Shown here in pieces: positions 1-64,000 of a stretch of DNA of 64,000 bases (its first letter is position 1; each line of letters starts with the position of its first letter). The notes beneath the pieces were generated by a model. That model did no database searches and was not told the DNA's origin. It worked only from the letters and a program-made list of their open reading frames with translations. Source of the DNA: Lachnospiraceae bacterium V9D3004 (lineage in GTDB: Bacteria; Bacillota; Clostridia; Lachnospirales; Lachnospiraceae); contig JHWW01000001.1 in assembly GCA_000621985.1 (NCBI GenBank), positions 496,001-560,000 on the forward strand, in the 5' to 3' direction. The position numbers and the translations under genes were made by a program.

Positions 1-2013
1 AACGGACAGTACAGTGACGGCCCGGCATTTGTGGTTAATTCAGACGGTAATATGGTATTGATCTACAATACATATGATCTTGATACTGTTGATACCGGTA
101 AGGAAAATGAAGACGGTACTAAGGAACAGAGCGTAGAAGTAAGGAATATCAAGTTTATGTCCAGTATACTTGAACCTTACGGTTCCATAGAAGCCGAGAA
201 GATCGAATTGTCCGATACAACTCCTGTTGAGGGAGAAGATGTAAGAGTTGATGTTACATTCAAGAATACAGGTCTTACCGCAACAGAAAAAGGATTTGAC
301 GCAAAGGTATATCTTGAGTATAAGGACGGCACGAAGAAGGATATTGATACATTCTCTTATGAAGGCAGTCTTGCACCTGTTTCAATCGCAGCCAAAGACT
401 TCACATTCACAGCTGATGATAAGATTGAAGGAGCTAAGGTAGTAGTTGAAACAACAGAAAAAGACCTGAACGGAACCAACATTAATAAGAGTAATGCATT
501 CGAGAAGAAGGCAGAATATACTATAGTATCCAATAACAGTTATCAGGGTGCTGATTCTAAGTTCTACACAGAAGTAGAAGTAACAAATACCGGTAATGTT
601 CCGGGAACCGAAGGGGATGTACTCAAAGTGTTGTTCGACGGACCATATGCCGATGCTTCTTCATTCGGACTTGATAATGATCTTCTTGCATCGGAAGGCA
701 TCGCACTTGAACCGGGCGAGAGCAAGAGCTTAAGCTTCACACTTGATGTTCCTGCAAGTGCATTCAACTTCTATGGAAAGATCCGTACGAAGGCTCAGGT
801 ATTTGATAAGGATGGCAAGGAATACAAAGATTTCCTCTGCGATGATCTGTTCATGTACCAGCCTGCAGAGCTTTCACTGAATCAGGGCAAAGAACTCAAG
901 ATGAATGAGGAAGATACCAAGAATCTCAGTGATCTCGGATTCAAGTATTCGACAATCGATACATTAACAAAGATCGAGCCGATGTATGTAGTTGACGATC
1001 AGTCGGTAGTTACCGTTGAAGATGATAAGCTTGTTGCGGTAGGCGCAGGTACGACAACAGTAACGGCATATGCATCTCCGTACGGAACATCTGCAACAAT
1101 GACTGTAACGGTTGAAGGTAAGTATTCAAATGATGACGATGTGGTTAATCCGACAAAGGCTCCTTCGGGAATAGACCTTTCAGGAACCAAGGTATTGTAT
1201 GAAGAAGGAACCGTAGCATACGACGAAGCTACAGGAGCGGTAACAGGTACGAATGTTAAGGGACTTCTTATTCCTCTCGGAGTTACAGTTCCTCGTGGAG
1301 CGCCTGTAGACATTACCGTGTCAGGTACTGCATCAACAGGTATGAGAAGCTGGTTGTCGGATGGCAATGAACAGAGAATGTCAGATATCATGGATCCGGT
1401 CAACTTCGATAAGAAATATACACTCATAGCTGAACCTTATGAGAGCGGAGATACAGCAGATCATTTTCAGCTCAAAGGACCGTCATATGATTCTACATTC
1501 AGTAAGATAACTATCACTAAGGTAGTTGTAGATTATGATCCGTCCAAAGCACCGACTCCTTCACCGGAACCGACGGCAAGACCGACTAAGGCACCTACAG
1601 CTGAACCTAAGGTAACGGATGCTCCTGTGGTAACAGATGCACCTAAGACAACAGATGCTCCGAATCCAACAGCATCACCGGCTGCAACAACAGTACCGGC
1701 AGGTATAACTGCAAGTGCTGCACCGGGTGCAACAACAGCTCCAACCGATACAACTGCAACAGTCGATAAGGCTAAGATCAAGATCAAAGGTAAGAAGACT
1801 GTTAAGGTTGGAAAGACAATTAAGCTTACAGCTAAGCTTACAAATGTCAAAGGAAAAGTTAAATGGAGTATTAACAAAAAGAAACTTGCAACTATCAAGA
1901 AGACCAAGAAGAATACGGTTATTAAACTGCAGGCCAAGAAAACAGGTACAGTAACGGTAGTTGCAACGATCAAGAAAGTTAAAGGCAAAATTAAGATTAA
2001 GATCAAGAAGTAA
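1..2013 (+). CDS. Secreted multi-domain Ig-like protein, 5' end outside window
   Basis: The reading frame is open from base 1, so the N-terminus lies upstream and only the last 670 residues are visible. I see CARDB-like beta-sandwich repeats over roughly the first 290 residues, then a Big_2-like Ig domain (about residues 290-375) and a beta-rich segment. A Pro/Thr/Ala linker (about 515-590) follows, and the protein ends in a second, extremely basic Big_2-like module ending KIKIKIKK. These domains are typical of extracellular binding or scaffold proteins; no catalytic motif is visible. It ends 27 bases before the double-glycine peptide gene and may be cotranscribed with it, but a role in peptide export is only suggested by position. 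Whether it starts with a signal peptide or a glycosidase domain cannot be told from here. Confidence 0.85.
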   Translation, partial: NGQYSDGPAFVVNSDGNMVLIYNTYDLDTVDTGKENEDGTKEQSVEVRNIKFMSSILEPYGSIEAEKIELSDTTPVEGEDVRVDVTFKNTGLTATEKGFDAKVYLEYKDGTKKDIDTFSYEGSLAPVSIAAKDFTFTADDKIEGAKVVVETTEKDLNGTNINKSNAFEKKAEYTIVSNNSYQGADSKFYTEVEVTNTGNVPGTEGDVLKVLFDGPYADASSFGLDNDLLASEGIALEPGESKSLSFTLDVPASAFNFYGKIRTKAQVFDKDGKEYKDFLCDDLFMYQPAELSLNQGKELKMNEEDTKNLSDLGFKYSTIDTLTKIEPMYVVDDQSVVTVEDDKLVAVGAGTTTVTAYASPYGTSATMTVTVEGKYSNDDDVVNPTKAPSGIDLSGTKVLYEEGTVAYDEATGAVTGTNVKGLLIPLGVTVPRGAPVDITVSGTASTGMRSWLSDGNEQRMSDIMDPVNFDKKYTLIAEPYESGDTADHFQLKGPSYDSTFSKITITKVVVDYDPSKAPTPSPEPTARPTKAPTAEPKVTDAPVVTDAPKTTDAPNPTASPAATTVPAGITASAAPGATTAPTDTTATVDKAKIKIKGKKTVKVGKTIKLTAKLTNVKGKVKWSINKKKLATIKKTKKNTVIKLQAKKTGTVTVVATIKKVKGKIKIKIKK

Positions 2014-2040
2014 AATATTAAGATTGGAGGAATATAAACA

Positions 2041-2199
2041 ATGGCAGAGAACAATAAAGATAAAGTTGAAGAGAAAAATAAGGGCGCAAAGCTTGATCTT
2101 GACGATATGGATCAGGTAGCAGGCGGAGCCAATCCATTTGCTTCTATCAAGAGAGTTGAGAATCACCAGATCGATGATGAACTTAAAAAGAACATTTAA
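2041..2199 (+). CDS. Double-glycine leader peptide, candidate NHLP/PCAT export substrate
   Basis: This 52-residue ORF has a strong GGAGG ribosome site at 2026-2030, ten bases before its ATG. The N-terminal half is charged (MAENNKDKVEEKNKG) and runs into LDLDDMDQVAGG, which has the acidic, hydrophobic-spaced, Gly-Gly layout of leaders cut by C39 peptidases. Cleavage after GG would release a peptide of about 23 residues beginning ANPFASIKRV and ending DELKKNI. That core has no Cys or Thr and one Ser, so lanthionine or thiazole chemistry is unlikely; it does carry Lys next to Asp/Glu. An ABC transporter with a C39 domain lies 9.6 kb downstream. Leader type and export are inferred from motif and context. 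The core has no similarity I recognise, and its activity is unknown. Confidence 0.75.
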   Translation: MAENNKDKVEEKNKGAKLDLDDMDQVAGGANPFASIKRVENHQIDDELKKNI

Positions 2200-4150
2200 T
2201 GAACACACTGTAACAATAAGGAAGGGCCGGGCTGCATTATATGCAGCTTGGCTTTTTCTGCTTATTTTTATGTTAATTCCGTTAATAAAGACTGAATATT
2301 ATGACACGGAGAGCAAGGATTACCCGAGAGCCTGTAATTTGGCAGACGTTAACTCAGGATATAATTACACAGATGAGCTTTCGCAAATTGATGAAAAGTG
2401 CTATACGATCGATTCTGAAAGCATATTGTACGCTGTGAAAGATAATTCGGATGAAGGCACATCATGGGCCTGGTATAATGACGGAACATATTGGTATTAC
2501 GATAACGAATCATCCAATATCGATCTCAACGAAACGGTATATGCCACAGAAGGCATTGATATCAACATAAGAGATCTGAAGAATATTACTCCGGATGAGG
2601 ACGGTGCGGTAACTGTAGCCGTCGTTGATACGGGGATTGACATTGATCATGAAGAACTGAAAGATATGCTCTGGAAGAATGAGCTTGAGATACCGGATGA
2701 CGGAATAGATAATGATGGGAACGGATATACGGATGATGTATACGGATGGAACTTTTACGATGATAATTCCGAGATATATAATTCGGGCAATTATACGGAA
2801 GATGCCCATGGAACCCATATTGCGGGGATAATCCACAGGACCGTGAAGGAAGTATATGCCGGCGTACCTAATGTTAAGATCATGTCTGTCAAGTCAATGG
2901 GGGGAATTAACGGAACCGGAAAGGTATCGGACATAATCAAAGGAATACAATATGCCGAGGCTAACGGAGCCGATATATGTAATCTGAGTCTTGGATTCAG
3001 GAATTGGAATGAAAATCTCTATAATACAATTAAAGATTCGAATATGCTGTTCGTCATCGCAGCCGGAAACGGTGAAAGCGATACAAACGGGACGGGATTT
3101 GATCTTGGACATAAAAAAAGATATCCTGCCTGTTACGAACTTGATAATATAATCGTAGTAGCTAATATGCGTTGTGACGGAAAGCTTCACTATTCATCAA
3201 ACTACAGTGATGAGTATGTTGATATTGCTGCACCGGGAACAAAGATACTAAGTACGAGCACAGCGAAGTCGGGCTATGAGGTAATGACAGGAACATCCAT
3301 GTCGGCTCCTTTTGTGGCTGCGGAGGCAGCATGTATCAGTCTGTTTGATCCGGATATGAGTGTGGAAGATATAAAGTCATGCATACTTGATACGAAAAGA
3401 AGCATTCCTGAACTCGAAGGAAAGGTAAGAACAGGCGGAATGATAGACATCGGAAGGGCGATGAAGCTTCTCATGGGAGTAGAAGATACGCCCACCCCGA
3501 CCGCTGAAGCCTCGGTAAGCCCGTCTTCAGCTCCTTCACCGACCCCGGATACAACGAGCGATCCGAATGCCACAAGCACCCCTAAAGCCACTAACACCCC
3601 GGGCGCAACGTCGTCCCCGACATCGGAGCCTTCGACAAATCCCACCGCAGAACCTACCGGGACTCCGGATACAACGAGCGATCCGAATGCCACAGGCACA
3701 CCGAATGCCACTAACACACCGGGCGCAACGTCGGCCCCGACCTTGGAACCTTCGTCAGAACCGTCTTTGGCTCCTTCACCGACACCGGAGACCACGAGCG
3801 ATCCGAACACCACGAATACTCCGAACACCACGAACCCGCCGGCCGCAACGTCAGCCCCTACATCAGCACCTTCATCAAACCCGACACAGAAAAAAACAAT
3901 AATCAAACAGGGAAAAATATATGTGGCAGGCAAAGGGAAAACAAAAGCAAAATACCTGGTAAAAAATGCAAAAAAAAGATTCGTGACATATTACAGATGT
4001 CTTGTTCCCCAAAAATATCACGTTGCAAAAATACCCGGAAAAATACGTCTTGGCGACGGGAAAATATATAAAGTTTCAGGGGTAGCAAAAAAAGCGTTTA
4101 AAAAAGCAAAAAATATACGAAAGATAAAAAAATATAGTGCATTATTATAA
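2177..4150 (+). CDS. Membrane-anchored or secreted subtilisin-like serine protease (S8)
   Basis: A 657-residue subtilase. An N-terminal hydrophobic stretch (AALYAAWLFLLIFMLIPLI) acts as signal peptide or anchor. The catalytic triad is clear: Asp in AVVDTGIDIDHEEL, His in DAHGTHIAGI and Ser in GTSMSAPFVA. Between Asp and His lies an acidic DDGIDNDGNGYTDD insert, probably calcium binding. After the protease domain come a Pro/Thr/Ala linker built from three 40-residue repeats and a Lys-rich C-terminus ending in the start of a BspA-type repeat (GVAKKAFKKAKNIRKI). The start is uncertain: ATG at 2174 or 2177 lies inside the upstream peptide gene, and a TTG at 2138 is possible. Overlap with the peptide gene suggests translational coupling and a role in processing or degrading the exported peptide. 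That role is inference. Confidence 0.85.
   Translation: MNLKRTFNEHTVTIRKGRAALYAAWLFLLIFMLIPLIKTEYYDTESKDYPRACNLADVNSGYNYTDELSQIDEKCYTIDSESILYAVKDNSDEGTSWAWYNDGTYWYYDNESSNIDLNETVYATEGIDINIRDLKNITPDEDGAVTVAVVDTGIDIDHEELKDMLWKNELEIPDDGIDNDGNGYTDDVYGWNFYDDNSEIYNSGNYTEDAHGTHIAGIIHRTVKEVYAGVPNVKIMSVKSMGGINGTGKVSDIIKGIQYAEANGADICNLSLGFRNWNENLYNTIKDSNMLFVIAAGNGESDTNGTGFDLGHKKRYPACYELDNIIVVANMRCDGKLHYSSNYSDEYVDIAAPGTKILSTSTAKSGYEVMTGTSMSAPFVAAEAACISLFDPDMSVEDIKSCILDTKRSIPELEGKVRTGGMIDIGRAMKLLMGVEDTPTPTAEASVSPSSAPSPTPDTTSDPNATSTPKATNTPGATSSPTSEPSTNPTAEPTGTPDTTSDPNATGTPNATNTPGATSAPTLEPSSEPSLAPSPTPETTSDPNTTNTPNTTNPPAATSAPTSAPSSNPTQKKTIIKQGKIYVAGKGKTKAKYLVKNAKKRFVTYYRCLVPQKYHVAKIPGKIRLGDGKIYKVSGVAKKAFKKAKNIRKIKKYSALL
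2222..2257 (+). terminator. Intrinsic terminator-like hairpin just after the peptide gene, inside the subtilase start
   Basis: Bases 2222-2237 pair with 2241-2256 as a 16-bp stem, with a G-C-rich top, four G-T wobbles and a 3-base loop. The stem runs into a T-rich tail. It begins 22 bases after the peptide stop codon but lies within the first codons of the protease ORF. It could terminate most transcripts after the peptide and let a fraction read through. Confidence 0.6.
3541..3894 (+). repeat. Three 120-bp direct repeats encoding the subtilase linker
   Basis: Units start at 3541, 3661 and 3781 (exact 120-bp period, 40 codons). Each begins with a CCGGAtAC/GACCACGAGCGATCCGAA-type stretch and contains GGGCGCAACGTC or a close variant. 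They encode Pro/Thr/Ser/Ala linker and are more GC-rich than their surroundings. Unit number is likely to vary between strains. Confidence 0.85.
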
Positions 4151-4189
4151 CTGTTGTGATATTATATATTATGTCAATGTAATACCATG

Positions 4190-4228
4190 GTGAGAGTGCC
4201 GAAAGATAGCTGTTTGCGGTGCTTTCAC
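4190..4228 (+). other. Hairpin between subtilase gene and STAS gene
   Basis: Bases 4190-4201 can pair with 4217-4228 over 12 positions, including three G-T wobbles, with a 15-base loop. No T-run follows, so it is a weak terminator candidate. It lies in the 175-base gap before the STAS gene and may be a leader structure. Confidence 0.35.
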
Positions 4229-4325
4229 TGTTATGCTGTAATAAAATAATCAATAACAGTTCAGTGACGTGATTAATTGTTGCTTTGTGTCACTTTACAG
4301 TAAAAAAAAAACGGAGGATGGTAAA

Positions 4326-4625
4326 ATGACTATTGACAAAAAAGTAAACGGAACGGAATTAACTATCGTACTTAAAGGAAGACTTGATACGATGACGGCA
4401 CCTCAGCTCGAGGGTGAACTTAAGCAGAGTGTATCGGGAATTGAGAGTCTTATATTTGATATAGCCGAGCTTGAATACATATCATCTGCAGGACTTCGTG
4501 TGCTTCTTTCGGCACAGAAAGTAATGAATAAGCAGGGAGAAATGACAATAAGGAATGCTAATCCGGAAGTAATGGAGATATTTGAAGTAACGGGATTTAT
4601 CGATATTCTTAATATTGAGGAGTAA
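4326..4625 (+). CDS. STAS-domain anti-anti-sigma factor homologue (SpoIIAA/RsbV-like)
   Basis: A 99-residue single-domain STAS protein. The hallmark segment LEYISSAGLRVLLSAQ aligns with the regulatory loop of SpoIIAA and RsbV; Ser54 sits at the position phosphorylated by RsbW-type kinases in that family. In known systems the unphosphorylated form captures the kinase, and a PP2C/SpoIIE phosphatase resets it. Both partner types are encoded downstream (kinase domains at 5767 and 10906, phosphatase at 9158). The ATG at 4326 is chosen because it follows a GGAGG at 4313-4317; an upstream in-frame ATG lacks one. It is followed two bases later by the ATP-grasp gene, so it heads a tight run. The target of the circuit is unknown. 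Confidence 0.88.
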   Translation: MTIDKKVNGTELTIVLKGRLDTMTAPQLEGELKQSVSGIESLIFDIAELEYISSAGLRVLLSAQKVMNKQGEMTIRNANPEVMEIFEVTGFIDILNIEE

Positions 4626-4627
4626 GC

Positions 4628-5770
4628 ATGGATAATTTTATCGCTGATTTTTACAGAATATTTGTTGATAATATTGTATGCATGATTAAGGGGGATTATG
4701 AACAGGGCAGAGTTGATCTTAACGATCTCGGTAACCTGGCGCTTTTAAGTATTGACAGAAGGAGTATCACGCCTTCTTTGAAGAATACGATGAAGCTCAC
4801 AATGGCCGAGAAGAGGTGTATCAGAAGATTTTACAAGCCCTATGTAAGATACATAACAACGAGATATCACAGGTATTATACCTCAAGGAACGGTCATTTT
4901 TCGCCTTATTATATACCTGAAGATTTGTATCTTATGTGGATCGACAGATATTTTTGCGGTCGTACCGAAGCCAAATATCTTGATAACAAATGTTATTATT
5001 ACAGATTGCTTTCCAATATTAAGCTTCCCGAAGCGGTGGTAATGAGGATCGGCGATAGTTTTTTGGACGGAAACCTTAGACCCGTTACAGAGTTAGAAGC
5101 GGCAGAACTTGTCGGAGCGGAAGATGAAGTGGTTGTTAAGAGAGCTGTTAATTCAGAAGGCGGATACGGGGTAGAATTCATGGCCGGTTCGAAACTTGAG
5201 GCCCGGTTTAGTGACATTATGGGTAATATTCCGTGCGATGTTGTTATACAAAAGCCTATCAGACAGCACAAAGATCTGGCGGCGTTGCATCCGGAATCCG
5301 TCAACACAATGAGAATAGTGTCGCTTAAGACAGGTGATAAGGTAAAAGTATATAAAGTATGTCTTAAGATAGGAGTAGGTAAGGAACGTATTGATAACGG
5401 CTGTCACGGAGGAATCTACTGCGGTGTAAGGAGTGACGGAACTTTGAGGGATTATGGTGTTCTTGATAACGGAAAAGTCCTTCACAGACATCCGGATCTC
5501 GGATATGCATTCGGTGACAAGAAAGTTCCGCATCTTGGCAGAGCGGTTAAACTGGTTAAGGAAGCCCACTCCTTTATGGGACATTTCAGGTTGGTAGCAT
5601 GGGATGTTTCAATAGATGAACACGGAGAAGCTGTGCTCGTGGAAGCAAATCTTACTCTCGGGGGGATCAATGATGTGCAGCTTTGCAGCGGACCGTTGTT
5701 CGGAAAGGATACTAAGAAGATCCTTGATGAAGTATTTAAAGATAACAGAAAGGCAATAACGTTGTTATGA
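4628..5770 (+). CDS. ATP-grasp enzyme of the sugar-transfer-associated type
   Basis: This 380-residue protein resembles the 'sugar-transfer associated ATP-grasp' family, ATP-dependent carboxylate ligases of unclear substrate. The basic central motif HPESVNTMRIVSLKTG and the C-terminal metal-site segment VLVEANLTLGGIN fit the ATP-grasp fold; the first 100 or so residues are family-specific. It has no signal peptide and should act in the cytoplasm. It starts two bases after the STAS stop, preceded by GAGGAG, and overlaps the next gene by ATGA, so these genes are translated together. Position beside a peptide export system makes peptide tailoring (ligation to, or within, the substrate) possible. 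The related family is better known near glycan genes, so that is a hypothesis only. Confidence 0.75.
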   Translation: MDNFIADFYRIFVDNIVCMIKGDYEQGRVDLNDLGNLALLSIDRRSITPSLKNTMKLTMAEKRCIRRFYKPYVRYITTRYHRYYTSRNGHFSPYYIPEDLYLMWIDRYFCGRTEAKYLDNKCYYYRLLSNIKLPEAVVMRIGDSFLDGNLRPVTELEAAELVGAEDEVVVKRAVNSEGGYGVEFMAGSKLEARFSDIMGNIPCDVVIQKPIRQHKDLAALHPESVNTMRIVSLKTGDKVKVYKVCLKIGVGKERIDNGCHGGIYCGVRSDGTLRDYGVLDNGKVLHRHPDLGYAFGDKKVPHLGRAVKLVKEAHSFMGHFRLVAWDVSIDEHGEAVLVEANLTLGGINDVQLCSGPLFGKDTKKILDEVFKDNRKAITLL

Positions 5771-7506
5771 AACGTGATGATCAATTCCTTAGAAAAGAAT
5801 ATATGAAGAACCTGTATCCGATCATGTTTTCTGTTCTTGGGGGAACTATCAATGCTCTTATTGACAGTGCATTTGTGTCACAGAGGCTTGGGAGTGAAGG
5901 ACTTGCGTCCATCAATATGAGTCTTCCCGTCTACCTTGCGATATGTACGATAGGTTCTCTTATAGCCGGAGGCGCGTCGGTTCTTTCTGCGCAGGCTGCC
6001 GGCAAAGAGAGGATGGATGAATCGGAGAAGTATTACAGGAATTCAATATGGATATTAGTGATCCTGGGATTATTGTTCACAACGGTGGGAATGCTTTTAT
6101 GCAGGCCTCTTGCATCGTTCCTTGCACACGACGGAACTATTACCGGATATGTTTACTCATACTGCCTGATCATGTTGAGTGGAACACTTCCCACAATATT
6201 ATTATACATTCCTTTGTATTATCTACAGATAGAAGGCAAGACAAAGCAGATATCGGTAATGATGACGCTTATAATAGTTATTGATGTATTGCTGGATTAT
6301 TTTTTGATGTTCGTTTTAAATATGGAGATCGAGGGTGCAGCAGTAGCAAGCGTTGTTTCCATCCTTATAGCCTGTATATACGGATTTGTCATGTTGTCCA
6401 CAGGTTATTCTAATTATCATTTTGACATCAGGTCATTCAGTATGGCGGGAATCGGAAAAATGATAGTGCTTGGAAGTCCTGTGGCCCTTGGTAATTTTGT
6501 GGATGCGATTAAGCTTTTTGTCCTGAATTACCTGATACTTATCGGAGGAGGAACAACGGCGGTTGCGATATGGGCGGTTATTAATTCTTTATCGGAATTT
6601 GCAATGTCAATAATATCAGGTGTACCGCAGGCGGCAGCTCCGATGGCAGGAACTTATTATTCGGGAAGAGAAAACAGCGGACTGAGAATACTTGTCAGAC
6701 TTCAGTTGTCTACGGGAATACTTCTTACAGGTACATATGCTGCCCTGATCGTGCTGTTTCACGGAATTATTGAGAATATATTCGTACTTGGTACGGACAT
6801 ATCGGTCCAGCTCGTATGTCTTGGAGCGTATTGTGTTTTTGATATACTCAGCAGTATTTGGATCACTTTCTTCCAGTCGACAGCAAGGATACAAGAATCC
6901 AATACGATAATCATGTTCAGAAAATTGTTGTTCCCGATAGGATTTGCGATCTTACTTATAACAGTGAACGGTTACATATGGCTTTTCCTCCCGGCAGGGG
7001 CATTATGTACAGTGTTTGCGGGACTGATCCTGACATGGATCAAATCATTGAGAACAAGGAAGAGCAAACACCATCTGTCGCCAATACTTCTGCTTGATGA
7101 TTACCTTGAGAGAGAGAACAAAGTGATAGACTTTTCCATAGTTCCCACAACAGAGAATATATGTGATGCAAGTGAGCAGATTAAGGAATTCTGTGAAAGA
7201 AATAATATGAGTACCAAGCAGACAATGAAGCTCGGACTTGCCATAGAGGAGCTCATGAGTGTGATAGCCAAGAAAAATCAGAATCTTGACAGTGTGGATC
7301 TAAGGGCATTTGCATGGGAAGAGAATACCGGGATCAGAATACGTTGCGCGGGAATACAGTATAATCCGTTTGATGATGAAGAAGATGATGATGACTTCCT
7401 GATGGGAGTCTCGATGATTAAGAAGATGTCGGAGGTAGTATATTATACTTACTCTCTCGGAATGAACACGATCAACATATTATTTGAAACAGAAAAGAAC
7501 ACCTGA
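5767..7506 (+). CDS. MATE-family transporter fused to a C-terminal RsbW-like ATPase domain
   Basis: At 579 residues this is over 120 longer than an ordinary MATE exporter. Residues 1-445 hold about twelve membrane segments with MATE features near the start (PIMFSVLGGTINALIDSAFV) and mid-protein (GVPQAAAPMAG). The remaining ~125 residues form a HATPase_c_2-like domain: LGLAIEELMSVIAKK resembles the N-box helix of anti-sigma kinases and FLMGVSMIKKMSEVVYY the later G-box region. The usual DDG-type ATP motif is replaced by an acidic run (FDDEEDDDDF), so kinase activity is uncertain and the domain may only bind a partner. ATGA overlap with the ATP-grasp gene and TGATG junction with the GH3 gene indicate one operon. 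Transported substrate unknown. Confidence 0.85.
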   Translation: MKRDDQFLRKEYMKNLYPIMFSVLGGTINALIDSAFVSQRLGSEGLASINMSLPVYLAICTIGSLIAGGASVLSAQAAGKERMDESEKYYRNSIWILVILGLLFTTVGMLLCRPLASFLAHDGTITGYVYSYCLIMLSGTLPTILLYIPLYYLQIEGKTKQISVMMTLIIVIDVLLDYFLMFVLNMEIEGAAVASVVSILIACIYGFVMLSTGYSNYHFDIRSFSMAGIGKMIVLGSPVALGNFVDAIKLFVLNYLILIGGGTTAVAIWAVINSLSEFAMSIISGVPQAAAPMAGTYYSGRENSGLRILVRLQLSTGILLTGTYAALIVLFHGIIENIFVLGTDISVQLVCLGAYCVFDILSSIWITFFQSTARIQESNTIIMFRKLLFPIGFAILLITVNGYIWLFLPAGALCTVFAGLILTWIKSLRTRKSKHHLSPILLLDDYLERENKVIDFSIVPTTENICDASEQIKEFCERNNMSTKQTMKLGLAIEELMSVIAKKNQNLDSVDLRAFAWEENTGIRIRCAGIQYNPFDDEEDDDDFLMGVSMIKKMSEVVYYTYSLGMNTINILFETEKNT

Positions 7507-7532
7507 TGTTGGGAAAACATGGAGATTGCAAT

Positions 7533-9212
7533 ATGACGAAGGATATGCATAAGCATGTTACGATTGATGACAGGCTGAGAAACTCGTGTAAGGACGCAAC
7601 ACATATTAATACCGCAAACTGCCTGAAGATAGTCGAAGATAACCGGAATACGGTATTCGGATCTGAACATGATTTTGAGAATATTCATGATGTTGACGAG
7701 TACCGCAAAAAAGTTCCGCTGGCTGATTATGAGGATCACAGGCCGTACATGGAAAAAATGATGGAAGGTGACATGAATCAGCTTCTCGTCTATGATGTCG
7801 TCGGTTTTTGTCATACATCAGGCACTCTCGGTGTTCAGAAACATATACCAATGACCGACATTGAACTGGAAAGATTTTCCAATTACTACGAGATATATCA
7901 GGATAAAGTTATAAGCGAATGCGGAGGAAAGAGACTTCACCTCAGCACATTCAGAATACTTCCGGGTGAGAAGATAACCACCTCTTTATTATTTACAGAG
8001 ATATATTATAAGAATCTGTTTGAAAAAGGATATCTCGACATGGACGAGTATGTCGGAGGAGAAACGCTTTTATTTGAAAAGGAGCCCGGAGAGATAATAT
8101 TTGCAAAAGCCTGGGCTGCGTTATCAGAGAAGAATATTACATTGATCGAATCAATTTTCCTATATGATCAGCTTCACTTCTTTGGATATATGGAAGAGAA
8201 CTGGAAAGAAGTGACAGATGCGATGAAGACGGGAGTTATTCCCGAAAGACTCGGGTTGTCGGACAGAGTTAAGGATTATCTGTTGTCGCTTCCGAAAGAC
8301 ATGGAGAGAATAGAGGAAGTATGCAGATTATTTGAAGAAGGTTTTGAGAATATTGTAGGAAGACTATGGCCGAACATAAGAATGTTGAGCGGAATAAGCA
8401 ACAAAGCATTTGTGTTCGAGGATACGGCGCTTGCCAGATACGCACCGGATATTTCCAAGTATTATCTGTGTTACTGTGCATCTGAATGTTACATGGGGCA
8501 TCCGATGAACGAAGGCGATTTCAGATATGTTATGATGCCGGATAATGCATTTTTTGAGTTCCTGCCTTATAAAGAGCAGGATGAATACAGGGAAGATGAG
8601 TCATTTGCAGACACATGTCTTCCGAATGAAGTTGAGATTGGAAAACAATATGAGATAATATATACCACTTTTTCGGGGCTGTACAGATACAGAATGGGCG
8701 ATATTGTAAGAATTGTAGGATTCTACTATGAGAGCCCGATAATGGAGTTCGTGTTCAGAAAGAACCAGTTTCTTAATATAGCAGGAGAAAAGATGGGTGT
8801 CAGGCAGATAGAAGAGGCAGTTAATTCGCTGAAAGATGAAGGTATAATTGTTGAACAATACTGCTTTGGAGCATCAGTGGAAAGGTATCCCGGAAAATAT
8901 CTTGCCGGAATGGTAATTGATGAGAATTGTAACGTATCCGACCCCGATCTTATTGCGGGAAGATTGGATGAAATATTGTGTGGCAACAATTCGGATTATA
9001 AGGATCTGAGAGAATTGCAGCTTCTTGATCGTCTTGATGTCGCGGTATTTGACAGGGATACGTATAAGGAATTCCTCCGTGATAACGGACTTGGCGGAGG
9101 ACATAATAAACCTAAACACGTTGCATCGGTTAGTTTCAGGGAAAGGAGCTTTGAAAAATGGAAAAGAATGCGGGACAGAAAAACAGAAGAAAAGACTTCC
9201 ATATGGGATTGA
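7533..9212 (+). CDS. GH3 (auxin-responsive) family acyl-adenylating enzyme
   Basis: A 559-residue cytoplasmic protein of the GH3 family, whose plant members adenylate an acyl acid and join it to an amino acid. Visible signatures are VPLADYEDHRPYMEKM, the ATP-binding loop HTSGTLGVQKHIPMT, the hinge-region GLYRYRMGDIVRIVGF and a C-terminal lobe beginning RKNQFLNIAGEKM. The ATG at 7533 has GGAGA seven bases upstream; an in-frame ATG at 7506 overlaps the previous stop (TGATG) but lacks a ribosome site. It overlaps the phosphatase gene by 55 bases. Bacterial GH3 proteins are poorly characterised; here the substrate could be a small acid, or the peptide C-terminus. Family assignment is good, reaction is inference. 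Confidence 0.85.
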   Translation: MTKDMHKHVTIDDRLRNSCKDATHINTANCLKIVEDNRNTVFGSEHDFENIHDVDEYRKKVPLADYEDHRPYMEKMMEGDMNQLLVYDVVGFCHTSGTLGVQKHIPMTDIELERFSNYYEIYQDKVISECGGKRLHLSTFRILPGEKITTSLLFTEIYYKNLFEKGYLDMDEYVGGETLLFEKEPGEIIFAKAWAALSEKNITLIESIFLYDQLHFFGYMEENWKEVTDAMKTGVIPERLGLSDRVKDYLLSLPKDMERIEEVCRLFEEGFENIVGRLWPNIRMLSGISNKAFVFEDTALARYAPDISKYYLCYCASECYMGHPMNEGDFRYVMMPDNAFFEFLPYKEQDEYREDESFADTCLPNEVEIGKQYEIIYTTFSGLYRYRMGDIVRIVGFYYESPIMEFVFRKNQFLNIAGEKMGVRQIEEAVNSLKDEGIIVEQYCFGASVERYPGKYLAGMVIDENCNVSDPDLIAGRLDEILCGNNSDYKDLRELQLLDRLDVAVFDRDTYKEFLRDNGLGGGHNKPKHVASVSFRERSFEKWKRMRDRKTEEKTSIWD

Positions 9213-10876
9213 GATTCAAATTTGCAATGGTTTTTGCCATACTGGGTATATGTATCGCGGTAGCGATCGTACTTGTCGGAGTAAGGATATACAGAAACTC
9301 CATCAAACAGAGATATACCGATATGGCTTATCACGTTGCGGAGACGGCTTCGGGATTCTTCAACGATGAAGAAGTTGAGATGTATGCCGATTCTCTTGCA
9401 AGATATTATAAAGGAGAGTTGACGGCTGAAGACATTACCGAACTAATGAATACTCCAAGGTATATGCAGCTTAAGAATACTATCAGAAATCTTCGTAAAG
9501 GCATGGGCGCAAATGACGTGTTTGTCGGCACTCTGGATATAGATCAGTTAAAGCATTACGATCCTGTTGCCGACGAGAACGGTGAATGGACTCCCATATG
9601 TTATATTACAGATTGTTACCATGATTCCGATCAGGATTTTAATTTTGGTGACAGAAGCCCTGCGGTTATCGAATATATAGACGATCTTATCGAGGCATAC
9701 GAGACAGGTGAACGTCCTGATAAGTTCATCGTATCGGATGGTCAGTTCGGATATAATACAACGGCTGTATATCCGATAGTAAAAAAAGAAAAAGTTGTGG
9801 CATTTTGTTTTGTAGAGATTCCCATGTCAACACTTGAATCCGATACAAGTGAATTCATAACTCATATCGTTATAGTAGCAAGTCTTGTAACAATAGGGTT
9901 CCTGATAGTTGGTATATTATTCCTTGTATACAGGATGATCCGTCCTATTGTTCGTGTGTCAAATGAAGCGGCAAGATTCACTTCGGATGATGAGAGGCGC
10001 ATATCGTACACGCTCAACAAGATCAAGACTCATGACGAGATCCAGACACTCAGCCGTAATCTTCTCAAACTGGAGATCGGTATCAACGAGTACATTAATA
10101 ACCTTACAAAAGTTACTGCCGAGAAAGAAAGGATCGGCGCAGAGCTTAATGTAGCGACGCAGATCCAGGCCGATATGCTTCCGAGCATATTCCCGGCATT
10201 CCCCGAACGTAAAGAATTCAATATATATGCAACAATGACGCCGGCAAAAGAGGTCGGAGGAGATTTCTATGACTTCTTCCTTGTGGATGATGATCATATC
10301 GCAATGGTTATGGCTGATGTGTCCGGTAAGGGAGTTCCAGCGGCATTGTTCATGGTGATCGCGAAGACTCTTATTAAGAACAGAACCCAGATGGGAGGTT
10401 CTCCTGCAGAGATACTTAGCTTTGTTAATGAGCAGCTGTGCGAAGGAAATGAAGCAGAATTATTCGTTACGGTATGGCTTGCCGTTCTTGATCTGACAAC
10501 AGGTAGAGGAATGGCTGCCAACGCAGGACATGAGCATCCGGCCATAAGAAGGGCAGACGGTTCATTTGAACTTGTTGTATACCGTCACTCACCTGCGGTC
10601 GCAACTGTGGAAGGCGTAAGATTCCGTGAGCATGAATTCGAACTTCATCCCGGAGACAGATTGTATGTATATACAGACGGTGTTCCCGAAGCGACTAACA
10701 GCGAAGATGAACTGTATGGAACGGACAGGATGATAGAAGCGCTTAATAAGTATGACAATGAAGGCGTGGAAAAGGTTCTTCACGGTGTGAAGGAAAGCAT
10801 AGATGAATTTGTCGGGGATGCTCCGCAGTTTGATGATATTACAATGCTTGGATTCGATTATTTTGGAAGAGAATGA
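9158..10876 (+). CDS. Membrane sensor SpoIIE/RsbU-type PP2C phosphatase
   Basis: The 572-residue protein has a membrane helix at about residues 21-45 and an extracellular sensor region of roughly 185 residues. A second helix (about 230-258), a HAMP-like linker, a short coiled coil (VTAEKERIGAELNVATQIQADMLP) and a C-terminal SpoIIE phosphatase domain follow. Metal-binding aspartates are visible in GGDFYDFFLVDD, MADVSGKGVPAALFM, YTDGVPEATN and FDDITMLGF. In partner switching such phosphatases dephosphorylate the STAS protein in response to an external signal. Start at 9158 is backed by AGGAG nine bases upstream, although it lies within the GH3 gene. The sensor domain could monitor the exported peptide or another extracellular cue. 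Confidence 0.92.
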   Translation: MEKNAGQKNRRKDFHMGLRFKFAMVFAILGICIAVAIVLVGVRIYRNSIKQRYTDMAYHVAETASGFFNDEEVEMYADSLARYYKGELTAEDITELMNTPRYMQLKNTIRNLRKGMGANDVFVGTLDIDQLKHYDPVADENGEWTPICYITDCYHDSDQDFNFGDRSPAVIEYIDDLIEAYETGERPDKFIVSDGQFGYNTTAVYPIVKKEKVVAFCFVEIPMSTLESDTSEFITHIVIVASLVTIGFLIVGILFLVYRMIRPIVRVSNEAARFTSDDERRISYTLNKIKTHDEIQTLSRNLLKLEIGINEYINNLTKVTAEKERIGAELNVATQIQADMLPSIFPAFPERKEFNIYATMTPAKEVGGDFYDFFLVDDDHIAMVMADVSGKGVPAALFMVIAKTLIKNRTQMGGSPAEILSFVNEQLCEGNEAELFVTVWLAVLDLTTGRGMAANAGHEHPAIRRADGSFELVVYRHSPAVATVEGVRFREHEFELHPGDRLYVYTDGVPEATNSEDELYGTDRMIEALNKYDNEGVEKVLHGVKESIDEFVGDAPQFDDITMLGFDYFGRE

Positions 10877-10905
10877 CTTGAGGCTTTTGAAAGGAGGCAC
10901 AACAT

Positions 10906-11313
10906 ATGGGCGAACTGATAATAGATGCGACAACGGATAACCTTAACGAAGTGCTTGAGTTTGTTGAGAAAGAGATGGAGGTCATTAACGCATCACCCAA
11001 GATCCATACTCAGATCAATATAGCTGTTGAAGAAATATTCGTAAACATTGCTCATTATGCATATAATCCCGTGATAGGAAGGGCAACTGTGGATGTTCAG
11101 ATAGTTGAGGAGCCGCCTTCGGTAACCATTACATTTATTGATGACGGAGTTCCCTACGATCCGCTTGCAAAAGAGGATCCGGATGTTACGCTGTCTGCTG
11201 AGGAAAGACAGATAGGCGGTCTTGGTATATATATGGTGAAGAAGAGCATGGATGAAGTAAAATATGAATACAAAGACGGTCATAATATTCTAACTATAAA
11301 AAGAAATCTTTAG
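10906..11313 (+). CDS. RsbW-like anti-sigma/serine kinase (HATPase_c_2)
   Basis: A 135-residue GHKL ATPase. The N-box is AVEEIFVNIAHYAY, the G1-like motif IDDGVPYDP and the G2-like motif GGLGIYMVKKSMDEV, all intact, so unlike the domain fused to the MATE protein this one should bind ATP. RsbW/SpoIIAB relatives phosphorylate a STAS partner and bind a sigma factor or another target. The gene has AAAGGAGG before its ATG, starts 29 bases after the phosphatase gene and ends 14 bases before the export genes, which ties the regulatory circuit to export. No sigma factor is encoded nearby, so its output partner is unidentified. Confidence 0.9.
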   Translation: MGELIIDATTDNLNEVLEFVEKEMEVINASPKIHTQINIAVEEIFVNIAHYAYNPVIGRATVDVQIVEEPPSVTITFIDDGVPYDPLAKEDPDVTLSAEERQIGGLGIYMVKKSMDEVKYEYKDGHNILTIKRNL

Positions 11314-11327
11314 GAAGGAGTTTAGTC

Positions 11328-11804
11328 ATGGCTGAAGGGTTGTTCAGAAAAAAAAGTCTTGACAAAGTGACTTCACCGGAACAGCTTAACGATTATGTCA
11401 AGGTTGCCGGCGTAAGTGTATGGCTTATTGTGATAAGTATTATCCTGTTACTGGCAGGTGTTGTAATATGGGGAGTATTCGGCAGCCTCGTATCAAGATT
11501 TAATGTTGGAGCGGATTGTAAGGATGGCATGATCACCTGTTATATATCCGAAGATGATATATCTGAAGTAACTGAGGGAATGAATATCAGAATCGACGGA
11601 AAAGAATTCGAGATATCAGAGATATCCGACAGACCTTCACTTGCATCCGAAGTGACGAATGCTTATGTGATGCATATAGCAGGCCTAGAAGAAGAAGATT
11701 GGGTGTATACCGCAAAAGTAGATGCAGCTAACCTTCCGGATGGGGCATATCTTGCTTCTGTTACTACAGAAGAGATGTCACCGATATCTTTTATAATTAA
11801 CTGA
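11328..11804 (+). CDS. NHLP/NHLM system HlyD-like secretion protein, short form
   Basis: At 158 residues it has the N-terminal pattern of NHLM-type accessory secretion proteins: RKKSLDKVTSPEQLNDYVKV, then one membrane helix (about residues 32-56, WLIVISIILLLAGVVIWGVF), then a small extracytoplasmic beta domain. It lacks the long coiled-coil hairpin of a full membrane fusion protein, as expected for a single-membrane Firmicute. AAGGAG precedes the ATG. It sits directly before the two ABC transporters, ten bases from the first, and probably docks with them in the membrane. Confidence comes from the N-terminal motif together with gene order. Confidence 0.85.
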   Translation: MAEGLFRKKSLDKVTSPEQLNDYVKVAGVSVWLIVISIILLLAGVVIWGVFGSLVSRFNVGADCKDGMITCYISEDDISEVTEGMNIRIDGKEFEISEISDRPSLASEVTNAYVMHIAGLEEEDWVYTAKVDAANLPDGAYLASVTTEEMSPISFIIN

Positions 11805-11814
11805 CGAGAGGCTT

Positions 11815-13995
11815 ATGTATATGAAAGCAGATGTTCGTAAGATGCCGTTGAAGAGCGGTGTTGCAAAAGTTCCGGTTGTCATGCAGATGGAAGCACTTGA
11901 ATGTGGCGCGGCATCTCTGACTATGATATTGGCATATTATGGAAAATGGCTTCCCCTTGAGCAGGTTCGCTCTGACTGCGGTGTTTCAAGGGACGGTTCG
12001 AGTGCCAAGAATATCATTCTTGCTGCCAGATCTTACGGGATGGAAGCTGGAGGCTACAAATATGAACCGGAAGATCTTAAGGAAGAAGGAACATTTCCCT
12101 GCATAATTCACTGGAATTTCAACCATTTTATTGTATTAAAAGGATTCAAAGGCAATTACGCCTATATAAACGATCCCGCGCAGGGAGATAAAAAAATAAC
12201 TATGGAGGAATTCGATGATGCTTTCACGGGTATTTGTCTTGAATTCAAACCGAAGGAAGAGTTTGAGGCATCCGGTAAACCAAAGAGCATGTTTGCTTAC
12301 GCCGGGAAACGTCTGAAAGGTGCCGGCACAGCCGCTTTATTCGTGCTTTTGACCACCATCGTAACGTCATTGATCGGAGTAGTTCATCCGGCATTTGCAA
12401 GGATATTCCTTGACAGACTTTTGTCGGGAAGTGATCCTGACTGGTTCGTACCTTTCATTCTTGCATTGGCCGGAATATCTGCAATACAGATCATTGCAGC
12501 ATGGATTCAGGCAATATACTCACTGAGGATCAACGGTAAGTTGGCTGTTGTGGGAAGCTCAACATTCATGTGGCATGTTCTTCGCATGCCTATGGAATTC
12601 TTCTCACAGAGAATGGCCGGAGATATACAGCAGAGACAGCAGTCAAACGGTAATATAGCAGAGACTATCGTAAAAGTATTCGCCCCCCTTCTTATGAAGG
12701 CGGCAATGATGGTATTTTATCTTGTGGTAATGCTTCGTTACAGTATCACTCTTACTCTTGTGGGAGTTCTTTCGATCGTGATAAATATGTTCCTCGGTTC
12801 ACTTATAGCGAAAAAAAGAGTTAATATAACCAGAGTGCAGATGCGTGATGAAGGCAAGCTCATCGGACAGACCGTTAACGGCATTGAGATGATAGAGACG
12901 ATTAAGTCGAGCGGTGCCGAGAATGGTTTCTTTGAAAAATGGTCCGGTTATCAGGCCAGTGTTAATACCCAGAACGTTCATTACGCCAAAGTAAGCCAGT
13001 TTTTAGGTGCAATTCCTTTGCTTGTAACCGCCATTACCGATGCGATAATTCTTATACTTGGAGTAAGATTTGCCATGACAGGTAATTTTACGATAGGTAT
13101 GGTTATGGCGTTCCAGGGATTCCTACAGGCGTTCATGGAGCCTGCCGGAGAGATAATCGAGGCAGGTAAGACGATTCAGGAGCTTCGTACCGAGATGGAA
13201 CGTGTAGAGGATGTCATGGGATATCCTACGGACATTAAAGAAGACATGACGAAAGAAGAAGAGGAATATGACAAATTATCCGGCAATCTTGAGATGAAAA
13301 ACGTGACGTTCGGTTATTCAAAACTTAAGGAACCGCTTATCAAAGATTTCAATCTTTCGCTCAAGCAGGGAAGCCGTGTGGCTTTTGTCGGTGCATCCGG
13401 ATGTGGAAAGTCCACATTGTCAAAGCTGATATCAGGATTATATAAGCCGTGGAGCGGCGAGATACTTTTTGATGGAAAAACAATAGATGAGATTGACAGA
13501 AGCGTATTTACGGGTTCGCTTGCCGTAGTTGATCAGGACATCATTTTATTCGAAGATACGATCGCCAACAATATAAAAATGTGGGACAGTTCCATAGAGG
13601 ACTTCGAGATGATAATGGCGGCCAGAGACGCTAAGCTTCATGAAGATATCATGCAGCGTGAAGGCGGATATAATTATAGGATCAGAGAGGGCGGCAAGGA
13701 CTTCTCCGGAGGTCAGTGTCAGCGAATGGAGATCGCAAGAGTGCTTGCAGCCGACCCTACGATCATAATAATGGACGAAGCGACCTCGGCGCTTGATGCC
13801 AGGACAGAATATGAAGTTGTCAAGTCAATAAAAGACAGAGGAATCACATGCATCGTAGTTGCTCACAGACTGTCGACCATAAGGGATTGTGACGAGATCA
13901 TTGTAATGAACCGCGGCGAAGTGGTTGAACGCGGTACACACGAAGAGTTATATGCAAAAGGCGGTTATTATACACAGCTTGTTACGAATGAGTGA
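11815..13995 (+). CDS. PCAT-type ABC transporter with N-terminal C39 peptidase (NHLP ABC1)
   Basis: The 726-residue protein has three parts. Residues ~15-145 are a C39 peptidase with Cys30 in ALECGAASL, His104 in HFIVLKGF and Asp120 in INDPAQG, so the triad is intact. Residues ~165-450 carry about six membrane helices. Residues ~490-726 are the ATPase, with Walker A GASGCGKST near residue 526, signature SGGQ and Walker B IIIMDEATSALD. Such proteins cut a double-glycine leader and export the mature peptide in one step. The only leader peptide I find in the window is at 2041. It is 10 bases downstream of the HlyD-like gene and 20 bases upstream of the second transporter. Confidence 0.95.
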   Translation: MYMKADVRKMPLKSGVAKVPVVMQMEALECGAASLTMILAYYGKWLPLEQVRSDCGVSRDGSSAKNIILAARSYGMEAGGYKYEPEDLKEEGTFPCIIHWNFNHFIVLKGFKGNYAYINDPAQGDKKITMEEFDDAFTGICLEFKPKEEFEASGKPKSMFAYAGKRLKGAGTAALFVLLTTIVTSLIGVVHPAFARIFLDRLLSGSDPDWFVPFILALAGISAIQIIAAWIQAIYSLRINGKLAVVGSSTFMWHVLRMPMEFFSQRMAGDIQQRQQSNGNIAETIVKVFAPLLMKAAMMVFYLVVMLRYSITLTLVGVLSIVINMFLGSLIAKKRVNITRVQMRDEGKLIGQTVNGIEMIETIKSSGAENGFFEKWSGYQASVNTQNVHYAKVSQFLGAIPLLVTAITDAIILILGVRFAMTGNFTIGMVMAFQGFLQAFMEPAGEIIEAGKTIQELRTEMERVEDVMGYPTDIKEDMTKEEEEYDKLSGNLEMKNVTFGYSKLKEPLIKDFNLSLKQGSRVAFVGASGCGKSTLSKLISGLYKPWSGEILFDGKTIDEIDRSVFTGSLAVVDQDIILFEDTIANNIKMWDSSIEDFEMIMAARDAKLHEDIMQREGGYNYRIREGGKDFSGGQCQRMEIARVLAADPTIIIMDEATSALDARTEYEVVKSIKDRGITCIVVAHRLSTIRDCDEIIVMNRGEVVERGTHEELYAKGGYYTQLVTNE

Positions 13996-14015
13996 GATGG
14001 GAAAGGTAATAAGAC

Positions 14016-16208
14016 ATGGGATGGTTTGATGAACAGATTAGACAGAGAAAGCAGATAGATAACGATGTGTTCGAAGATTCATTTGTACACATTGCCGGTG
14101 CCGTTATGGGTAAAAAACTGTCATCTGCCATGAAAAATGACAGACAGATGACGTTGGATGCTTTCGGTGATATTCTGAAATATTATCATCTGAAAGTAAG
14201 GGAAGTGCCGGACGGGATCAAAGAAAATGAAGAACAGCTTGAATATCTGCTTCGTCCTCACGGAATAATGAGACGAAAAGTCAAGCTGGCGGACGGATGG
14301 TACAAAGACGCAATGGGAGCGATGCTTGCCATCAAAAAATCCGACGGCGGGATTGTTGCGATAACTCCGTCGGGAATATCGGGATATCAGTACATAGACA
14401 GAAAAACCGGACAGAATGTACATATCAACAAACATAATCAGTTTGATTTTGAAGACGAAGCTATAGCATTTTACAAGCCCTTTCCATTAAGAGAAATGAA
14501 GATAAGAGATCTTGTCGGATTCATGTTCCATACATTATCTTATCTTGATATTTTCCTTGTTGTGGTAGCAATAATTGCGGTTACGCTGCTCGGTATGTGC
14601 ACTCCGTACATCAATCAGGTACTTGTATCGGATGTTTTGCCTTCAGGCAGTATGATGTATCTGGCTTCGGCCGCAACATTTCTCATATGTATTGTAGTAA
14701 CCGTGCAGGTAGTTACTTCGATAAAAGAACTGCTGTTATCCAGGATACACACTAAACTGGGACTCACTGTACAGTCAGCTGCGATGATGAGAATACTATC
14801 ACTTCCGCCTGACTTTTTTCAGGAATACAGTGCCGGTGAATTGTCGTCCCGTGTGCAGCAGATAGATATATTATGTATACTTGTTGCGAATATATTCCTT
14901 CAGACAGGACTTACGGCATTATTCTCACTTGTGTACATCACACAGATATTTGCATATGCTCCGGTACTTGTAGTTCCTGCAGTAGTAGTTATATTGACAA
15001 CTACGATATTCTCAATAATATCTGCCACAATGCAGATGAATATCAGCCGTAAGCAGCTTAATATAGCAGCCAAAGAAAGTGGTATGGGATTTGCGCTTAT
15101 ATCGGGAATACAGAAGATCCGTCTGTCGGGTTCCGAGAAGAGAGCATTCGCAAGATGGGGAAGATTGTACGCCCAATATGCGGAATTAACCTACAATCCT
15201 CCTAATTTTATTAAGATCAACAGTGTTATCACAACCGCGATTACTCTTGTCGGAACAATAGTTATCTATAATTCGGCAATGATAAATAATGTATCGGTGG
15301 CCGACTACTACGCATTTAACACCGCCTATGGAATGATATCGGGTGCATTTGTGAGTCTGTCGGGAGTGGCTCTTACATTCGCTAAGATAAGACCGCTTCT
15401 TGAGCTACTTGAACCAATACTCAAGGCCTGCCCGGAAGTATCGGAAGGAAAACAGGTCATTGAGAGATTATCGGGCGGTATCGAACTTAATAACGTATCA
15501 TTCCGATACAGTGAGGATATGCCGTTGGTAGTTGACAATATGTCACTTAAGATCCGTTCGGGTCAGTATGTCGCCATCGTAGGCAAGACAGGCTGCGGCA
15601 AGTCCACACTCATGAGACTTCTGCTCGGCTTCGAGACTCCTCAGAAGGGTGCAGTATACTATGATGGAAAAGATCTGAGCAAGATCGACCTCAGATCATT
15701 AAGGCGCAAGATCGGTGTTGTTATGCAGAATGGAAAACTTTTCCAGGGCGACATATTCTCCAATATAACGATATCAGCTCCCCAACTGACAATGGATGAT
15801 GCATGGAAAGCTGCCGAGATGGCCGGAATGGCTGAAGATATAAGGAATATGCCTATGGGCATGAATACGATCATATCCGAAGGTAACGGAGGAATATCCG
15901 GTGGACAACGTCAGAGGATAATGATCGCAAGAGCTATAGCACCAAAGCCGAGAATACTTATGTTTGATGAGGCGACCAGCGCTCTTGACAATATGACGCA
16001 GAAGACCGTATCGGAAGCACTTGACGGTCTGAAGTGTACAAGGATCGTAATCGCCCACAGATTATCAACGATACGCCAATGCGACAGGATCATCGTTCTT
16101 GATAAAGGTAAGATAATAGAAGATGGAAAGTACGAAGAGCTTATCGCAAAGAAAGGATTCTTCGCAGACCTCGTATCAAGACAGCAGATAGATAAGGCAT
16201 CAGATTGA
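14016..16208 (+). CDS. NHLP system second ABC transporter (ABC2), no peptidase domain
   Basis: A 730-residue ABC exporter with a distinctive N-terminal region of about 170 residues (QIRQRKQIDNDVFEDSFVHI) lacking the Cys-His-Asp triad of the first transporter. About six membrane helices follow (about 175-450). The nucleotide-binding domain has Walker A GKTGCGKST near residue 523, ISGGQRQR and ILMFDEATSALD. This architecture matches the companion transporter of NHLM systems, which likely forms a heterodimer with ABC1. The ribosome site is GGGAAAGG. It closes the cluster on the + strand and ends eight bases before the converging phosphopantetheinyl transferase gene, with no clear terminator between. 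Confidence 0.93.
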   Translation: MGWFDEQIRQRKQIDNDVFEDSFVHIAGAVMGKKLSSAMKNDRQMTLDAFGDILKYYHLKVREVPDGIKENEEQLEYLLRPHGIMRRKVKLADGWYKDAMGAMLAIKKSDGGIVAITPSGISGYQYIDRKTGQNVHINKHNQFDFEDEAIAFYKPFPLREMKIRDLVGFMFHTLSYLDIFLVVVAIIAVTLLGMCTPYINQVLVSDVLPSGSMMYLASAATFLICIVVTVQVVTSIKELLLSRIHTKLGLTVQSAAMMRILSLPPDFFQEYSAGELSSRVQQIDILCILVANIFLQTGLTALFSLVYITQIFAYAPVLVVPAVVVILTTTIFSIISATMQMNISRKQLNIAAKESGMGFALISGIQKIRLSGSEKRAFARWGRLYAQYAELTYNPPNFIKINSVITTAITLVGTIVIYNSAMINNVSVADYYAFNTAYGMISGAFVSLSGVALTFAKIRPLLELLEPILKACPEVSEGKQVIERLSGGIELNNVSFRYSEDMPLVVDNMSLKIRSGQYVAIVGKTGCGKSTLMRLLLGFETPQKGAVYYDGKDLSKIDLRSLRRKIGVVMQNGKLFQGDIFSNITISAPQLTMDDAWKAAEMAGMAEDIRNMPMGMNTIISEGNGGISGGQRQRIMIARAIAPKPRILMFDEATSALDNMTQKTVSEALDGLKCTRIVIAHRLSTIRQCDRIIVLDKGKIIEDGKYEELIAKKGFFADLVSRQQIDKASD

Positions 16209-16216
16209 TAACACAG

Positions 16217-16891
16217 TCAGAACTTGTAGGTTGTCACTTTGTCCGGAAGCGATCTTGCGACGGCGGAACATACATAGCCGTCTTTGAGATCATACATTCT
16301 GACAACAAAGTCCCGCCCTGATAAGTCCGATGAATGCTCACATGATACAGTCATTGAATCAAGATCAACAGCGAAGTTTTTTAACTCGCCGGCAAGACCG
16401 ATCCCGAGATATTTCAGATAGCTTTCTTTAACGCACCACAGTTTATAGAATTCTGTGGTGCGTTTTATATCATCTGTTATTGAATTAAGGAAATTCACCT
16501 CATTTTGATGGAAGAATCTGGAAGCAATTTTATCATTGTCCTTATCTGTAACTATCTTCTGGATATCACATCCATTTTCAGAGTCGCCTATAATACACAT
16601 AACACGATCGCCGGAATGTGACATATTAAAATATATACCTTCATCTTTCGGAAGGTAAGGCTTTTTATGCGGACCGTATATGAATTCAGGAAAAGAAGCA
16701 CAGTCGGCAAGGCATACAGACAATCCGTGCATAAGCAACACAAAGACACCGGCAGCCGCCGCCCTGTCATTAGCATTCTTATATCGTGCCACCCTGTCAG
16801 CACGCCACGCCGGAAGCCTGTCAAAAACCCTATTATATACGTTTTCATTCAAAAGCGGAGTTGTATCCGCAACAAATACTCTTGTATTCAT
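16217..16891 (-). CDS. 4'-phosphopantetheinyl transferase, Sfp type
   Basis: This 224-residue enzyme would transfer phosphopantetheine from coenzyme A to a carrier protein. Conserved segments are GPHKKPYLP, FNMSHSGDRV, GCDIQKI and FYKLWCVKESYLKYLGIGL (the WxxKES motif). The metal-site motif normally reads GxDxE; here it is GCDIQ, an odd substitution of the second acidic residue. The start at 16891 is chosen over an ATG seven codons upstream because AGAGGAA lies just before it on the minus strand. It converges on the export operon. No acyl or peptidyl carrier protein, NRPS or PKS gene is visible in the window, so it may serve fatty-acid ACP or a distant pathway. Confidence 0.88.
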   Translation of the reverse strand: MNTRVFVADTTPLLNENVYNRVFDRLPAWRADRVARYKNANDRAAAAGVFVLLMHGLSVCLADCASFPEFIYGPHKKPYLPKDEGIYFNMSHSGDRVMCIIGDSENGCDIQKIVTDKDNDKIASRFFHQNEVNFLNSITDDIKRTTEFYKLWCVKESYLKYLGIGLAGELKNFAVDLDSMTVSCEHSSDLSGRDFVVRMYDLKDGYVCSAVARSLPDKVTTYKF

Positions 16892-16968
16892 GGAAATTCC
16901 TCTTATTATCATTCACAGTCTCCCACACCCCATAGCCCTTAAAAACATTATAAAAGTCCTGTAGATAT

Positions 16969-16998
16969 TTGACAAGTATATGTAGGTGTAAGTATAAT
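16969..16998 (+). promoter_or_regulatory. Consensus sigma-A promoter (TTGACA-18-TATAAT)
   Basis: TTGACA at 16969-16974 and TATAAT at 16993-16998 are both perfect hexamers. The predicted start near 17005 gives a leader of about 310 bases before the next gene, containing the long palindrome at 17094-17248. Confidence 0.75.
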
Positions 16999-17093
16999 TA
17001 CATGTAGGGATGCTTATATACAGGCATAGCATTTTGTTAAGTATCTTATCGTATGGAATAATGCGTATGGACAGCTGAATCAGACCGGAATAA

Positions 17094-17248
17094 AACCACA
17101 CGACAGGGCATGCTGCATGAAGCGGGACCTTTTGCATGCGTCGGTACTTAACGAATACGAGCCGAAGGTGAAGTATGAGTTTAGTACCGTTACGCTGCAA
17201 ACGAGCGAGAGCGATCCCGCGCATGCAGAGATGTCCTGTCGTGTGGTT
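17094..17248 (+). repeat. 155-nt imperfect palindrome in a 426-base gene-free gap
   Basis: Outer arms 17094-17107 and 17235-17248 match perfectly over 14 bp. Further pairs nest inside: CTGCATG 17113-17119 with 17222-17228, GCGGGA 17122-17127 with 17215-17220, TTTGCA 17131-17136 with 17196-17201 and CGGTACT 17142-17148 with 17183-17189. The terminal loop is 34 bases. Nested pairing on this scale suggests a structured RNA or a palindromic repeat element. Apart from the promoter at 16969, I see nothing else in the gap 16892-17317. Confidence 0.8.
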
Positions 17249-17317
17249 CATTATACTCGGATTTGCTGTGGCTTATGATGCCTGTGAATAAATAAAACTA
17301 ATAACGAGGACACAAAC

Positions 17318-18076
17318 ATGATCTTTATTACAGTATGCATAATATTGCTTGCAATTGCAGGCTACGGAGGATATAACGTAAAACACCGTGTGAGGGACTT
17401 TTCGAGAGTTGCTTTCGACACGGATGATATTGTGGAAGGATTGAAAAAGACTAATGTGGAAAATGCTACGATGCCGAAGTCGGTAGCTGCAATGACGAGC
17501 CTCTTGCTTCCACAGATACTTAAGGACTTTCCGGAATTTGATTATGATGAGTGGAAAGTCAAATCCCAGAATGTATTAAGAGCGTATATACAGGCGATCG
17601 AAACAGGGAATGATTCCGTGATGAACGAATCGACACTTAATGTCAATTCGGATCTTAAGCAACTGGTTAAACAAAAGATCAATTCGCTTAAGATAGATAA
17701 CAGAAAAGAATCATTTACGGATTTCAGAATACACAGAACGGAGATATCGGCGTATCACAAAAGGGATGGGCGATGCGTTATATCATTTCAGTCGTCCGTG
17801 CAGTCATTCCATTGTGTGACCGATGCAGTCACCGGTGAGATGATCTCGGGAACAAAAGAGATTCCTTATCAGACGAGATATGAGATCGATCTTGTATACA
17901 TACAGGATCGCAGCAAAGTAGAAAATAATGATGACAAAGCCATGGGACTGACCTGTCCGAACTGTGGAGCAGCAATAACGAATCTTGGTCAGAAGTATTG
18001 CGAATACTGCGGAACAGGAATAGTTGAATTCAATATCCAGGCATGGTATTTCGGAGATATACGCGAAAAGAGATAA
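17318..18076 (+). CDS. Tim44-like membrane protein with C-terminal zinc ribbon
   Basis: The 252-residue protein begins with one hydrophobic helix (IFITVCIILLAIAGYGGY). It continues with an alpha/beta region resembling the Tim44-like/TIM44 fold (FPEFDYDEWKVKSQNVLRAYIQAIETG), and ends with a zinc ribbon, CPNC near residue 212 and CEYC about 15 residues later. Such proteins are found at Firmicute membranes, but their function is not established. An AACGAGG-type ribosome site precedes the ATG. It is 30 bases upstream of the first hybrid kinase, so the two are probably cotranscribed from the promoter at 16969. Confidence 0.75.
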   Translation: MIFITVCIILLAIAGYGGYNVKHRVRDFSRVAFDTDDIVEGLKKTNVENATMPKSVAAMTSLLLPQILKDFPEFDYDEWKVKSQNVLRAYIQAIETGNDSVMNESTLNVNSDLKQLVKQKINSLKIDNRKESFTDFRIHRTEISAYHKRDGRCVISFQSSVQSFHCVTDAVTGEMISGTKEIPYQTRYEIDLVYIQDRSKVENNDDKAMGLTCPNCGAAITNLGQKYCEYCGTGIVEFNIQAWYFGDIREKR

Positions 18077-18106
18077 ACATCTGTATCTTATGGGGAGGGG
18101 CTATAG

Positions 18107-20779
18107 ATGGGAAAAAGTAACAAGCACAAAGAAGTATTTTATACATCGCATGTAATATTATTGGTAAGTTATACTATACTGTCCGCAATATTGATGGTTG
18201 AGACTCTGATCATGTCTTGGGAGACATGGGTGATCCCCATGATACTGACATCACTGATTGCCTGCTGGTATCTGCACATAACACAAAAAATCCCCAGCGA
18301 ATATCGTATGTGGTTGTATGTTATTGTGATGATGGCAGCATTTTTTTTCTATGGGATCCATGAGGCGAGCACCTTTGATATGGCTCCTGTTATGATGATG
18401 GCAATTGCACTGTTATGCCTTACGGGAAAAATAAAAGTAATAATCATTAGTCAGATAGTCTATTACACGATAATGGCATACAATCTTACCAAAATGGTAA
18501 GAGGCGGTTATGAATTCACTACGCTTGTTACAACACGTATAATACTACATTTGACGCTGATATTCATTATAGGATGGATAGCAAGGAACATAATAAAAAA
18601 ATGGGTCAAAATACTCCATATGTCTGATGATGACATTAACAGGATGACTGATGCAACCGCAAGAATGGATGATTTTCTTACGAATGCATCACATGAAATG
18701 AGAACTCCGGTCAATGCCGTTATCGGACTTACCACTATGATGTTGAAAAAAGAGATGTCGCCTGAATTCCGAAAAGACCTTAATTCCGTACAGGAAGCGG
18801 GTTACAGGGTGTCTAATCAGATAAGCGATATTCTTGATTATACAGAGATTGATATGGATAAGCTTGCAGTTAATAATGAAACATATATGATATCATCTCT
18901 GATAAATGATCTTATGTATTCCATTAACGTTGTAAAGCCTCCGGAACTCGAATTGGTAGTGGACGTTGATGCAAGTGTGCCGAGCGCATTGTCAGGAGAC
19001 AGTGTCAAGATAAAAAAGATATTATGGCACATAATAATCAACGGATTAAAATATACAAAAGAGGGCGGAGTATATGTTCGCATAGGTTCCATTGAGCATA
19101 CATACGGGATTAATCTTGTTATTGAGATCAGTGATACGGGAATCGGAATGACTGAAAGTGAGATTGATAAAATCGCTGACAGATTTTACCAATCAAATCC
19201 GGGAAGAACAAGAAATTCCGGAGGTCTTGGAATAGGAATGTCCATAGTACAGGGATTTGTTAAAGCAATGGGCGGTTTTATGACTATAACCAGTGAACCG
19301 GACAAGGGTACTACAGTTACACTAAGTCTTCCACAGATCGTAGTTGATCATACAGGCTGTATGTCTATAGAGAACAGCAGACAGTTATGTGTAGCCGGAT
19401 TCTTTCATTTTGACAAATTCGATAATCCTCAGGTCAGGGAATATTATAATAAAATGATCAGCGATCTTGCGAAAGGTCTTAATGTTCCTTTTTTTAAAGC
19501 TGATGATGTAAATTCGCTGAAAAAGATCGGAAGGAATTACAGACTCACGCATATTTTTGTGGGTGAGGAAGAATATACATCGGCAAGAGATTATATGGAA
19601 TCGCTTGCTTCGCAGGTAATCGTTGCCGTAATAGCTGATGATAATTTTGTACCTTCAGCCGGATCAGGCGTAAAGATAATCAAAAAACCTTTCTATTGTT
19701 TCCCTGTTGTAGCAATACTTAATATGGACATAAACAAAGCAAATGAGATAAATGTTAACGAACAGATGTATTGTCCGGATTTGAAAGCACTTGTTGTTGA
19801 TGATGAACCGATGAATCTGTTAGTAGCTGAGGGAATATTCTCGAATTACGGAATGATCGTAACTACTGCTAACTCCGGAAGAGAAGCTATAAAATTATGC
19901 CAGGCAAATCATTATGATGTGATATTCATGGATCATATGATGCCTGAAATGGATGGAATTGAAGCAATGAAGAGAATAAAATCGGTGATCAAACGAAAGG
20001 AAGATTCCGGTAACTGCGCTATCATCGCACTTACTGCCAATGCTGTCAGCAGTGCCAAAGAGATGTTTCTTGCGGAAGGATTCGACGGATTTGTTCCAAT
20101 ACCTATAGAATTATCAGAACTTGAGAGAGTTCTTAAAAATGTGCTTCCAAAGTCGGCTATAGTATACAGGGAAGCAGGTCAGCCTGACAGAATGTTACAA
20201 GGTAAAGAAAAAGACGATAATGAAACGAAAAAAACCGGAAAGAAAAAAACCGGAAAAAAAGCGACGCAAAATAACAAGACTGATAATATAATATCTGACA
20301 AAGAAAACAAAATGGATTATACGGAAGAAGATGGCTATGCTTCGATCGATGCTGAACTTGAAGCCCTTGAAAAAAGCGGAATCAATACAACAAACGGTTT
20401 GAAATATTGTCAGAATGACAGAGAATTCTATAAGGTAATCCTTTTTGAATACGGTCAGGATTCAGAGAATAAACTGGAGAATATGAAGCATTTATATGAG
20501 AATAAAGAATGGGAAGATTATGCAATAAAAGTACATGCGATAAAGAGTACTTCTAAGATGATAGGAGCCGACAAATTATCGGATATCGCAAAGTTACTTG
20601 AAGATGCGTCAAAAGAAAAAAATGAAGCAGATATAGAAAAATACCATGACGATATGATGAGTCGCTATTCAGTGATCCTCGATGTGATATGCGATACTTA
20701 TGATCTGAAAAATAAACCGGAAGAAGGATCGGGCAACAGTTTATTTGATTCTTTTCTGGCCGGTGAATATGATGACTGA
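18107..20779 (+). CDS. Hybrid sensor histidine kinase with receiver and HPt domains
   Basis: The 890 residues contain about six membrane helices (about 12-165) with very short loops, then HisKA with His196 in SHEMRTPVN. The HATPase has N-box NGLKYTK, DTGIGM and GLGIGMSIVQGF. A degenerate receiver-like segment comes next, then a true receiver with phospho-acceptor Asp609 in IFMDHMMPEMDG. A Lys-rich linker of alternating TGKK-type repeats leads to an HPt domain with His810 in VHAIKST. All phosphorelay modules are therefore on one chain, with no DNA-binding output. GGGGAGG precedes the ATG. The membrane part has no recognisable ligand pocket, so the signal is unknown. Confidence 0.92.
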   Translation: MGKSNKHKEVFYTSHVILLVSYTILSAILMVETLIMSWETWVIPMILTSLIACWYLHITQKIPSEYRMWLYVIVMMAAFFFYGIHEASTFDMAPVMMMAIALLCLTGKIKVIIISQIVYYTIMAYNLTKMVRGGYEFTTLVTTRIILHLTLIFIIGWIARNIIKKWVKILHMSDDDINRMTDATARMDDFLTNASHEMRTPVNAVIGLTTMMLKKEMSPEFRKDLNSVQEAGYRVSNQISDILDYTEIDMDKLAVNNETYMISSLINDLMYSINVVKPPELELVVDVDASVPSALSGDSVKIKKILWHIIINGLKYTKEGGVYVRIGSIEHTYGINLVIEISDTGIGMTESEIDKIADRFYQSNPGRTRNSGGLGIGMSIVQGFVKAMGGFMTITSEPDKGTTVTLSLPQIVVDHTGCMSIENSRQLCVAGFFHFDKFDNPQVREYYNKMISDLAKGLNVPFFKADDVNSLKKIGRNYRLTHIFVGEEEYTSARDYMESLASQVIVAVIADDNFVPSAGSGVKIIKKPFYCFPVVAILNMDINKANEINVNEQMYCPDLKALVVDDEPMNLLVAEGIFSNYGMIVTTANSGREAIKLCQANHYDVIFMDHMMPEMDGIEAMKRIKSVIKRKEDSGNCAIIALTANAVSSAKEMFLAEGFDGFVPIPIELSELERVLKNVLPKSAIVYREAGQPDRMLQGKEKDDNETKKTGKKKTGKKATQNNKTDNIISDKENKMDYTEEDGYASIDAELEALEKSGINTTNGLKYCQNDREFYKVILFEYGQDSENKLENMKHLYENKEWEDYAIKVHAIKSTSKMIGADKLSDIAKLLEDASKEKNEADIEKYHDDMMSRYSVILDVICDTYDLKNKPEEGSGNSLFDSFLAGEYDD

Positions 20780-20809
20780 TGATTTATAAAGCCGGGGGGG
20801 GTGAGTGAT

Positions 20810-23494
20810 ATGAGTCCGAAAAAAATAAAAGAATTCTTATTCGATGAATCTGCGGATATACAGAAACGATTGTTTGTTCTCGTATCGGTTATATCATTGG
20901 GAGCATTATGTATGGCATTCGTTGAGAGTATACTGATAGGTGAAGATTTTATAGATCTGATGGTGATCGCGCTTGCATTTTTTGTGTGCGTTTCCATCGT
21001 ATCCGCAGCAATAAAATATGATAAACTGATTCCCGCTGCTTATTCGATCGCAGTCGTTCTGATATTCATATTGCTCCCGGGTTCATTTTTCTCGGGCGGC
21101 GGAATACACGGCGGTACGCCTTTGTGGTGTGTATTCTGCGCACTGTACCTCAGTATGGTGTTAAAAGGAAGAGCAAGGAATATACTGCTTACATGCGAGG
21201 CGGTCGTTGTAATGGTATGTTATTACATAGGCTACAATTATCCGGAGCTGGTGGCGAAACACACGATATTCATGGCATATCTTGATTCATTTGTATCACT
21301 TGTCCTTGTAAGTTTCATGACGACCGTGCTTGTCGGATTCGAAGTAAGTGTATACAGAAAGAAAAATAAACGTTCAGAGGAACAAAGAGAAGAGATCGAT
21401 GCTCTTGTTCAGGCTCAGAACAGATTCTTTTCAAGTATGAGCCATGAGATAAGAACTCCGATCAATACAATAATAGGACTTAACGAAATGATCCTCAGGG
21501 AAGATATATCGGACGAGGTTGCCGAAGATGCAAATAATATTCAGGCTGCAAGCAAGATGCTTCTTCAGCTCATCAATGATATTCTTGACAAGTCAAAGCT
21601 TGAATCCGGTAAGATGGTAATAACTCCGGTCAAATACAATATTGGCGACATGCTGTCGGATATTGTCGGCATGATGTGGATAAGAGCAAAGGAAAAAGGA
21701 CTTGATTTTCATGTTGAGGTGGATCCCTCAGTTCCTGCCGAGTTAGTTGGTGACGAAGTCAGAATCAAACAGATGGTCATTAATCTGCTTACCAATGCGA
21801 TCAAATATACAAAAGAAGGTTCGGTAACACTCTCGATACAGGCTGAACCTATTAATGAGCTGGAAGCTCTCATATCATTTTCGGTAATGGATACGGGAAT
21901 GGGAATCAAGAAAGAGAATATACCTCATCTGTTCTCAGCATTCAGAAGAGTTGATGAATCGAAGAACCGTTATATTGAAGGTACGGGACTTGGACTCTCC
22001 ATTGTAAAGCAGTTCGCCGACCTTATGGACGGTCAGATAACGGTCAACAGTGTGTATACACAAGGGTCCACATTTGTACTTAAGATACCGCAGGAGATAA
22101 CGGTATGGAGAAAAGTCGGGGAACTTAACATAGAGAGAACTCATGCGATGAACAGAAAATCCACATATTACAGAAGCTTCGAAGCGCCCGATGCAAGAGT
22201 TCTTGTTGTTGATGATACCAATGCCAATCTTCTCGTTGTGACCAAGCTTCTTCGTGATACCAAGGTTCAAATCGATACTGCGGACAGCGGCGAGAAGGCA
22301 CTTAAGATGACTCTGGAGAAAAAATATCATGTAATACTCATGGATCATCTCATGCCTGAAATGGATGGAATAGAGTGTATGCATCGCGTGAGAGATCAGA
22401 TAGGCGGACGCAGTAAGGAAGCGAAGATTACAGCCCTTACCGCCAATGCGGGTTCAGACGTAAGGGAGTTGTATATAAAAGAAGGTTTTGACGGATATAT
22501 TACAAAACCCGTAAGCGGAGAAGTACTTGAGGCAGAGCTTATTCGCCTTCTTCCCGACAGTCTTATTCATCAGGCGGAAAATGTATCGGAAGCAGTCGAT
22601 GAAAGTCTTACATATACAAATGATCAGAGAATACGAATTCCTTTGCTTATAACAACAGAGAGTGTATGCGATATTCCGAAGAGCATGCTGAAATCCCGCA
22701 ATATACCTGTTATTCCTTACAGTATACATACGGATGAAGGATGCTTTAAAGATGGAGTGGAGATAGACTCAAGAGGGTTCATAAGATATACAAGAACAGG
22801 TAACGGTTCACTTCGCTCCGAACCGCCTTCGGTGGAAGAATATGAGGCATTCTTTGCCAAGCAACTGATCCGTGCCAATAATATCATTCATATAAGTTTG
22901 GCAAAAAATGTAAACGAGGCTTATAACATTGCGACAGAAGGCGCAAAAGCATTCGGAAATGTGACAGTATATGATAGCAGACATCTTTCAAGCGGTATGG
23001 GACTGGCGGTTCTTGCAGCCAGTGATATGGCAGGAAAGGGAATGACACCGGATAAGATCGTATCGGAACTGAATGATATATGTAATCATATCAATACAAG
23101 TTTTATAGTTGAGGATCTGGATTATCTTGTCAAGGCAGGTCGTGTCAAAGAGGGGCTTGCAAGGATTGCCGGTGCATTTATGGTTCATCCTGTTCTTGCC
23201 CTTAAGAAAAGCAAGATGGGAGTCGACAGAACTTATTTTGGCTCAAGAGAGAGATGCTGGCGCAAATACATTGAAAATACACTTAATACCCGTAATGAGA
23301 TTGACCGTTCATTATTATTTGTCACGTATGTCGGACTTGATAAAAATGAACTGGAGCTCATAGAGAGGGAGATAAAAAAACACGTTGAATTCGAAAAGAT
23401 CATCTTCCAGAAAGCATCGCCGTCCATATCTTCCAATTGCGGAATAGGTACGTATGGACTGCTGTTCAGGACATTTGCCCTGCCATTGCATTAA
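20810..23494 (+). CDS. Hybrid histidine kinase-receiver fused to a C-terminal DegV domain
   Basis: The 894-residue protein has about six membrane helices (about 18-178), HisKA with His212 in SHEIRTPIN, and a HATPase with NAIKYTK, DTGMGI and GTGLGLSIVKQF. Its receiver carries Asp512 in ILMDHLMPEMDG. From about residue 610 the sequence is a full DegV-family domain: ITTESVCDIPKS at its start, DSRHLSSGMG in the middle and a SFIVEDLDYLVKAGR motif. DegV proteins bind fatty acids, often for acyl phosphorylation. Fusion to a kinase suggests lipid or fatty-acid sensing, or control of fatty-acid uptake. ATG at 20810 follows GGGGGTGA; a GTG nine bases earlier lacks ribosome-site spacing. It lies 30 bases after the preceding kinase gene. 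Confidence 0.9.
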   Translation: MSPKKIKEFLFDESADIQKRLFVLVSVISLGALCMAFVESILIGEDFIDLMVIALAFFVCVSIVSAAIKYDKLIPAAYSIAVVLIFILLPGSFFSGGGIHGGTPLWCVFCALYLSMVLKGRARNILLTCEAVVVMVCYYIGYNYPELVAKHTIFMAYLDSFVSLVLVSFMTTVLVGFEVSVYRKKNKRSEEQREEIDALVQAQNRFFSSMSHEIRTPINTIIGLNEMILREDISDEVAEDANNIQAASKMLLQLINDILDKSKLESGKMVITPVKYNIGDMLSDIVGMMWIRAKEKGLDFHVEVDPSVPAELVGDEVRIKQMVINLLTNAIKYTKEGSVTLSIQAEPINELEALISFSVMDTGMGIKKENIPHLFSAFRRVDESKNRYIEGTGLGLSIVKQFADLMDGQITVNSVYTQGSTFVLKIPQEITVWRKVGELNIERTHAMNRKSTYYRSFEAPDARVLVVDDTNANLLVVTKLLRDTKVQIDTADSGEKALKMTLEKKYHVILMDHLMPEMDGIECMHRVRDQIGGRSKEAKITALTANAGSDVRELYIKEGFDGYITKPVSGEVLEAELIRLLPDSLIHQAENVSEAVDESLTYTNDQRIRIPLLITTESVCDIPKSMLKSRNIPVIPYSIHTDEGCFKDGVEIDSRGFIRYTRTGNGSLRSEPPSVEEYEAFFAKQLIRANNIIHISLAKNVNEAYNIATEGAKAFGNVTVYDSRHLSSGMGLAVLAASDMAGKGMTPDKIVSELNDICNHINTSFIVEDLDYLVKAGRVKEGLARIAGAFMVHPVLALKKSKMGVDRTYFGSRERCWRKYIENTLNTRNEIDRSLLFVTYVGLDKNELELIEREIKKHVEFEKIIFQKASPSISSNCGIGTYGLLFRTFALPLH

Positions 23495-23528
23495 TATAAT
23501 AAAAACATATTCCAGGAGGAGAATAGAG

Positions 23529-25592
23529 ATGAAAAAAACAGTAAAAGTAACAGCGGCTGTGCTTGCGGTCGCACTTGGTATCGCGCTTATTCCGGCAGGA
23601 AATGCCGATGCCGCAAAAGTAAATGTAAAGAAGGTTGCAGTAACAAACACTCTTACGGGAAGCAGTAAGATTGTAACGGTCGCTAAAGGAAAAAAGGTTA
23701 AGCTAGAAACTACCGTAACCGTAAAACCCGACAAGGCGGCAAATAAGGAGGTCACCTATTCAAGTAAGAATACAGGTATCGCAACGGTAACAAAAAAAGG
23801 TGTTGTAAAGGGGATCAAGGCCGGTAAGACAAAGATAGTTGTTACATCAAAGATAAATGTCAAAAAAACCGCTTCGATCAATGTGAAGGTTGTTGAAGGA
23901 GCTGTTACAAAGGTAACACTTGATAAGACGAGCGGATCACTTAATACAGGTGAAACATTAGCGCTTAAAGCAACTGTAAAGGCAGGTAAGAAAGCTGATA
24001 AGACAATTGCATGGTCATCATCAAAAGAATCCGTTGCAACTGTAGACGACAAGGGTGTTGTAACCGCAGTGGCAGCAGGAAGCACTGTTATAACGGCACT
24101 CGCAGCAGACGGTTCCGGTAAGAAAGCAATATGTAAGATTACGGTTAATGATCCTGTCAATATTTCTGATCTTAAAGTGCTTAATGCGCAGTCCGTAACA
24201 TTTTCACTTAACAGGGCATATGCCCTTACACCGGACGCCGTATCGGTAATGAAGAAGATCAATACGGACGGAGAATACAGAAATAAGCTTGTGATCGAGA
24301 GCATGTCAACAACCGATAGTATTAATTATACGATAGTTCTTGATGCTAACAGTCTTGTATATGAGGGTAACTATGTTCAGGTATCGATCCCCACTCTTCC
24401 GGGTACCGTTAAGACTAAGGAATTATTGTACAGAGAGCCTGTATGCAAGTACACTTCCGAGGTATGTGCAACATGGACGGTTAATGAGTATGATAGTAAG
24501 AAATTCACAGATGAATGGGGTAAAGGTTATTCAACAATAAGCATATCAGGCCTTCCCGCAGGTCTCGTATCTGAATCAAATAACGGAGAACTTACCGTAA
24601 AAGGAGTGCCCACTACGGCAGGCGTAACGGATGCAACGATAACGGCTGTTGATGAGCTTGGCAATACAGAGACTACTCTGGTTCATTTTGTGATCGGTTC
24701 GGATACTGTTATCGCAGGAGCAACGACAACTATATATGATGTTAATGCAGGTACTGCAGAGTCCTATTGGAAGAAAGTAACGGTTACAGGCGGAAGCGGC
24801 AATTATAAATATTCCGTAGCACCTAACGGTGATCCTTTCGGACTTATCAGTAATAAGGATGCAAACGGTGTGATCGAAAATGTAGACAGTACGGGAATTC
24901 CGATCATCGTAAAATTACCGGGTAATTATTCGGTTACAATTCAGGTAAGTGATGTTAAGGATCCTTCGAGAACATGCAATATCGTTATCCCTCTTAATAT
25001 AGTACAGGGCATATCGGTAGGCGGAAGTGTTGTTGATGCCGCAGGTAATAAGATATCCGGTGCAAGTATAAGATTTGTTAATAAAGATAAGGACAACAAA
25101 TATACATCATATATTGATGCTACTTCTAATTTGGACGGTGTATACAGCGCAACCCTGGTCGCCGGTAATTATGATATTAAAGTATCCAGAGGAGTCGGTT
25201 ACGCAACGTGTGCGGCCGCGACCAAATATCTCTACAATCAGTCGCTGTCGGTATCCGGAACAGGTTACGATCTTAAACTTCCTTTGTATAAGGTTATTAT
25301 AGGTGAGGCAAAGGATGCCACAACAGGAGAGGTGATTGACGGGAAGAACCTTTCATGGAAGGCTAATTACGAATATGTAGGTGAAGGCGAAGTACTGTAT
25401 CTTAAGCCGGGAACATATTCACTTGAATCGATTAAAAAAGTGGCGGCAACCAATATTAACGGTGAACATGTGGTCCGCACTTATAAATATACCGCAACCG
25501 CCACGGTAGTCAATGCTGCGGTGATCCTTCCGGTCACAAGGACGCTTGTGAGTGAAGTAAAAGACAATAATTATCATGATTATGATGATTAA
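23529..25592 (+). CDS. Secreted Big_2/Ig-like surface protein
   Basis: A 687-residue exported protein. A signal peptide (MKKTVKVTAAVLAVALGIALIP, cleavage near ADA/AK) precedes two Big_2-type domains: one with TGIATVTKKGVVKGIKAGKT, the other with SVATVDDKGVVTAVAAGST. After a beta-rich central part come a putative-Ig segment (ISGLPAGLVSESNNGELTVKG) and a carboxypeptidase-regulatory-like domain (GGSVVDAAGNKISGASI, then DGVYSATLVAGNYDI). No sorting signal, dockerin or SLH domain is visible. AGGAGGAG is upstream of the ATG at 23529; the frame extends upstream, but earlier starts would disrupt the signal peptide. It follows the DegV-kinase gene by 34 bases and may be its cotranscribed target or sensor partner. 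Confidence 0.85.
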   Translation: MKKTVKVTAAVLAVALGIALIPAGNADAAKVNVKKVAVTNTLTGSSKIVTVAKGKKVKLETTVTVKPDKAANKEVTYSSKNTGIATVTKKGVVKGIKAGKTKIVVTSKINVKKTASINVKVVEGAVTKVTLDKTSGSLNTGETLALKATVKAGKKADKTIAWSSSKESVATVDDKGVVTAVAAGSTVITALAADGSGKKAICKITVNDPVNISDLKVLNAQSVTFSLNRAYALTPDAVSVMKKINTDGEYRNKLVIESMSTTDSINYTIVLDANSLVYEGNYVQVSIPTLPGTVKTKELLYREPVCKYTSEVCATWTVNEYDSKKFTDEWGKGYSTISISGLPAGLVSESNNGELTVKGVPTTAGVTDATITAVDELGNTETTLVHFVIGSDTVIAGATTTIYDVNAGTAESYWKKVTVTGGSGNYKYSVAPNGDPFGLISNKDANGVIENVDSTGIPIIVKLPGNYSVTIQVSDVKDPSRTCNIVIPLNIVQGISVGGSVVDAAGNKISGASIRFVNKDKDNKYTSYIDATSNLDGVYSATLVAGNYDIKVSRGVGYATCAAATKYLYNQSLSVSGTGYDLKLPLYKVIIGEAKDATTGEVIDGKNLSWKANYEYVGEGEVLYLKPGTYSLESIKKVAATNINGEHVVRTYKYTATATVVNAAVILPVTRTLVSEVKDNNYHDYDD

Positions 25593-25716
25593 GTGTGTCA
25601 GGTACAAGTATATATAATATAAACAAAAAGTATATTGTGAAAAAAATCAAATTACAGAACCCGATGGTCCTATTAAAACAGTTAACGAATAGACATATAA
25701 AATGTAATTTTTGTCC

Positions 25717-25745
25717 TTGACTTTAGGACAAATGATGGCTACAAT
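25717..25745 (+). promoter_or_regulatory. Sigma-A promoter for the GH43-CBM6 gene
   Basis: TTGACT at 25717-25722, 17-base spacer, TACAAT at 25740-25745. The inferred leader is about 85 bases. The rest of the 245-base gap (25593-25837) is AT-rich with no other clear feature. Confidence 0.65.
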
Positions 25746-25837
25746 GCAAGTGTCAGATTGCGTATTTACAGCAAAAACAATACGATTTTTGATTGTTAAC
25801 ACAGTTAGTATTGATCAATCATACGAAAGGGGCAAAA

Positions 25838-28192
25838 ATGATGAGAAGGTCTTTCAAAAAAATTATGGCAACAGGTATGGCACTCGCTGTTGCAGTTACT
25901 TCAGGTTACATTGTACCGAAGAGTGCACAGGCTGAGAATCCGATCATTCAGACGGCATACACTGCGGATCCGGCACCGCTTGTTGAAGGAGATACACTGT
26001 ATCTAATCACTACAAGGGACGAACTGAAGGAAACAGCTTACGATGACTGGAGTTACATGAATGAATGGCGCTGCTATTCGACAAAAGATATGGTTAATTT
26101 CACGGATCTTGGCCAGATAGCTCACGCGCAGACATTTGACAAAGTTGACCGTAACAGTGAAAACTATCGAGCATGGGCAATGCAGGTTGTTAAGATGCCT
26201 ATCCAGAACGGCGGATTATGGGAAGACAAATACTTCCTGTTCGCACCTTTTTCCGGAACCAAGATCGATGTTGCGGTTGCGGATAATCCATGGGGACCGT
26301 ATGAAGATGCTACTCCGGGCAAATTCCTGATCGACGGCGGTTGGGGAGGCGGTAATATTGACCCGACCGTATATATTGATGATCATGGTCATCCTGAGAA
26401 TAAAACAGACTATGATGTATATATGTATTGGGGCAATCCTTATTTCCGTTATTGCAAATTAACCAATGATATGACGGATGTCGATCCGGATACAGACGGA
26501 GACGGAGTATTATCCGATGAAGAGAGTCAGATAGATCCTAGATTCTCAAGGGACGATAACAAGATCCTTGGAGAAGTAAGACCGGGACTTCACAGCTTCA
26601 ATACACTTGGAGATGAAGGTTATGAATCATTTGGCATACCAACAGTAGGTAAGGATAATATTGATAATGACAAGAACAAATATCCTGCGGAACCTGCAAG
26701 TGCCATTCAGAGCAAGCGTTCGGCATTCGAAGAGGGACCATGGGTATACTGTCATGATGACGGCAAAGAAGGAACAGACGATTATTTCCTCGTATTCGTT
26801 GGAGGAAGAACTCCGGGAGAGACCATTGAATATTCGACTGCTCCGACACCACTCGGACCATGGACATACAGAGGACTTATTATGGAAAGAGAGCATGGTT
26901 TATCATGTCTCCATCCGGGAGTTGCCGAGTTCAAGGGACACAATTATCTGTTCTATCTGAATCACGTTCTTGTAGGAGGCGACGGTTCGAACCGTTCGGT
27001 ATGCGTGACCGATTTTGAATATGATGAAGACAATCTTATTGTTAAGAAGACAGATGATGACGTAAGAGCATTAATGCAATGGGGAGATTATGTTCCTGCA
27101 GGAAAGAGTCCGACAAAGGGAGAATCTTTCTTCAGTGTCGAACCGGTAGATGTTCTTAATCCTTATGAGTACAACCAGGCTGAGACGATATGTTGGGAAT
27201 CCAATCTTGGCGGAGCTGAAGGTGGATTCAACGGAACGGGAAGAGGCGTTAAGACCAAAGCAAAATATCAGTATACGGAAGAAGATCCCGTAACAGGTAA
27301 GGAAGCGTTCTGGCAGTCGGCAGCAAGGTACGGTGTTGTTGTATGCGATATAGATAATGAAGATTATATCAAGGTTCGCGAAGTTGATTTCGGAGATGGA
27401 GGACCTATAGGATTCACGGCAAGTCTTGCCTGCGGACAGGGCACACCGCTTGAACTTCCCGTACTTGATGATAAGGGAAGAGAGATGATGGCTGTAGACA
27501 GTAAAGGTGTTGAACGTTTCAATCCCGAAGCTGATACTGTCGGCGGAACATTGGAGATATGGGTTGATTACGAAGATGACAGTAACAAACAGAAGCTTGG
27601 AGAGATTGAAGTATCCGATACAGGCGGAACCAATGAATATAAGGATTTCAAGATTGATATTACAGAGAAGGTAACCGGTGTACATGATCTGTATTTCATA
27701 TTCAGAGGCGATGATTCGCTTAATACCAAGCTTTTCAACTTTGATACATGGCAGTTTGAGGGTAAGCCGGTTCCTACTTCGGTACCGACAACAAAGCCTG
27801 TTGCAACCTCTGTACCTGCTGCAACTAACGCACCGGTGGCATCTGTGACACAGGCACCTCAGGCAACCGATGGTACAGGCAATATTCCTAAGACACAGGC
27901 AAAGATCACTCTCGCAGCTCCTAAGATCAAGAAGCTTACAGCAAAGAGTAAGAAGTTTGACATCACATTATCCAAGGTTAAGAATGCTGCCGGATATCAG
28001 GTATGTCTTTCAACAAAGAAGAACGGCAAATATAAGGTGGTACTCAAGCTTAAGGCTTCAAAGCCTGCCGGAACCGTTAAAGGACTTAAGAAAAAATCGG
28101 TATATTTTGTTAAGGCAAGAGCGTTCGCTAATACGGATTCAGGCAAGGTATACAGTAAGTATTCGAAAATCAAGAAAGTAAAAGTGAAATGA
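25838..28192 (+). CDS. Secreted GH43 glycosidase with CBM6-like module and Fn3-type tail
   Basis: The 784-residue enzyme has a signal peptide (MATGMALAVAVTSGYIVP, cleavage after SAQA). The GH43 beta-propeller has its putative general-base Asp44 in YTADPAPL, a mid-domain Asp region in NIDPTVYIDD and acid Glu299 in FEEGPWVY. A CBM6-like sandwich begins near YNQAETICWE (about residue 445-645). A Thr/Pro/Ala linker and a basic Fn3-like tail ending SKIKKVKVK follow. The family hydrolyses arabinosyl or xylosyl linkages; the exact substrate cannot be read from sequence. GAAAGGGG precedes ATG 25838 (a second ATG follows immediately). The gene converges on an AraC-type regulator only eight bases away. 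Confidence 0.92.
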   Translation: MMRRSFKKIMATGMALAVAVTSGYIVPKSAQAENPIIQTAYTADPAPLVEGDTLYLITTRDELKETAYDDWSYMNEWRCYSTKDMVNFTDLGQIAHAQTFDKVDRNSENYRAWAMQVVKMPIQNGGLWEDKYFLFAPFSGTKIDVAVADNPWGPYEDATPGKFLIDGGWGGGNIDPTVYIDDHGHPENKTDYDVYMYWGNPYFRYCKLTNDMTDVDPDTDGDGVLSDEESQIDPRFSRDDNKILGEVRPGLHSFNTLGDEGYESFGIPTVGKDNIDNDKNKYPAEPASAIQSKRSAFEEGPWVYCHDDGKEGTDDYFLVFVGGRTPGETIEYSTAPTPLGPWTYRGLIMEREHGLSCLHPGVAEFKGHNYLFYLNHVLVGGDGSNRSVCVTDFEYDEDNLIVKKTDDDVRALMQWGDYVPAGKSPTKGESFFSVEPVDVLNPYEYNQAETICWESNLGGAEGGFNGTGRGVKTKAKYQYTEEDPVTGKEAFWQSAARYGVVVCDIDNEDYIKVREVDFGDGGPIGFTASLACGQGTPLELPVLDDKGREMMAVDSKGVERFNPEADTVGGTLEIWVDYEDDSNKQKLGEIEVSDTGGTNEYKDFKIDITEKVTGVHDLYFIFRGDDSLNTKLFNFDTWQFEGKPVPTSVPTTKPVATSVPAATNAPVASVTQAPQATDGTGNIPKTQAKITLAAPKIKKLTAKSKKFDITLSKVKNAAGYQVCLSTKKNGKYKVVLKLKASKPAGTVKGLKKKSVYFVKARAFANTDSGKVYSKYSKIKKVKVK

Positions 28193-28200
28193 TTGATTTT

Positions 28201-29103
28201 TTATAATTGATTTCGTCGATATTCAGACGGAGTAACGTGCATGATCTTACGGAAGGTGCGGTTGTAATAACTTATGTTATTATATCCGCACCTTATTGCT
28301 ATATCCGAGATGCCGAGATCTGTGTCGGTTAACAGTCTGCAGCTGGCAAGTACTCTTGTTCTGTTAATGTAAGTAAATGGTGTAAAACCCGAGAATTCCC
28401 TGAATAATCTGCAAAAATATCCTTCGCTCATTTTGCACGATTCAGCCAGTTCTTCAAGCGATATATCATTTGAATAATTTTCATTGATATAGTCTATACA
28501 TTTGCTGAATTTTGAATACATATGGTCATATAATTTATTTGACTGAATCTCCGAAAAATGATTATTGTACATTTGCTGCCATATCATCATAAGTCTGCCA
28601 CGTAATTCCAGTTCGTAAGATGAGATATCCTTGTCTGAACCGATATGAAACAGAGGAACAAGATTGTCTATGATATCTTTTCCCCAATCGGTATCGGAAG
28701 ATATATGAAGTGCGCAATTGATCCCATTATATACAACAGGGTTGATATATCTGCTGTAATATGATGACAGTGTATCCAAGATCATGGACTTGTCGAATAC
28801 AAGCGCATAAAATGAACATGGACTGTCAGTCGGACTTGTTTGTTCGGCATAATGCATAAGACTTTGCGGAATGAACATTGCATCGCCGGTTTTCAGATCA
28901 TACGGAGTACCTTCAATGAACAGGCGTAATTCACCGGTTTCAAGATAGAACAGTTCAAGCTCTGTATGGTAGTGAAGGTACAGAGCCGGTGTGAGACCGG
29001 GAGTTACAATTGTGTGATGTATTGAAAACGGACGGGATGCCGTCTGATGTGAGACCTGTTCTGCAAGTTCGTGTTTTGCATTATGTGTTAAATGTATGCT
29101 CAA
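28201..29103 (-). CDS. AraC-family transcriptional regulator with N-terminal cupin
   Basis: This 300-residue regulator has a sugar-sensing cupin-like N-terminal domain (LYLHYHTELELFYLETGEL, GDAMFIPQSLMHYAEQ) and a C-terminal double helix-turn-helix (ISLEELAESCKMSEGYFCRLF, then ISDIAIRCGYNNISYYNRTF and TPSEYRR). The start is TTG at 29103: it has AAGGAG seven bases upstream on the minus strand, and no ATG in frame is as well placed. AraC proteins of this kind usually activate nearby glycan-use genes, so the converging GH43 gene and the downstream GH31/GH genes are plausible targets. It is divergent from the LtaS-like gene. Confidence 0.92.
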   Translation of the reverse strand: MSIHLTHNAKHELAEQVSHQTASRPFSIHHTIVTPGLTPALYLHYHTELELFYLETGELRLFIEGTPYDLKTGDAMFIPQSLMHYAEQTSPTDSPCSFYALVFDKSMILDTLSSYYSRYINPVVYNGINCALHISSDTDWGKDIIDNLVPLFHIGSDKDISSYELELRGRLMMIWQQMYNNHFSEIQSNKLYDHMYSKFSKCIDYINENYSNDISLEELAESCKMSEGYFCRLFREFSGFTPFTYINRTRVLASCRLLTDTDLGISDIAIRCGYNNISYYNRTFRKIMHVTPSEYRRNQL

Positions 29104-29155
29104 GTGACTACTCCTTTTTCAATAATAGTTTCAGAGACGCTTCGCGTCTTGTCCG

Positions 29156-29225
29156 CCCCATGAAATTATGAGAATTCTATCTGAAAAGCAAGCTTTCTGA
29201 CAATAATTCTCATAATTTCATGGGG
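29156..29225. repeat. 21-bp perfect inverted repeat in the AraC/LtaS divergent gap
   Basis: CCCCATGAAATTATGAGAAT at 29156-29175 continues one more base and is mirrored perfectly by 29205-29225, around a 28-base centre that can also pair partly (GAAAAGC with GCTTTCT). A small GACGC-TTC-GCGTC hairpin adjoins at 29136-29148. The right end continues as TGGGGTGCCAAACA, a 14-mer found again at 46864-46877. Confidence 0.8.
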
Positions 29226-29283
29226 TGCCAAACAGTTACATTTTACAATATTTTTAACTGAAAAATCAATGCTCGTTAAAAAC

Positions 29284-29312
29284 TTGACATACATGTTACA
29301 TTTGAGTAGACT
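29284..29312 (+). promoter_or_regulatory. Promoter for the LtaS-like gene
   Basis: Perfect TTGACA at 29284-29289, a 17-base spacer and TAGACT at 29307-29312. Transcription from here starts near 29319, which argues for the downstream start codon at 29389 in the LtaS-like gene. Confidence 0.6.
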
Positions 29313-29388
29313 TGATATGTCAAATGATCATGACATGTCAAACAGTCATGAGAAGTTATTTTATCAAATTAAGAAGGTTATTTTATAT

Positions 29389-30987
29389 ATGAATAGTAAT
29401 AAACAGGATGATCAGGATAAAACAATCAATAAAAAAACCAACAAAAAAATCAACAAGACAGTCAGGGGAAATGTACCGGTTAACATACTGGTGGCAATTA
29501 TTTATATTGTTTCCCTTTTCTTTTTTGTTGTCTGCTACTGGTCAAAAAAAGCTTTTAATGTACAGTTCAATGACATAGTCATTACGCTCACATCACCGAT
29601 CGAAGGAGCCGGAGATGCTGTATTTGCAAAGGCTTTCAGTTATTGTCTGCCAAGAATATTTCTGGGACTTGCCGTTCCTGCAGTGATACAGGTTGCATTC
29701 GTATTGATAAAAAAGAAGTTTGGCACCGGACATGATGACAATATATCTGAAAACAGTGCAATGAAAAGGCTTAAGATCACAAGAAGGATTCTGTGGTCTT
29801 TAAGCCCGATTCTGCTTGCACTTACGGTGTTGTACATTAATAAATGCTACAGAATTACGGACTATATCATAGCCCGAAACAGTGACTCTTCGCTATATGA
29901 ACAGAATTATGTTAATCCTCATTCTGTGAGTATATCTCCCGAAGGTGCCACGAAAAATCTTATATATATATACCTTGAGAGTATGGAGAATACATATGCT
30001 TCCGTGGAAGACGGTGGCAGCCATGATGTGAATTATATTCCTAATCTTACAAGGCTTGCGAACGAAAATGTGTCATTTTCACAGAAGGACAAGCTTGGCG
30101 GATTCTATGCAAATTACGGGGCGACATGGACTCTCGGTGCAATGTATACCACAATGTCCGGAGTACCTTACAATCTGCCGCTTGAAGGCAATACTCCGCC
30201 GGATAACGGTGAATTCGCATCCGGTCTTATAACTATAGGGCAGGTTCTGAAAGAAAAAGGATATCATAATGAATTCCTGTGCGGTTCGGATGCGAAATTT
30301 GCAGGCAGAAAATTATTTTTGAATAAACATGGAAAATATGAGATATATGATTATTATAAAGCCATTAAAAACGGTGTGATCGATAAGGGTTACAAACATT
30401 GGTGGGGATTTGAGGATTTTATTCTGTACCGGATCGCAAAGGATGAGCTTACAAGACTGTATGAGGAAGGCGAACCTTTCAATCTGACAATGCTGACTGT
30501 TGATACTCATTATCCCGACGGATACGTTTGCGAATTGTGCGAAGATATATATCCCAATATGACCGGTAATGTGGTATTATGCGCAGACAAACAGATAAAT
30601 GAATTCATAGAATGGTGTAAAGAACAGCCATTTTATAAAGACACGGTTATCGTTATCACAGGCGATCATCCGAGGATGGATACTCAACTAGTGGATGGTA
30701 TCGACCCTGTGAACAGAACAGTGTATAACTGTATAATCAACGGAATAGATGTTGATCATGACATTACAAGAAACAGATTGTTTGAGTCATATGATATATT
30801 CCCCACGACTCTTGCCGCAATGGGATATACCATAGAGGGCAACAGACTGGGGATTGGGACGAATATGTACTCGGGCAATAAGACACTTCTGGAACAGTAC
30901 GGTGATATTATGTATCTTGAAGGCGAGCTTGCCAAAGGTTCTGATTATTATGTCAATGAATTTGCTCCGGAGCTAAAGTCGAACTAA
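29389..30987 (+). CDS. LTA synthase-family membrane sulfatase-fold phosphoglycerol transferase
   Basis: The 532-residue protein has about three membrane helices (near residues 30-50, 90-110 and 135-155), followed by an extracellular sulfatase-fold domain. Landmarks are IYIYLESMENTY (metal site), MYTTMSGVPYNLP (the usual Thr nucleophile region), VDTHYPDGY and VIVITGDHPRM. The family transfers glycerophosphate from phosphatidylglycerol to lipoteichoic acid or other glycans. It has fewer membrane segments than classical LtaS (usually five). In-frame upstream ATGs exist, but a promoter at 29284-29312 lies downstream of the first. AGAAGG precedes 29389, although at rather long spacing, so the start is moderately certain. 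Confidence 0.85.
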   Translation: MNSNKQDDQDKTINKKTNKKINKTVRGNVPVNILVAIIYIVSLFFFVVCYWSKKAFNVQFNDIVITLTSPIEGAGDAVFAKAFSYCLPRIFLGLAVPAVIQVAFVLIKKKFGTGHDDNISENSAMKRLKITRRILWSLSPILLALTVLYINKCYRITDYIIARNSDSSLYEQNYVNPHSVSISPEGATKNLIYIYLESMENTYASVEDGGSHDVNYIPNLTRLANENVSFSQKDKLGGFYANYGATWTLGAMYTTMSGVPYNLPLEGNTPPDNGEFASGLITIGQVLKEKGYHNEFLCGSDAKFAGRKLFLNKHGKYEIYDYYKAIKNGVIDKGYKHWWGFEDFILYRIAKDELTRLYEEGEPFNLTMLTVDTHYPDGYVCELCEDIYPNMTGNVVLCADKQINEFIEWCKEQPFYKDTVIVITGDHPRMDTQLVDGIDPVNRTVYNCIINGIDVDHDITRNRLFESYDIFPTTLAAMGYTIEGNRLGIGTNMYSGNKTLLEQYGDIMYLEGELAKGSDYYVNEFAPELKSN

Positions 30988-31009
30988 AGATTACTATTCA
31001 AAAAAACAG

Positions 31010-31038
31010 TTGACATCTTCAAAACAGGGTGATACTAT
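31010..31038 (+). promoter_or_regulatory. Promoter of the GntR-ABC operon
   Basis: TTGACA at 31010-31015, a 17-base spacer and TACTAT at 31033-31038, followed immediately by a palindrome at 31050-31076. Confidence 0.6.
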
Positions 31039-31049
31039 AAGAGCATATC

Positions 31050-31076
31050 AACTGTACTAGCCGCAATAGTACAGTT
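31050..31076. promoter_or_regulatory. Probable GntR/YtrA operator
   Basis: AACTGTACTA, seven bases, TAGTACAGTT: a perfect 10-bp inverted repeat covering the predicted transcription start. A third half-site, TAGTACAG, lies at about 31085-31092. Position and symmetry fit autorepression by the regulator encoded immediately downstream. Confidence 0.7.
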
Positions 31077-31103
31077 AGAATGAATAGTACAGGAGGCGAT
31101 CTC

Positions 31104-31481
31104 ATGTTTAATATTGACACAATGTCGAGAACTCCGGTATATGAGCAGATAATTGAACAACTGCAGAATTTTGTGCTTAAAGGAATAATGAATCCGGGAG
31201 ACAGAATGCCTTCGGTGAGAAGTCTGTCGGTAAGTCTTGGGATCAATCCTAATACGATCCAGAAAGCTTACACAGAACTTGACAGAAGGGGACTTACTTA
31301 TTCGGTGCCCGGAAAAGGAGTGTTCATATCGGGAGATGCGGTAGGAATTCTGAAGGAAGGTGGAAGAATGAAATTGGAAGAATTGACTGAACTTATCGGT
31401 GAGCTTGTGCTTGCGGGGGTAAGCAGGGAAGATATAATTGCGTGCGTGGATGAGGTTTTTAAAGGGGGAAAGGATATATGA
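31104..31481 (+). CDS. GntR-family regulator, YtrA subfamily
   Basis: The 125-residue protein has the winged-helix domain in its first 70 residues: PVYEQIIEQLQNFVLKG, PGDRMPSVRSLSVSLGINPNTIQKAY and GLTYSVPGKGVFIS. Only a short C-terminal helix pair follows, as in the YtrA class, which typically represses its own ABC transporter operon. AGGAGG lies before the ATG at 31104; the ATG at 31080 lacks a site and overlaps the operator region. Its stop overlaps the next ATG (ATGA), so it is translated with the ATPase. Effector unknown; YtrA-type operons often respond to cell-envelope antibiotics. Confidence 0.92.
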   Translation: MFNIDTMSRTPVYEQIIEQLQNFVLKGIMNPGDRMPSVRSLSVSLGINPNTIQKAYTELDRRGLTYSVPGKGVFISGDAVGILKEGGRMKLEELTELIGELVLAGVSREDIIACVDEVFKGGKDI

Positions 31482-32401
31482 TAACCATAGAGAATCTTAC
31501 AAAATCATTCGATGATATCAAAGCGGTATCAGATGTCAGCTGTAATATACCCGATGGCTGCATATATGGAATGGTAGGTTCCAACGGCGCCGGCAAATCA
31601 ACATTTTTGAGATTGCTTACGGGAGTATATAAACAGGATTCCGGTGATATAAAAATTGATGGCAAGCCTGTGTATGAGAATCCGGAGACGAAGAACATGA
31701 TCACTTATGTACCTGACGAAGTGTTTTTTTTGTCAGGATCCGATATGAAGAGAATGGCAGAATTTTATTCAAGTGTATATGAATCATTTGATATGGACAG
31801 ATTCAATATGCTTACGGAAGCATTCAATCTTGATCCGAAGAGGAAGATTACAGGTTTTTCTAAAGGCATGAAGAGGCAGGTTGCTGTTATTATGGCGCTT
31901 TCTTCAAGACCGAAATATATGTTTTTTGATGAAACATTCGACGGCCTTGATCCGGTTATGAGAAATCTTGTTAAAGGACTTATATGTCAGGATGTTCTTG
32001 ACAACAAGGCGACGGCGATAATCACTTCCCATTCTCTTCGTGAGCTTGAAGATCTGTGTGATCAGCTCTCGCTGTTACACGAAGGCGGGCTGATACTTGA
32101 GAGTGATATTGACAGGCTTAAGACAACGCATTTTAAAGTACAGATCGCATTCAATGAAGAATATACAGTTGGAAAATTTAAAGAGATACCGTATCTGTAC
32201 ATAAAAAAACAGGGTAGTGTCACGAATATGATAGTAACCGGTAATTCCGAGGAGGATGTAGTGGAAAAACTTCGTATGATGAGGCCGGTTCTTATGGATA
32301 TCCTGCCGCTTTCACTTGAAGAAGTTTTCACTTATGAGATGCAGCGCATAGGATATAATTTTGACATGGTCCTTGACAGGGAGGTTAGTGAATATGAATA
32401 A
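31478..32401 (+). CDS. ABC transporter ATP-binding protein
   Basis: This 307-residue ATPase has Walker A VGSNGAGKSTFL, signature FSKGMKRQVAVIMAL, Walker B YMFFDETFDGLDP and a switch His in TSHSLRELEDL. A C-terminal extension of about 80 residues, typical of drug or lantibiotic-resistance type ATPases, completes it. ATGA overlap with the GntR gene and an 8-base overlap with the permease gene place it in a three-gene operon. The partner at 32394 supplies the membrane component. Substrate cannot be assigned. Confidence 0.93.
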   Translation: MITIENLTKSFDDIKAVSDVSCNIPDGCIYGMVGSNGAGKSTFLRLLTGVYKQDSGDIKIDGKPVYENPETKNMITYVPDEVFFLSGSDMKRMAEFYSSVYESFDMDRFNMLTEAFNLDPKRKITGFSKGMKRQVAVIMALSSRPKYMFFDETFDGLDPVMRNLVKGLICQDVLDNKATAIITSHSLRELEDLCDQLSLLHEGGLILESDIDRLKTTHFKVQIAFNEEYTVGKFKEIPYLYIKKQGSVTNMIVTGNSEEDVVEKLRMMRPVLMDILPLSLEEVFTYEMQRIGYNFDMVLDREVSEYE

Positions 32402-34514
32402 GAAATCATATGGCATTTTCAATTCGGGAATATATTTTGACTCGCTGAAAAGATTATGTGTTCCGGGCTTTATATTTTTGGGTATTATGATGTTTTGTTC
32501 AATAGTTATTCCTGTTGAACGTTATATTGAGATCGTTAACAGTGATCAGGCAATTGACACGGTCAGGGTGATAACCAGGATATTGAAGATATTTATGTAT
32601 ACGGCACTTATATATGTTGTTGTGGCTCCGGTGCTAACGTTGGATGCATTTTCTTTTCTTACTTCAAGAAATGCAAGTGACTGCTTTCATGCATTTCCTC
32701 AAAAAAGAATATGTTTGTTTATTTCAATATACGCATCCGTTATATCATGGATCGTGGCAATCCTTGGAGCCTGTTATATTACTACGATCATAATGTATAC
32801 GGCATTCGGTAGTTATATTTCACTTGATCTTGGTGCATATACAATGTTCATGATATGCATGTTTGCGGCATCGCTTCTTGTAAGCAGCGCATGTGCTCTT
32901 GCATGTTCCGCTACAGGTACATTGTTCACCAATGTTGTGGTTACCGGACTTATATTGTTCGTTCCGAGATTTCTTACGTCAATGCTTGAACTGATCTTTA
33001 CATCTTCAAGCGTCATATTATCCAATGAGAGTCTGATCTTTGGAGATAACAGCTATAATCTGGTTTTTACCAGTGTTCAGGGATTGTTTGATTCGAGTAA
33101 ATACAGTGACTTTATAAATGTTCCGAATGCGCTGTATACTATCATTATCGGGATAATATATTCGGTTATTGCCGCTTATATGTTCATTAACAGAAAGAGT
33201 GAAGCGGCCGGTACCGCATCGGTTGGAAGAAAGCTTCAGGCGGTCGTAAGAACAGTGCTGGCGCTTCCGGTATGTCTGATCCCGGTAAGCTGCATATTCG
33301 GTATTGCGATAGGAGATATTGAAGAGGAATATCTGGCAGGCAAAGTATTTACAGCAATAATATCATATATTATCGCCATTGCTGTTATGATCATATATGA
33401 ACTTATATCTACCAGAAAACTCGCGAATATCAGGAGGGTGATTCCTTCGGTAATAATTCTTTTTTCAATAAATGTTGTGACAATAGCAGGTCTTACGATA
33501 GCCTATAATATTGAGCTTGATTATACACCTGATGATTCGGAAGTGGAATATGTCATTACTGATGCACTGTGTCCCGATGTCGGAGGTTATGATGATGATT
33601 ATTTTACGAAAAAATTAAAGGAATTACAGATCACCGACAGGGAAGCAATAAAGCTGATCACCGATTCCCTTAAAGAGACCGTTGAAAAAGAGAAAAATGA
33701 TGAGAATATATATGAAAATGACGATGTTATTGACGTGAAAATAAAATCCGGTCTTTTTATCAAATCACGAAGTATCTGTATTCCATTAGAAAAATTAAGA
33801 AAAATAATGGATGGTGACGAGAGTATTAAAAATATCTATCTGGATCTTCCCGAATTTGATCCTTCTAAAATGGCTGTAAGATCTTACAACACTTTTGAAG
33901 GAGATCTGAATGAAGAAAAAATCGGAGAGATATATACTTCACTTGTAAAAGAAGCAAAGACAATAAAGTACGAAGACTGGTACGATGCAATGCATGGCGA
34001 AAAAAGCGAGTTCATGACTATAAGTATCGATATGAGTGACGATACAACCATGACATTACCGGTTACCTATGTTACACCCGCGACTCTTAAGCTTGCCATG
34101 TCATACAGTAATGAAAATGTTGAAAAGGATTCACTGTATGAAATTAAGAAAATATTGACGAGATACAATAATGACAGTACTTTCGATCCGGAGGAAGAAG
34201 AGGGTCTGAAATGCAGCATTTCCATATCGGGTTATACTTACTCCAAAGATAAGAATGAGTACGGATATCCTGATGAAGAGGGATTTGAGCAGAATGAAGG
34301 AATATTGATGTACGATAATTTCGGTGAGGATTATATATATATGAATGGGTACGAAGAAGCAATGGAGGTGCTTGATGCCGCCATAGAGAATTACGGTCAG
34401 GATGTTGAGCTTCCAAAAGAGGGAGAGAGACCGCTATATATTATCGAGTTTCAGTTTGCGTACCGGAAGGAGTTCGTGACAGGGGCATACTATCTAACGT
34501 TACAACCAAGGTAA
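32394..34514 (+). CDS. ABC-2-like permease with extended C-terminal domain
   Basis: The 706-residue membrane protein has about eight helices in residues 1-390: one near residue 25, a pair at about 75-150, more through LFTNVVVTGLILFVPRF, and the last near VIILFSINVVTIAGLTIAYN. A hydrophilic domain of about 300 residues rich in Asp/Glu/Lys follows and probably lies outside. GGAGG is upstream of ATG 32394. The fold matches permeases paired with YtrA-regulated ATPases. Its final codons and stop lie inside the 166-bp palindrome at 34505-34670, so the last residues (LTLQPR) may derive from that element. Confidence 0.8.
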   Translation: MNKKSYGIFNSGIYFDSLKRLCVPGFIFLGIMMFCSIVIPVERYIEIVNSDQAIDTVRVITRILKIFMYTALIYVVVAPVLTLDAFSFLTSRNASDCFHAFPQKRICLFISIYASVISWIVAILGACYITTIIMYTAFGSYISLDLGAYTMFMICMFAASLLVSSACALACSATGTLFTNVVVTGLILFVPRFLTSMLELIFTSSSVILSNESLIFGDNSYNLVFTSVQGLFDSSKYSDFINVPNALYTIIIGIIYSVIAAYMFINRKSEAAGTASVGRKLQAVVRTVLALPVCLIPVSCIFGIAIGDIEEEYLAGKVFTAIISYIIAIAVMIIYELISTRKLANIRRVIPSVIILFSINVVTIAGLTIAYNIELDYTPDDSEVEYVITDALCPDVGGYDDDYFTKKLKELQITDREAIKLITDSLKETVEKEKNDENIYENDDVIDVKIKSGLFIKSRSICIPLEKLRKIMDGDESIKNIYLDLPEFDPSKMAVRSYNTFEGDLNEEKIGEIYTSLVKEAKTIKYEDWYDAMHGEKSEFMTISIDMSDDTTMTLPVTYVTPATLKLAMSYSNENVEKDSLYEIKKILTRYNNDSTFDPEEEEGLKCSISISGYTYSKDKNEYGYPDEEGFEQNEGILMYDNFGEDYIYMNGYEEAMEVLDAAIENYGQDVELPKEGERPLYIIEFQFAYRKEFVTGAYYLTLQPR

Positions 34515-34670
34515 GTTTATATGACTATAGTTAAGTTGGACGTGCGAGGCCAAGGTATATGTTTTCGGCTTTTCAAAACTCGCTTCGCTCAGACAGTTGA
34601 AAAGCCTGCAAACACATACCACAGAGCCTCGCACTTGCAAGATTAACTATATGACATTAACTTACTTGGT
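34505..34670. repeat. 166-bp imperfect palindrome overlapping the permease stop
   Basis: Ends ACCAAGGTAAG (34505-34515) and CTTACTTGGT (34661-34670) mirror each other. GTGCGAGGC 34542-34550 pairs with 34626-34634, and GGCTTTTCAA 34567-34576 pairs perfectly with 34597-34606 around a 20-base loop containing CGCTTCGCTC. The intervening arms also match with small indels. The layout resembles the palindrome at 17094-17248, but the arms differ. It may act as terminator or be a mobile palindromic unit. Confidence 0.8.
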
Positions 34671-34936
34671 TTACACTTATCGGAAAAACAACCGTGGGAA
34701 GCAGCGAAGCTGCGACATATGCGAAGCAGATGGGCTGCGGACATCAAAATTGTGTTATTTTCTGTTAAGATTATTATAGATTTTAGTTGCTCAGAGCAAT
34801 ATAATCATATTAATCTTAATGGGAGATGGCACTTTTTTGTTTTTATGCTGTTCTTATATACAGGGAATCCGCAGGTCGGTTCTGACTACAGTTCAAAAAG
34901 TGCCTGTCGAAAAATATACGATTTGGAGGTTAACAC
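34671..34936. other. Gene-free stretch before GH31
   Basis: Apart from a short GCAGCGAAGCTGC inverted repeat near 34700 and a TATAAT at 34800-34805 without a convincing -35 box, I see no feature here. A GGAGG at about 34925 serves the next gene. Confidence 0.5.
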
Positions 34937-36913
34937 ATGGGTAGGATAACCATATGCGAAGACAAACTTATCTTTGAACGAAGGGATGAGCTTACGGTGA
35001 TCGAACCGTACGGTCCCGACTGTCTCAGATGTCGTTCCACAAGGAACAGCAGAATATCTGACGAGGCATGGACTCTGTTGCCTCCTGTGGATGGAGCGGA
35101 GTGTGTAATTGAAGGTGACGAGAAGATCGCTACCATTAAGAACGGTATGATGTCTGCGAAGATCGAGAGTGGGGCGCCATGGTATGGTGGAATCATAACG
35201 TATTACAGGAATAACAAGATGATCCTTCATACGAAGTTTGAGGGAGATTATACCGGAAGAAATGTTCATACTGAAGGTGATCATTATCAGATAAAAGTAA
35301 TATTTGATTCTAATAAAGGTGAGCATATATATGGTCTTGGACAGGAACAGGAGGATCAGTTCGACAGGAAAGGAAGCACGGTTAATCTGCAGCATTACAA
35401 TACGAAGTCGGCTGTGCCCGTTGTTTATTCTTCTCTTGGTTACGGATTCATGTGGAATAATCCGGCGCCGGGAAGATGTGAGACTACCAATAATCATACC
35501 ATGTGGGTTGCCGACAGTGCATATCAGGCTGACTATCTGGTGTATGCAGGCAATACTCCGGCTGATGTAATGAAGATATATTGTGATCTTACAGGCTACG
35601 CACCGAAGTTTCCGGAGTGGGCGGCAGGTTTCTGGCAGAGCAAGCTTCGTTATGAGAGTCAGGACGATCTGCTTGAAGTTGCAAGGGAATATAAGAAGAG
35701 AGGGATTCCTCTTGCTGCAATCGTAATAGATTATTTTCACTGGACGGAACAGGGCGAGTGGAAGTTCGATCCCAAGTACTGGGCGGAGCCTGAGAAGATG
35801 TGTGAGGAATTAAAAGAGATGGGAATAGAGCCGGTCGTATCAATCTGGCCGACCATCAATCCGGCAAGTGAGAATTACGCATATATGAATGATGCCAACA
35901 TGCTTATCAGATCTGAGAACGGTCAGTTCGGACTGTTTGATTTCTATGGTCAGCAGACATTTATCGATGTGACCAATCCGAACACGAGGAAGCATGTCTG
36001 GAATATTGTTAAAGAGAATTATTACAAAAAGGGAATTAAGACTTTTTGGCTTGATGAAGCAGAGCCGGAGGTACATCCGCAACAGTATTCGAATCTTAAG
36101 CTGTATGCGGGAAACGGTGCACAGAGTGCAATGCTCTATCCCTACAGCTATTCTCAGATGTTTTATGAAGGACTCAAAGAAGAGGGAGAAGAGGAAAATA
36201 TACTGCTTACCCGTGCGGCATATCCGGGAATCCAGAAGTTCGGAGCACTTGTATGGAACGGGGATATAATGTCTACATTTGATGCGTTGAGAATGAGCGT
36301 TAAAACCGGACTTTCAATGGCAATGTGCGGAATACCGTGGTGGAACAGTGATATAGGAGGATTCTTTAACGGTAATATCGAGTCGGATTATTTTAAGGAA
36401 CTTATAGTAAGATGGATGCAGTTCGGTGTGTTCAGCCCTGTCATGCGTCTTCATGGTGTCAGGGTAAGAATGACGGGACAGGTGGACCGTCACCCGGAAG
36501 TCAAGGAAAAGAGCGGTGGCGATAATGAGATATGGAGTTTCGGTGAGCGTAATTATGAGATCATTAAGAATCTTGTTGAACTCAGAGAGAGACTAAAACC
36601 ATACATCTGTCGTAATATGGATATAACATCAAAGACCGGCGCTCCGATAATGAGACCTATGTTCTGGGATTATTATGAGGATGAGAACTGTTACACACTC
36701 GAGGATCAGTATATGTTCGGAGAAGACATATTATTTGCTCCGATCGTGGATGAGGGTTGCACAGACAGAAGCGTATATCTTCCTGCGGGCAGGTGGATAG
36801 ATGTGAATACGAAGGAAGTACTTAACGGCGGTTGTAAGATAGAGTATCATGCAGAGATTGATAAGTTTATTGCATTCGTAAAGGAAGGCAGTGAGGTTAT
36901 AGAAGCTTTTTAA
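34937..36913 (+). CDS. GH31 alpha-glycosidase, cytoplasmic
   Basis: The 658-residue GH31 enzyme has no signal peptide. The N-terminal beta-sandwich includes IYGLGQEQEDQFDRKG. The barrel carries nucleophile Asp373 in FWLDEAEPE and acid/base Asp443 in VWNGDIMST, with IPWWNSDIGGFF and VFSPVMRLHG at the substrate-binding end. GH31 members retain configuration and include alpha-glucosidases and alpha-xylosidases; the FWLDEAEPE form occurs in alpha-xylosidase-like branches, but specificity is not settled by sequence alone. GGAGG sits before the ATG. It would act on oligosaccharides taken up after external hydrolysis. The secreted GH-A-like enzyme follows 114 bases later. Confidence 0.93.
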   Translation: MGRITICEDKLIFERRDELTVIEPYGPDCLRCRSTRNSRISDEAWTLLPPVDGAECVIEGDEKIATIKNGMMSAKIESGAPWYGGIITYYRNNKMILHTKFEGDYTGRNVHTEGDHYQIKVIFDSNKGEHIYGLGQEQEDQFDRKGSTVNLQHYNTKSAVPVVYSSLGYGFMWNNPAPGRCETTNNHTMWVADSAYQADYLVYAGNTPADVMKIYCDLTGYAPKFPEWAAGFWQSKLRYESQDDLLEVAREYKKRGIPLAAIVIDYFHWTEQGEWKFDPKYWAEPEKMCEELKEMGIEPVVSIWPTINPASENYAYMNDANMLIRSENGQFGLFDFYGQQTFIDVTNPNTRKHVWNIVKENYYKKGIKTFWLDEAEPEVHPQQYSNLKLYAGNGAQSAMLYPYSYSQMFYEGLKEEGEEENILLTRAAYPGIQKFGALVWNGDIMSTFDALRMSVKTGLSMAMCGIPWWNSDIGGFFNGNIESDYFKELIVRWMQFGVFSPVMRLHGVRVRMTGQVDRHPEVKEKSGGDNEIWSFGERNYEIIKNLVELRERLKPYICRNMDITSKTGAPIMRPMFWDYYEDENCYTLEDQYMFGEDILFAPIVDEGCTDRSVYLPAGRWIDVNTKEVLNGGCKIEYHAEIDKFIAFVKEGSEVIEAF

Positions 36914-37027
36914 AGTGACTGCTATGACCTATCGCATAGCCAAGACTGTAGCAGGTTATACATAAGCTTAGTACAGCTATGAAAATATAATAGCATAAAT
37001 AATCAAAAATCTGGAGGAGCGATTACT

Positions 37028-40000
37028 ATGAAATGTAAAAAGGGTTTGATCAGTATCTTGTTGACAGCATCATTGACTCTTGGCTTGTTTGCAGGCATAA
37101 GCGTTAATGAAAAATATGCAGACGCGGAAGTTGTTGAAGGAAGCACTGCGACCATAACGGCAGACTGCAGTGACGTTGAGCGTGAAGTAATGCCGGGAAC
37201 TTTCGGTTACATTCTTACACCGAATTATGATGTTCCGGACAGCAGGATCAGTCTTCTCGGAAAAGTTCTCAACCGTGAATCTCTTCCGGTGCAGAACTTT
37301 CAGGCATGCGGTGACCTTGACGGCAATACATTCAAATACGAGTCGAGTGTGAAGGAGAGACATCTTGAGGCATTCAGACGCGGTAAAGAATGTAATGTTG
37401 ACTGGTATATGCTCATGGGGATGAACCCTTCATGGGCAACGGCAAGCGGCGGCCCGAGAGATACAGATCAGAATACTCCGCTCAAGACTCCCAAGCAGAT
37501 CGCTGATTTCAAGCAGTATCTGAAAGATATGTTTCAGTATCTGAGGGATAACGGAGCAATTCCGGATTATGCCGACCTTACCAATGAGTACTGGACCGGT
37601 ACGGAAGAGATATTCAAGGTTGTATGGGAAGCACTCAGGGAAGTATATCCGGAGTATATACCGGTTGTGGGACCGGGAGGAGTAGGTTATGACGGAATAC
37701 CGGATTTTTATATCCCGTTCTGTGATGAGAATGACATAACGGTTGAAGGTCCTTCCTGGCATGCTTTCTGGACAGGCGACAGATATGCATCATTTGATCG
37801 GCTTAAAAAATGGGTTGAAGGTGTTGCGGTGTATCAGAAGCAACATCCTAAGGCTAACGGCAAATGGATAATCTGGGAAGAGAATAATGCCGGAAGTACC
37901 GATGCAACAGACTGGACAAGAAGTCTGTCCAATATAATAAGAACAGGTGTATATTGCAATATCAAAGGTTGTCTTGAGTCGAATAACTGGAATGGAATGA
38001 GCGATCTTCTTACAACAAAAGAGAAAGCAGCAAATTCCGCAGTAAGACGTGATATGTGGTGGGTATATTATCTGTTCGGACAGCTTACGGGTAATTATGT
38101 TCATGTTGACACGATCGCTGACAGTAAGGCTGCTGACGATGCATTTACCGGAGTTGTGGCTGTAGATGATAAGGAAAAATGTATCAAGGTCGCAGTTGCC
38201 AGTCCCGAAGAGGACGGCGAGATCAAAGTTAAGCTTAACAATATTCCGTTTGAGATGACAGGTGTTGAGATCAATCTGTATAAGGTAGTTGACAGTGAAA
38301 ATGACGGACTTGCATGGCAGAGATCGATCACACCCGACAGCTATACGAACGGTAATATGGAATTTACAATTGAATCGGGCTCGGATGAAACATGGTATGC
38401 TATAGTCGAGAATTCGAATTATAAGCCGGAGTTTTTCGCTCAGAAAGCACCGGATGATGGCAATGTTGTTACTTCCAGACCGGAATTTTCATGGTCGGAA
38501 TCAACAGGTGCGTCGTCATATAATCTTACGGTATCGAAGAATAAGGATCTGTCCGATCCTGTGATCAATAAGACAGGAATTACGGGAACATCATATACAA
38601 GTGAGGTCGATCTTCAGGTTGGAAGTACATATTACTGGGGACTTACCGCTGTAAATGCAAACGGTTCCACCCCTAACAGCCACAATGTTGTATATAAGTT
38701 CCTTGTAGGCGATAATGCTGATGTCCCGGGACAGTTCGGACCATATCTTCCGTCAGTCGGAGCTAAGAATGAGCCGCTTGATACCGAGCTTACATGGTCA
38801 ACCGCATACAATGCCAATTCTTATCATGTGATCGTATCGGAGAAAGAGGATATGTCAGATCCCGTTATTGATGAGGATGGAATAAAGACAGTAAGAGGAA
38901 CAGGACAGTTCGGCAGCAATTCGCAGGGATATTATAAGATCAAAGCGGGTACGCTTGATTATGAAAAGAAATATTACTGGAAAGTATATGCAGCCAACAC
39001 GGCAGGTGAGCGTCCCATGAACGGAGTCGCACATTATTTCACAACCTGCGGATCGGGAACGGCGCCTCATGACTTTGGACTTGTATCTCCTGCAAATGAT
39101 GCGAAAGATGTAAAAGGACATGCTGTACTTGAGTGGAAGGAATCGGTCAACGCATTCTTCTATCAGCTTATAGTATCAGAGCATGAAGATCTTGCAGATC
39201 CTGTTATACAGAGAGATTATATGATATACAACAGGTATACATTGGAACAGAATGCTCTTGAACCCGGCAGAAAATATTACTGGACAGTAAAGGCATATAC
39301 GAAAGATCGAAAAGAAGTGACAGATGCATCTAACGGAATATGGTCATTTACAATGGCTGATGTTCCAAGCGCTCCGCTTCTGTATGCCGAGCAGCCCGAT
39401 GAAGATGAGGCAGGAGCTGTTACGGTATGGTATCATAAGAGCAATAATGCCGATTCGTATAACATATATTACGGAAAAGAACCCGGTGTATACACAAGAA
39501 AGATATCGGGAGTTACTTATGATGGATATTCAATATCGGGACTTAAGGGCGGACAGCCGTATTATATTGCAATGACGGCAGTCAATTCGGCCGGAGAAAG
39601 TGATATATGGAATGAGAGAATGGTTGTTCCGGGCGGTTTGACACCGAATTGGACCGAGATGGGAGAAGAAGGAGAATACATAGCACCTCCTAAGAAAGAT
39701 GATACCCAAAATGCGGGTAACAATTCAGGCAATCCAGGCAATACGGTCAATCAGACAGGTAATCCTGTAAATGTGCAGACAACTGCCACAACGGGAACTA
39801 CGCCGGATGCTGTTTCGTCGGCTACTGTCACAAAGCCTGCAAAGCCGGTAATAAAATCCGTAAAGAGTCCTAAGAAAAAGACAGTCAAAGTATCATGGAA
39901 AAAGGTTAAGGGCGCTGACGGCTACCGTGTTATGGTCGCTACGGACAAGAAGTTTGGAAAGGGTAAGAAAACAAAGATAATTGCCAAAGGAAAGACAGTA

Positions 40001-40126
40001 ACGACAACCATAAAGGGCCTTAAGTCAAAGAAAACATATTATGTTAAAGTATGTGCATTCAAAAAATCCGGAAGCAATAAAATATTCGGAAAATACAGCA
40101 AGGTTAAAACCGTAAAAATCAAGTAA
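37028..40126 (+). CDS. Secreted GH-A clan-like glycosidase with Fn3-type repeats
   Basis: The 1032-residue protein has a signal peptide (ISILLTASLTLGLFAGISV). Its TIM-barrel domain (about 50-350) has acid/base candidate Glu187 in LTNEYWTG and nucleophile candidate Glu284 or Glu285 in WIIWEENNAG. The barrel resembles GH39/GH30-type enzymes, but I cannot fix the family. A small beta domain (about 355-460) is followed by three similar Fn3-like repeats with STYYWGLTAVNANG-type ends, then another Fn3-like domain and an Asn/Thr/Pro linker. The tail is a basic Fn3-like module ending SKVKTVKIK. GGAGGAG precedes the ATG. A strong terminator follows at 40156. Confidence 0.85.
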   Translation: MKCKKGLISILLTASLTLGLFAGISVNEKYADAEVVEGSTATITADCSDVEREVMPGTFGYILTPNYDVPDSRISLLGKVLNRESLPVQNFQACGDLDGNTFKYESSVKERHLEAFRRGKECNVDWYMLMGMNPSWATASGGPRDTDQNTPLKTPKQIADFKQYLKDMFQYLRDNGAIPDYADLTNEYWTGTEEIFKVVWEALREVYPEYIPVVGPGGVGYDGIPDFYIPFCDENDITVEGPSWHAFWTGDRYASFDRLKKWVEGVAVYQKQHPKANGKWIIWEENNAGSTDATDWTRSLSNIIRTGVYCNIKGCLESNNWNGMSDLLTTKEKAANSAVRRDMWWVYYLFGQLTGNYVHVDTIADSKAADDAFTGVVAVDDKEKCIKVAVASPEEDGEIKVKLNNIPFEMTGVEINLYKVVDSENDGLAWQRSITPDSYTNGNMEFTIESGSDETWYAIVENSNYKPEFFAQKAPDDGNVVTSRPEFSWSESTGASSYNLTVSKNKDLSDPVINKTGITGTSYTSEVDLQVGSTYYWGLTAVNANGSTPNSHNVVYKFLVGDNADVPGQFGPYLPSVGAKNEPLDTELTWSTAYNANSYHVIVSEKEDMSDPVIDEDGIKTVRGTGQFGSNSQGYYKIKAGTLDYEKKYYWKVYAANTAGERPMNGVAHYFTTCGSGTAPHDFGLVSPANDAKDVKGHAVLEWKESVNAFFYQLIVSEHEDLADPVIQRDYMIYNRYTLEQNALEPGRKYYWTVKAYTKDRKEVTDASNGIWSFTMADVPSAPLLYAEQPDEDEAGAVTVWYHKSNNADSYNIYYGKEPGVYTRKISGVTYDGYSISGLKGGQPYYIAMTAVNSAGESDIWNERMVVPGGLTPNWTEMGEEGEYIAPPKKDDTQNAGNNSGNPGNTVNQTGNPVNVQTTATTGTTPDAVSSATVTKPAKPVIKSVKSPKKKTVKVSWKKVKGADGYRVMVATDKKFGKGKKTKIIAKGKTVTTTIKGLKSKKTYYVKVCAFKKSGSNKIFGKYSKVKTVKIK

Positions 40127-40155
40127 TAATATATAATGGGTTGCAGTGTGGAAAG

Positions 40156-40189
40156 AACTGCCTGTCTTTACCGGGACAGGCAGTTTTTT
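40156..40189 (+). terminator. Rho-independent terminator
   Basis: AACTGCCTGTC (40156-40166) pairs perfectly with GACAGGCAGTT (40175-40185) around an 8-base loop and runs into six T. It ends the GH-A-like transcript. Confidence 0.92.
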
Positions 40190-40202
40190 CTTATTGGAAC
40201 AG

Positions 40203-40231
40203 TTGCCTTACAGCCTGTATCGTGGTACAAT
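40203..40231 (+). promoter_or_regulatory. Promoter of the purine permease gene
   Basis: TTGCCT at 40203-40208, 17-base spacer, TACAAT at 40226-40231. The implied 5' leader is about 100 bases. Confidence 0.6.
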
Positions 40232-40255
40232 TAATCCGTCACTATTTGGTATGCG

Positions 40256-40313
40256 GTACACATGAATATTCATACGAATATATGGCGTGAATGTGTACTG
40301 TTTAGCAGACTAT
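40256..40313 (+). promoter_or_regulatory. Structured leader of the purine permease, weakly purine-riboswitch-like
   Basis: GTACACAT (40256-40263) can pair with ATGTGTAC, with a second inner stem ATTCA/TGAAT. Elements in order resemble parts of a purine aptamer: ATATGG, then TGTGTAC (UNNNUAC form), then a very short CTG-TTTAG-CAG stem and ACTATA. The P3 arm is much too short for the classic fold. It may be a variant riboswitch or only a hairpin. Confidence 0.3.
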
Positions 40314-40337
40314 ATAAGATGAAAAGGAGAAGGAAAC

Positions 40338-41768
40338 GTGGAAAAACTATTTGGACTCAAAAAAAATGGTACCACAGTGCGTACCGAGATCATTGCGGGG
40401 CTTACAACATTCATGACAATGGCGTATATCATTGCGCTTAACCCGAACATTCTTACGAACTTTCACAGTTCGGGAACACCGGAGTTGTGGAATGGTATAT
40501 TCCTTGCAACCTGTATTGCATCGGCAATAGGAATGTTTGTTATGGCATTTTTTGCCAACAAACCGTTTGCACTTGCTCCCGGAATGGGACTTAATTCATT
40601 CTTTGCAGTTGTAGTTGGCAATATTGCAGCAATAACATGTGTAGACTATGACAATGCATTTCAGGCAGCACTATGTATCATCCTGATAGAAGGTGTAATC
40701 TTCTTTATATTATCGGTGCTTAATGTTCGTGAGAAGATCGTTGAATCGATTCCTCTCGGAGTTCGCCTCGGAATATCACCGGCTATCGGACTTATGCTCC
40801 TTAATATCGGTTTTGGTTCAAATGCGCAGGTATTCGGTGGTGAAGAAGGTACACCGTTTACCGTAATGGCAAATTTCTTCGGAGCTCTTACTCCGAGCCA
40901 GCTTAAAGATCAGATGGGTGAAAGCTATGAAACCATGGTACTTACCGTAGTAACGATGTTTATCGGTCTTTTTGTGATAATAATCCTTGCACATAAAGGT
41001 ATTAAAGCATCCGTACTTTTGGGAATGCTTGCCGCAAGCGTTGTATACTGGGCAGGAGAGGCAATCTTCTTTGGCAATAATCCTTTTGCTTCTCTTGAAG
41101 ATGCATCATTTGTACCGGCATTCGGCGACATGGCAGACACTACTTTATTCAAGTTTGATTTCAGTACATTTTTTGATATAGGAATATTCACGGCTGTAAC
41201 ACTAATAATCACATTCTGCATCATCGATATGTTCGATACGATAGGAACACTTGTCGGAACTGCATCACGTGCGGGAATGATCGATGACAAGGGTAATATG
41301 CCTAATATGAAAGAAGCTCTTATATCCGACTCGGTTGCTACGATCGCAGGTTCTGTTTCCGGTACTTCAACAGTAACAACATTCGTTGAGTCGGCATCGG
41401 GAGTTGCAGCGGGCGGACGTACGGGACTTACCGCACTTACAACAGGTGTTCTGTTCTTAGCATGTACATTTATCGCGCCTGTCGCTGCGATCATTCCTTC
41501 GGCAGCTACATCATCAGCACTTATATATGTCGGAATCCTTATGATGAGCGGACTTAAGAAGATTGATTTTGACGATATATCACAGCTTGTGCCTGTAGTT
41601 CTTATGCTCATTTCAATGCCGATATCAAGCTCCATCGGACACGGTATCGGACTTGGACTTATATCATATACGATCATCAAGTTATTCACAGGCAAAGCAA
41701 AGGAAGTATCAATACTTACGTATGCTATTTCACTGTTGTTCCTTGTGAAGTTCTTCCTGATCGTATAA
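40338..41768 (+). CDS. Hypoxanthine/guanine permease, AzgA/PbuG type (NCS2 superfamily)
   Basis: The 476-residue membrane protein has about 13 helices. Signatures are EIIAGLTTFMTMAYIIALNP at the N-terminus, PFALAPGMGLNSFFA, SPAIGLMLLNIGFG, DMFDTIGTLVGTA and SGTSTVTTFVESASGVAAGGR, all characteristic of the AzgA-like purine permeases. It imports hypoxanthine, guanine or adenine with protons. The start codon is GTG at 40338, preceded by AAAGGAGAAGG. The leader is structured and may sense a purine. It is unlike its glycosidase neighbours in function; the next gene starts 40 bases later without a visible terminator. Confidence 0.95.
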   Translation: MEKLFGLKKNGTTVRTEIIAGLTTFMTMAYIIALNPNILTNFHSSGTPELWNGIFLATCIASAIGMFVMAFFANKPFALAPGMGLNSFFAVVVGNIAAITCVDYDNAFQAALCIILIEGVIFFILSVLNVREKIVESIPLGVRLGISPAIGLMLLNIGFGSNAQVFGGEEGTPFTVMANFFGALTPSQLKDQMGESYETMVLTVVTMFIGLFVIIILAHKGIKASVLLGMLAASVVYWAGEAIFFGNNPFASLEDASFVPAFGDMADTTLFKFDFSTFFDIGIFTAVTLIITFCIIDMFDTIGTLVGTASRAGMIDDKGNMPNMKEALISDSVATIAGSVSGTSTVTTFVESASGVAAGGRTGLTALTTGVLFLACTFIAPVAAIIPSAATSSALIYVGILMMSGLKKIDFDDISQLVPVVLMLISMPISSSIGHGIGLGLISYTIIKLFTGKAKEVSILTYAISLLFLVKFFLIV

Positions 41769-41808
41769 AGATTATTACCAGACATATGTGATACGGAGGA
41801 TTCATAAG

Positions 41809-43740
41809 ATGAGAAAGATCAATACAATTAAGAAATGTCTTGCGGCAGCGCTTGTACTCACTATGACATTATCGCCTGTAAGCGGCGTGACGGTATACGG
41901 TGCTGACGGAACGCTTTCTGACAAAGAGGCAGCTAAGGAAGCAGCTGAGAATGCATCATTTCCTCATATGGATGACATAAGGGGCAACATCACGTTCCCT
42001 CAGGATGTGACAGTCAGGGGAAATGACAAGAATATAATGCTTATATGGAAATCGGCTGATACATCGATAATATCCGATACCGATGATGGTGATAAGGCAG
42101 CCGGAATTGTTAACAGACCGGAGCATAATACGATAGTTCCGCTGACTGTTACGGCAATATGCGGCAATGAAACAGCGACTGCCGTACATAATGTTATTGT
42201 AAAGGCTGCACCGAAAAATGAAGAGAAGACATCATATATCTTCGCTCATTTCACCGGAACGGAAGGATATAAGGAGGCTGAGCAGATATATTTTGCAACT
42301 AGCCAGGACGGAAGTAAATGGAAGGATATGACTGCAGACAAGAATCCTGTACTTACTTCGGATGTGGGCGAAAAAGGTGTCAGGGATCCGTATCTGATCC
42401 GTTCGCCCGAAGGCGACAGATTCTTCCTTATCGCAACCGATCTCAGTATATTTTACAGAGGAGGATGGTTCAGGACAAATGAACAGAGAGAGGGCAGCAC
42501 GAACCTGGTAGTATGGGAATCGTACGACCTTGTTAACTGGACCGAACCACGTCTTATCAATGTCGCAGGAAAGATTGAAGATGCTGGATGCGCATGGGCG
42601 CCGGAGGCTATCTATGATGCCGATACGGGTAATTACGTTATATACTGGTCAACCAATTCAAGTGATAATGAACTTGATAACCCCATGAATCTTTTCTATA
42701 CGACAACAAGAGATTTCTATACATTTACAGATCCTGTCAGATGGATCGACAGAGCTCATGAAGTTATCGATACAACAATGATCTACGATGAGACTTCAGG
42801 TTATTACTATCGTGCTTCAAAAGATGAACAGATAACCATAGACCGTTGCAAGTCCATCTACGGAGAATGGGAGACCATAGGAACGTTATCGGGAATATTC
42901 GGTAATAATAATTACAGCAGTACATTCCTTGAGGGTCCGGAATTCTTCGAATACTGCGAAGATGATTGGATCAAAGATTCGTCAGGCAAATATGTAAAGA
43001 CATGGGGACTTATGTGCGATCAGTATCAGCAGGGAAGAGGATATCTGCCATTCCGTACAACCAATCTCGGTGAAATGAGTACGGATTGCTGGTCACCTGC
43101 AAGTGATGTCAATTTCGGTGCTCTTAAGAAGCGTCATGGAACAATACTTCCGATAACCGACAGAGAATATAACCGCGTAATGAAGCAGTTCGGTTATGAG
43201 TATTCGGGAGAATATGAGCTTATTGAAAATAATGAGCCTGCTGTTACACTTGCACCGACAGCCACACCTGTACCTTCCGGACAGGAAAACGGCCAGATTC
43301 AGCCTACACCTGTAGTACAACCTTCAGCATCGCCTGCTCCACAGGTTTCGCAGGTTCCTTCCGGTACATCTGCCGGTACGACGGATTCCGGTAATGCCAA
43401 GGCAGATGATAAAGCCACAGTAAAGTCTGTAACTAAGGGAAAGATTATATACTCGATACTTAATAAGAACAAGAAGACAGCATTAGTGTCGGGTGTGTCT
43501 TCAAAGAATATCAAGTCAGCCGTTATTCTTGACAAAGTAACTATAGACGGTGTTAAGTACAAAGTTACCGCAGTTAAGAAGAATGCATTTAAGAACTGTA
43601 AGAAGCTTGCTAAAGTTACGGTAAAAGCAAAAGGAATAACTTCTGTCGGCAAGAATGCTTTCAAGGGAACGGCTAAGAAGCTTGCATTTAGTTTCCCTGC
43701 TTCCTGTAAGAACAGGTATAAGAAGATATTCAAGAAATAG
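41809..43740 (+). CDS. Secreted GH43 glycosidase with N-terminal Ig-like and C-terminal BspA-type module
   Basis: The 643-residue protein has a signal peptide (CLAAALVLTMTLSPVSGVTVYG) and a Big_4-like Ig domain (about 45-140). The GH43 domain has Asp193 in KGVRDPYLI, GCAWAPEAIYD mid-domain and acid Glu375 in LEGPEFFEY. A Pro-rich linker and a basic tail with BspA-like leucine repeats (KKNAFKNCKKL, GKNAFKGTAKKL) follow. The combination suggests an extracellular arabinosidase/xylosidase. CGGAGG precedes ATG 41809; the frame is open upstream, but that start is better placed for the signal peptide. A 9-bp hairpin follows it at 43799. Confidence 0.92.
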   Translation: MRKINTIKKCLAAALVLTMTLSPVSGVTVYGADGTLSDKEAAKEAAENASFPHMDDIRGNITFPQDVTVRGNDKNIMLIWKSADTSIISDTDDGDKAAGIVNRPEHNTIVPLTVTAICGNETATAVHNVIVKAAPKNEEKTSYIFAHFTGTEGYKEAEQIYFATSQDGSKWKDMTADKNPVLTSDVGEKGVRDPYLIRSPEGDRFFLIATDLSIFYRGGWFRTNEQREGSTNLVVWESYDLVNWTEPRLINVAGKIEDAGCAWAPEAIYDADTGNYVIYWSTNSSDNELDNPMNLFYTTTRDFYTFTDPVRWIDRAHEVIDTTMIYDETSGYYYRASKDEQITIDRCKSIYGEWETIGTLSGIFGNNNYSSTFLEGPEFFEYCEDDWIKDSSGKYVKTWGLMCDQYQQGRGYLPFRTTNLGEMSTDCWSPASDVNFGALKKRHGTILPITDREYNRVMKQFGYEYSGEYELIENNEPAVTLAPTATPVPSGQENGQIQPTPVVQPSASPAPQVSQVPSGTSAGTTDSGNAKADDKATVKSVTKGKIIYSILNKNKKTALVSGVSSKNIKSAVILDKVTIDGVKYKVTAVKKNAFKNCKKLAKVTVKAKGITSVGKNAFKGTAKKLAFSFPASCKNRYKKIFKK

Positions 43741-43798
43741 ATAGCTGTTATTTAAGAGTCCCGCATTTTCATATGCCGGATATATACAGACAGTCATT

Positions 43799-43847
43799 AA
43801 CTGCCCCATGGTCAGAATCCGCAGGAAGGTTTTGATAATGGGGCAGT
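43799..43847. other. Long-loop hairpin between GH43 and DUF4038 genes
   Basis: ACTGCCCCA (about 43800-43808) pairs with TGGGGCAGT (43839-43847) around a 30-base loop. No T-run follows, so terminator function is doubtful. Confidence 0.4.
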
Positions 43848-43887
43848 AATTGAAAGAACAATATGAAAATCTGAGAGAGGATTGACC

Positions 43888-45420
43888 ATGCAATATACAA
43901 TGAATGAACTGATATACAATGCAAAAGCTCCGGCAGAAAGCAGTGTGACCGTGGATCTGAAGGCGGAATTTATTGCTCCTTCCGGTAAGATGATTACCGT
44001 AAAGGGCTTTTATTGCGGGAATGATACATATAAGATAAGATTCTATCCGATTGAACCGGGAACATATAAGTACTCGGTATCAGGTATAATAACTGATAGT
44101 GGTGAGATTGAATGTGTGTCTAATGACAGCGTATCAAAGGAGGGTTCATACAAGTCACACGGTATGGTCCGCCCCGCCGGTAACCATTTCCGTTACGATG
44201 ACGGTACATGGTTCTATCCTTTCGGAACGACCGTTTATGCGCTCATACACCAGGAAAAGAAGCTTATCGAACAGACACTTGCAACACTTAAAGGAGCACC
44301 GTTCAATAAGGTGAGAATGTGTGTATTCCCCAAGGACTACGATTATAATAAAAATGAACCGGAATTATATGCATATGAGAAGGATGATAACGGTAAGTGG
44401 GATTATAACAGGCCGTGTTATGAATTTTATGAGCATCTAGAAAGCGTGATCACGGAGCTTAATTCTTATGGAATACAATGTGATCTCATATTGTTCCATC
44501 CGTATGACAGATGGGGCTTTTCAAAGATGAACATGGAAGAAGCAGACCTTTACATAGATTATATAACGAGAAGATTGTCCGCATATCCCAATGTATGGTG
44601 GAGCCTTGCAAATGAATTCGATATATTGGATTACAGTAGGTGCGAATGGGAACATATTGCGGCTAAGGTACATGAGTGTGATCCGTTCGGACATCTGTTA
44701 AGTAATCATAATTGTATAGAATTCTGGGATTTTGATAATAAGGATACAACCCATATATGTCTCCAGATAAAGAGCGTTGACGATATTAATCATATGATCG
44801 ACAGATATAACAAGCCTCTTATGGTCGACGAGTGTTGTTATGAGGGAACGATAATGTTAGAGTGGGGCAATATATCAGGATTTGAGATGGTGAATAAGTT
44901 TTGGAAATGCATCACTCAGGGCGGATATTGCACTCACGGAGAGACTTATCTTTGCGATGACGATATCCTATGGTGGTCCAAAGGAGGAATTCTTAAGGGA
45001 GAGAGCCCTGCAAGAATTGAATTCCTAAAGAATATCGTTGAAGAACTTCCCGGACCGCTAACATACTGCGGTGATGAATTCACCAGAGAAAAATATGAAG
45101 CTCTTAAGGAAGATCCCGAAAAATGCGATAACGAATTCTGGCGGGCTGTGATAAAAGCGGATTGGGAGCGTGCAAGAGAAGCACTTACCAATGGCAAGGA
45201 ATTCATGGGCTGTTATGAAGATCTTGCGTATCTCAGGTATTATGAGAGAAAATGCCCCGGTAAAGGTATATTTGATCTGCCGGAAGATAAGAAATATATT
45301 ATCGAAGTGATTGATGTATGGAATATGACAAGACAGATAGCAGAAAACGGCGCAAGCGGCCATGTTGAAGTCGTTCTTCCGGGTAAGGAGGGCATCGCGC
45401 TTCTTGCCCGGAAGATATAA
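43888..45420 (+). CDS. DUF5060/DUF4038-type TIM-barrel glycosidase-like protein, cytoplasmic
   Basis: The 510-residue protein has no signal peptide. The N-terminal beta domain (about 1-90) fits DUF5060; the barrel starts near MVRPAGNHFRYDDGTWFYPFG, a DUF4038 hallmark. A likely catalytic Glu lies in WWSLANEFDI, with another acidic cluster in PLMVDECCYEG. Related enzymes include apiosidase-like and other poorly characterised hydrolases. The ATG at 43888 follows AGAGAGGA; a TTG two codons earlier is less likely. It probably handles an imported oligosaccharide released by the neighbouring secreted GH43. The last 130 residues (DUF5605-like) are of unknown role. Confidence 0.82.
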   Translation: MQYTMNELIYNAKAPAESSVTVDLKAEFIAPSGKMITVKGFYCGNDTYKIRFYPIEPGTYKYSVSGIITDSGEIECVSNDSVSKEGSYKSHGMVRPAGNHFRYDDGTWFYPFGTTVYALIHQEKKLIEQTLATLKGAPFNKVRMCVFPKDYDYNKNEPELYAYEKDDNGKWDYNRPCYEFYEHLESVITELNSYGIQCDLILFHPYDRWGFSKMNMEEADLYIDYITRRLSAYPNVWWSLANEFDILDYSRCEWEHIAAKVHECDPFGHLLSNHNCIEFWDFDNKDTTHICLQIKSVDDINHMIDRYNKPLMVDECCYEGTIMLEWGNISGFEMVNKFWKCITQGGYCTHGETYLCDDDILWWSKGGILKGESPARIEFLKNIVEELPGPLTYCGDEFTREKYEALKEDPEKCDNEFWRAVIKADWERAREALTNGKEFMGCYEDLAYLRYYERKCPGKGIFDLPEDKKYIIEVIDVWNMTRQIAENGASGHVEVVLPGKEGIALLARKI

Positions 45421-45441
45421 GGAATGATTATTAAGTAAGCG

Positions 45442-45470
45442 TTGATAATATTTTCAATCCGTGTTATCCT
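45442..45470 (+). promoter_or_regulatory. Promoter of the Nudix gene
   Basis: TTGATA at 45442-45447, 17-base spacer, TATCCT at 45465-45470, about 30 bases before the start codon. Confidence 0.6.
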
Positions 45471-45501
45471 AGATTTAATCATATTCTTGGGGGTGTAGCT
45501 G

Positions 45502-45951
45502 ATGAAGAGAAGCAGAAGCATGGCATTGATCACAAGAGGTGATAAGATACTTGTTGTAAAACATCAGTTTCCTGACAGAAGCTTCTATATTCTTCCGGGA
45601 GGTGGAGTTGAACCGGGAGAAGATCCTGAAGTGACAGTGATCAGGGAACTTAAGGAAGAGTGCGGGCTTGAAGGTACAATAATACGACCGCTTAATGTGA
45701 CATTTAAGGATAACGGTCGTAAGGAATATGTATACGAGGTCAGCATTCCGGATGATGCCGAACCCGTAATGGGAATGGATCCGGAGATTCCGGCAGATAA
45801 GCAGGTCCTCGTTGAAGTGGCATGGAAGAGACTTGAAGAATTAAATGAACACGACAGGGCTTTTCTCTGGTCATACGGACTGATCAGAATACCGCAATTC
45901 AGACAGACGGTTTTGTCATGGCCTGACGTGATCAGTTATCCGGGAATGTAG
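45502..45951 (+). CDS. Nudix hydrolase
   Basis: The 149-residue enzyme contains a complete Nudix box near residues 33-56: GGVEPGEDPEVTVIRELKEE followed by CGL, matching GX5EX7REUXEEXGU. Nudix proteins hydrolyse nucleoside diphosphates linked to other groups. The substrate is not predictable here. GGGGGTG lies upstream of the ATG. It stands alone between a promoter at 45442 and a hairpin at 45970. Confidence 0.93.
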   Translation: MKRSRSMALITRGDKILVVKHQFPDRSFYILPGGGVEPGEDPEVTVIRELKEECGLEGTIIRPLNVTFKDNGRKEYVYEVSIPDDAEPVMGMDPEIPADKQVLVEVAWKRLEELNEHDRAFLWSYGLIRIPQFRQTVLSWPDVISYPGM

Positions 45952-45969
45952 ATATTTCAGTACAAATTA

Positions 45970-45994
45970 AGCCCCGCAATGGATTTGCGGGGCT
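45970..45994. terminator. GC-rich hairpin after the Nudix gene, possible terminator
   Basis: AGCCCCGCAA (45970-45979) pairs perfectly with TTGCGGGGCT (45985-45994) around a 5-base loop. The downstream side lacks a T-run on the + strand, so efficiency is uncertain. Confidence 0.5.
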
Positions 45995-46046
45995 GAACAG
46001 TTGTTAAGAGCGTACAATAACAGAGTGCCGGTTAATGGAGATAAAA

Positions 46047-46838
46047 ATGGACGAATATACTGCATTTGCATATATATATGATGAATTCATGGACAACATT
46101 CCTTACGAGGAATGCAGTGTCTATCTGAAAGCGTTGCTCAAAGAGTATGGAATAACGGAAGGAACCGTTGCGGAGCTTGGCTGCGGAACAGGGACCATAA
46201 CAAGAGTGCTGGCACGCGCAGGATATGATGTTGTCGGTATAGATCTGTCAGAGGACATGCTTACAAGGGCTCAAAGCTACGAATATGAAACTGATGAAGG
46301 CGGGGATGATGATGCGAGAGAACATGAGCAGGGCGTTATCATATATTCGCATCAGGATATGAGGGAGTTTACGATTCCTTATAAGGTTAATGCCGTTGTC
46401 AGTATAAGTGACAGCATGAATTATGTAAGAAACAGGGAAGATCTTTTGAAGGTTTTCCACAGGGTATATGAATGCCTTGAAGATGGCGGCATACTGATAT
46501 TTGATCTTAAGACGGATCATTTCTTCAAGAAGGTGCTTGGCAATAAGACCATAACCGATATCAGGGATGAAGCCGTGCTCATATGGGAGAATGAATATGA
46601 TGAGAATAAGAGAGACAATACATATTACCTCACGATGTTCATAGAAGATGATGAAAATGAGGAACTGTATAACAGATATGAAGAGATACACGTTCAGCAT
46701 GCATTTACCAAAGACGAAGTGGAAAACACTTTGAGAGCTGCGGGACTCGAACCGTTATATGCCTATGAGGCATTTGGAAGGATAATTGCAAATCAGACAA
46801 GCGAGAGGATATATTATATAGCGCGAAAGAAAAGGTGA
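46047..46838 (+). CDS. Class I SAM-dependent methyltransferase
   Basis: At 263 residues the protein has the SAM-binding motif I VAELGCGTGTITRVL, motif II region VVGIDLSEDML and a motif with VSISDSMNYV. The methyl acceptor is unknown; similar proteins in Firmicutes are annotated only by fold. ATG 46047 has GGAG six bases upstream. An acidic insert (ETDEGGDDDAREHEQG) between motifs is unusual. The gene is separated from Hsp33 by 85 bases that contain its neighbour's promoter. Confidence 0.9.
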   Translation: MDEYTAFAYIYDEFMDNIPYEECSVYLKALLKEYGITEGTVAELGCGTGTITRVLARAGYDVVGIDLSEDMLTRAQSYEYETDEGGDDDAREHEQGVIIYSHQDMREFTIPYKVNAVVSISDSMNYVRNREDLLKVFHRVYECLEDGGILIFDLKTDHFFKKVLGNKTITDIRDEAVLIWENEYDENKRDNTYYLTMFIEDDENEELYNRYEEIHVQHAFTKDEVENTLRAAGLEPLYAYEAFGRIIANQTSERIYYIARKKR

Positions 46839-46892
46839 TCCTTCCTACATAACATAAGTGAGTTGGGGTGCCAAACAACCACGATTAAATCA

Positions 46893-46901
46893 TGATATAA
46901 T
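46893..46901 (+). promoter_or_regulatory. Extended -10 promoter for hslO
   Basis: TGATATAAT: TGN followed by a perfect TATAAT (46896-46901), without a convincing -35 box. It lies just upstream of the Hsp33 ribosome site. Confidence 0.4.
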
Positions 46902-46923
46902 AAAATTGCACAGGGGAAAACAT

Positions 46924-47817
46924 ATGGAAGATTACATTATCAGGGCAACGGCTGCTGACAATCAGATCAGGGCATTTGCCGCATACACGAAGAATATGGT
47001 AGAAACAGCCAGAGGGATACACAATACAAGTCCTGTTGCCACGGCTGCACTGGGAAGACTTCTCACAGCAGGAAGCATGATGGGAATCATGATGAAAGGG
47101 GATAATGATATCCTTACTCTTCAGATACGGGGACAGGGTGCTTTAGGCGGCATAGTGGTAACAGCCGATTCAAAGGGCAATGTCAAAGGGTATGTGAATG
47201 AACCTATGGTGATACTTCCCGCCAACGATCGAGGAAAGCTTGATGTAAGCGGAGCTATCGGACCCGGAACACTTACCGTGATCATGGATATCGGGTTGAA
47301 AGAGCCTTATCAGGGGCAGGTTGAGCTTGTATCCGGAGAAATTGCAGAAGACATTACATATTATTATGCCGTATCGGAGCAGACGCCTTCTTCGGTGGCG
47401 TTAGGAGTGCTTATGAATGGAAATGATACGGGTGAACTCGTTAATACCGTAAGACAGGCCGGAGGATTCATAATCCAGCTTATGCCTGATACCGATGAAA
47501 GTGTTATAAGTGCGGTAGAGAACAAACTCTCGGGTATCAGTTCCGTTACGACATTACTTGACAGAGGAATGACTCCCGAAGATATACTTAACGAAGTGCT
47601 CGGAGATCTCGGAGTCTGCATTACCGACAGATATGATACGAGGTTTAAGTGCAACTGTTCAAGGGAACGTGTTGAAAAAGCACTTATAAGCCTTGGCAGA
47701 AAGGAACTTAAGGATATTATAAATGATGGTGAGGATGTGACACTCAACTGCCATTTTTGCAACACAGATTATACTTACAGTATATCAGAGATCAAAGAAC
47801 TGCTTGGGGAATTATAA
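46924..47817 (+). CDS. hslO: Redox-regulated chaperone Hsp33
   Basis: The 297-residue protein matches Hsp33 over its full length. The N-terminal domain starts DYIIRATAADNQIRAFA, and the central segment has VVTADSKGNVKGYVNEP. The C-terminal zinc switch has CNCS near residue 240 and CHFC about 33 residues later, the CxC and CxxC pair that releases zinc on oxidation. Oxidised Hsp33 holds unfolding proteins in the cytoplasm. The start at 46924 has AGGGG before it; an in-frame ATG at 46858 overlaps the promoter. An SH3/glucosaminidase gene follows after 16 bases. Confidence 0.95.
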   Translation: MEDYIIRATAADNQIRAFAAYTKNMVETARGIHNTSPVATAALGRLLTAGSMMGIMMKGDNDILTLQIRGQGALGGIVVTADSKGNVKGYVNEPMVILPANDRGKLDVSGAIGPGTLTVIMDIGLKEPYQGQVELVSGEIAEDITYYYAVSEQTPSSVALGVLMNGNDTGELVNTVRQAGGFIIQLMPDTDESVISAVENKLSGISSVTTLLDRGMTPEDILNEVLGDLGVCITDRYDTRFKCNCSRERVEKALISLGRKELKDIINDGEDVTLNCHFCNTDYTYSISEIKELLGEL

Positions 47818-47833
47818 GAACAGGTGGGGTAAT

Positions 47834-50050
47834 ATGAACGAAAGAACAATTAAGAGTACAAAAGTATTAAGGATCGCATTTATGACCGGCGTCATTATAA
47901 CAGTTTTAATGACTTTATATTTTGTGGGCATTCAGTCAAAAGCTGCCGCAAAGACCGGTACCGTCAACACTGACGGGCTTAATGTCCGAACGGGAGCGGG
48001 AACGAATTTCGACATACTGAAGGTGAATGATGAGTATGTAAGATTGTCAAAGAATACAAAGGTGGATATTAAGGAAGAATTAACCGGCGGCTGGTACAGG
48101 GTGACGTTCACATTTGACGGAAAGTCATATGAAGGTTATGTTGCTTCAGCATATGTTAATACCGGGTCCGGAAAAAACGCAGACAGTACGGCGGATAAGA
48201 ACATGCTTGCCGGTAACCTGAACATTGCCGCAACGATGATCACAAAGCAGAAAGTATATAATAAGGCATCAAAGAAGGGTGGTTATCTCCAATATAACGG
48301 AAAACAGATATATGTGAAAAAGGGTGCAAACCTTAAGATAACCGGTGTTTACAAAGTGTCAAAGAAACGCTGGTACAGGATTACATTTACATACAAAAAG
48401 AATAAAATGACTGGCTTTATCAATTATGGAAATGTAAAACTGACTGCCGGCAGCAAAGTTAAATCATACATTAACAACAAGACCTTCGTATACTCCAAAA
48501 CATCAAAGTATGCTTATGTTAAAGTAAAAAAGAAGAAAGTTAAGCTTAAATATAATAAAAAAATCAACGTGACTGCTGAAAAGACCTCATCGGGAATTAA
48601 GTGGTTTAAGATAAGATATGTGTATGGTAACAAGACAAGGACCGGATGGGTTCCCGCACAGAACGTAATGTTCATATCAGGTAAAGATACAGGCACTGAA
48701 GAATCGGCCAAAGCAACGGATTCCCCGAAAGCAACGGCAAAGCCTACACCAAGACCCGTAGCAGCATTGTCCGATGCTGAATTTGAGGCGTCCATGACAG
48801 CAGAAGGGTTCCCCGAAAGCTATAAGAATGATCTTAGATTGCTTCATCAGAAATACCCTTACTGGCAGTTTAGCAGTATTAAGACGGGAATAGACTGGAA
48901 TACCGCAGTTGATAAAGAATCAGTACCGGGTAAGAGTCTTGTTCCGAATACGAGAACCACCGGCTGGAAGTCAACAGATCCGGCAGCATATAACTGGACT
49001 ACCGATTCTTACAAAGTGTTTGACGGACTTCAATGGGTGGCTGCTTCGAGAGAAGGCGTGGCATATTATATGGATCCGCGTAATTTCCTGGAAGAGAAAT
49101 ATATATTCATGTTCGAAGCGCTTGCATACGAAGAGAATTATCAGAACGTTGACGGGGTTGCAACAATACTTAATAACACCCTGTTTTCCGGTAACAGCTT
49201 TGTATATACGAATGAAACGGGAACACAGATTGAGAAATCATATCAGGATGCGATAATGGAAGCCGGAGTTATCAACGGAGTAAGCCCTTATCATCTCGCA
49301 AGCAGGATAAGACAGGAAGTTGTAACCGGAACAAATACTGTCAGCAATTCCGTAACGGGAACAGTATCCGGATATGAGGGAATATATAATTTTTACAATA
49401 TAGGAGCTTCCGACAGTGCCGGAGGCGGAGCAGTGCAGAACGGATTAAAATTTGCATCTTCGGGATCGTCATATCTGAGACCGTGGAACAATCCTTACAA
49501 GGCTATTGTCGGCGGAGCGCAGTACATCGCCAACAATTATATATCAAGAGGGCAGAATACGTTATATCTTGAAAGATTCAACGTTACTGCGAAGAATACA
49601 TATGATCATCAATATATGACCAATGTGGCGGCAGCATATTCGGAAGCATCCAAAGTATATACCGCATACAAGGATTGGATGGCGAACGTTCCTATTCTGT
49701 TCTATATTCCCGTATACGAGAATATGCCCGAACAGGCATGTCAGGCGCCTACAGGCAACCTGAATCCGAATAATTATCTCAGGAATCTGACGGTAACGGG
49801 AGCATCAGGGACAGCGTATGCATTTACACCGGCATTTGATGCATCTAACGGCGGGACCGTGACTTATACGGTAAATGTACCGCTTGCCGAAGGAGCGGTA
49901 ACTATAGCAGCGGAGACGGTTAATAAGAATGCAACTGTAGCCGGAGCAGGCACTGTTACGTTGCAGGCGACACCAGTTACGGTTCCCATACAGGTTACCG
50001 CACAGGATGGCAATGTAAGAAATTATACGCTTATACTTAATTGTTACTAA
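47834..50050 (+). CDS. Exported SH3-domain glucosaminidase (GH73-like) with cadherin-like tail
   Basis: The 738-residue protein has one N-terminal membrane helix or signal (FMTGVIITVLMTLYFVGI). Bacterial SH3 domains come next: the first (GTVNTDGLNVRTGAGTNFDI) is canonical, and two Lys-rich, more divergent ones follow to about residue 285. After a Pro/Thr linker comes a glucosaminidase domain (about 400-590), with PYHLASRIRQEV and GIYNFYNIGASDS resembling the GH73/Bax-like active-site region. The C-terminus (about 645-738) is a cadherin-like beta-sandwich. It would cleave peptidoglycan outside the cell. AGGTGGGG precedes the ATG. The next gene also encodes a cadherin-like domain, suggesting that the pair works together. 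Confidence 0.87.
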   Translation: MNERTIKSTKVLRIAFMTGVIITVLMTLYFVGIQSKAAAKTGTVNTDGLNVRTGAGTNFDILKVNDEYVRLSKNTKVDIKEELTGGWYRVTFTFDGKSYEGYVASAYVNTGSGKNADSTADKNMLAGNLNIAATMITKQKVYNKASKKGGYLQYNGKQIYVKKGANLKITGVYKVSKKRWYRITFTYKKNKMTGFINYGNVKLTAGSKVKSYINNKTFVYSKTSKYAYVKVKKKKVKLKYNKKINVTAEKTSSGIKWFKIRYVYGNKTRTGWVPAQNVMFISGKDTGTEESAKATDSPKATAKPTPRPVAALSDAEFEASMTAEGFPESYKNDLRLLHQKYPYWQFSSIKTGIDWNTAVDKESVPGKSLVPNTRTTGWKSTDPAAYNWTTDSYKVFDGLQWVAASREGVAYYMDPRNFLEEKYIFMFEALAYEENYQNVDGVATILNNTLFSGNSFVYTNETGTQIEKSYQDAIMEAGVINGVSPYHLASRIRQEVVTGTNTVSNSVTGTVSGYEGIYNFYNIGASDSAGGGAVQNGLKFASSGSSYLRPWNNPYKAIVGGAQYIANNYISRGQNTLYLERFNVTAKNTYDHQYMTNVAAAYSEASKVYTAYKDWMANVPILFYIPVYENMPEQACQAPTGNLNPNNYLRNLTVTGASGTAYAFTPAFDASNGGTVTYTVNVPLAEGAVTIAAETVNKNATVAGAGTVTLQATPVTVPIQVTAQDGNVRNYTLILNCY

Positions 50051-50128
50051 CTGTATTGTTAATATATATATGACAACGTTGAAACATATTATGCTAAGAT
50101 ATACATCACCGGAATAAGGAGGATTTGT

Positions 50129-51433
50129 ATGAATAAGGTAGTAAGGGGGACACTGTTAATATTGGCATTTTGCGCTTTTATGGCATTTGGGTTTGGAGCC
50201 GACAAGGTATCCGCATCAAGCGCCATGATAGAATTCACATCAAGTGATTCCTCGGTTGATAAGGGCAATTCATTTACGGTGCTAATGACAGTTAACGGTT
50301 CTGACGGTATCAAATCAGTGGATGCTTACGTTTCATATGATTCAACCAAGATGGATTTTGCCGGAGGCGGTAAGTACGTATCGGGAAGTAACGGTCTTCT
50401 TCATGTTGCTGCAGATGATCTCGACGGCAGTAAGACCAGTGTGAAATTCTCGCTTCAGTTTGAGGCAGTCGGTGAGGGTAATGTCCAGATAGGAATATCG
50501 GACACCGCTAACGTTTACGATAATACGGGAACTCAGATGTCTACATCAAGCAACAGAGTGTCCGTGACTCTTAAGGGAAACGGAGAATCAACTGAGCAGA
50601 CACAGACAGAGAGTCAGTTACCGGATATAACATCGACCGCCAGTTCCGATAATAAGTTAAAAGAACTGTTGGTCAGTGATGGAAAGCTTAAGCCGGCATT
50701 TTCTCCGGACGTTTCCAAATATTCACTTACTGTTGATAACAAGACCGAAAACCTTTATTTTTCATTCAAAGCATCCGATTCACAGGCTGTTGTCACTTTG
50801 ACGGGCAACAAGGGGTTGAAAGAAGGAAAGAATAAAGTTAAGATCCTTGTTGCCGCACCTAACAGGGACATAAGAACATATACGATCAAAGTTAAGAGAG
50901 AGACCGCCGAAGAATCAAGACAGAGAGCCATGTCTGAAGGCGGAGTGTCAGGCAATATCGGTTTTGATGTTATGGAAGAAAACGGTGAAGTATATATAAG
51001 AAACAGTTATGAATTCAAGATCGTTGATGTGGAAAACAGCGAGCTTATACCTTCCGGATATGTTAAAACATCGGTAAGATTATATGGCGTAAACGTTACT
51101 GCATACACAATGGCGAATGATCTTGAGAATGATTTCCTGCTCATGTATTGCATGAACAGTAACGGAGATAAGGAATTCTACCAATATGACAGGCAGGAGA
51201 AGAGTCTTCAGAGATATACCGGTAATCTTATCGACAGGGTTAATTCCAGCAATCTTCCGGAATCGGCTGAGGATATGACCGCAAAAGAATACGAAGACAA
51301 TCTGAACCAGCTTGCGATCATAATAGCGGTTCTGGCAGCAGTAGGAGTACTGCTGGTATTATGTATTATCAGTATGACAATAAAGAATATCAAGTCTAAG
51401 TCGGGTAAAGACGAAGACGAACTTGATTTTTAG
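50129..51433 (+). CDS. Membrane-anchored cohesin-like/cadherin-like surface protein
   Basis: The 434-residue protein has a signal peptide (LLILAFCAFMAFGFG, cleavage near VSA/S). A cohesin-like domain follows (about 30-150, with VDAYVSYDSTKMDFAGGG), then a linker, then a cadherin-like beta-sandwich (about 175-260, LVSDGKLKPAFSPDVSKY). A soluble region and a C-terminal membrane helix (about 392-416) with a short basic-acidic cytoplasmic tail complete it. It is held in the membrane with its domains outside. Cohesins bind dockerins in cellulosomes, but no dockerin is visible here, so another role, such as holding the upstream glucosaminidase, is possible. AAGGAGG precedes the ATG. It is 16 bases upstream of clpC. 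Confidence 0.82.
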   Translation: MNKVVRGTLLILAFCAFMAFGFGADKVSASSAMIEFTSSDSSVDKGNSFTVLMTVNGSDGIKSVDAYVSYDSTKMDFAGGGKYVSGSNGLLHVAADDLDGSKTSVKFSLQFEAVGEGNVQIGISDTANVYDNTGTQMSTSSNRVSVTLKGNGESTEQTQTESQLPDITSTASSDNKLKELLVSDGKLKPAFSPDVSKYSLTVDNKTENLYFSFKASDSQAVVTLTGNKGLKEGKNKVKILVAAPNRDIRTYTIKVKRETAEESRQRAMSEGGVSGNIGFDVMEENGEVYIRNSYEFKIVDVENSELIPSGYVKTSVRLYGVNVTAYTMANDLENDFLLMYCMNSNGDKEFYQYDRQEKSLQRYTGNLIDRVNSSNLPESAEDMTAKEYEDNLNQLAIIIAVLAAVGVLLVLCIISMTIKNIKSKSGKDEDELDF

Positions 51434-51449
51434 TTAACAGGAGGAAAAT

Positions 51450-53897
51450 ATGACACCAAGTTATACAGACAGTGCAAGACAGGCCTTGAGAATTGCTTCT
51501 GATGTGGCTTATGAGCTTGCAGACGGTAATATTGGCACCGAGCATATCCTTATCGGTCTTGCAGGCTGTGACGGAGCGGCTGCGGGGATCCTTGAGAAGA
51601 ACAAGGTAGATAAGGACAAGCTTATCGAGATAGCCCAGACACTTATTGCTCCGACAACGGAAGTTCTCGTTCAGGGAAATGATGAATACACGCCCAAGGC
51701 GACGGCTCTTATCGAGTCATCAGCCAAGGAGGCAGCAAGGCTTGGTTCGAAAGTAGTGGGAACTGAGCATATTCTTATAGCAATGCTCAGGGAGAGTGAC
51801 TGTATTGCTGTAAGGCTTCTTAATACACTTGGGATAAATGTACAGAAATTATATGTTGACTGCATGCGTGCCCTCGGATTTGATACTGCTCAGGCAAAGA
51901 ACGATTATATGTCGGTAAGAGGCAGAAATTCCGGGAAGAGTAAGTCTGCTACGCCTGTTCTTGACCAGTACAGCAGGGATCTTACTGCTTATGCAGCATC
52001 AGGCAAACTGGATCCTGTCATCGGACGTGAGAAAGAACTGCAGTCGCTGATTCAGATACTCAGCAGAAGGACCAAGAATAATCCATGTCTTATAGGAGAG
52101 CCCGGAGTAGGTAAGACCGCGATCGCGGAAGCGCTTGCTGCAAGAATAGTCAGAGGTGAAGTGCCCGAGACGGTAAAAGATAAGAGACTTTTGACACTGG
52201 ATCTGTCCGGCATGGTTGCAGGTTCCAAGTACAGAGGCGAATTCGAAGAGAGGATCAAGCGTGCGATAAAAGAAGTTACAACAAGCGGAAACATTCTGTT
52301 ATTTATCGATGAGCTTCATACGATCATTGGCGCAGGCGGAGCCGAAGGGGCAATAGACGCTTCCAACATATTGAAGCCGTCTCTTGCAAGAGGAGAGGTT
52401 CAGCTTATCGGAGCCACTACTATTACCGAATACAGAAAATATATTGAGAAAGACGCCGCTCTTGAGCGAAGGTTCCAGCCGGTCATGGTAGAAGAACCCA
52501 CCGAAGCGGAGTCGATTCAGATACTCCTTGGATTGCGGAGCAGATATGAAGAACATCATCATGTAACGATAACCGATAAGGCTATCGATGCCGCCGTAAA
52601 ACTGACCAAAAGATACGTAAATGACAGATATCTTCCGGATAAAGCCATAGATGTAATGGATGAAGCGGCATCAAAAGTAAGGATAGGACTCCTTAATACC
52701 AATCCGGAGATCAAGGAGCTTGAAGAAAAGAACAGCAAACTTGAACTTGATAAGGAAGAGGCCCTGAAGGAAGAAAAGTATGACAGGGCATCCGCGATAA
52801 AGAAGGAACAGGACGAGAACCGTAAGCAGATCATGCACCTTCGAAGGGAGATGCGTATAAACAACGATTCTAACGGTGATGCAACTGTTGACGAAGAAGA
52901 AATATCGGCAATAATATCGGCATGGACCAAGATACCGGTACAGAGACTCAGAGAGACTGAGACGGAAAAGCTTCGTAATCTGGAAGAGCAGCTCCATAAG
53001 AGAGTAGTCGGACAGGATGAAGCGGTAACAAGCGTATCGAAAGCTGTAAGAAGGGGAAGAGTCGGGCTTCAGAACCCGAACAGACCTATCGGTTCATTTT
53101 TATTCCTCGGACCTACAGGTGTCGGTAAGACCGAATTATCAAAGGCACTTGCGGAAGCCGTATTCGGCAGGGAGAGCGCCATGATACGTGTTGACATGTC
53201 TGAGTACATGGAAAAGCACAGCGTATCCAAGATGATAGGTTCACCTCCGGGTTATGTGGGTTATGAGGAAGGCGGACAGCTAAGTGAACGTGTAAGGCGC
53301 AACCCATATTCGGTTCTGTTGTTTGATGAAGTTGAGAAAGCACATCCGGACGTATTCAATATACTCCTCCAGGTGCTCGAAGACGGTCATATTACCGATT
53401 CCCAGGGCCGTAAAGTAAGTTTCAGGGATACGATAATAATCATGACATCGAATGCCGGTGCGCAGAGAATAATGTCTCCGAAGCTTCTTGGTTTCTCTTC
53501 TGCACAGACGGAAGGTGAGGATTATAAGAAGATGAAAGCGGGTGTTATGGAAGAGATCAAGAAGCTCTTCAAGCCTGAATTCCTTAACAGAATTGATGAG
53601 ATACTTGTATTCCATTCGCTTACCAAAGATGACATAAAAGGCATAGTCAAGATCATGTTCGGCACCCTTGCCGATCGTGCAAAGGAACAGATGGATATTA
53701 CCCTTTCGCCTACGGAAGCGTTATATGATCACATTGCTGAAAACGGCTTTGACAAGGATTACGGAGCAAGGCCGATAAGGCGTGCGATCCAGACTGAAGT
53801 GGAAGACAGACTGGCTGATGAGATACTGGCAGGCAATGTTAAGAGACATTGGGCCGTGACCATTGACTGGGATGGAGAGAAGATTATAATATCGTAA
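51450..53897 (+). CDS. clpC: Clp protease ATP-binding subunit ClpC
   Basis: The 815-residue AAA+ unfoldase has Clp N repeats (about 1-145), a first ATPase domain with GEPGVGKTA and LFIDELHTIIGAGG, and a coiled/UVR-like middle region (about 415-460). The second ATPase domain has GPTGVGKTE and LLFDEVEKAHPDV. Length and middle region fit ClpC rather than ClpB (shorter middle domain) or ClpA. It unfolds substrates for ClpP. Neither ctsR nor mcsA/mcsB, the usual operon partners, is adjacent. Instead it lies 16 bases after the cohesin-like gene. AGGAGG precedes the ATG. Confidence 0.95.
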   Translation: MTPSYTDSARQALRIASDVAYELADGNIGTEHILIGLAGCDGAAAGILEKNKVDKDKLIEIAQTLIAPTTEVLVQGNDEYTPKATALIESSAKEAARLGSKVVGTEHILIAMLRESDCIAVRLLNTLGINVQKLYVDCMRALGFDTAQAKNDYMSVRGRNSGKSKSATPVLDQYSRDLTAYAASGKLDPVIGREKELQSLIQILSRRTKNNPCLIGEPGVGKTAIAEALAARIVRGEVPETVKDKRLLTLDLSGMVAGSKYRGEFEERIKRAIKEVTTSGNILLFIDELHTIIGAGGAEGAIDASNILKPSLARGEVQLIGATTITEYRKYIEKDAALERRFQPVMVEEPTEAESIQILLGLRSRYEEHHHVTITDKAIDAAVKLTKRYVNDRYLPDKAIDVMDEAASKVRIGLLNTNPEIKELEEKNSKLELDKEEALKEEKYDRASAIKKEQDENRKQIMHLRREMRINNDSNGDATVDEEEISAIISAWTKIPVQRLRETETEKLRNLEEQLHKRVVGQDEAVTSVSKAVRRGRVGLQNPNRPIGSFLFLGPTGVGKTELSKALAEAVFGRESAMIRVDMSEYMEKHSVSKMIGSPPGYVGYEEGGQLSERVRRNPYSVLLFDEVEKAHPDVFNILLQVLEDGHITDSQGRKVSFRDTIIIMTSNAGAQRIMSPKLLGFSSAQTEGEDYKKMKAGVMEEIKKLFKPEFLNRIDEILVFHSLTKDDIKGIVKIMFGTLADRAKEQMDITLSPTEALYDHIAENGFDKDYGARPIRRAIQTEVEDRLADEILAGNVKRHWAVTIDWDGEKIIIS

Positions 53898-53987
53898 AAA
53901 TTCAGTAGCATTTTTCTGTCTGATGTATTATACTGAAGTTGTTAGTAATCGACTATATATATATCTTTAATAAGGAGGATTTTTGGG

Positions 53988-54401
53988 ATGCCGGTAGTAG
54001 AGGAACTGATTCGTAAGGAGGCTGACGGAACACTGAGTTTTGGCAATTATATGCTGGATGAGAAGACTAAACTCTCAGATTTTGAGTATGAGGGAGATCT
54101 CTATAAGGTTAAGACTTTCAAGGAGATCACAAAGCTGGAGAAGAACGGTATGTTTGTATATGAGTCTGTTGAAGGCACTTCTGTTACGGGATTTAGAGTT
54201 ACGGAAGATTCGGTTACAATGACGGTTGAAGGTGCGGAAGATGCACAGATAACACTTGAGCTTGCACCTGATACGGAATACAAAGTTACAATTGATGATC
54301 AGGAAGTCGGAATTATTAAAACCAAATTTAACGGCAAATTAATCCTTAGCGTTGAACTTGATAAGGGACAGCCAAGGAATATCAAGGCGGTTAAAGCCTG
54401 A
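53988..54401 (+). CDS. Small acidic protein of unknown function
   Basis: The 137-residue protein is rich in Glu, Lys, Thr and Val, with predicted beta strands throughout, no signal peptide and no membrane helix. A strong AAGGAGG ribosome site precedes the ATG, and codon use matches its neighbours, so it is a real gene. I recall similar small proteins in Lachnospiraceae carrying automated names such as endosialidase, but nothing in the sequence supports that activity. It stands alone between clpC and radA with a weak TTGTTA/TATCTT promoter before it. Confidence 0.8.
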   Translation: MPVVEELIRKEADGTLSFGNYMLDEKTKLSDFEYEGDLYKVKTFKEITKLEKNGMFVYESVEGTSVTGFRVTEDSVTMTVEGAEDAQITLELAPDTEYKVTIDDQEVGIIKTKFNGKLILSVELDKGQPRNIKAVKA

Positions 54402-54590
54402 TTTAATTATTGGAGAATGAGTTATACGGACTGTTTCGGTACATGGCGGTAAGCCTGCACAGGGACAGTCCTTGATCATATATAGGGGTATATTAGTGTA
54501 TGTTTACACATTCACATATATGATGCAAATATGAAACAGATATTATATATAAAATGAATGTGTCGGCGCACCAGGCACGAAAGGAGTACT

Positions 54591-55973
54591 ATGGCAAAAG
54601 ACAGAGAGGTATTTTTTTGTAAGGAATGCGGTCATGAATCCGCCAAATGGATGGGACAGTGTCCGGCTTGTGGTGAGTGGAATACATTTTCAGAAGCACC
54701 GAAGGTGATAAAGGGAGGGAAACATTCTTCCCGGGGAGGTGTCGGACCAAAGACACCGGTCGGTGTGAGTAAAAAACCGTCAAAGATAACAGAGATATCC
54801 ATCGACAGTGAAGACAGATATATCACAGGAATCGGAGAACTTGACAGAGTGCTTGGAGGCGGCCTTGTAAAAGGATCGCTCACTCTTGTCGGTGGTGATC
54901 CGGGAATCGGTAAATCAACACTGCTTCTTCAGATGTGCAGAGAGCTTGCGGAATCGAAGGTTAAGGTGCTGTATGTCTCAGGCGAGGAATCACTTAAGCA
55001 GATAAAGATGCGTGCCGACAGGATAGGAGAATTCAACAGTAATGTGCTTCTTTTGTGTGAAACATGTCTTGACAGCGTTGAAGAGATAATTGATATACCC
55101 GCAACTTCACCGGATGTGCTTGTCATAGATTCGATACAGACGATATACAAAGAAGATATCGATGCCGCACCCGGCAGTGTAAGCCAGGTAAGAGAATGTA
55201 CGGCATCAGTCCTTCGTATTGCAAAGCAGCTTGGAATATCGGTATTCATTATCGGACATGTTACAAAAGAAGGTGTTGTTGCAGGACCGAGAATGCTCGA
55301 GCACATGGTAGATACGGTACTCTATTTTGAGGGAGACAGCACATCTGCCTACAGAATGCTCAGGGCAGTCAAGAACAGGTTTGGTTCAACCAATGAGATC
55401 GGAGTATTCGAGATGAAAGGGGACGGACTGAAAGAAGTGCTCAACCCGTCGGAATACATGCTGCAGGGAAGACCTGAGAATGAAGCAGGCTCCATCGTTG
55501 CTTGCACAATGGAAGGAACCAGACCGATCATGATAGAAGTTCAGGCACTTGTGTCTCAGACTAATTTCAATTATCCGAGACGTACTTCCGTTGGCGTTGA
55601 CTACAACAGAATAACTCTTCTAATGGCCGTTATCGAAAAAAGGATGGGAATCCATCTCTCCGACTACGACGCTTATGTCAATGTGGCCGGTGGAATGAAG
55701 ATCAACGAGCCTTCTCTTGACCTTGCGATCATAGCCGCCATATTATCCAGTTACAGGAACCGTGCCGTCGATCCTCACATGCTGATATTCGGGGAAGTAG
55801 GACTGGTCGGTGAGGTGCGTGGCGTAGGCATGGCTGCAAAGCGTGTTGCGGAAGCGGAGAAGATGGGTTACACATCGTGTATAATACCTAAAGCAAACCT
55901 CACTCAATTGGAAAATATTTCCATAAAGTGTATTGGAATACAGAATATCAGGGAGCTTGGGGAATATATCTGA
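54591..55973 (+). CDS. radA: DNA recombination/repair protein RadA (Sms)
   Basis: The 460-residue protein has the N-terminal C4 zinc finger (CKECG and CPACG), Walker A GGDPGIGKSTLL, the RadA-specific KNRFGSTNEIG motif and a C-terminal Lon-like domain with GGMKINEPSLDLAI. RadA is a RecA-like helicase that processes recombination intermediates. The ATG at 54591 follows AAAGGAG; an ATG 33 bases upstream lacks a site. In many Firmicutes radA lies close to clpC, as here, with one small gene between. Confidence 0.97.
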   Translation: MAKDREVFFCKECGHESAKWMGQCPACGEWNTFSEAPKVIKGGKHSSRGGVGPKTPVGVSKKPSKITEISIDSEDRYITGIGELDRVLGGGLVKGSLTLVGGDPGIGKSTLLLQMCRELAESKVKVLYVSGEESLKQIKMRADRIGEFNSNVLLLCETCLDSVEEIIDIPATSPDVLVIDSIQTIYKEDIDAAPGSVSQVRECTASVLRIAKQLGISVFIIGHVTKEGVVAGPRMLEHMVDTVLYFEGDSTSAYRMLRAVKNRFGSTNEIGVFEMKGDGLKEVLNPSEYMLQGRPENEAGSIVACTMEGTRPIMIEVQALVSQTNFNYPRRTSVGVDYNRITLLMAVIEKRMGIHLSDYDAYVNVAGGMKINEPSLDLAIIAAILSSYRNRAVDPHMLIFGEVGLVGEVRGVGMAAKRVAEAEKMGYTSCIIPKANLTQLENISIKCIGIQNIRELGEYI

Positions 55974-56037
55974 ACCGGTAAAAATCTCTAATTCAGCATG
56001 ATTCATATTATTAACCTTCATGAATATATTGTAATGG

Positions 56038-56081
56038 ATATCCAAAAAGGTTCAATATTGTTGAACTAATATTTTGGATAT
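56038..56081. promoter_or_regulatory. 44-bp inverted repeat overlapping a promoter
   Basis: ATATCCAAAA (56038-56047) mirrors TTTTGGATAT (56072-56081), and GTTCAA (56050-56055) mirrors TTGAAC (56061-56066). The right arm covers the -35 and spacer of the promoter at 56061, so it may be an operator, or a terminator for radA. Confidence 0.5.
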
Positions 56082-56089
56082 GGTATATT
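56061..56089 (+). promoter_or_regulatory. Promoter of the small membrane protein gene
   Basis: TTGAAC at 56061-56066, 17-base spacer, TATATT at 56084-56089. A GGAAAG-CCCA-CTTTCC hairpin follows in the leader near 56135-56150. Confidence 0.5.
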
Positions 56090-56208
56090 TTATGTAACCG
56101 TCCGGCACCACATATAAGCATAAGGAATTCATATGGAAAGCCCACTTTCCGTTTGGAATAGTTATGCTCATACAAGTGCCTAACAGACAATATGAAATGG
56201 AGAATATC

Positions 56209-56697
56209 ATGGGAAAGAATATCAGTATATTTTTAAATAAAACCGACGAAATTATCACAAACCGCATAAGGCTTATTCTGGGATTTGCTTTTTTGGTGAT
56301 CGCGGGCGCAGTTGATGCCCTGAACGGGTTTTCCGACAGTTCTAACAGTATAGTACTGTTGATACTTACCGCATCATTTATAAGCTTTGTAAATGTAATA
56401 TTCGTGAAGGCATTTCATATAAGATTGAATTATATTCTGTATATGATCGGCAATTATGCCGGAATACTTGCATTTCTGTATGTTATATCCAGATATAACA
56501 TATTAAGTATTACATATACGGCACTTTTTTGTGCTCTCGTATTCATTGCGATGTGGATCATTGAGATGTGTTTATTTGACTGCGATTCCGTTAAGAAGAG
56601 ATTATTCGGCAGCCTGCTTGTTAATGTTGTTACCGTACTTTCAATGGGAATTGCGGCTGTTCTTGTGGTGACGATATCGTTCATCCTAAAGCACTGA
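56209..56697 (+). CDS. Small integral membrane protein, unknown function
   Basis: The 162-residue protein has about five hydrophobic helices (IRLILGFAFLVIAGAVDAL; IVLLILTASFISFVNVIFV; YMIGNYAGILAFLYVI; LFCALVFIAMWIIEMCLF; a last one ending AAVLVVTISFIL). I recognise no family. ATG 56209 has GGAG six bases upstream; three upstream in-frame ATGs are possible but less well supported. The promoter at 56061 and palindrome suggest independent regulation. Confidence 0.7.
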   Translation: MGKNISIFLNKTDEIITNRIRLILGFAFLVIAGAVDALNGFSDSSNSIVLLILTASFISFVNVIFVKAFHIRLNYILYMIGNYAGILAFLYVISRYNILSITYTALFCALVFIAMWIIEMCLFDCDSVKKRLFGSLLVNVVTVLSMGIAAVLVVTISFILKH

Positions 56698-56777
56698 CTG
56701 CCTTTTACAGACAGTGGGATGAATAATATGATGGCAACTTGAGGGTATTTGACTGACAGAAAGGAATAGGTGATCAC

Positions 56778-57510
56778 ATGGGAAGGATCAGATGGGGAGT
56801 ACTTGGAACGGCAAACATAGCAAGGAATTGTACCATTCCGGGAATGAAACTTGCCGGTAACTGTGAATTATACGCGATCGCAGGCAGAAGTCTTGAGAAA
56901 GCGGAAGATTTTAAATCACAGTCCTTACATGCAGAGCCTTAAAAATGATGTGAAGTCAGGGATCATCGGTGACATAGATTATATTGATACTGCATTTGTT
57001 ACGCAGGGATATAAGGATGACATCCGAATACGTAAGGAAACGGGAGGCGGCGCAATGTATGACCTCGGATGTTATTGTACCACCATGATACTGTCATTAG
57101 CTGATTCCGAACCTGAATTCGTAAAAGTCGATGCCGAATTCTCGGATGAGGGCGTTGATATAATGACAAGCGGAATGATCAGATTTAAGAATGGTGTCAG
57201 GGCAGCGTTCAATGTGGGAATGATACTTGGAAAGGATACCAATGACCGGTTCGACAGGTTGTATATCCACGGATCGGGAGGACATATCATATCGGAAGTG
57301 GAATACAATCAGGACGGAGAGATCTGCTACAGGATATTTTCTTCTGGGAAAATGACAGAGAGGATCGTCAATGCTCCGCAGAATTATTCACTTGAGGTCG
57401 AGCAGCTCGGAAGATGTATCCTTGAAAATGAAGAACCGCATGTTACAAAAGAATTTTCACTTAAGAATGCACGACTTATTGATGACATTCTTAAGATGAT
57501 CGGTTATTGA
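56778..57510 (+). pseudogene. Gfo/Idh/MocA-family oxidoreductase, disrupted by internal deletion
   Basis: The first frame from ATG 56778 encodes a normal dinucleotide-binding start (IRWGVLGTANIARNCTIPGMK) and stops at 56940 after about 53 codons. A second frame, from about 56912 to 57510, encodes the C-terminal half (SPYMQSLKNDVKSGIIGDIDYIDTAF, then GGGAMYDLGCYCTTMIL). An intact member is about 320-330 residues. The missing part, roughly 75 residues including the EKP catalytic motif, appears to be deleted near GATTTTAAATCAC (about 56908-56920), with a frame change. The region is best read as a decaying gene; a sequencing error would not remove so much. Confidence 0.8.
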
Positions 57511-57624
57511 ATAATATATTTTGTAAATAAAACTATCTGTGAGATAATCTTTTTGGGATTTTGTCTAAAAAAATGCTAAAAACAATACCATTGTATGAAA
57601 ATGTCTTAAAAGACCTTAAAATCA

Positions 57625-57653
57625 TTGCCCTATTACTCTATATTATATATAAT
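57625..57653 (+). promoter_or_regulatory. Promoter of the giant GH43 gene
   Basis: TTGCCC at 57625-57630, 17-base spacer, perfect TATAAT at 57648-57653. The leader is about 55 bases, with AAAGGGG as ribosome site. Confidence 0.65.
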
Positions 57654-57714
57654 TGTATATACCAAATGGGTGATATTTTTACTCGAAAATATATAATGCA
57701 GAAAGGGGATTTTT

Positions 57715-60700
57715 ATGAGTAAAAAACATTTATTCAGGAAAGGATTGTCCATAGTTCTTTCAGCGGCAATGTTATTCACAAGTCTGCCGGCTGACAGAGC
57801 ATGGGCGAAGGAACCGGAAGGAGAAGAAGATGAGGTTTCAGAACCTGACGAACTGTGTAGTCTTTCTTTTGACGATGACGACGCAGAGACGGGTGAGATT
57901 GATGCCGGTGATGCCAAAGCGGCGGCACCTGCCGGATTCAGTCTTGTTAAAAAAACCGAAGGGGATGCAGCTGATGAAGATGATCTTGCACTGGAGCTTA
58001 ACGGTACGAGTCAGTATATTAAGCTTACAGATGCTTACGGAGACAGTCTGCTCGCGGGTAAGGATGAATTCGTGATATCCATGGATTACAATAATCTGGA
58101 TGCAGCCGGTGCACATTGGGCTTTCTATGCTGCGCCTTATGAGGGAAAACAGGAATATCCAAAAGAGAATTATCTGGGAATGCATCTTAACGGAGCCAAC
58201 ATTAATATTGAACGATATTATAAAGGTCGTAATTCGGCCACATCGAGTACATTCAGCTGTACGGCTCCTAGTAACAATGAGTGGCATCATTATGACCTGG
58301 TTGTCCGTGAGAAGACTACTATTCTTTTGAAGGACGGAGCGATCGTTGGTATGAAAGACAGCCTTTCCACAATAACGGATATGCTTGGTGAAGAAGGTAT
58401 CTTCCAGATCGGTAAGGCTAATTGGGGCAATGGCGAGTTCTGTAAGGCTCAGATCGATAATTTCGTAATATATGACGGAATACCTTCCGACATATCGGAA
58501 ACAGTGATAGCTTCTGCAAAAGAGAAGCTTGCGATCGCAGGCGCTGATGCCGTAAAGGATAATATCGAACTGCCGGCTTACGCTAACGGTGCAGATATCA
58601 CATGGGCTTCGGGCAATTCTGAAGTAATAGATGATAATGGCATAATTGCGGAACTTGAAGAGGATACTGATACAACGCTTACAGCTACATTGTCCTGCGG
58701 TAACTTTGGTAAGAAGGCAACTAAGGATATACCTGTCAAGGTACTGAGATATGCACCGGTAAGTGAATCATTATTAGCTCAGTATGATTTTGAAAATAGT
58801 TTGAAGAATGCTACCGGAGGCGAAACTGACATTGCAATTCCGCATAAGAAGCAATATGAGAGTTACGACGGATATGTGTCATTTGAAGATGGATTCTCAG
58901 GCAATGCAGTAAAGACCGGGGAATATGGTCTGAGAACAGGTAAGAAGAATCTTGGTGATGAATTCACAGTATCACTCTGGGCCAAGTCTGATGGAACACT
59001 ATATACGAATGAAGTGCTTCTGATGCTTGGAAGAGGAACCAAGGACGATGAGAACTGGATCGCCATATCCGGAGATGATACAGCCGGTTACCTGAAGGTA
59101 TGGGGAAATGGCGGACAACTGGGTCATACAAATCTTTTTAGGGAGAAACTGACTTCAAATGTCTGGCATAATTATGTCCTTGTCGGTACAACGGGTAAGA
59201 TCACATTCTATTATGATGGCGTTAAGATAGGAGAAGATACGAGAAGCAATAATCCTCTTAACGGTGAGATTCAGGAGATATCTCTTGGTGTTAACCCATG
59301 GGGCGATCAGTGCTTCAGAGGTTTGATAGATGAAGTTAAGATATATGATGCGGCTGCAAGAAGTAAAGAGATCATAAGTGCATATAATGAGGCAATTGTT
59401 AAGAATATCGCTGATTCATATGAGCTTGATGCTTCAGCTGAACTGCATGATGACATCGTACTTCCGGATAAGGCAGATAACGATGTTAATATTACATGGA
59501 AATCATCAGACATGAATGTTATCACGGATACAGGAAGAATAACTGCTCTTTCATATGACAGGGAAACAACTCTTACAGCTACATTCACTAAGGGTGAAGC
59601 AGAAGCTGTAAAGACATTTGATGTGACCGTTAAAGGTAATGATTCCGTATTATGTGAGATGACATTTGACGGGGAAGATCCGCTTGGCAACAATTCGACA
59701 GTAGGAGGCAATAAGATATCCAAAGCCACTTATTACAAAGGCGGCGAGGAAGCTGAGATCGACACTGTTGTAAGAGATGGTTACGGTAAGGCACTGAGCC
59801 TTGACGGAGTGGCTGCTAATGCAAAATATATCTCGGTGACCGGTGCAGACGGTAAGAGCCTTCTCAGCGGAAAAGATAGTTTCACAATATCATTTGATTA
59901 TAATAACCACAGAGATGGTACAAACTGGCCGTTCTATGTGGCACCGAATGCAAACTTTCAGGAATATCCGAAAGAGTATTATATAGGCGCTTGTGTCAGT
60001 GGAGGCAAATTCGGCATAGAGCGTTATTGTAACGGCAGGAATTCATCGGGATCAAGTACTTTGAATACTGCATTTAACAATAATGAATGGCATCATTATG
60101 ACATTGTTGTTAGAGATAAAGGAACATACATATTCTTTGACGGCAAGCTTGCTGCTTCAAGGGACAGTTCTACGAGTATAGCTGATATCCTCGGTGAGAA
60201 CAGCATATTCCAGCTAGGTAAGGCTAACTGGAGCCCCGGAGAATATACTCAGGCTGATATTGATAATTTTGTTATCTATGACGGTGTCAAGAATTCAGCA
60301 GCAATTCAATTCATTCAGAATGCTAAGGAAGAGATTACAATATCCAATCCCGAAATGATCGATGATGATATTATTCTTCCTACATACATCAATGGTGCGG
60401 ATATTTCATGGGAATCGAGTAATGAAGCAATTGAAGTTGTAGAGGCTGAAGGAAAAGGAAAGGTTACAAGAGGTTCGGAGAATGTGGAGATGACGCTCAC
60501 GGCTACTATCTCATGTGGTGATTTCTACGCTCCGGAACAAAAGAGCTTTGATGTAACTGTTATAAAAGAAGGCGGAACAAGTATAGAAGATTATCTTGTC
60601 GGTGAATATAAGTTTGAAGATAATCTTGATAATGAAGTGGCTGCAGGCGATGCTGCACAGCCGAAGCAGAAGTTCGCTAACAATACTTATCCGGATTATA

Positions 60701-63700
60701 CCGGAACAGTAAAATATGAAGACGGATTATCAGGTAAGGCGGTACGCGTCGGTGATTACGGATTAAAGCTTAATAAGAATAACATCGGTAAGAACTTTAC
60801 GGTATCAATGTGGGTTAAGCCTGACGGTACGTATGCCCAGAATCAGGTAATGCTGTATATCGGACATCACTCTCCTCAGAAGTGGGTCGCTGCTTCAGGC
60901 TCTCAGTCAGGTACCAATAAGATTAAGATCTGGGCAAATGGCGGTGTATTCGGTGATAATGGCCATACAACGCTTTATTCACCAACGATAAACTCCGGTG
61001 CATGGCATAATATTGTTCTTGTCGGAACAGACGGATATGTTGATGCGTATTATGACGGTGTTAAGCTTAGCGGTAACAACAGATCCAATAATCCTCTGGA
61101 CGGTGTGAATCAGGATATATACATCGCTAATAATGCATGGGATGCTCTGTACAGCGGTCTCGTGGATGAAGTAAAGGTCTACAGAAAGAATTTGAACGAG
61201 CAGGATATATTGGATGCATATAACGGATATGTTGCAATACTGAATCAGAATATTGTCGATGAGACAGCAGAAGGTTATGTGCTTGATGTTCCTGAAGTTT
61301 TACTTTCGGACATAACACTTCCTTCAAAGGTTAACGGTGTTGATGTGACATGGAAATCGGATACCCCCGGTGCCATTACTGACGCAGGTGTTATCACAAG
61401 AACAGATGCAAGACAGGAAGCAACTCTTACAGCAACATTCAAGAAGGGTGAAGCTACTAAGGATAAGAGCTTCAATGTAGTGATCGCTGCATCCGGTAAG
61501 GTCGAGGAAGTTAAAGCGGCAAAGAATGCCATTCGTATAAGCACATACATTTATAAGGATATCGTACTTCCTTCCAAGGGTGAGTATGATACCGATATTA
61601 CATGGCAGTCGTCAAATACCAATATACTTGGAAACGACGGTAAGATCGGTGCTGCAAGACCGAACACCGGAGAAGATAATGCAGAGGTAACTCTTACAGC
61701 TACCGTTAAATCAGGTGAGGTGAGCGAGACGAGAGAATTCGATGTAAGGGTAATGCCGAAAGCGTATGGATATATTCTCGGATATATCAGAGGTAATAAT
61801 GACCGTACGGGAAGTCTTCATCTTGCTTACAGTAAGGATGGAGAAGAATATACCGCGCTTAACGGCAATGCAGGTGTATTATTTGCACAGATCAATACAA
61901 ATGACGGTAATAAGACATTATCAACGGGAATAAGGTTCGGTGGAATCGGACTGTTCAGAAATGATGACGGATTATTCGGTGTTGTAGCTCCTCAGGGTGC
62001 TGATTCATCATCGTATTACGTATATAAATCTGAAGATCTTCTTTCATTCGGCCCGGGAAAATTACTTAAGAGCGGAGATCAGGATTATGACTACTATAAG
62101 AATCAGTATACATCATCTGCACTTGATGCTTCGGGAATCAAGCTGCCGGAAGGTGCGACGGGAACATCAAGCGTAATGCCTGTTAGCAAGGCTGAATATG
62201 AAGCTATCATCAAGAGATTCGATGTAGTTAAGAATACCGGAATTGCTACAGATACTCTTACCAATGTTACAGCTAAGACCGAAGAGGATCTTCCGGATGT
62301 GCTTCCGAAGACTGTTAAGGCAACATACAGTGATGGCAGCGAGGCAGCTCTTAATATCAAATGGGACACTGATTCTATGGATATGAGCAAAGTAGGAACA
62401 TATACTCTTACGGGTTCGGTTGTTCCTTATGACAATCCGCTTATTGAACAGCGTGCCGATCCGCATATCAAGTATGATCCGGACGAAGAAGTATATTATT
62501 TCACGGCATCATATCCTGCATATAACAATGCCAATAACGGGTATGACAGGATCATCTTAAGAAAGGCGGATTCAATTCAGGAACTTGGAGATGCCGCAGG
62601 CGGAAAAGAGAAGGAGATCACTATATGGAAAGCTCCTTCATCAGGTAAGATGGCTAAACACGTATGGGCACCGGAGATCCATAAGATCAAAGGAAAATGG
62701 TACGTATTCTTTGCAGCAGGTAATTCAGATAATATATGGGCAATAAGACCATATGTGCTCGTATGCCAGAATAACGATGATCCTTATGATCCGGACAGTT
62801 GGAAGAATTCTTCCGGAGAGTATGAGATTCATGCGGCAACAAGCAAGAATAACAAATATTTCAATAACATGTCACTTGATATGACATATTTTGAACATAA
62901 TGGCAAGCATTATGTAATATGGGCTGATATTATAGGACAGTCTGCATTATATATGCAGGAGATCGATCCCAAGAAACCGTGGGAAGGAATCAGTGATAAG
63001 GTAATATGCCTTACTACTCCTGAGTTCGGATGGGAGAGAGATTCCGAACGAGTTAACGAGGGACCGACCATACTTAAGCATGATGGCAAGATATTCTGTG
63101 CATTCTCGGCATCGGGAACAGGACCGGAATATTGTATAGGTATGTTGTATGCTGATGAAGATTCGGATCTTATGGATGCATCATCATGGACCAAGCTTGG
63201 ATATCCGCTCCTTACTTCTTCGGATGTGCCGGGAGAATACGGACCGGGACATAACAGCTTTACTGTTGACGCGGATGGCAACCCTGTATTCGTATATCAT
63301 GCACGTTCGGAAGAATGTTATAAAAATGAGTGTGACTGGGCTTCATCGGATCCTCTGTATGATCCGTGCAGACATGCAAGAGTTAAGAACGTACACTGGA
63401 CTGAAGACGGACTTCCGATACTTAAGATGAGCGCTGATGAAGAGATACCGGAAGACAAGAGAAAAGTGTCCATCGAAGTAACTATACAGAAAGATTCGGC
63501 AAAGGATATCGAAATTGCCGAGATAACAGGTTATGAATCAAGTTATGTGGCTGACGGTAATAAGATCTGTCCTGAGATCAAGGTTACATATAAGGGTACA
63601 GAACTTACAAAGGGTACAGATTATGATGTGACTTATGGTGCCAATACAGAAGTAGGAACCAAAGGAAGCATAACCGTTAAAGCTGCAAGTGATTCAGGAT

Positions 63701-64000
63701 TTAAGGGTTCAAAGACAGTATACTTTGACATCGTTGATGCTCCTATCCTTAAAGTAAGATATGACATGAAGTATTCTGACGGTAAAGTTAAGAATATGGC
63801 AGGAAACAGTGCATATGATGCTACTGTTAACGGACTTACGGAGGCTGATTTCACAACTGTAGGTAATACCGGAATCATGAAGCTTAATAATAACGGTTAC
63901 CTGTCAATTCCTAAGGGAGTTATCGATGACAATACTTTCACCGTAAGTATAGTTTGTGAGACTACCAAGGCAAATGATCAGTGGCTGTGGACATTCGGTA
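57715..64000 (+). CDS. Giant secreted GH43 glycosidase with LamG/Ig scaffold, 3' end outside window
   Basis: The frame opens at ATG 57715 and stays open to the end: at least 2095 residues. A signal peptide ends near residue 31 (RAWA/KEP). LamG-like domains lie at about 85-260, 350-550, 645-865 and 960-1160, separated by Big_4-like Ig domains (for example ITWKSSDMNVITDTGRI). Around 1350-1480 is a GH43-like fragment (SLHLAYSKDGEEYTAL). The main GH43 domain (about 1580-1910) has Asp1582 in RADPHIKYD, HVWAPEIHKI and acid Glu1782 in NEGPTILKHDG. An Ig-like segment and the start of a fifth LamG-like domain follow. Domain order suggests an arabinan- or xylan-acting cell-surface enzyme. The C-terminus, and any anchor, is not visible. 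Confidence 0.93.
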   Translation, partial: MSKKHLFRKGLSIVLSAAMLFTSLPADRAWAKEPEGEEDEVSEPDELCSLSFDDDDAETGEIDAGDAKAAAPAGFSLVKKTEGDAADEDDLALELNGTSQYIKLTDAYGDSLLAGKDEFVISMDYNNLDAAGAHWAFYAAPYEGKQEYPKENYLGMHLNGANINIERYYKGRNSATSSTFSCTAPSNNEWHHYDLVVREKTTILLKDGAIVGMKDSLSTITDMLGEEGIFQIGKANWGNGEFCKAQIDNFVIYDGIPSDISETVIASAKEKLAIAGADAVKDNIELPAYANGADITWASGNSEVIDDNGIIAELEEDTDTTLTATLSCGNFGKKATKDIPVKVLRYAPVSESLLAQYDFENSLKNATGGETDIAIPHKKQYESYDGYVSFEDGFSGNAVKTGEYGLRTGKKNLGDEFTVSLWAKSDGTLYTNEVLLMLGRGTKDDENWIAISGDDTAGYLKVWGNGGQLGHTNLFREKLTSNVWHNYVLVGTTGKITFYYDGVKIGEDTRSNNPLNGEIQEISLGVNPWGDQCFRGLIDEVKIYDAAARSKEIISAYNEAIVKNIADSYELDASAELHDDIVLPDKADNDVNITWKSSDMNVITDTGRITALSYDRETTLTATFTKGEAEAVKTFDVTVKGNDSVLCEMTFDGEDPLGNNSTVGGNKISKATYYKGGEEAEIDTVVRDGYGKALSLDGVAANAKYISVTGADGKSLLSGKDSFTISFDYNNHRDGTNWPFYVAPNANFQEYPKEYYIGACVSGGKFGIERYCNGRNSSGSSTLNTAFNNNEWHHYDIVVRDKGTYIFFDGKLAASRDSSTSIADILGENSIFQLGKANWSPGEYTQADIDNFVIYDGVKNSAAIQFIQNAKEEITISNPEMIDDDIILPTYINGADISWESSNEAIEVVEAEGKGKVTRGSENVEMTLTATISCGDFYAPEQKSFDVTVIKEGGTSIEDYLVGEYKFEDNLDNEVAAGDAAQPKQKFANNTYPDYTGTVKYEDGLSGKAVRVGDYGLKLNKNNIGKNFTVSMWVKPDGTYAQNQVMLYIGHHSPQKWVAASGSQSGTNKIKIWANGGVFGDNGHTTLYSPTINSGAWHNIVLVGTDGYVDAYYDGVKLSGNNRSNNPLDGVNQDIYIANNAWDALYSGLVDEVKVYRKNLNEQDILDAYNGYVAILNQNIVDETAEGYVLDVPEVLLSDITLPSKVNGVDVTWKSDTPGAITDAGVITRTDARQEATLTATFKKGEATKDKSFNVVIAASGKVEEVKAAKNAIRISTYIYKDIVLPSKGEYDTDITWQSSNTNILGNDGKIGAARPNTGEDNAEVTLTATVKSGEVSETREFDVRVMPKAYGYILGYIRGNNDRTGSLHLAYSKDGEEYTALNGNAGVLFAQINTNDGNKTLSTGIRFGGIGLFRNDDGLFGVVAPQGADSSSYYVYKSEDLLSFGPGKLLKSGDQDYDYYKNQYTSSALDASGIKLPEGATGTSSVMPVSKAEYEAIIKRFDVVKNTGIATDTLTNVTAKTEEDLPDVLPKTVKATYSDGSEAALNIKWDTDSMDMSKVGTYTLTGSVVPYDNPLIEQRADPHIKYDPDEEVYYFTASYPAYNNANNGYDRIILRKADSIQELGDAAGGKEKEITIWKAPSSGKMAKHVWAPEIHKIKGKWYVFFAAGNSDNIWAIRPYVLVCQNNDDPYDPDSWKNSSGEYEIHAATSKNNKYFNNMSLDMTYFEHNGKHYVIWADIIGQSALYMQEIDPKKPWEGISDKVICLTTPEFGWERDSERVNEGPTILKHDGKIFCAFSASGTGPEYCIGMLYADEDSDLMDASSWTKLGYPLLTSSDVPGEYGPGHNSFTVDADGNPVFVYHARSEECYKNECDWASSDPLYDPCRHARVKNVHWTEDGLPILKMSADEEIPEDKRKVSIEVTIQKDSAKDIEIAEITGYESSYVADGNKICPEIKVTYKGTELTKGTDYDVTYGANTEVGTKGSITVKAASDSGFKGSKTVYFDIVDAPILKVRYDMKYSDGKVKNMAGNSAYDATVNGLTEADFTTVGNTGIMKLNNNGYLSIPKGVIDDNTFTVSIVCETTKANDQWLWTFG

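What the first reader, a model, noticed from the sequence alone, without database searches (positions are those of the whole stretch)
2041..16891. Peptide export locus combined with a full partner-switching circuit and adenylating enzymes
Seen: a GG-leader peptide, subtilase, STAS, ATP-grasp, MATE-RsbW fusion, GH3 enzyme, SpoIIE phosphatase, RsbW kinase, HlyD-like protein, C39-ABC transporter, second ABC transporter and a facing phosphopantetheinyl transferase. From STAS to ABC2 the genes overlap or are tightly spaced. Known: the last three export components match NHLM-type systems; the STAS/RsbW/SpoIIE trio forms partner switches elsewhere. Inference: an externally sensed signal controls production, chemical tailoring or export of a peptide. 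I know of no described system with this combination.
Basis: partly seen in the sequence, partly recalled or inferred. Interest (0 to 1): 0.88.

Follow-up and report, generated by a model that had tools for sequence, protein, structure and literature searches.

The report
Partner switch wired to membrane transporters
A Lachnospiraceae bacterium joins a peptide-export gene set to a separate, conserved gene block in which a bacterial on/off protein switch, normally used to control genes, appears instead to be plugged directly into membrane transporters through fused, catalytically dead kinase domains.

Summary
The genes are as described, and the locus extends about 19 kb left of the window (ECF sigma gene, two more GG peptides, second subtilase, two giant proteins). 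It is a composite. STAS - ATP-grasp - MATE/RsbW - GH3 - SpoIIE - RsbW is a conserved block, complete in 6 of 31 named GH3 loci; none of the 31 stretches shows an NHLM HlyD or C39 protein. Related partner-switch/MATE cassettes with other enzymes still lie beside NHLM export more often than chance (SpoIIE within 20 kb of HlyD in 7 of 24 genomes, 1.3 expected, P 1e-4). The unexpected part is the MATE tail: an RsbW homologue lacking the ATP-site Asn and Asp that 19 of 19 stand-alone RsbW rows keep. Equivalent domains are fused to SDF symporters and amino-acid ABC ATPases, some inside STAS/SpoIIE/RsbW operons. The host genome shows no second RsbW, no second full-length SpoIIE-type phosphatase and no SigB/F/G sigma factor over cut-off. 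Best reading: STAS moves between the live kinase and transporter-borne pseudokinases and so gates transport; binding and gating are inferred.

The parts
31..2013 (+). C-terminal part of giant secreted Calx-beta protein 2 (2742 aa, begins left of the window)
2041..2199 (+). 52-aa GG-leader peptide (peptide 3), leader ..LDLDDMDQVAGG, core ANPFASIKRVENHQIDDELKKNI
   Evidence: no NCBIfam or Pfam precursor family
2177..4150 (+). subtilase 2 (Peptidase_S8) with Pro/Thr-rich linker; ATG at 2174 or 2177 overlaps the peptide gene
4326..4625 (+). STAS anti-anti-sigma-type protein with SSAGL phosphosite motif (site assignment recalled from SpoIIAA/RsbV)
4628..5770 (+). ATP-grasp ligase, PF14397
5767..7506 (+). 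MATE exporter with C-terminal RsbW-like pseudokinase tail
7057..7503 (+). the tail itself: N-box Asn replaced by Val, D-x-G Asp lost, GGLG replaced by FLMG
7506..9212 (+). GH3-type acyl-amido synthetase
9158..10876 (+). membrane SpoIIE/SiaA-type PP2C phosphatase, N-terminal extracellular sensor region about residues 41-235 (topology inferred from the model)
10906..11313 (+). RsbW-type Ser/Thr kinase, ATP-site residues intact
11328..11804 (+). short HlyD-like NHLM adaptor (158 aa)
11815..13995 (+). NHLM ABC1: C39 peptidase/permease/ATPase
14016..16208 (+). NHLM ABC2: permease/ATPase
16217..16912 (-). phosphopantetheinyl transferase, convergent; membership of the system unproven

Best explanation
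The locus joins two systems. (1) A conserved block that makes and exports a small conjugate: GH3 adenylates a carboxylic acid and couples it to an amine (inferred from the family), the ATP-grasp enzyme makes a second bond (inferred), and the MATE protein exports the product (inferred). Its control is a partner switch whose output is the transporter. The SpoIIE/SiaA-type phosphatase senses an outside signal and dephosphorylates STAS. Unphosphorylated STAS docks on the RsbW-like tail of the MATE exporter, which resembles the kinase but has lost its ATP-site residues and so could bind without phosphorylating. The live RsbW kinase rephosphorylates STAS and frees the tail. (2) Downstream and apparently co-transcribed, an NHLM C39 exporter that would cleave and secrete the 23-aa peptides encoded beside the giant proteins and subtilases, putting peptide release under the same operon. 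Shown: gene content and order, loss of ATP-site residues, the same domain on three transporter families, no canonical sigma client found in the genome. Inferred: binding, gating direction, substrate, signal.
For: Six-gene block conserved in order outside the locus. Tails are RsbW homologues (hhalign MATE tails vs RsbW 2.5e-12; kinases form one group, 96/98). In 17 of 17 MATE tail rows from loci ordered MATE-(ATP-grasp)-GH3(-SpoIIE) both Asn and Asp are lost (15 distinct loci, the window included; the L156 row was misaligned and read by eye), and by eye also in L203; 19 of 19 kinase rows keep them. The same domain sits on SDF symporters (N-terminal) and amino-acid ABC ATPases (C-terminal); hhalign ABC vs MATE tails 6.5e-15, ABC vs RsbW 1.1e-7, SDF vs RsbW 1.3e-7. 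The N-box Asn position is not Asn in 12 of 12 ABC and 5 of 5 SDF rows. Three genomes of one genus in another family (L189, L199, L200) have STAS - SpoIIE/RsbW - SDF - binding-protein/permease/ATPase with no hit to the ECF query. In 146 genomes of the order, 20 of 22 with transporter-length fusions have the kinase versus 15 of 124 others (P 3e-13; counting only short kinase frames 17 of 22 vs 14 of 124, P 6e-10; classes by ORF length, relatedness not corrected). Host genome: only two RsbW-like domains, both here; one full-length SpoIIE-type phosphatase plus one weak partial hit; no SigB/F/G over cut-off, the 257-aa candidate being FliA/WhiG (91).
Against: No binding or transport data. Thirteen of 42 MATE tail rows keep both ATP-site residues, among them the GH3-adjacent one in L043 and the NRPS-linked ones, so the pseudokinase state is not universal. 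In 4 of 12 ABC rows an Asn stands one position beyond the N-box site. Nine of nine two-gene ABC-tail pairs (L190-L198) show no STAS or SpoIIE in the 5-10 kb fetched. An ECF sigma gene lies about 29 kb upstream of RsbW in the same locus and ECF genes recur at NHLM loci. The tail profile alone finds no PDB chain. Pfam does not recognise the ABC and SDF domains over cut-off. The host genome is 98.7% complete, so absences are not absolute.
Confidence: 0.55

Rival explanations
1. Classical transcriptional partner switch: RsbW is an anti-sigma factor for the ECF sigma factor encoded upstream; SpoIIE and STAS free it to transcribe the peptide and export genes. The MATE tail is a side target or a decoy.
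For: ECF gene in the same locus; ECF directly beside RsbW-SpoIIE in L105/L141 and within the run of genes in L140; ECF next to ABC2 in L090, L101, L103.
Against: The six-gene GH3 loci without export show no hit to the ECF query (one phmmer query only); ECF sigma factors lack the region that SigB/F-type sigma factors offer RsbW (recalled); transporter tails stay unexplained.
Confidence: 0.22
2. One reading: one integrated system in which GH3 and ATP-grasp modify the secreted GG peptide and the switch controls its production and export.
For: One co-directional run STAS to ABC2; partner-switch genes and unrelated GH3 genes recur at NHLM loci.
Against: The GH3 block exists complete with no NHLM exporter within the flanks and has its own exporter (MATE); enzymes differ between NHLM-linked cassettes.
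Confidence: 0.1
3. The tails are vestigial or structural domains that bind another ligand (nucleotide, metabolite, membrane) and the shared gene order reflects only a common regulon.
For: Tails are very divergent (15-61% identity to the window's tail); no Pfam recognition of the ABC and SDF domains; nine of nine L190-L198 ABC-tail pairs show no partner-switch gene nearby.
Against: The same domain on three transporter families, genome-level co-occurrence with the kinase, and STAS/SpoIIE neighbourhoods.
Confidence: 0.13

Closest known systems
SiaABCD of Pseudomonas aeruginosa (PMC7647112: outline and abstract read; PMC8457831: listing and start of abstract only)
   Same: PP2C phosphatase, kinase and an anti-sigma-antagonist-like switch protein acting through a partner switch with a non-sigma output; SiaA-PP2C is the best PDB structural match of the window's SpoIIE
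   Different: Output there is a diguanylate cyclase; here the candidate outputs are transporters with fused pseudokinases
RsbU/RsbV/RsbW and SpoIIE/SpoIIAA/SpoIIAB of Bacillus (recalled)
   Same: SpoIIE-type phosphatase, STAS protein, RsbW-type kinase
   Different: No SigB/F/G-type client over cut-off in this genome; transporter-borne copies of the kinase domain
NHLM/NHLP C39 peptide export (TIGR03796/TIGR03797); Lachnospiraceae PCAT LahT (PMC6363468, outline and abstract read)
   Same: ABC1 and ABC2 exceed the curated cut-offs; GG leader peptides
   Different: HlyD shortened; no Nif11-type leader found; linked GH3/MATE/partner-switch block
OlsH GH3-like N-acyl-ornithine synthase (PMC12493201, outline, abstract and opening text read) and plant GH3 acyl-amido synthetases
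   Same: GH3 family; OlsH model E 7.5e-24, plant GH3 structures E 1.4e-30 to 6.2e-43
   Different: Far below the OlsH cut-off (84 of 620 bits); substrate unknown; operon partners differ (OlsH context from the abstract)
SLC26/SulP transporters with STAS domains (PMC8256260, passages read)
   Same: Anti-sigma-pathway domain on a transporter
   Different: There the STAS domain itself is fused; here RsbW-like domains are fused and STAS is free

Membership tests
NHLM/NHLP peptide export system | ABC1 (C39 peptidase-permease-ATPase), TIGR03796 over cut-off | tested here: met
   925 vs 853 bits
NHLM/NHLP peptide export system | ABC2, TIGR03797 over cut-off | tested here: met
   721 vs 709 bits
NHLM/NHLP peptide export system | HlyD-type adaptor, TIGR03794 over cut-off | tested here: not met
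   26 vs 156 bits, first 45 positions only; short homologues recur beside ABC1
NHLM/NHLP peptide export system | precursor with a Nif11-type or nitrile-hydratase-type leader | tested here: not met
   three GG peptides scanned: only two chance-level hits under cut-off, cdhC and NF038167; in the same call Nif11 is over cut-off in L100 (38.8 vs 32.3 bits) and just under it in L105 (31.3)
Canonical partner switch (sigma-controlling) | SpoIIE-type phosphatase, STAS protein with phosphosite motif, RsbW-type kinase with intact ATP site | tested here: met
Canonical partner switch (sigma-controlling) | SigB/F/G-type client sigma factor in the genome | tested here: not met
   TIGR02980: none over cut-off; best hits a 376-aa open frame (134 bits, RpoD-like by size, not further tested) and a FliA/WhiG protein
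GH3 acyl-amido synthetases | GH3 N-terminal, middle and C-terminal domains | tested here: met
   three Pfam models over cut-off
OlsH (N-acyl-ornithine synthase) | NF052613 over cut-off | tested here: not met
   84 vs 620 bits
MATE exporters | MatE domain and MATE fold | tested here: met
   PF01554 70.8 bits, cut-off 24.9; predicted model matches MATE structures, TM-score by target length about 0.8 in the best rows
RsbW-type kinases (for the MATE tail) | N-box Asn, D-x-G Asp, GGLG | tested here: not met
   EELMSV / CAG / FLMG in the window
Transporter-gating partner switch (proposed) | STAS binds the transporter tail | not testable with these tools
   needs biochemistry

The most novel reading that the evidence does not exclude
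Clostridial bacteria possess a general signalling class in which a STAS/RsbW/SpoIIE partner switch controls membrane transport directly: dead RsbW copies fused to MATE exporters, SDF symporters and amino-acid ABC ATPases serve as docking ports, letting one phosphatase-borne outside signal set export of a conjugate and uptake of amino acids after translation.
Probability: 0.45. Interest if true: 0.88.

Novelty: new variant of a known kind. Interest (0 to 1): 0.75.

Why it matters
Partner switching is textbook control of sigma factors. If the dead kinase domains on three unrelated transporter families are its docking sites, the same switch acts directly on what these gut and rumen bacteria import and secrete. 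It would also name an uncharacterised conjugate pathway (GH3 + ATP-grasp + gated MATE) and a short peptide exported from the same operon. The idea can be tested with one binding experiment.

Tried and rejected
Single-protein GH3 scan of genome contigs found nothing; repeated with an alignment. Promoter scan gave 42 sites against 42.4 expected in shuffles, terminator scan 14 against 10.1 (sd 3.2): no transcript boundary can be argued. LchA2 lantibiotic model NF038161 in the own genome: no hit, and the control was silent too. PDB search with the ATP-grasp: none at E 0.01. Structural search of the phosphatase identified the PP2C domain but no sensor match among the 50 rows shown of 529; the second aligner was not available. 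Literature searches listed no paper whose title or shown abstract describes MATE-, SDF- or ABC-RsbW fusions. Several listings were mainly off-topic (wholly; mostly glycoside hydrolases), only open-access papers are held, and I read few, so absence from print is weakly tested. In a survey of rumen bacteriocins (PMC13289728, passages seen) the words NHLP, SpoIIE and sigma factor do not occur.

Considered and dropped: the PPTase as proof of a carrier-protein product here (PPTase hits accompany NRPS-like genes in L147-L149, but no such gene was recognised beside this one and I did not search the whole genome for one); the three GG peptides as Nif11 precursors.

Results against my reading that I weighed: 13 of 42 MATE tail rows look ATP-binding, and L048, whose GH3-like gene lies some kb away, also has an intact tail. 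So the loss is a feature of the GH3 block and some NHLM-linked relatives, not of the whole fusion family; L086, an NHLM-linked one, lost the Asn but keeps the Asp. In the tree the MATE tails need two changes and the ABC and SDF domains lie on long branches, so I make no claim on how often the domain moved. Linkage P values assume uniform placement and count related genomes as independent; one HlyD match per genome was used.

ORFs were classed by length only. The 24 genomes (the window's own included) are 24 of the 42 HlyD-positive genomes. NRPS-like, PaaK-like and similar names rest on likeness to proteins that I named by eye.
Full report
What is there. The window is bases 496001-560000 of contig 1 of a 3.42-Mb genome, 98.7% complete. 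It belongs to the same family as Lachnospiraceae bacterium AC2028, whose contig L165 has the length of contig 6 of G116, a same-family genome. STAS to ABC2 run in one direction with gaps under 30 nt or overlaps. The peptide gene 2041-2199 overlaps the start of the subtilase. ABC1 is the only protein of the genome over the TIGR03796 cut-off.

The locus is larger than the window. To the left lie an ECF sigma gene, GG peptide 1 (leader ..ISIDDLDMVAGG), subtilase 1, a 2769-aa secreted Calx-beta protein, GG peptide 2, a DUF7005 protein, and a 2742-aa paralogue of the giant that ends at window base 2013. Peptides 2 and 3 share almost the same 23-residue core (ANPFAALKRVENHLIDDELKKNI and ANPFASIKRVENHQIDDELKKNI), each directly after a giant gene. 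None of the three matches a precursor family over cut-off in NCBIfam.

The GH3 block is separable. In 150 family genomes 18, the window's own included, have a match to the GH3 protein; none of the 9 other genomes of the genus has one. A profile scan of named genomes gave 31 loci. Annotation shows STAS - ATP-grasp - MATE/RsbW - GH3 - SpoIIE - RsbW in exactly this order in L156, L157, L158, L159, L160 and L165. It is cut by contig ends in L161 and L166, and variants lie in L162, L163 and L180; L167 and L168 lack the ATP-grasp; the other 18 have GH3 without this block. In none of the 31 did the window's HlyD or C39 domain find a match at E 1e-3; six ABC proteins in five loci matched the ABC parts only. 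No GG peptide was found in the 21 of 31 loci scanned for one. Flanks were 10 kb at most and shorter at contig ends. L158, L159, L160 and L165 share flanking genes, judged by length and first residues, and so look like one vertical lineage; the other contexts differ. A relative with STAS - GH3 - MATE/RsbW - SpoIIE - RsbW lies in another family of the order (L203).

Partner switches nevertheless recur at NHLM loci. The short HlyD was found in 42 of 397 family genomes, and 20 other neighbourhoods were fetched. In 24 of the HlyD genomes a SpoIIE gene lies within 20 kb of HlyD in 7, against 1.3 expected (P 1.1e-4; without the window's genome 6 of 23, P 9e-4). The MATE/RsbW fusion lies within 20 kb in 4 of the 24 (0.35 expected, P 2.5e-4; without the window's genome 3 of 23, P 0.004). 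The enzyme between the constant genes varies: GH3 and ATP-grasp here, a formyltransferase/LPG-synthase-like fusion in L086, an acetyltransferase-like protein in L140 (PF00583, 4e-6) and, judged by position and length only, L141. Other GH3 genes sit next to ABC1 in L101 and 3 kb from HlyD in L102.

The MATE tail is a pseudokinase. The C-terminal 149 residues of the MATE protein found matches in 59 of 397 family genomes; 71 of the 95 rows listed lie in open frames of 570-665 aa. An alignment of 42 tail rows with 19 stand-alone RsbW rows shows the N-box Asn, the D-x-G Asp and GGLG kept in 19 of 19 kinases. Thirteen of 42 tails keep Asn and Asp. In 17 of 17 tail rows (15 distinct loci) ordered MATE-(ATP-grasp)-GH3(-SpoIIE) both are lost (the L156 row was misaligned and read by eye); L203 agrees. 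The GH3-adjacent tail of L043, with another gene order, is intact. Pfam scores the window's tail at 17 bits for HATPase_c_2 and an intact tail (L154) at 45.7, with a cut-off of 27.4. Tails and kinases are clearly related by profile comparison (2.5e-12) and the kinases form one group in a tree. The model of the whole protein is confident (pLDDT 86, pTM 0.82) with an ordered alpha/beta tail and a MATE membrane part.

The same domain sits on two more transporter families. In L140 an SDF symporter carries it at the N-terminus. In L138 an ATPase next to an amino-acid binding-protein/permease fusion carries it at the C-terminus. L167 has both, its two proteins being close relatives of the L189 pair. 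A profile search of 146 genomes of the order and 20 fetched neighbourhoods gave further cases. Three genomes of one genus in another family (L189, L199, L200) have STAS - SpoIIE/RsbW fusion - SDF - binding-protein/permease/ATPase in one run. In L189 both transporters bear the domain by profile hit. In L199 and L200 the SDF N-termini are 85 and 94% identical to that of L189, although the profile search did not list them, and the L200 ABC gene is split in two frames. The ECF query had no hit there. The kinase part of the fusion looks intact in L189 and L199 (by eye). The N-box position is not Asn in 12 of 12 ABC and 5 of 5 SDF domains aligned, though in 4 of the 12 ABC rows an Asn follows one position later. 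Profile comparisons: ABC vs MATE tails 6.5e-15 (84), ABC vs RsbW 1.1e-7 (81), SDF vs RsbW 1.3e-7 (82), SDF vs MATE tails 2e-7 (85). Genomes with transporter-length fusions nearly always hold the kinase (20 of 22, against 15 of 124 others); classes there are by ORF length. Nine of nine two-gene ABC-tail pairs (L190-L198) show no STAS or SpoIIE in the stretch fetched.

No usual client. The window's genome has two RsbW-like domains at E 0.01, both in this operon. It has one full-length SpoIIE-type phosphatase and one weak partial hit just at the cut-off, and no SigB/F/G-type sigma factor over the cut-off; the 257-aa candidate is FliA/WhiG and the next is SigH-like, under that cut-off. In the six-gene loci without export the ECF query had no hit. 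The MATE tail is then the obvious partner for STAS. The alternative client is the ECF sigma factor about 29 kb upstream of RsbW, and ECF genes do recur at NHLM loci, so this stays a live rival.

How it most likely works. Outside signal, phosphatase, STAS, transporter: STAS without phosphate docks on the dead RsbW tail and switches export; RsbW with ATP resets it. The PP2C part is closest to SiaA of P. aeruginosa, whose pathway works by a partner switch with a diguanylate cyclase involved (PMC7647112, abstract). So a non-sigma output has precedent, but a transporter output was not seen in my searches, which were limited to an open-access library. GH3 relatives join acids to amino acids (plant enzymes; OlsH, PMC12493201 abstract), which suggests an N-acyl amino acid or similar conjugate as MATE cargo. 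The peptide exporter downstream is a real NHLM pair and would put peptide secretion in the same transcript. Whether the two products act together is open.

Verdict. Observation confirmed. One-system interpretation partly supported: the GH3 block and export are usually apart, but partner-switch cassettes and NHLM export meet more often than chance. The strongest finding is the set of transporter-borne pseudokinases in partner-switch operons, a new variant of a known kind of circuit, with function inferred and directly testable.

Noticed in passing
L005 positions 1613-1861 (left of the window): GG peptide 1 follows the ECF sigma gene and has a long N-terminal part before its GG site, in the place where an anti-sigma gene might be expected; a similar 65-aa peptide lies beside HlyD in L105.
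   Followed up: partly
L054:12500-13453 and L105:15490-16335: DUF7005 proteins (PF22541) occur in two NHLM/ECF loci of different genera; function unknown.
   Followed up: partly
L105 and L141 (one locus): NHLM locus with several GG or Nif11-like precursors, a YcaO protein, a radical SAM/SPASM enzyme, ECF, RsbW, SpoIIE, MATE/RsbW and STAS: a rich RiPP cluster beside a partner switch.
   Followed up: partly
L147, L148, L149, L155: MATE/RsbW fusions with intact ATP-site residues near a PPTase and, in L147-L149, STAS and 2-3 kaa NRPS-like genes (named by likeness, not domain-tested): a related biosynthetic cluster type.
   Followed up: partly
L040:15965-17215 and the like gene in L158: In the AC2028 lineage a GGDEF protein gene precedes STAS of the six-gene block, hinting at a c-di-GMP link as in SiaABCD.
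   Followed up: no
window 18107-23494: Two adjacent large hybrid sensor kinase/response regulator genes; the second (20801-23494) carries what looks like a DegV-type domain at its C-terminus (recalled, not tested).
   Followed up: no
L190-L198, L208: Amino-acid ABC ATPases with a C-terminal RsbW-like domain beside a binding-protein/permease fusion; in L190-L198 no partner-switch gene nearby, in L208 a STAS-matching 433-aa protein.
   Followed up: partly
L196:3953-5014 and 9502-9999: An HlyD match (3e-16) lies 4.5 kb downstream of an ABC ATPase with the RsbW-like tail, another possible meeting of this domain with NHLM export.
   Followed up: no
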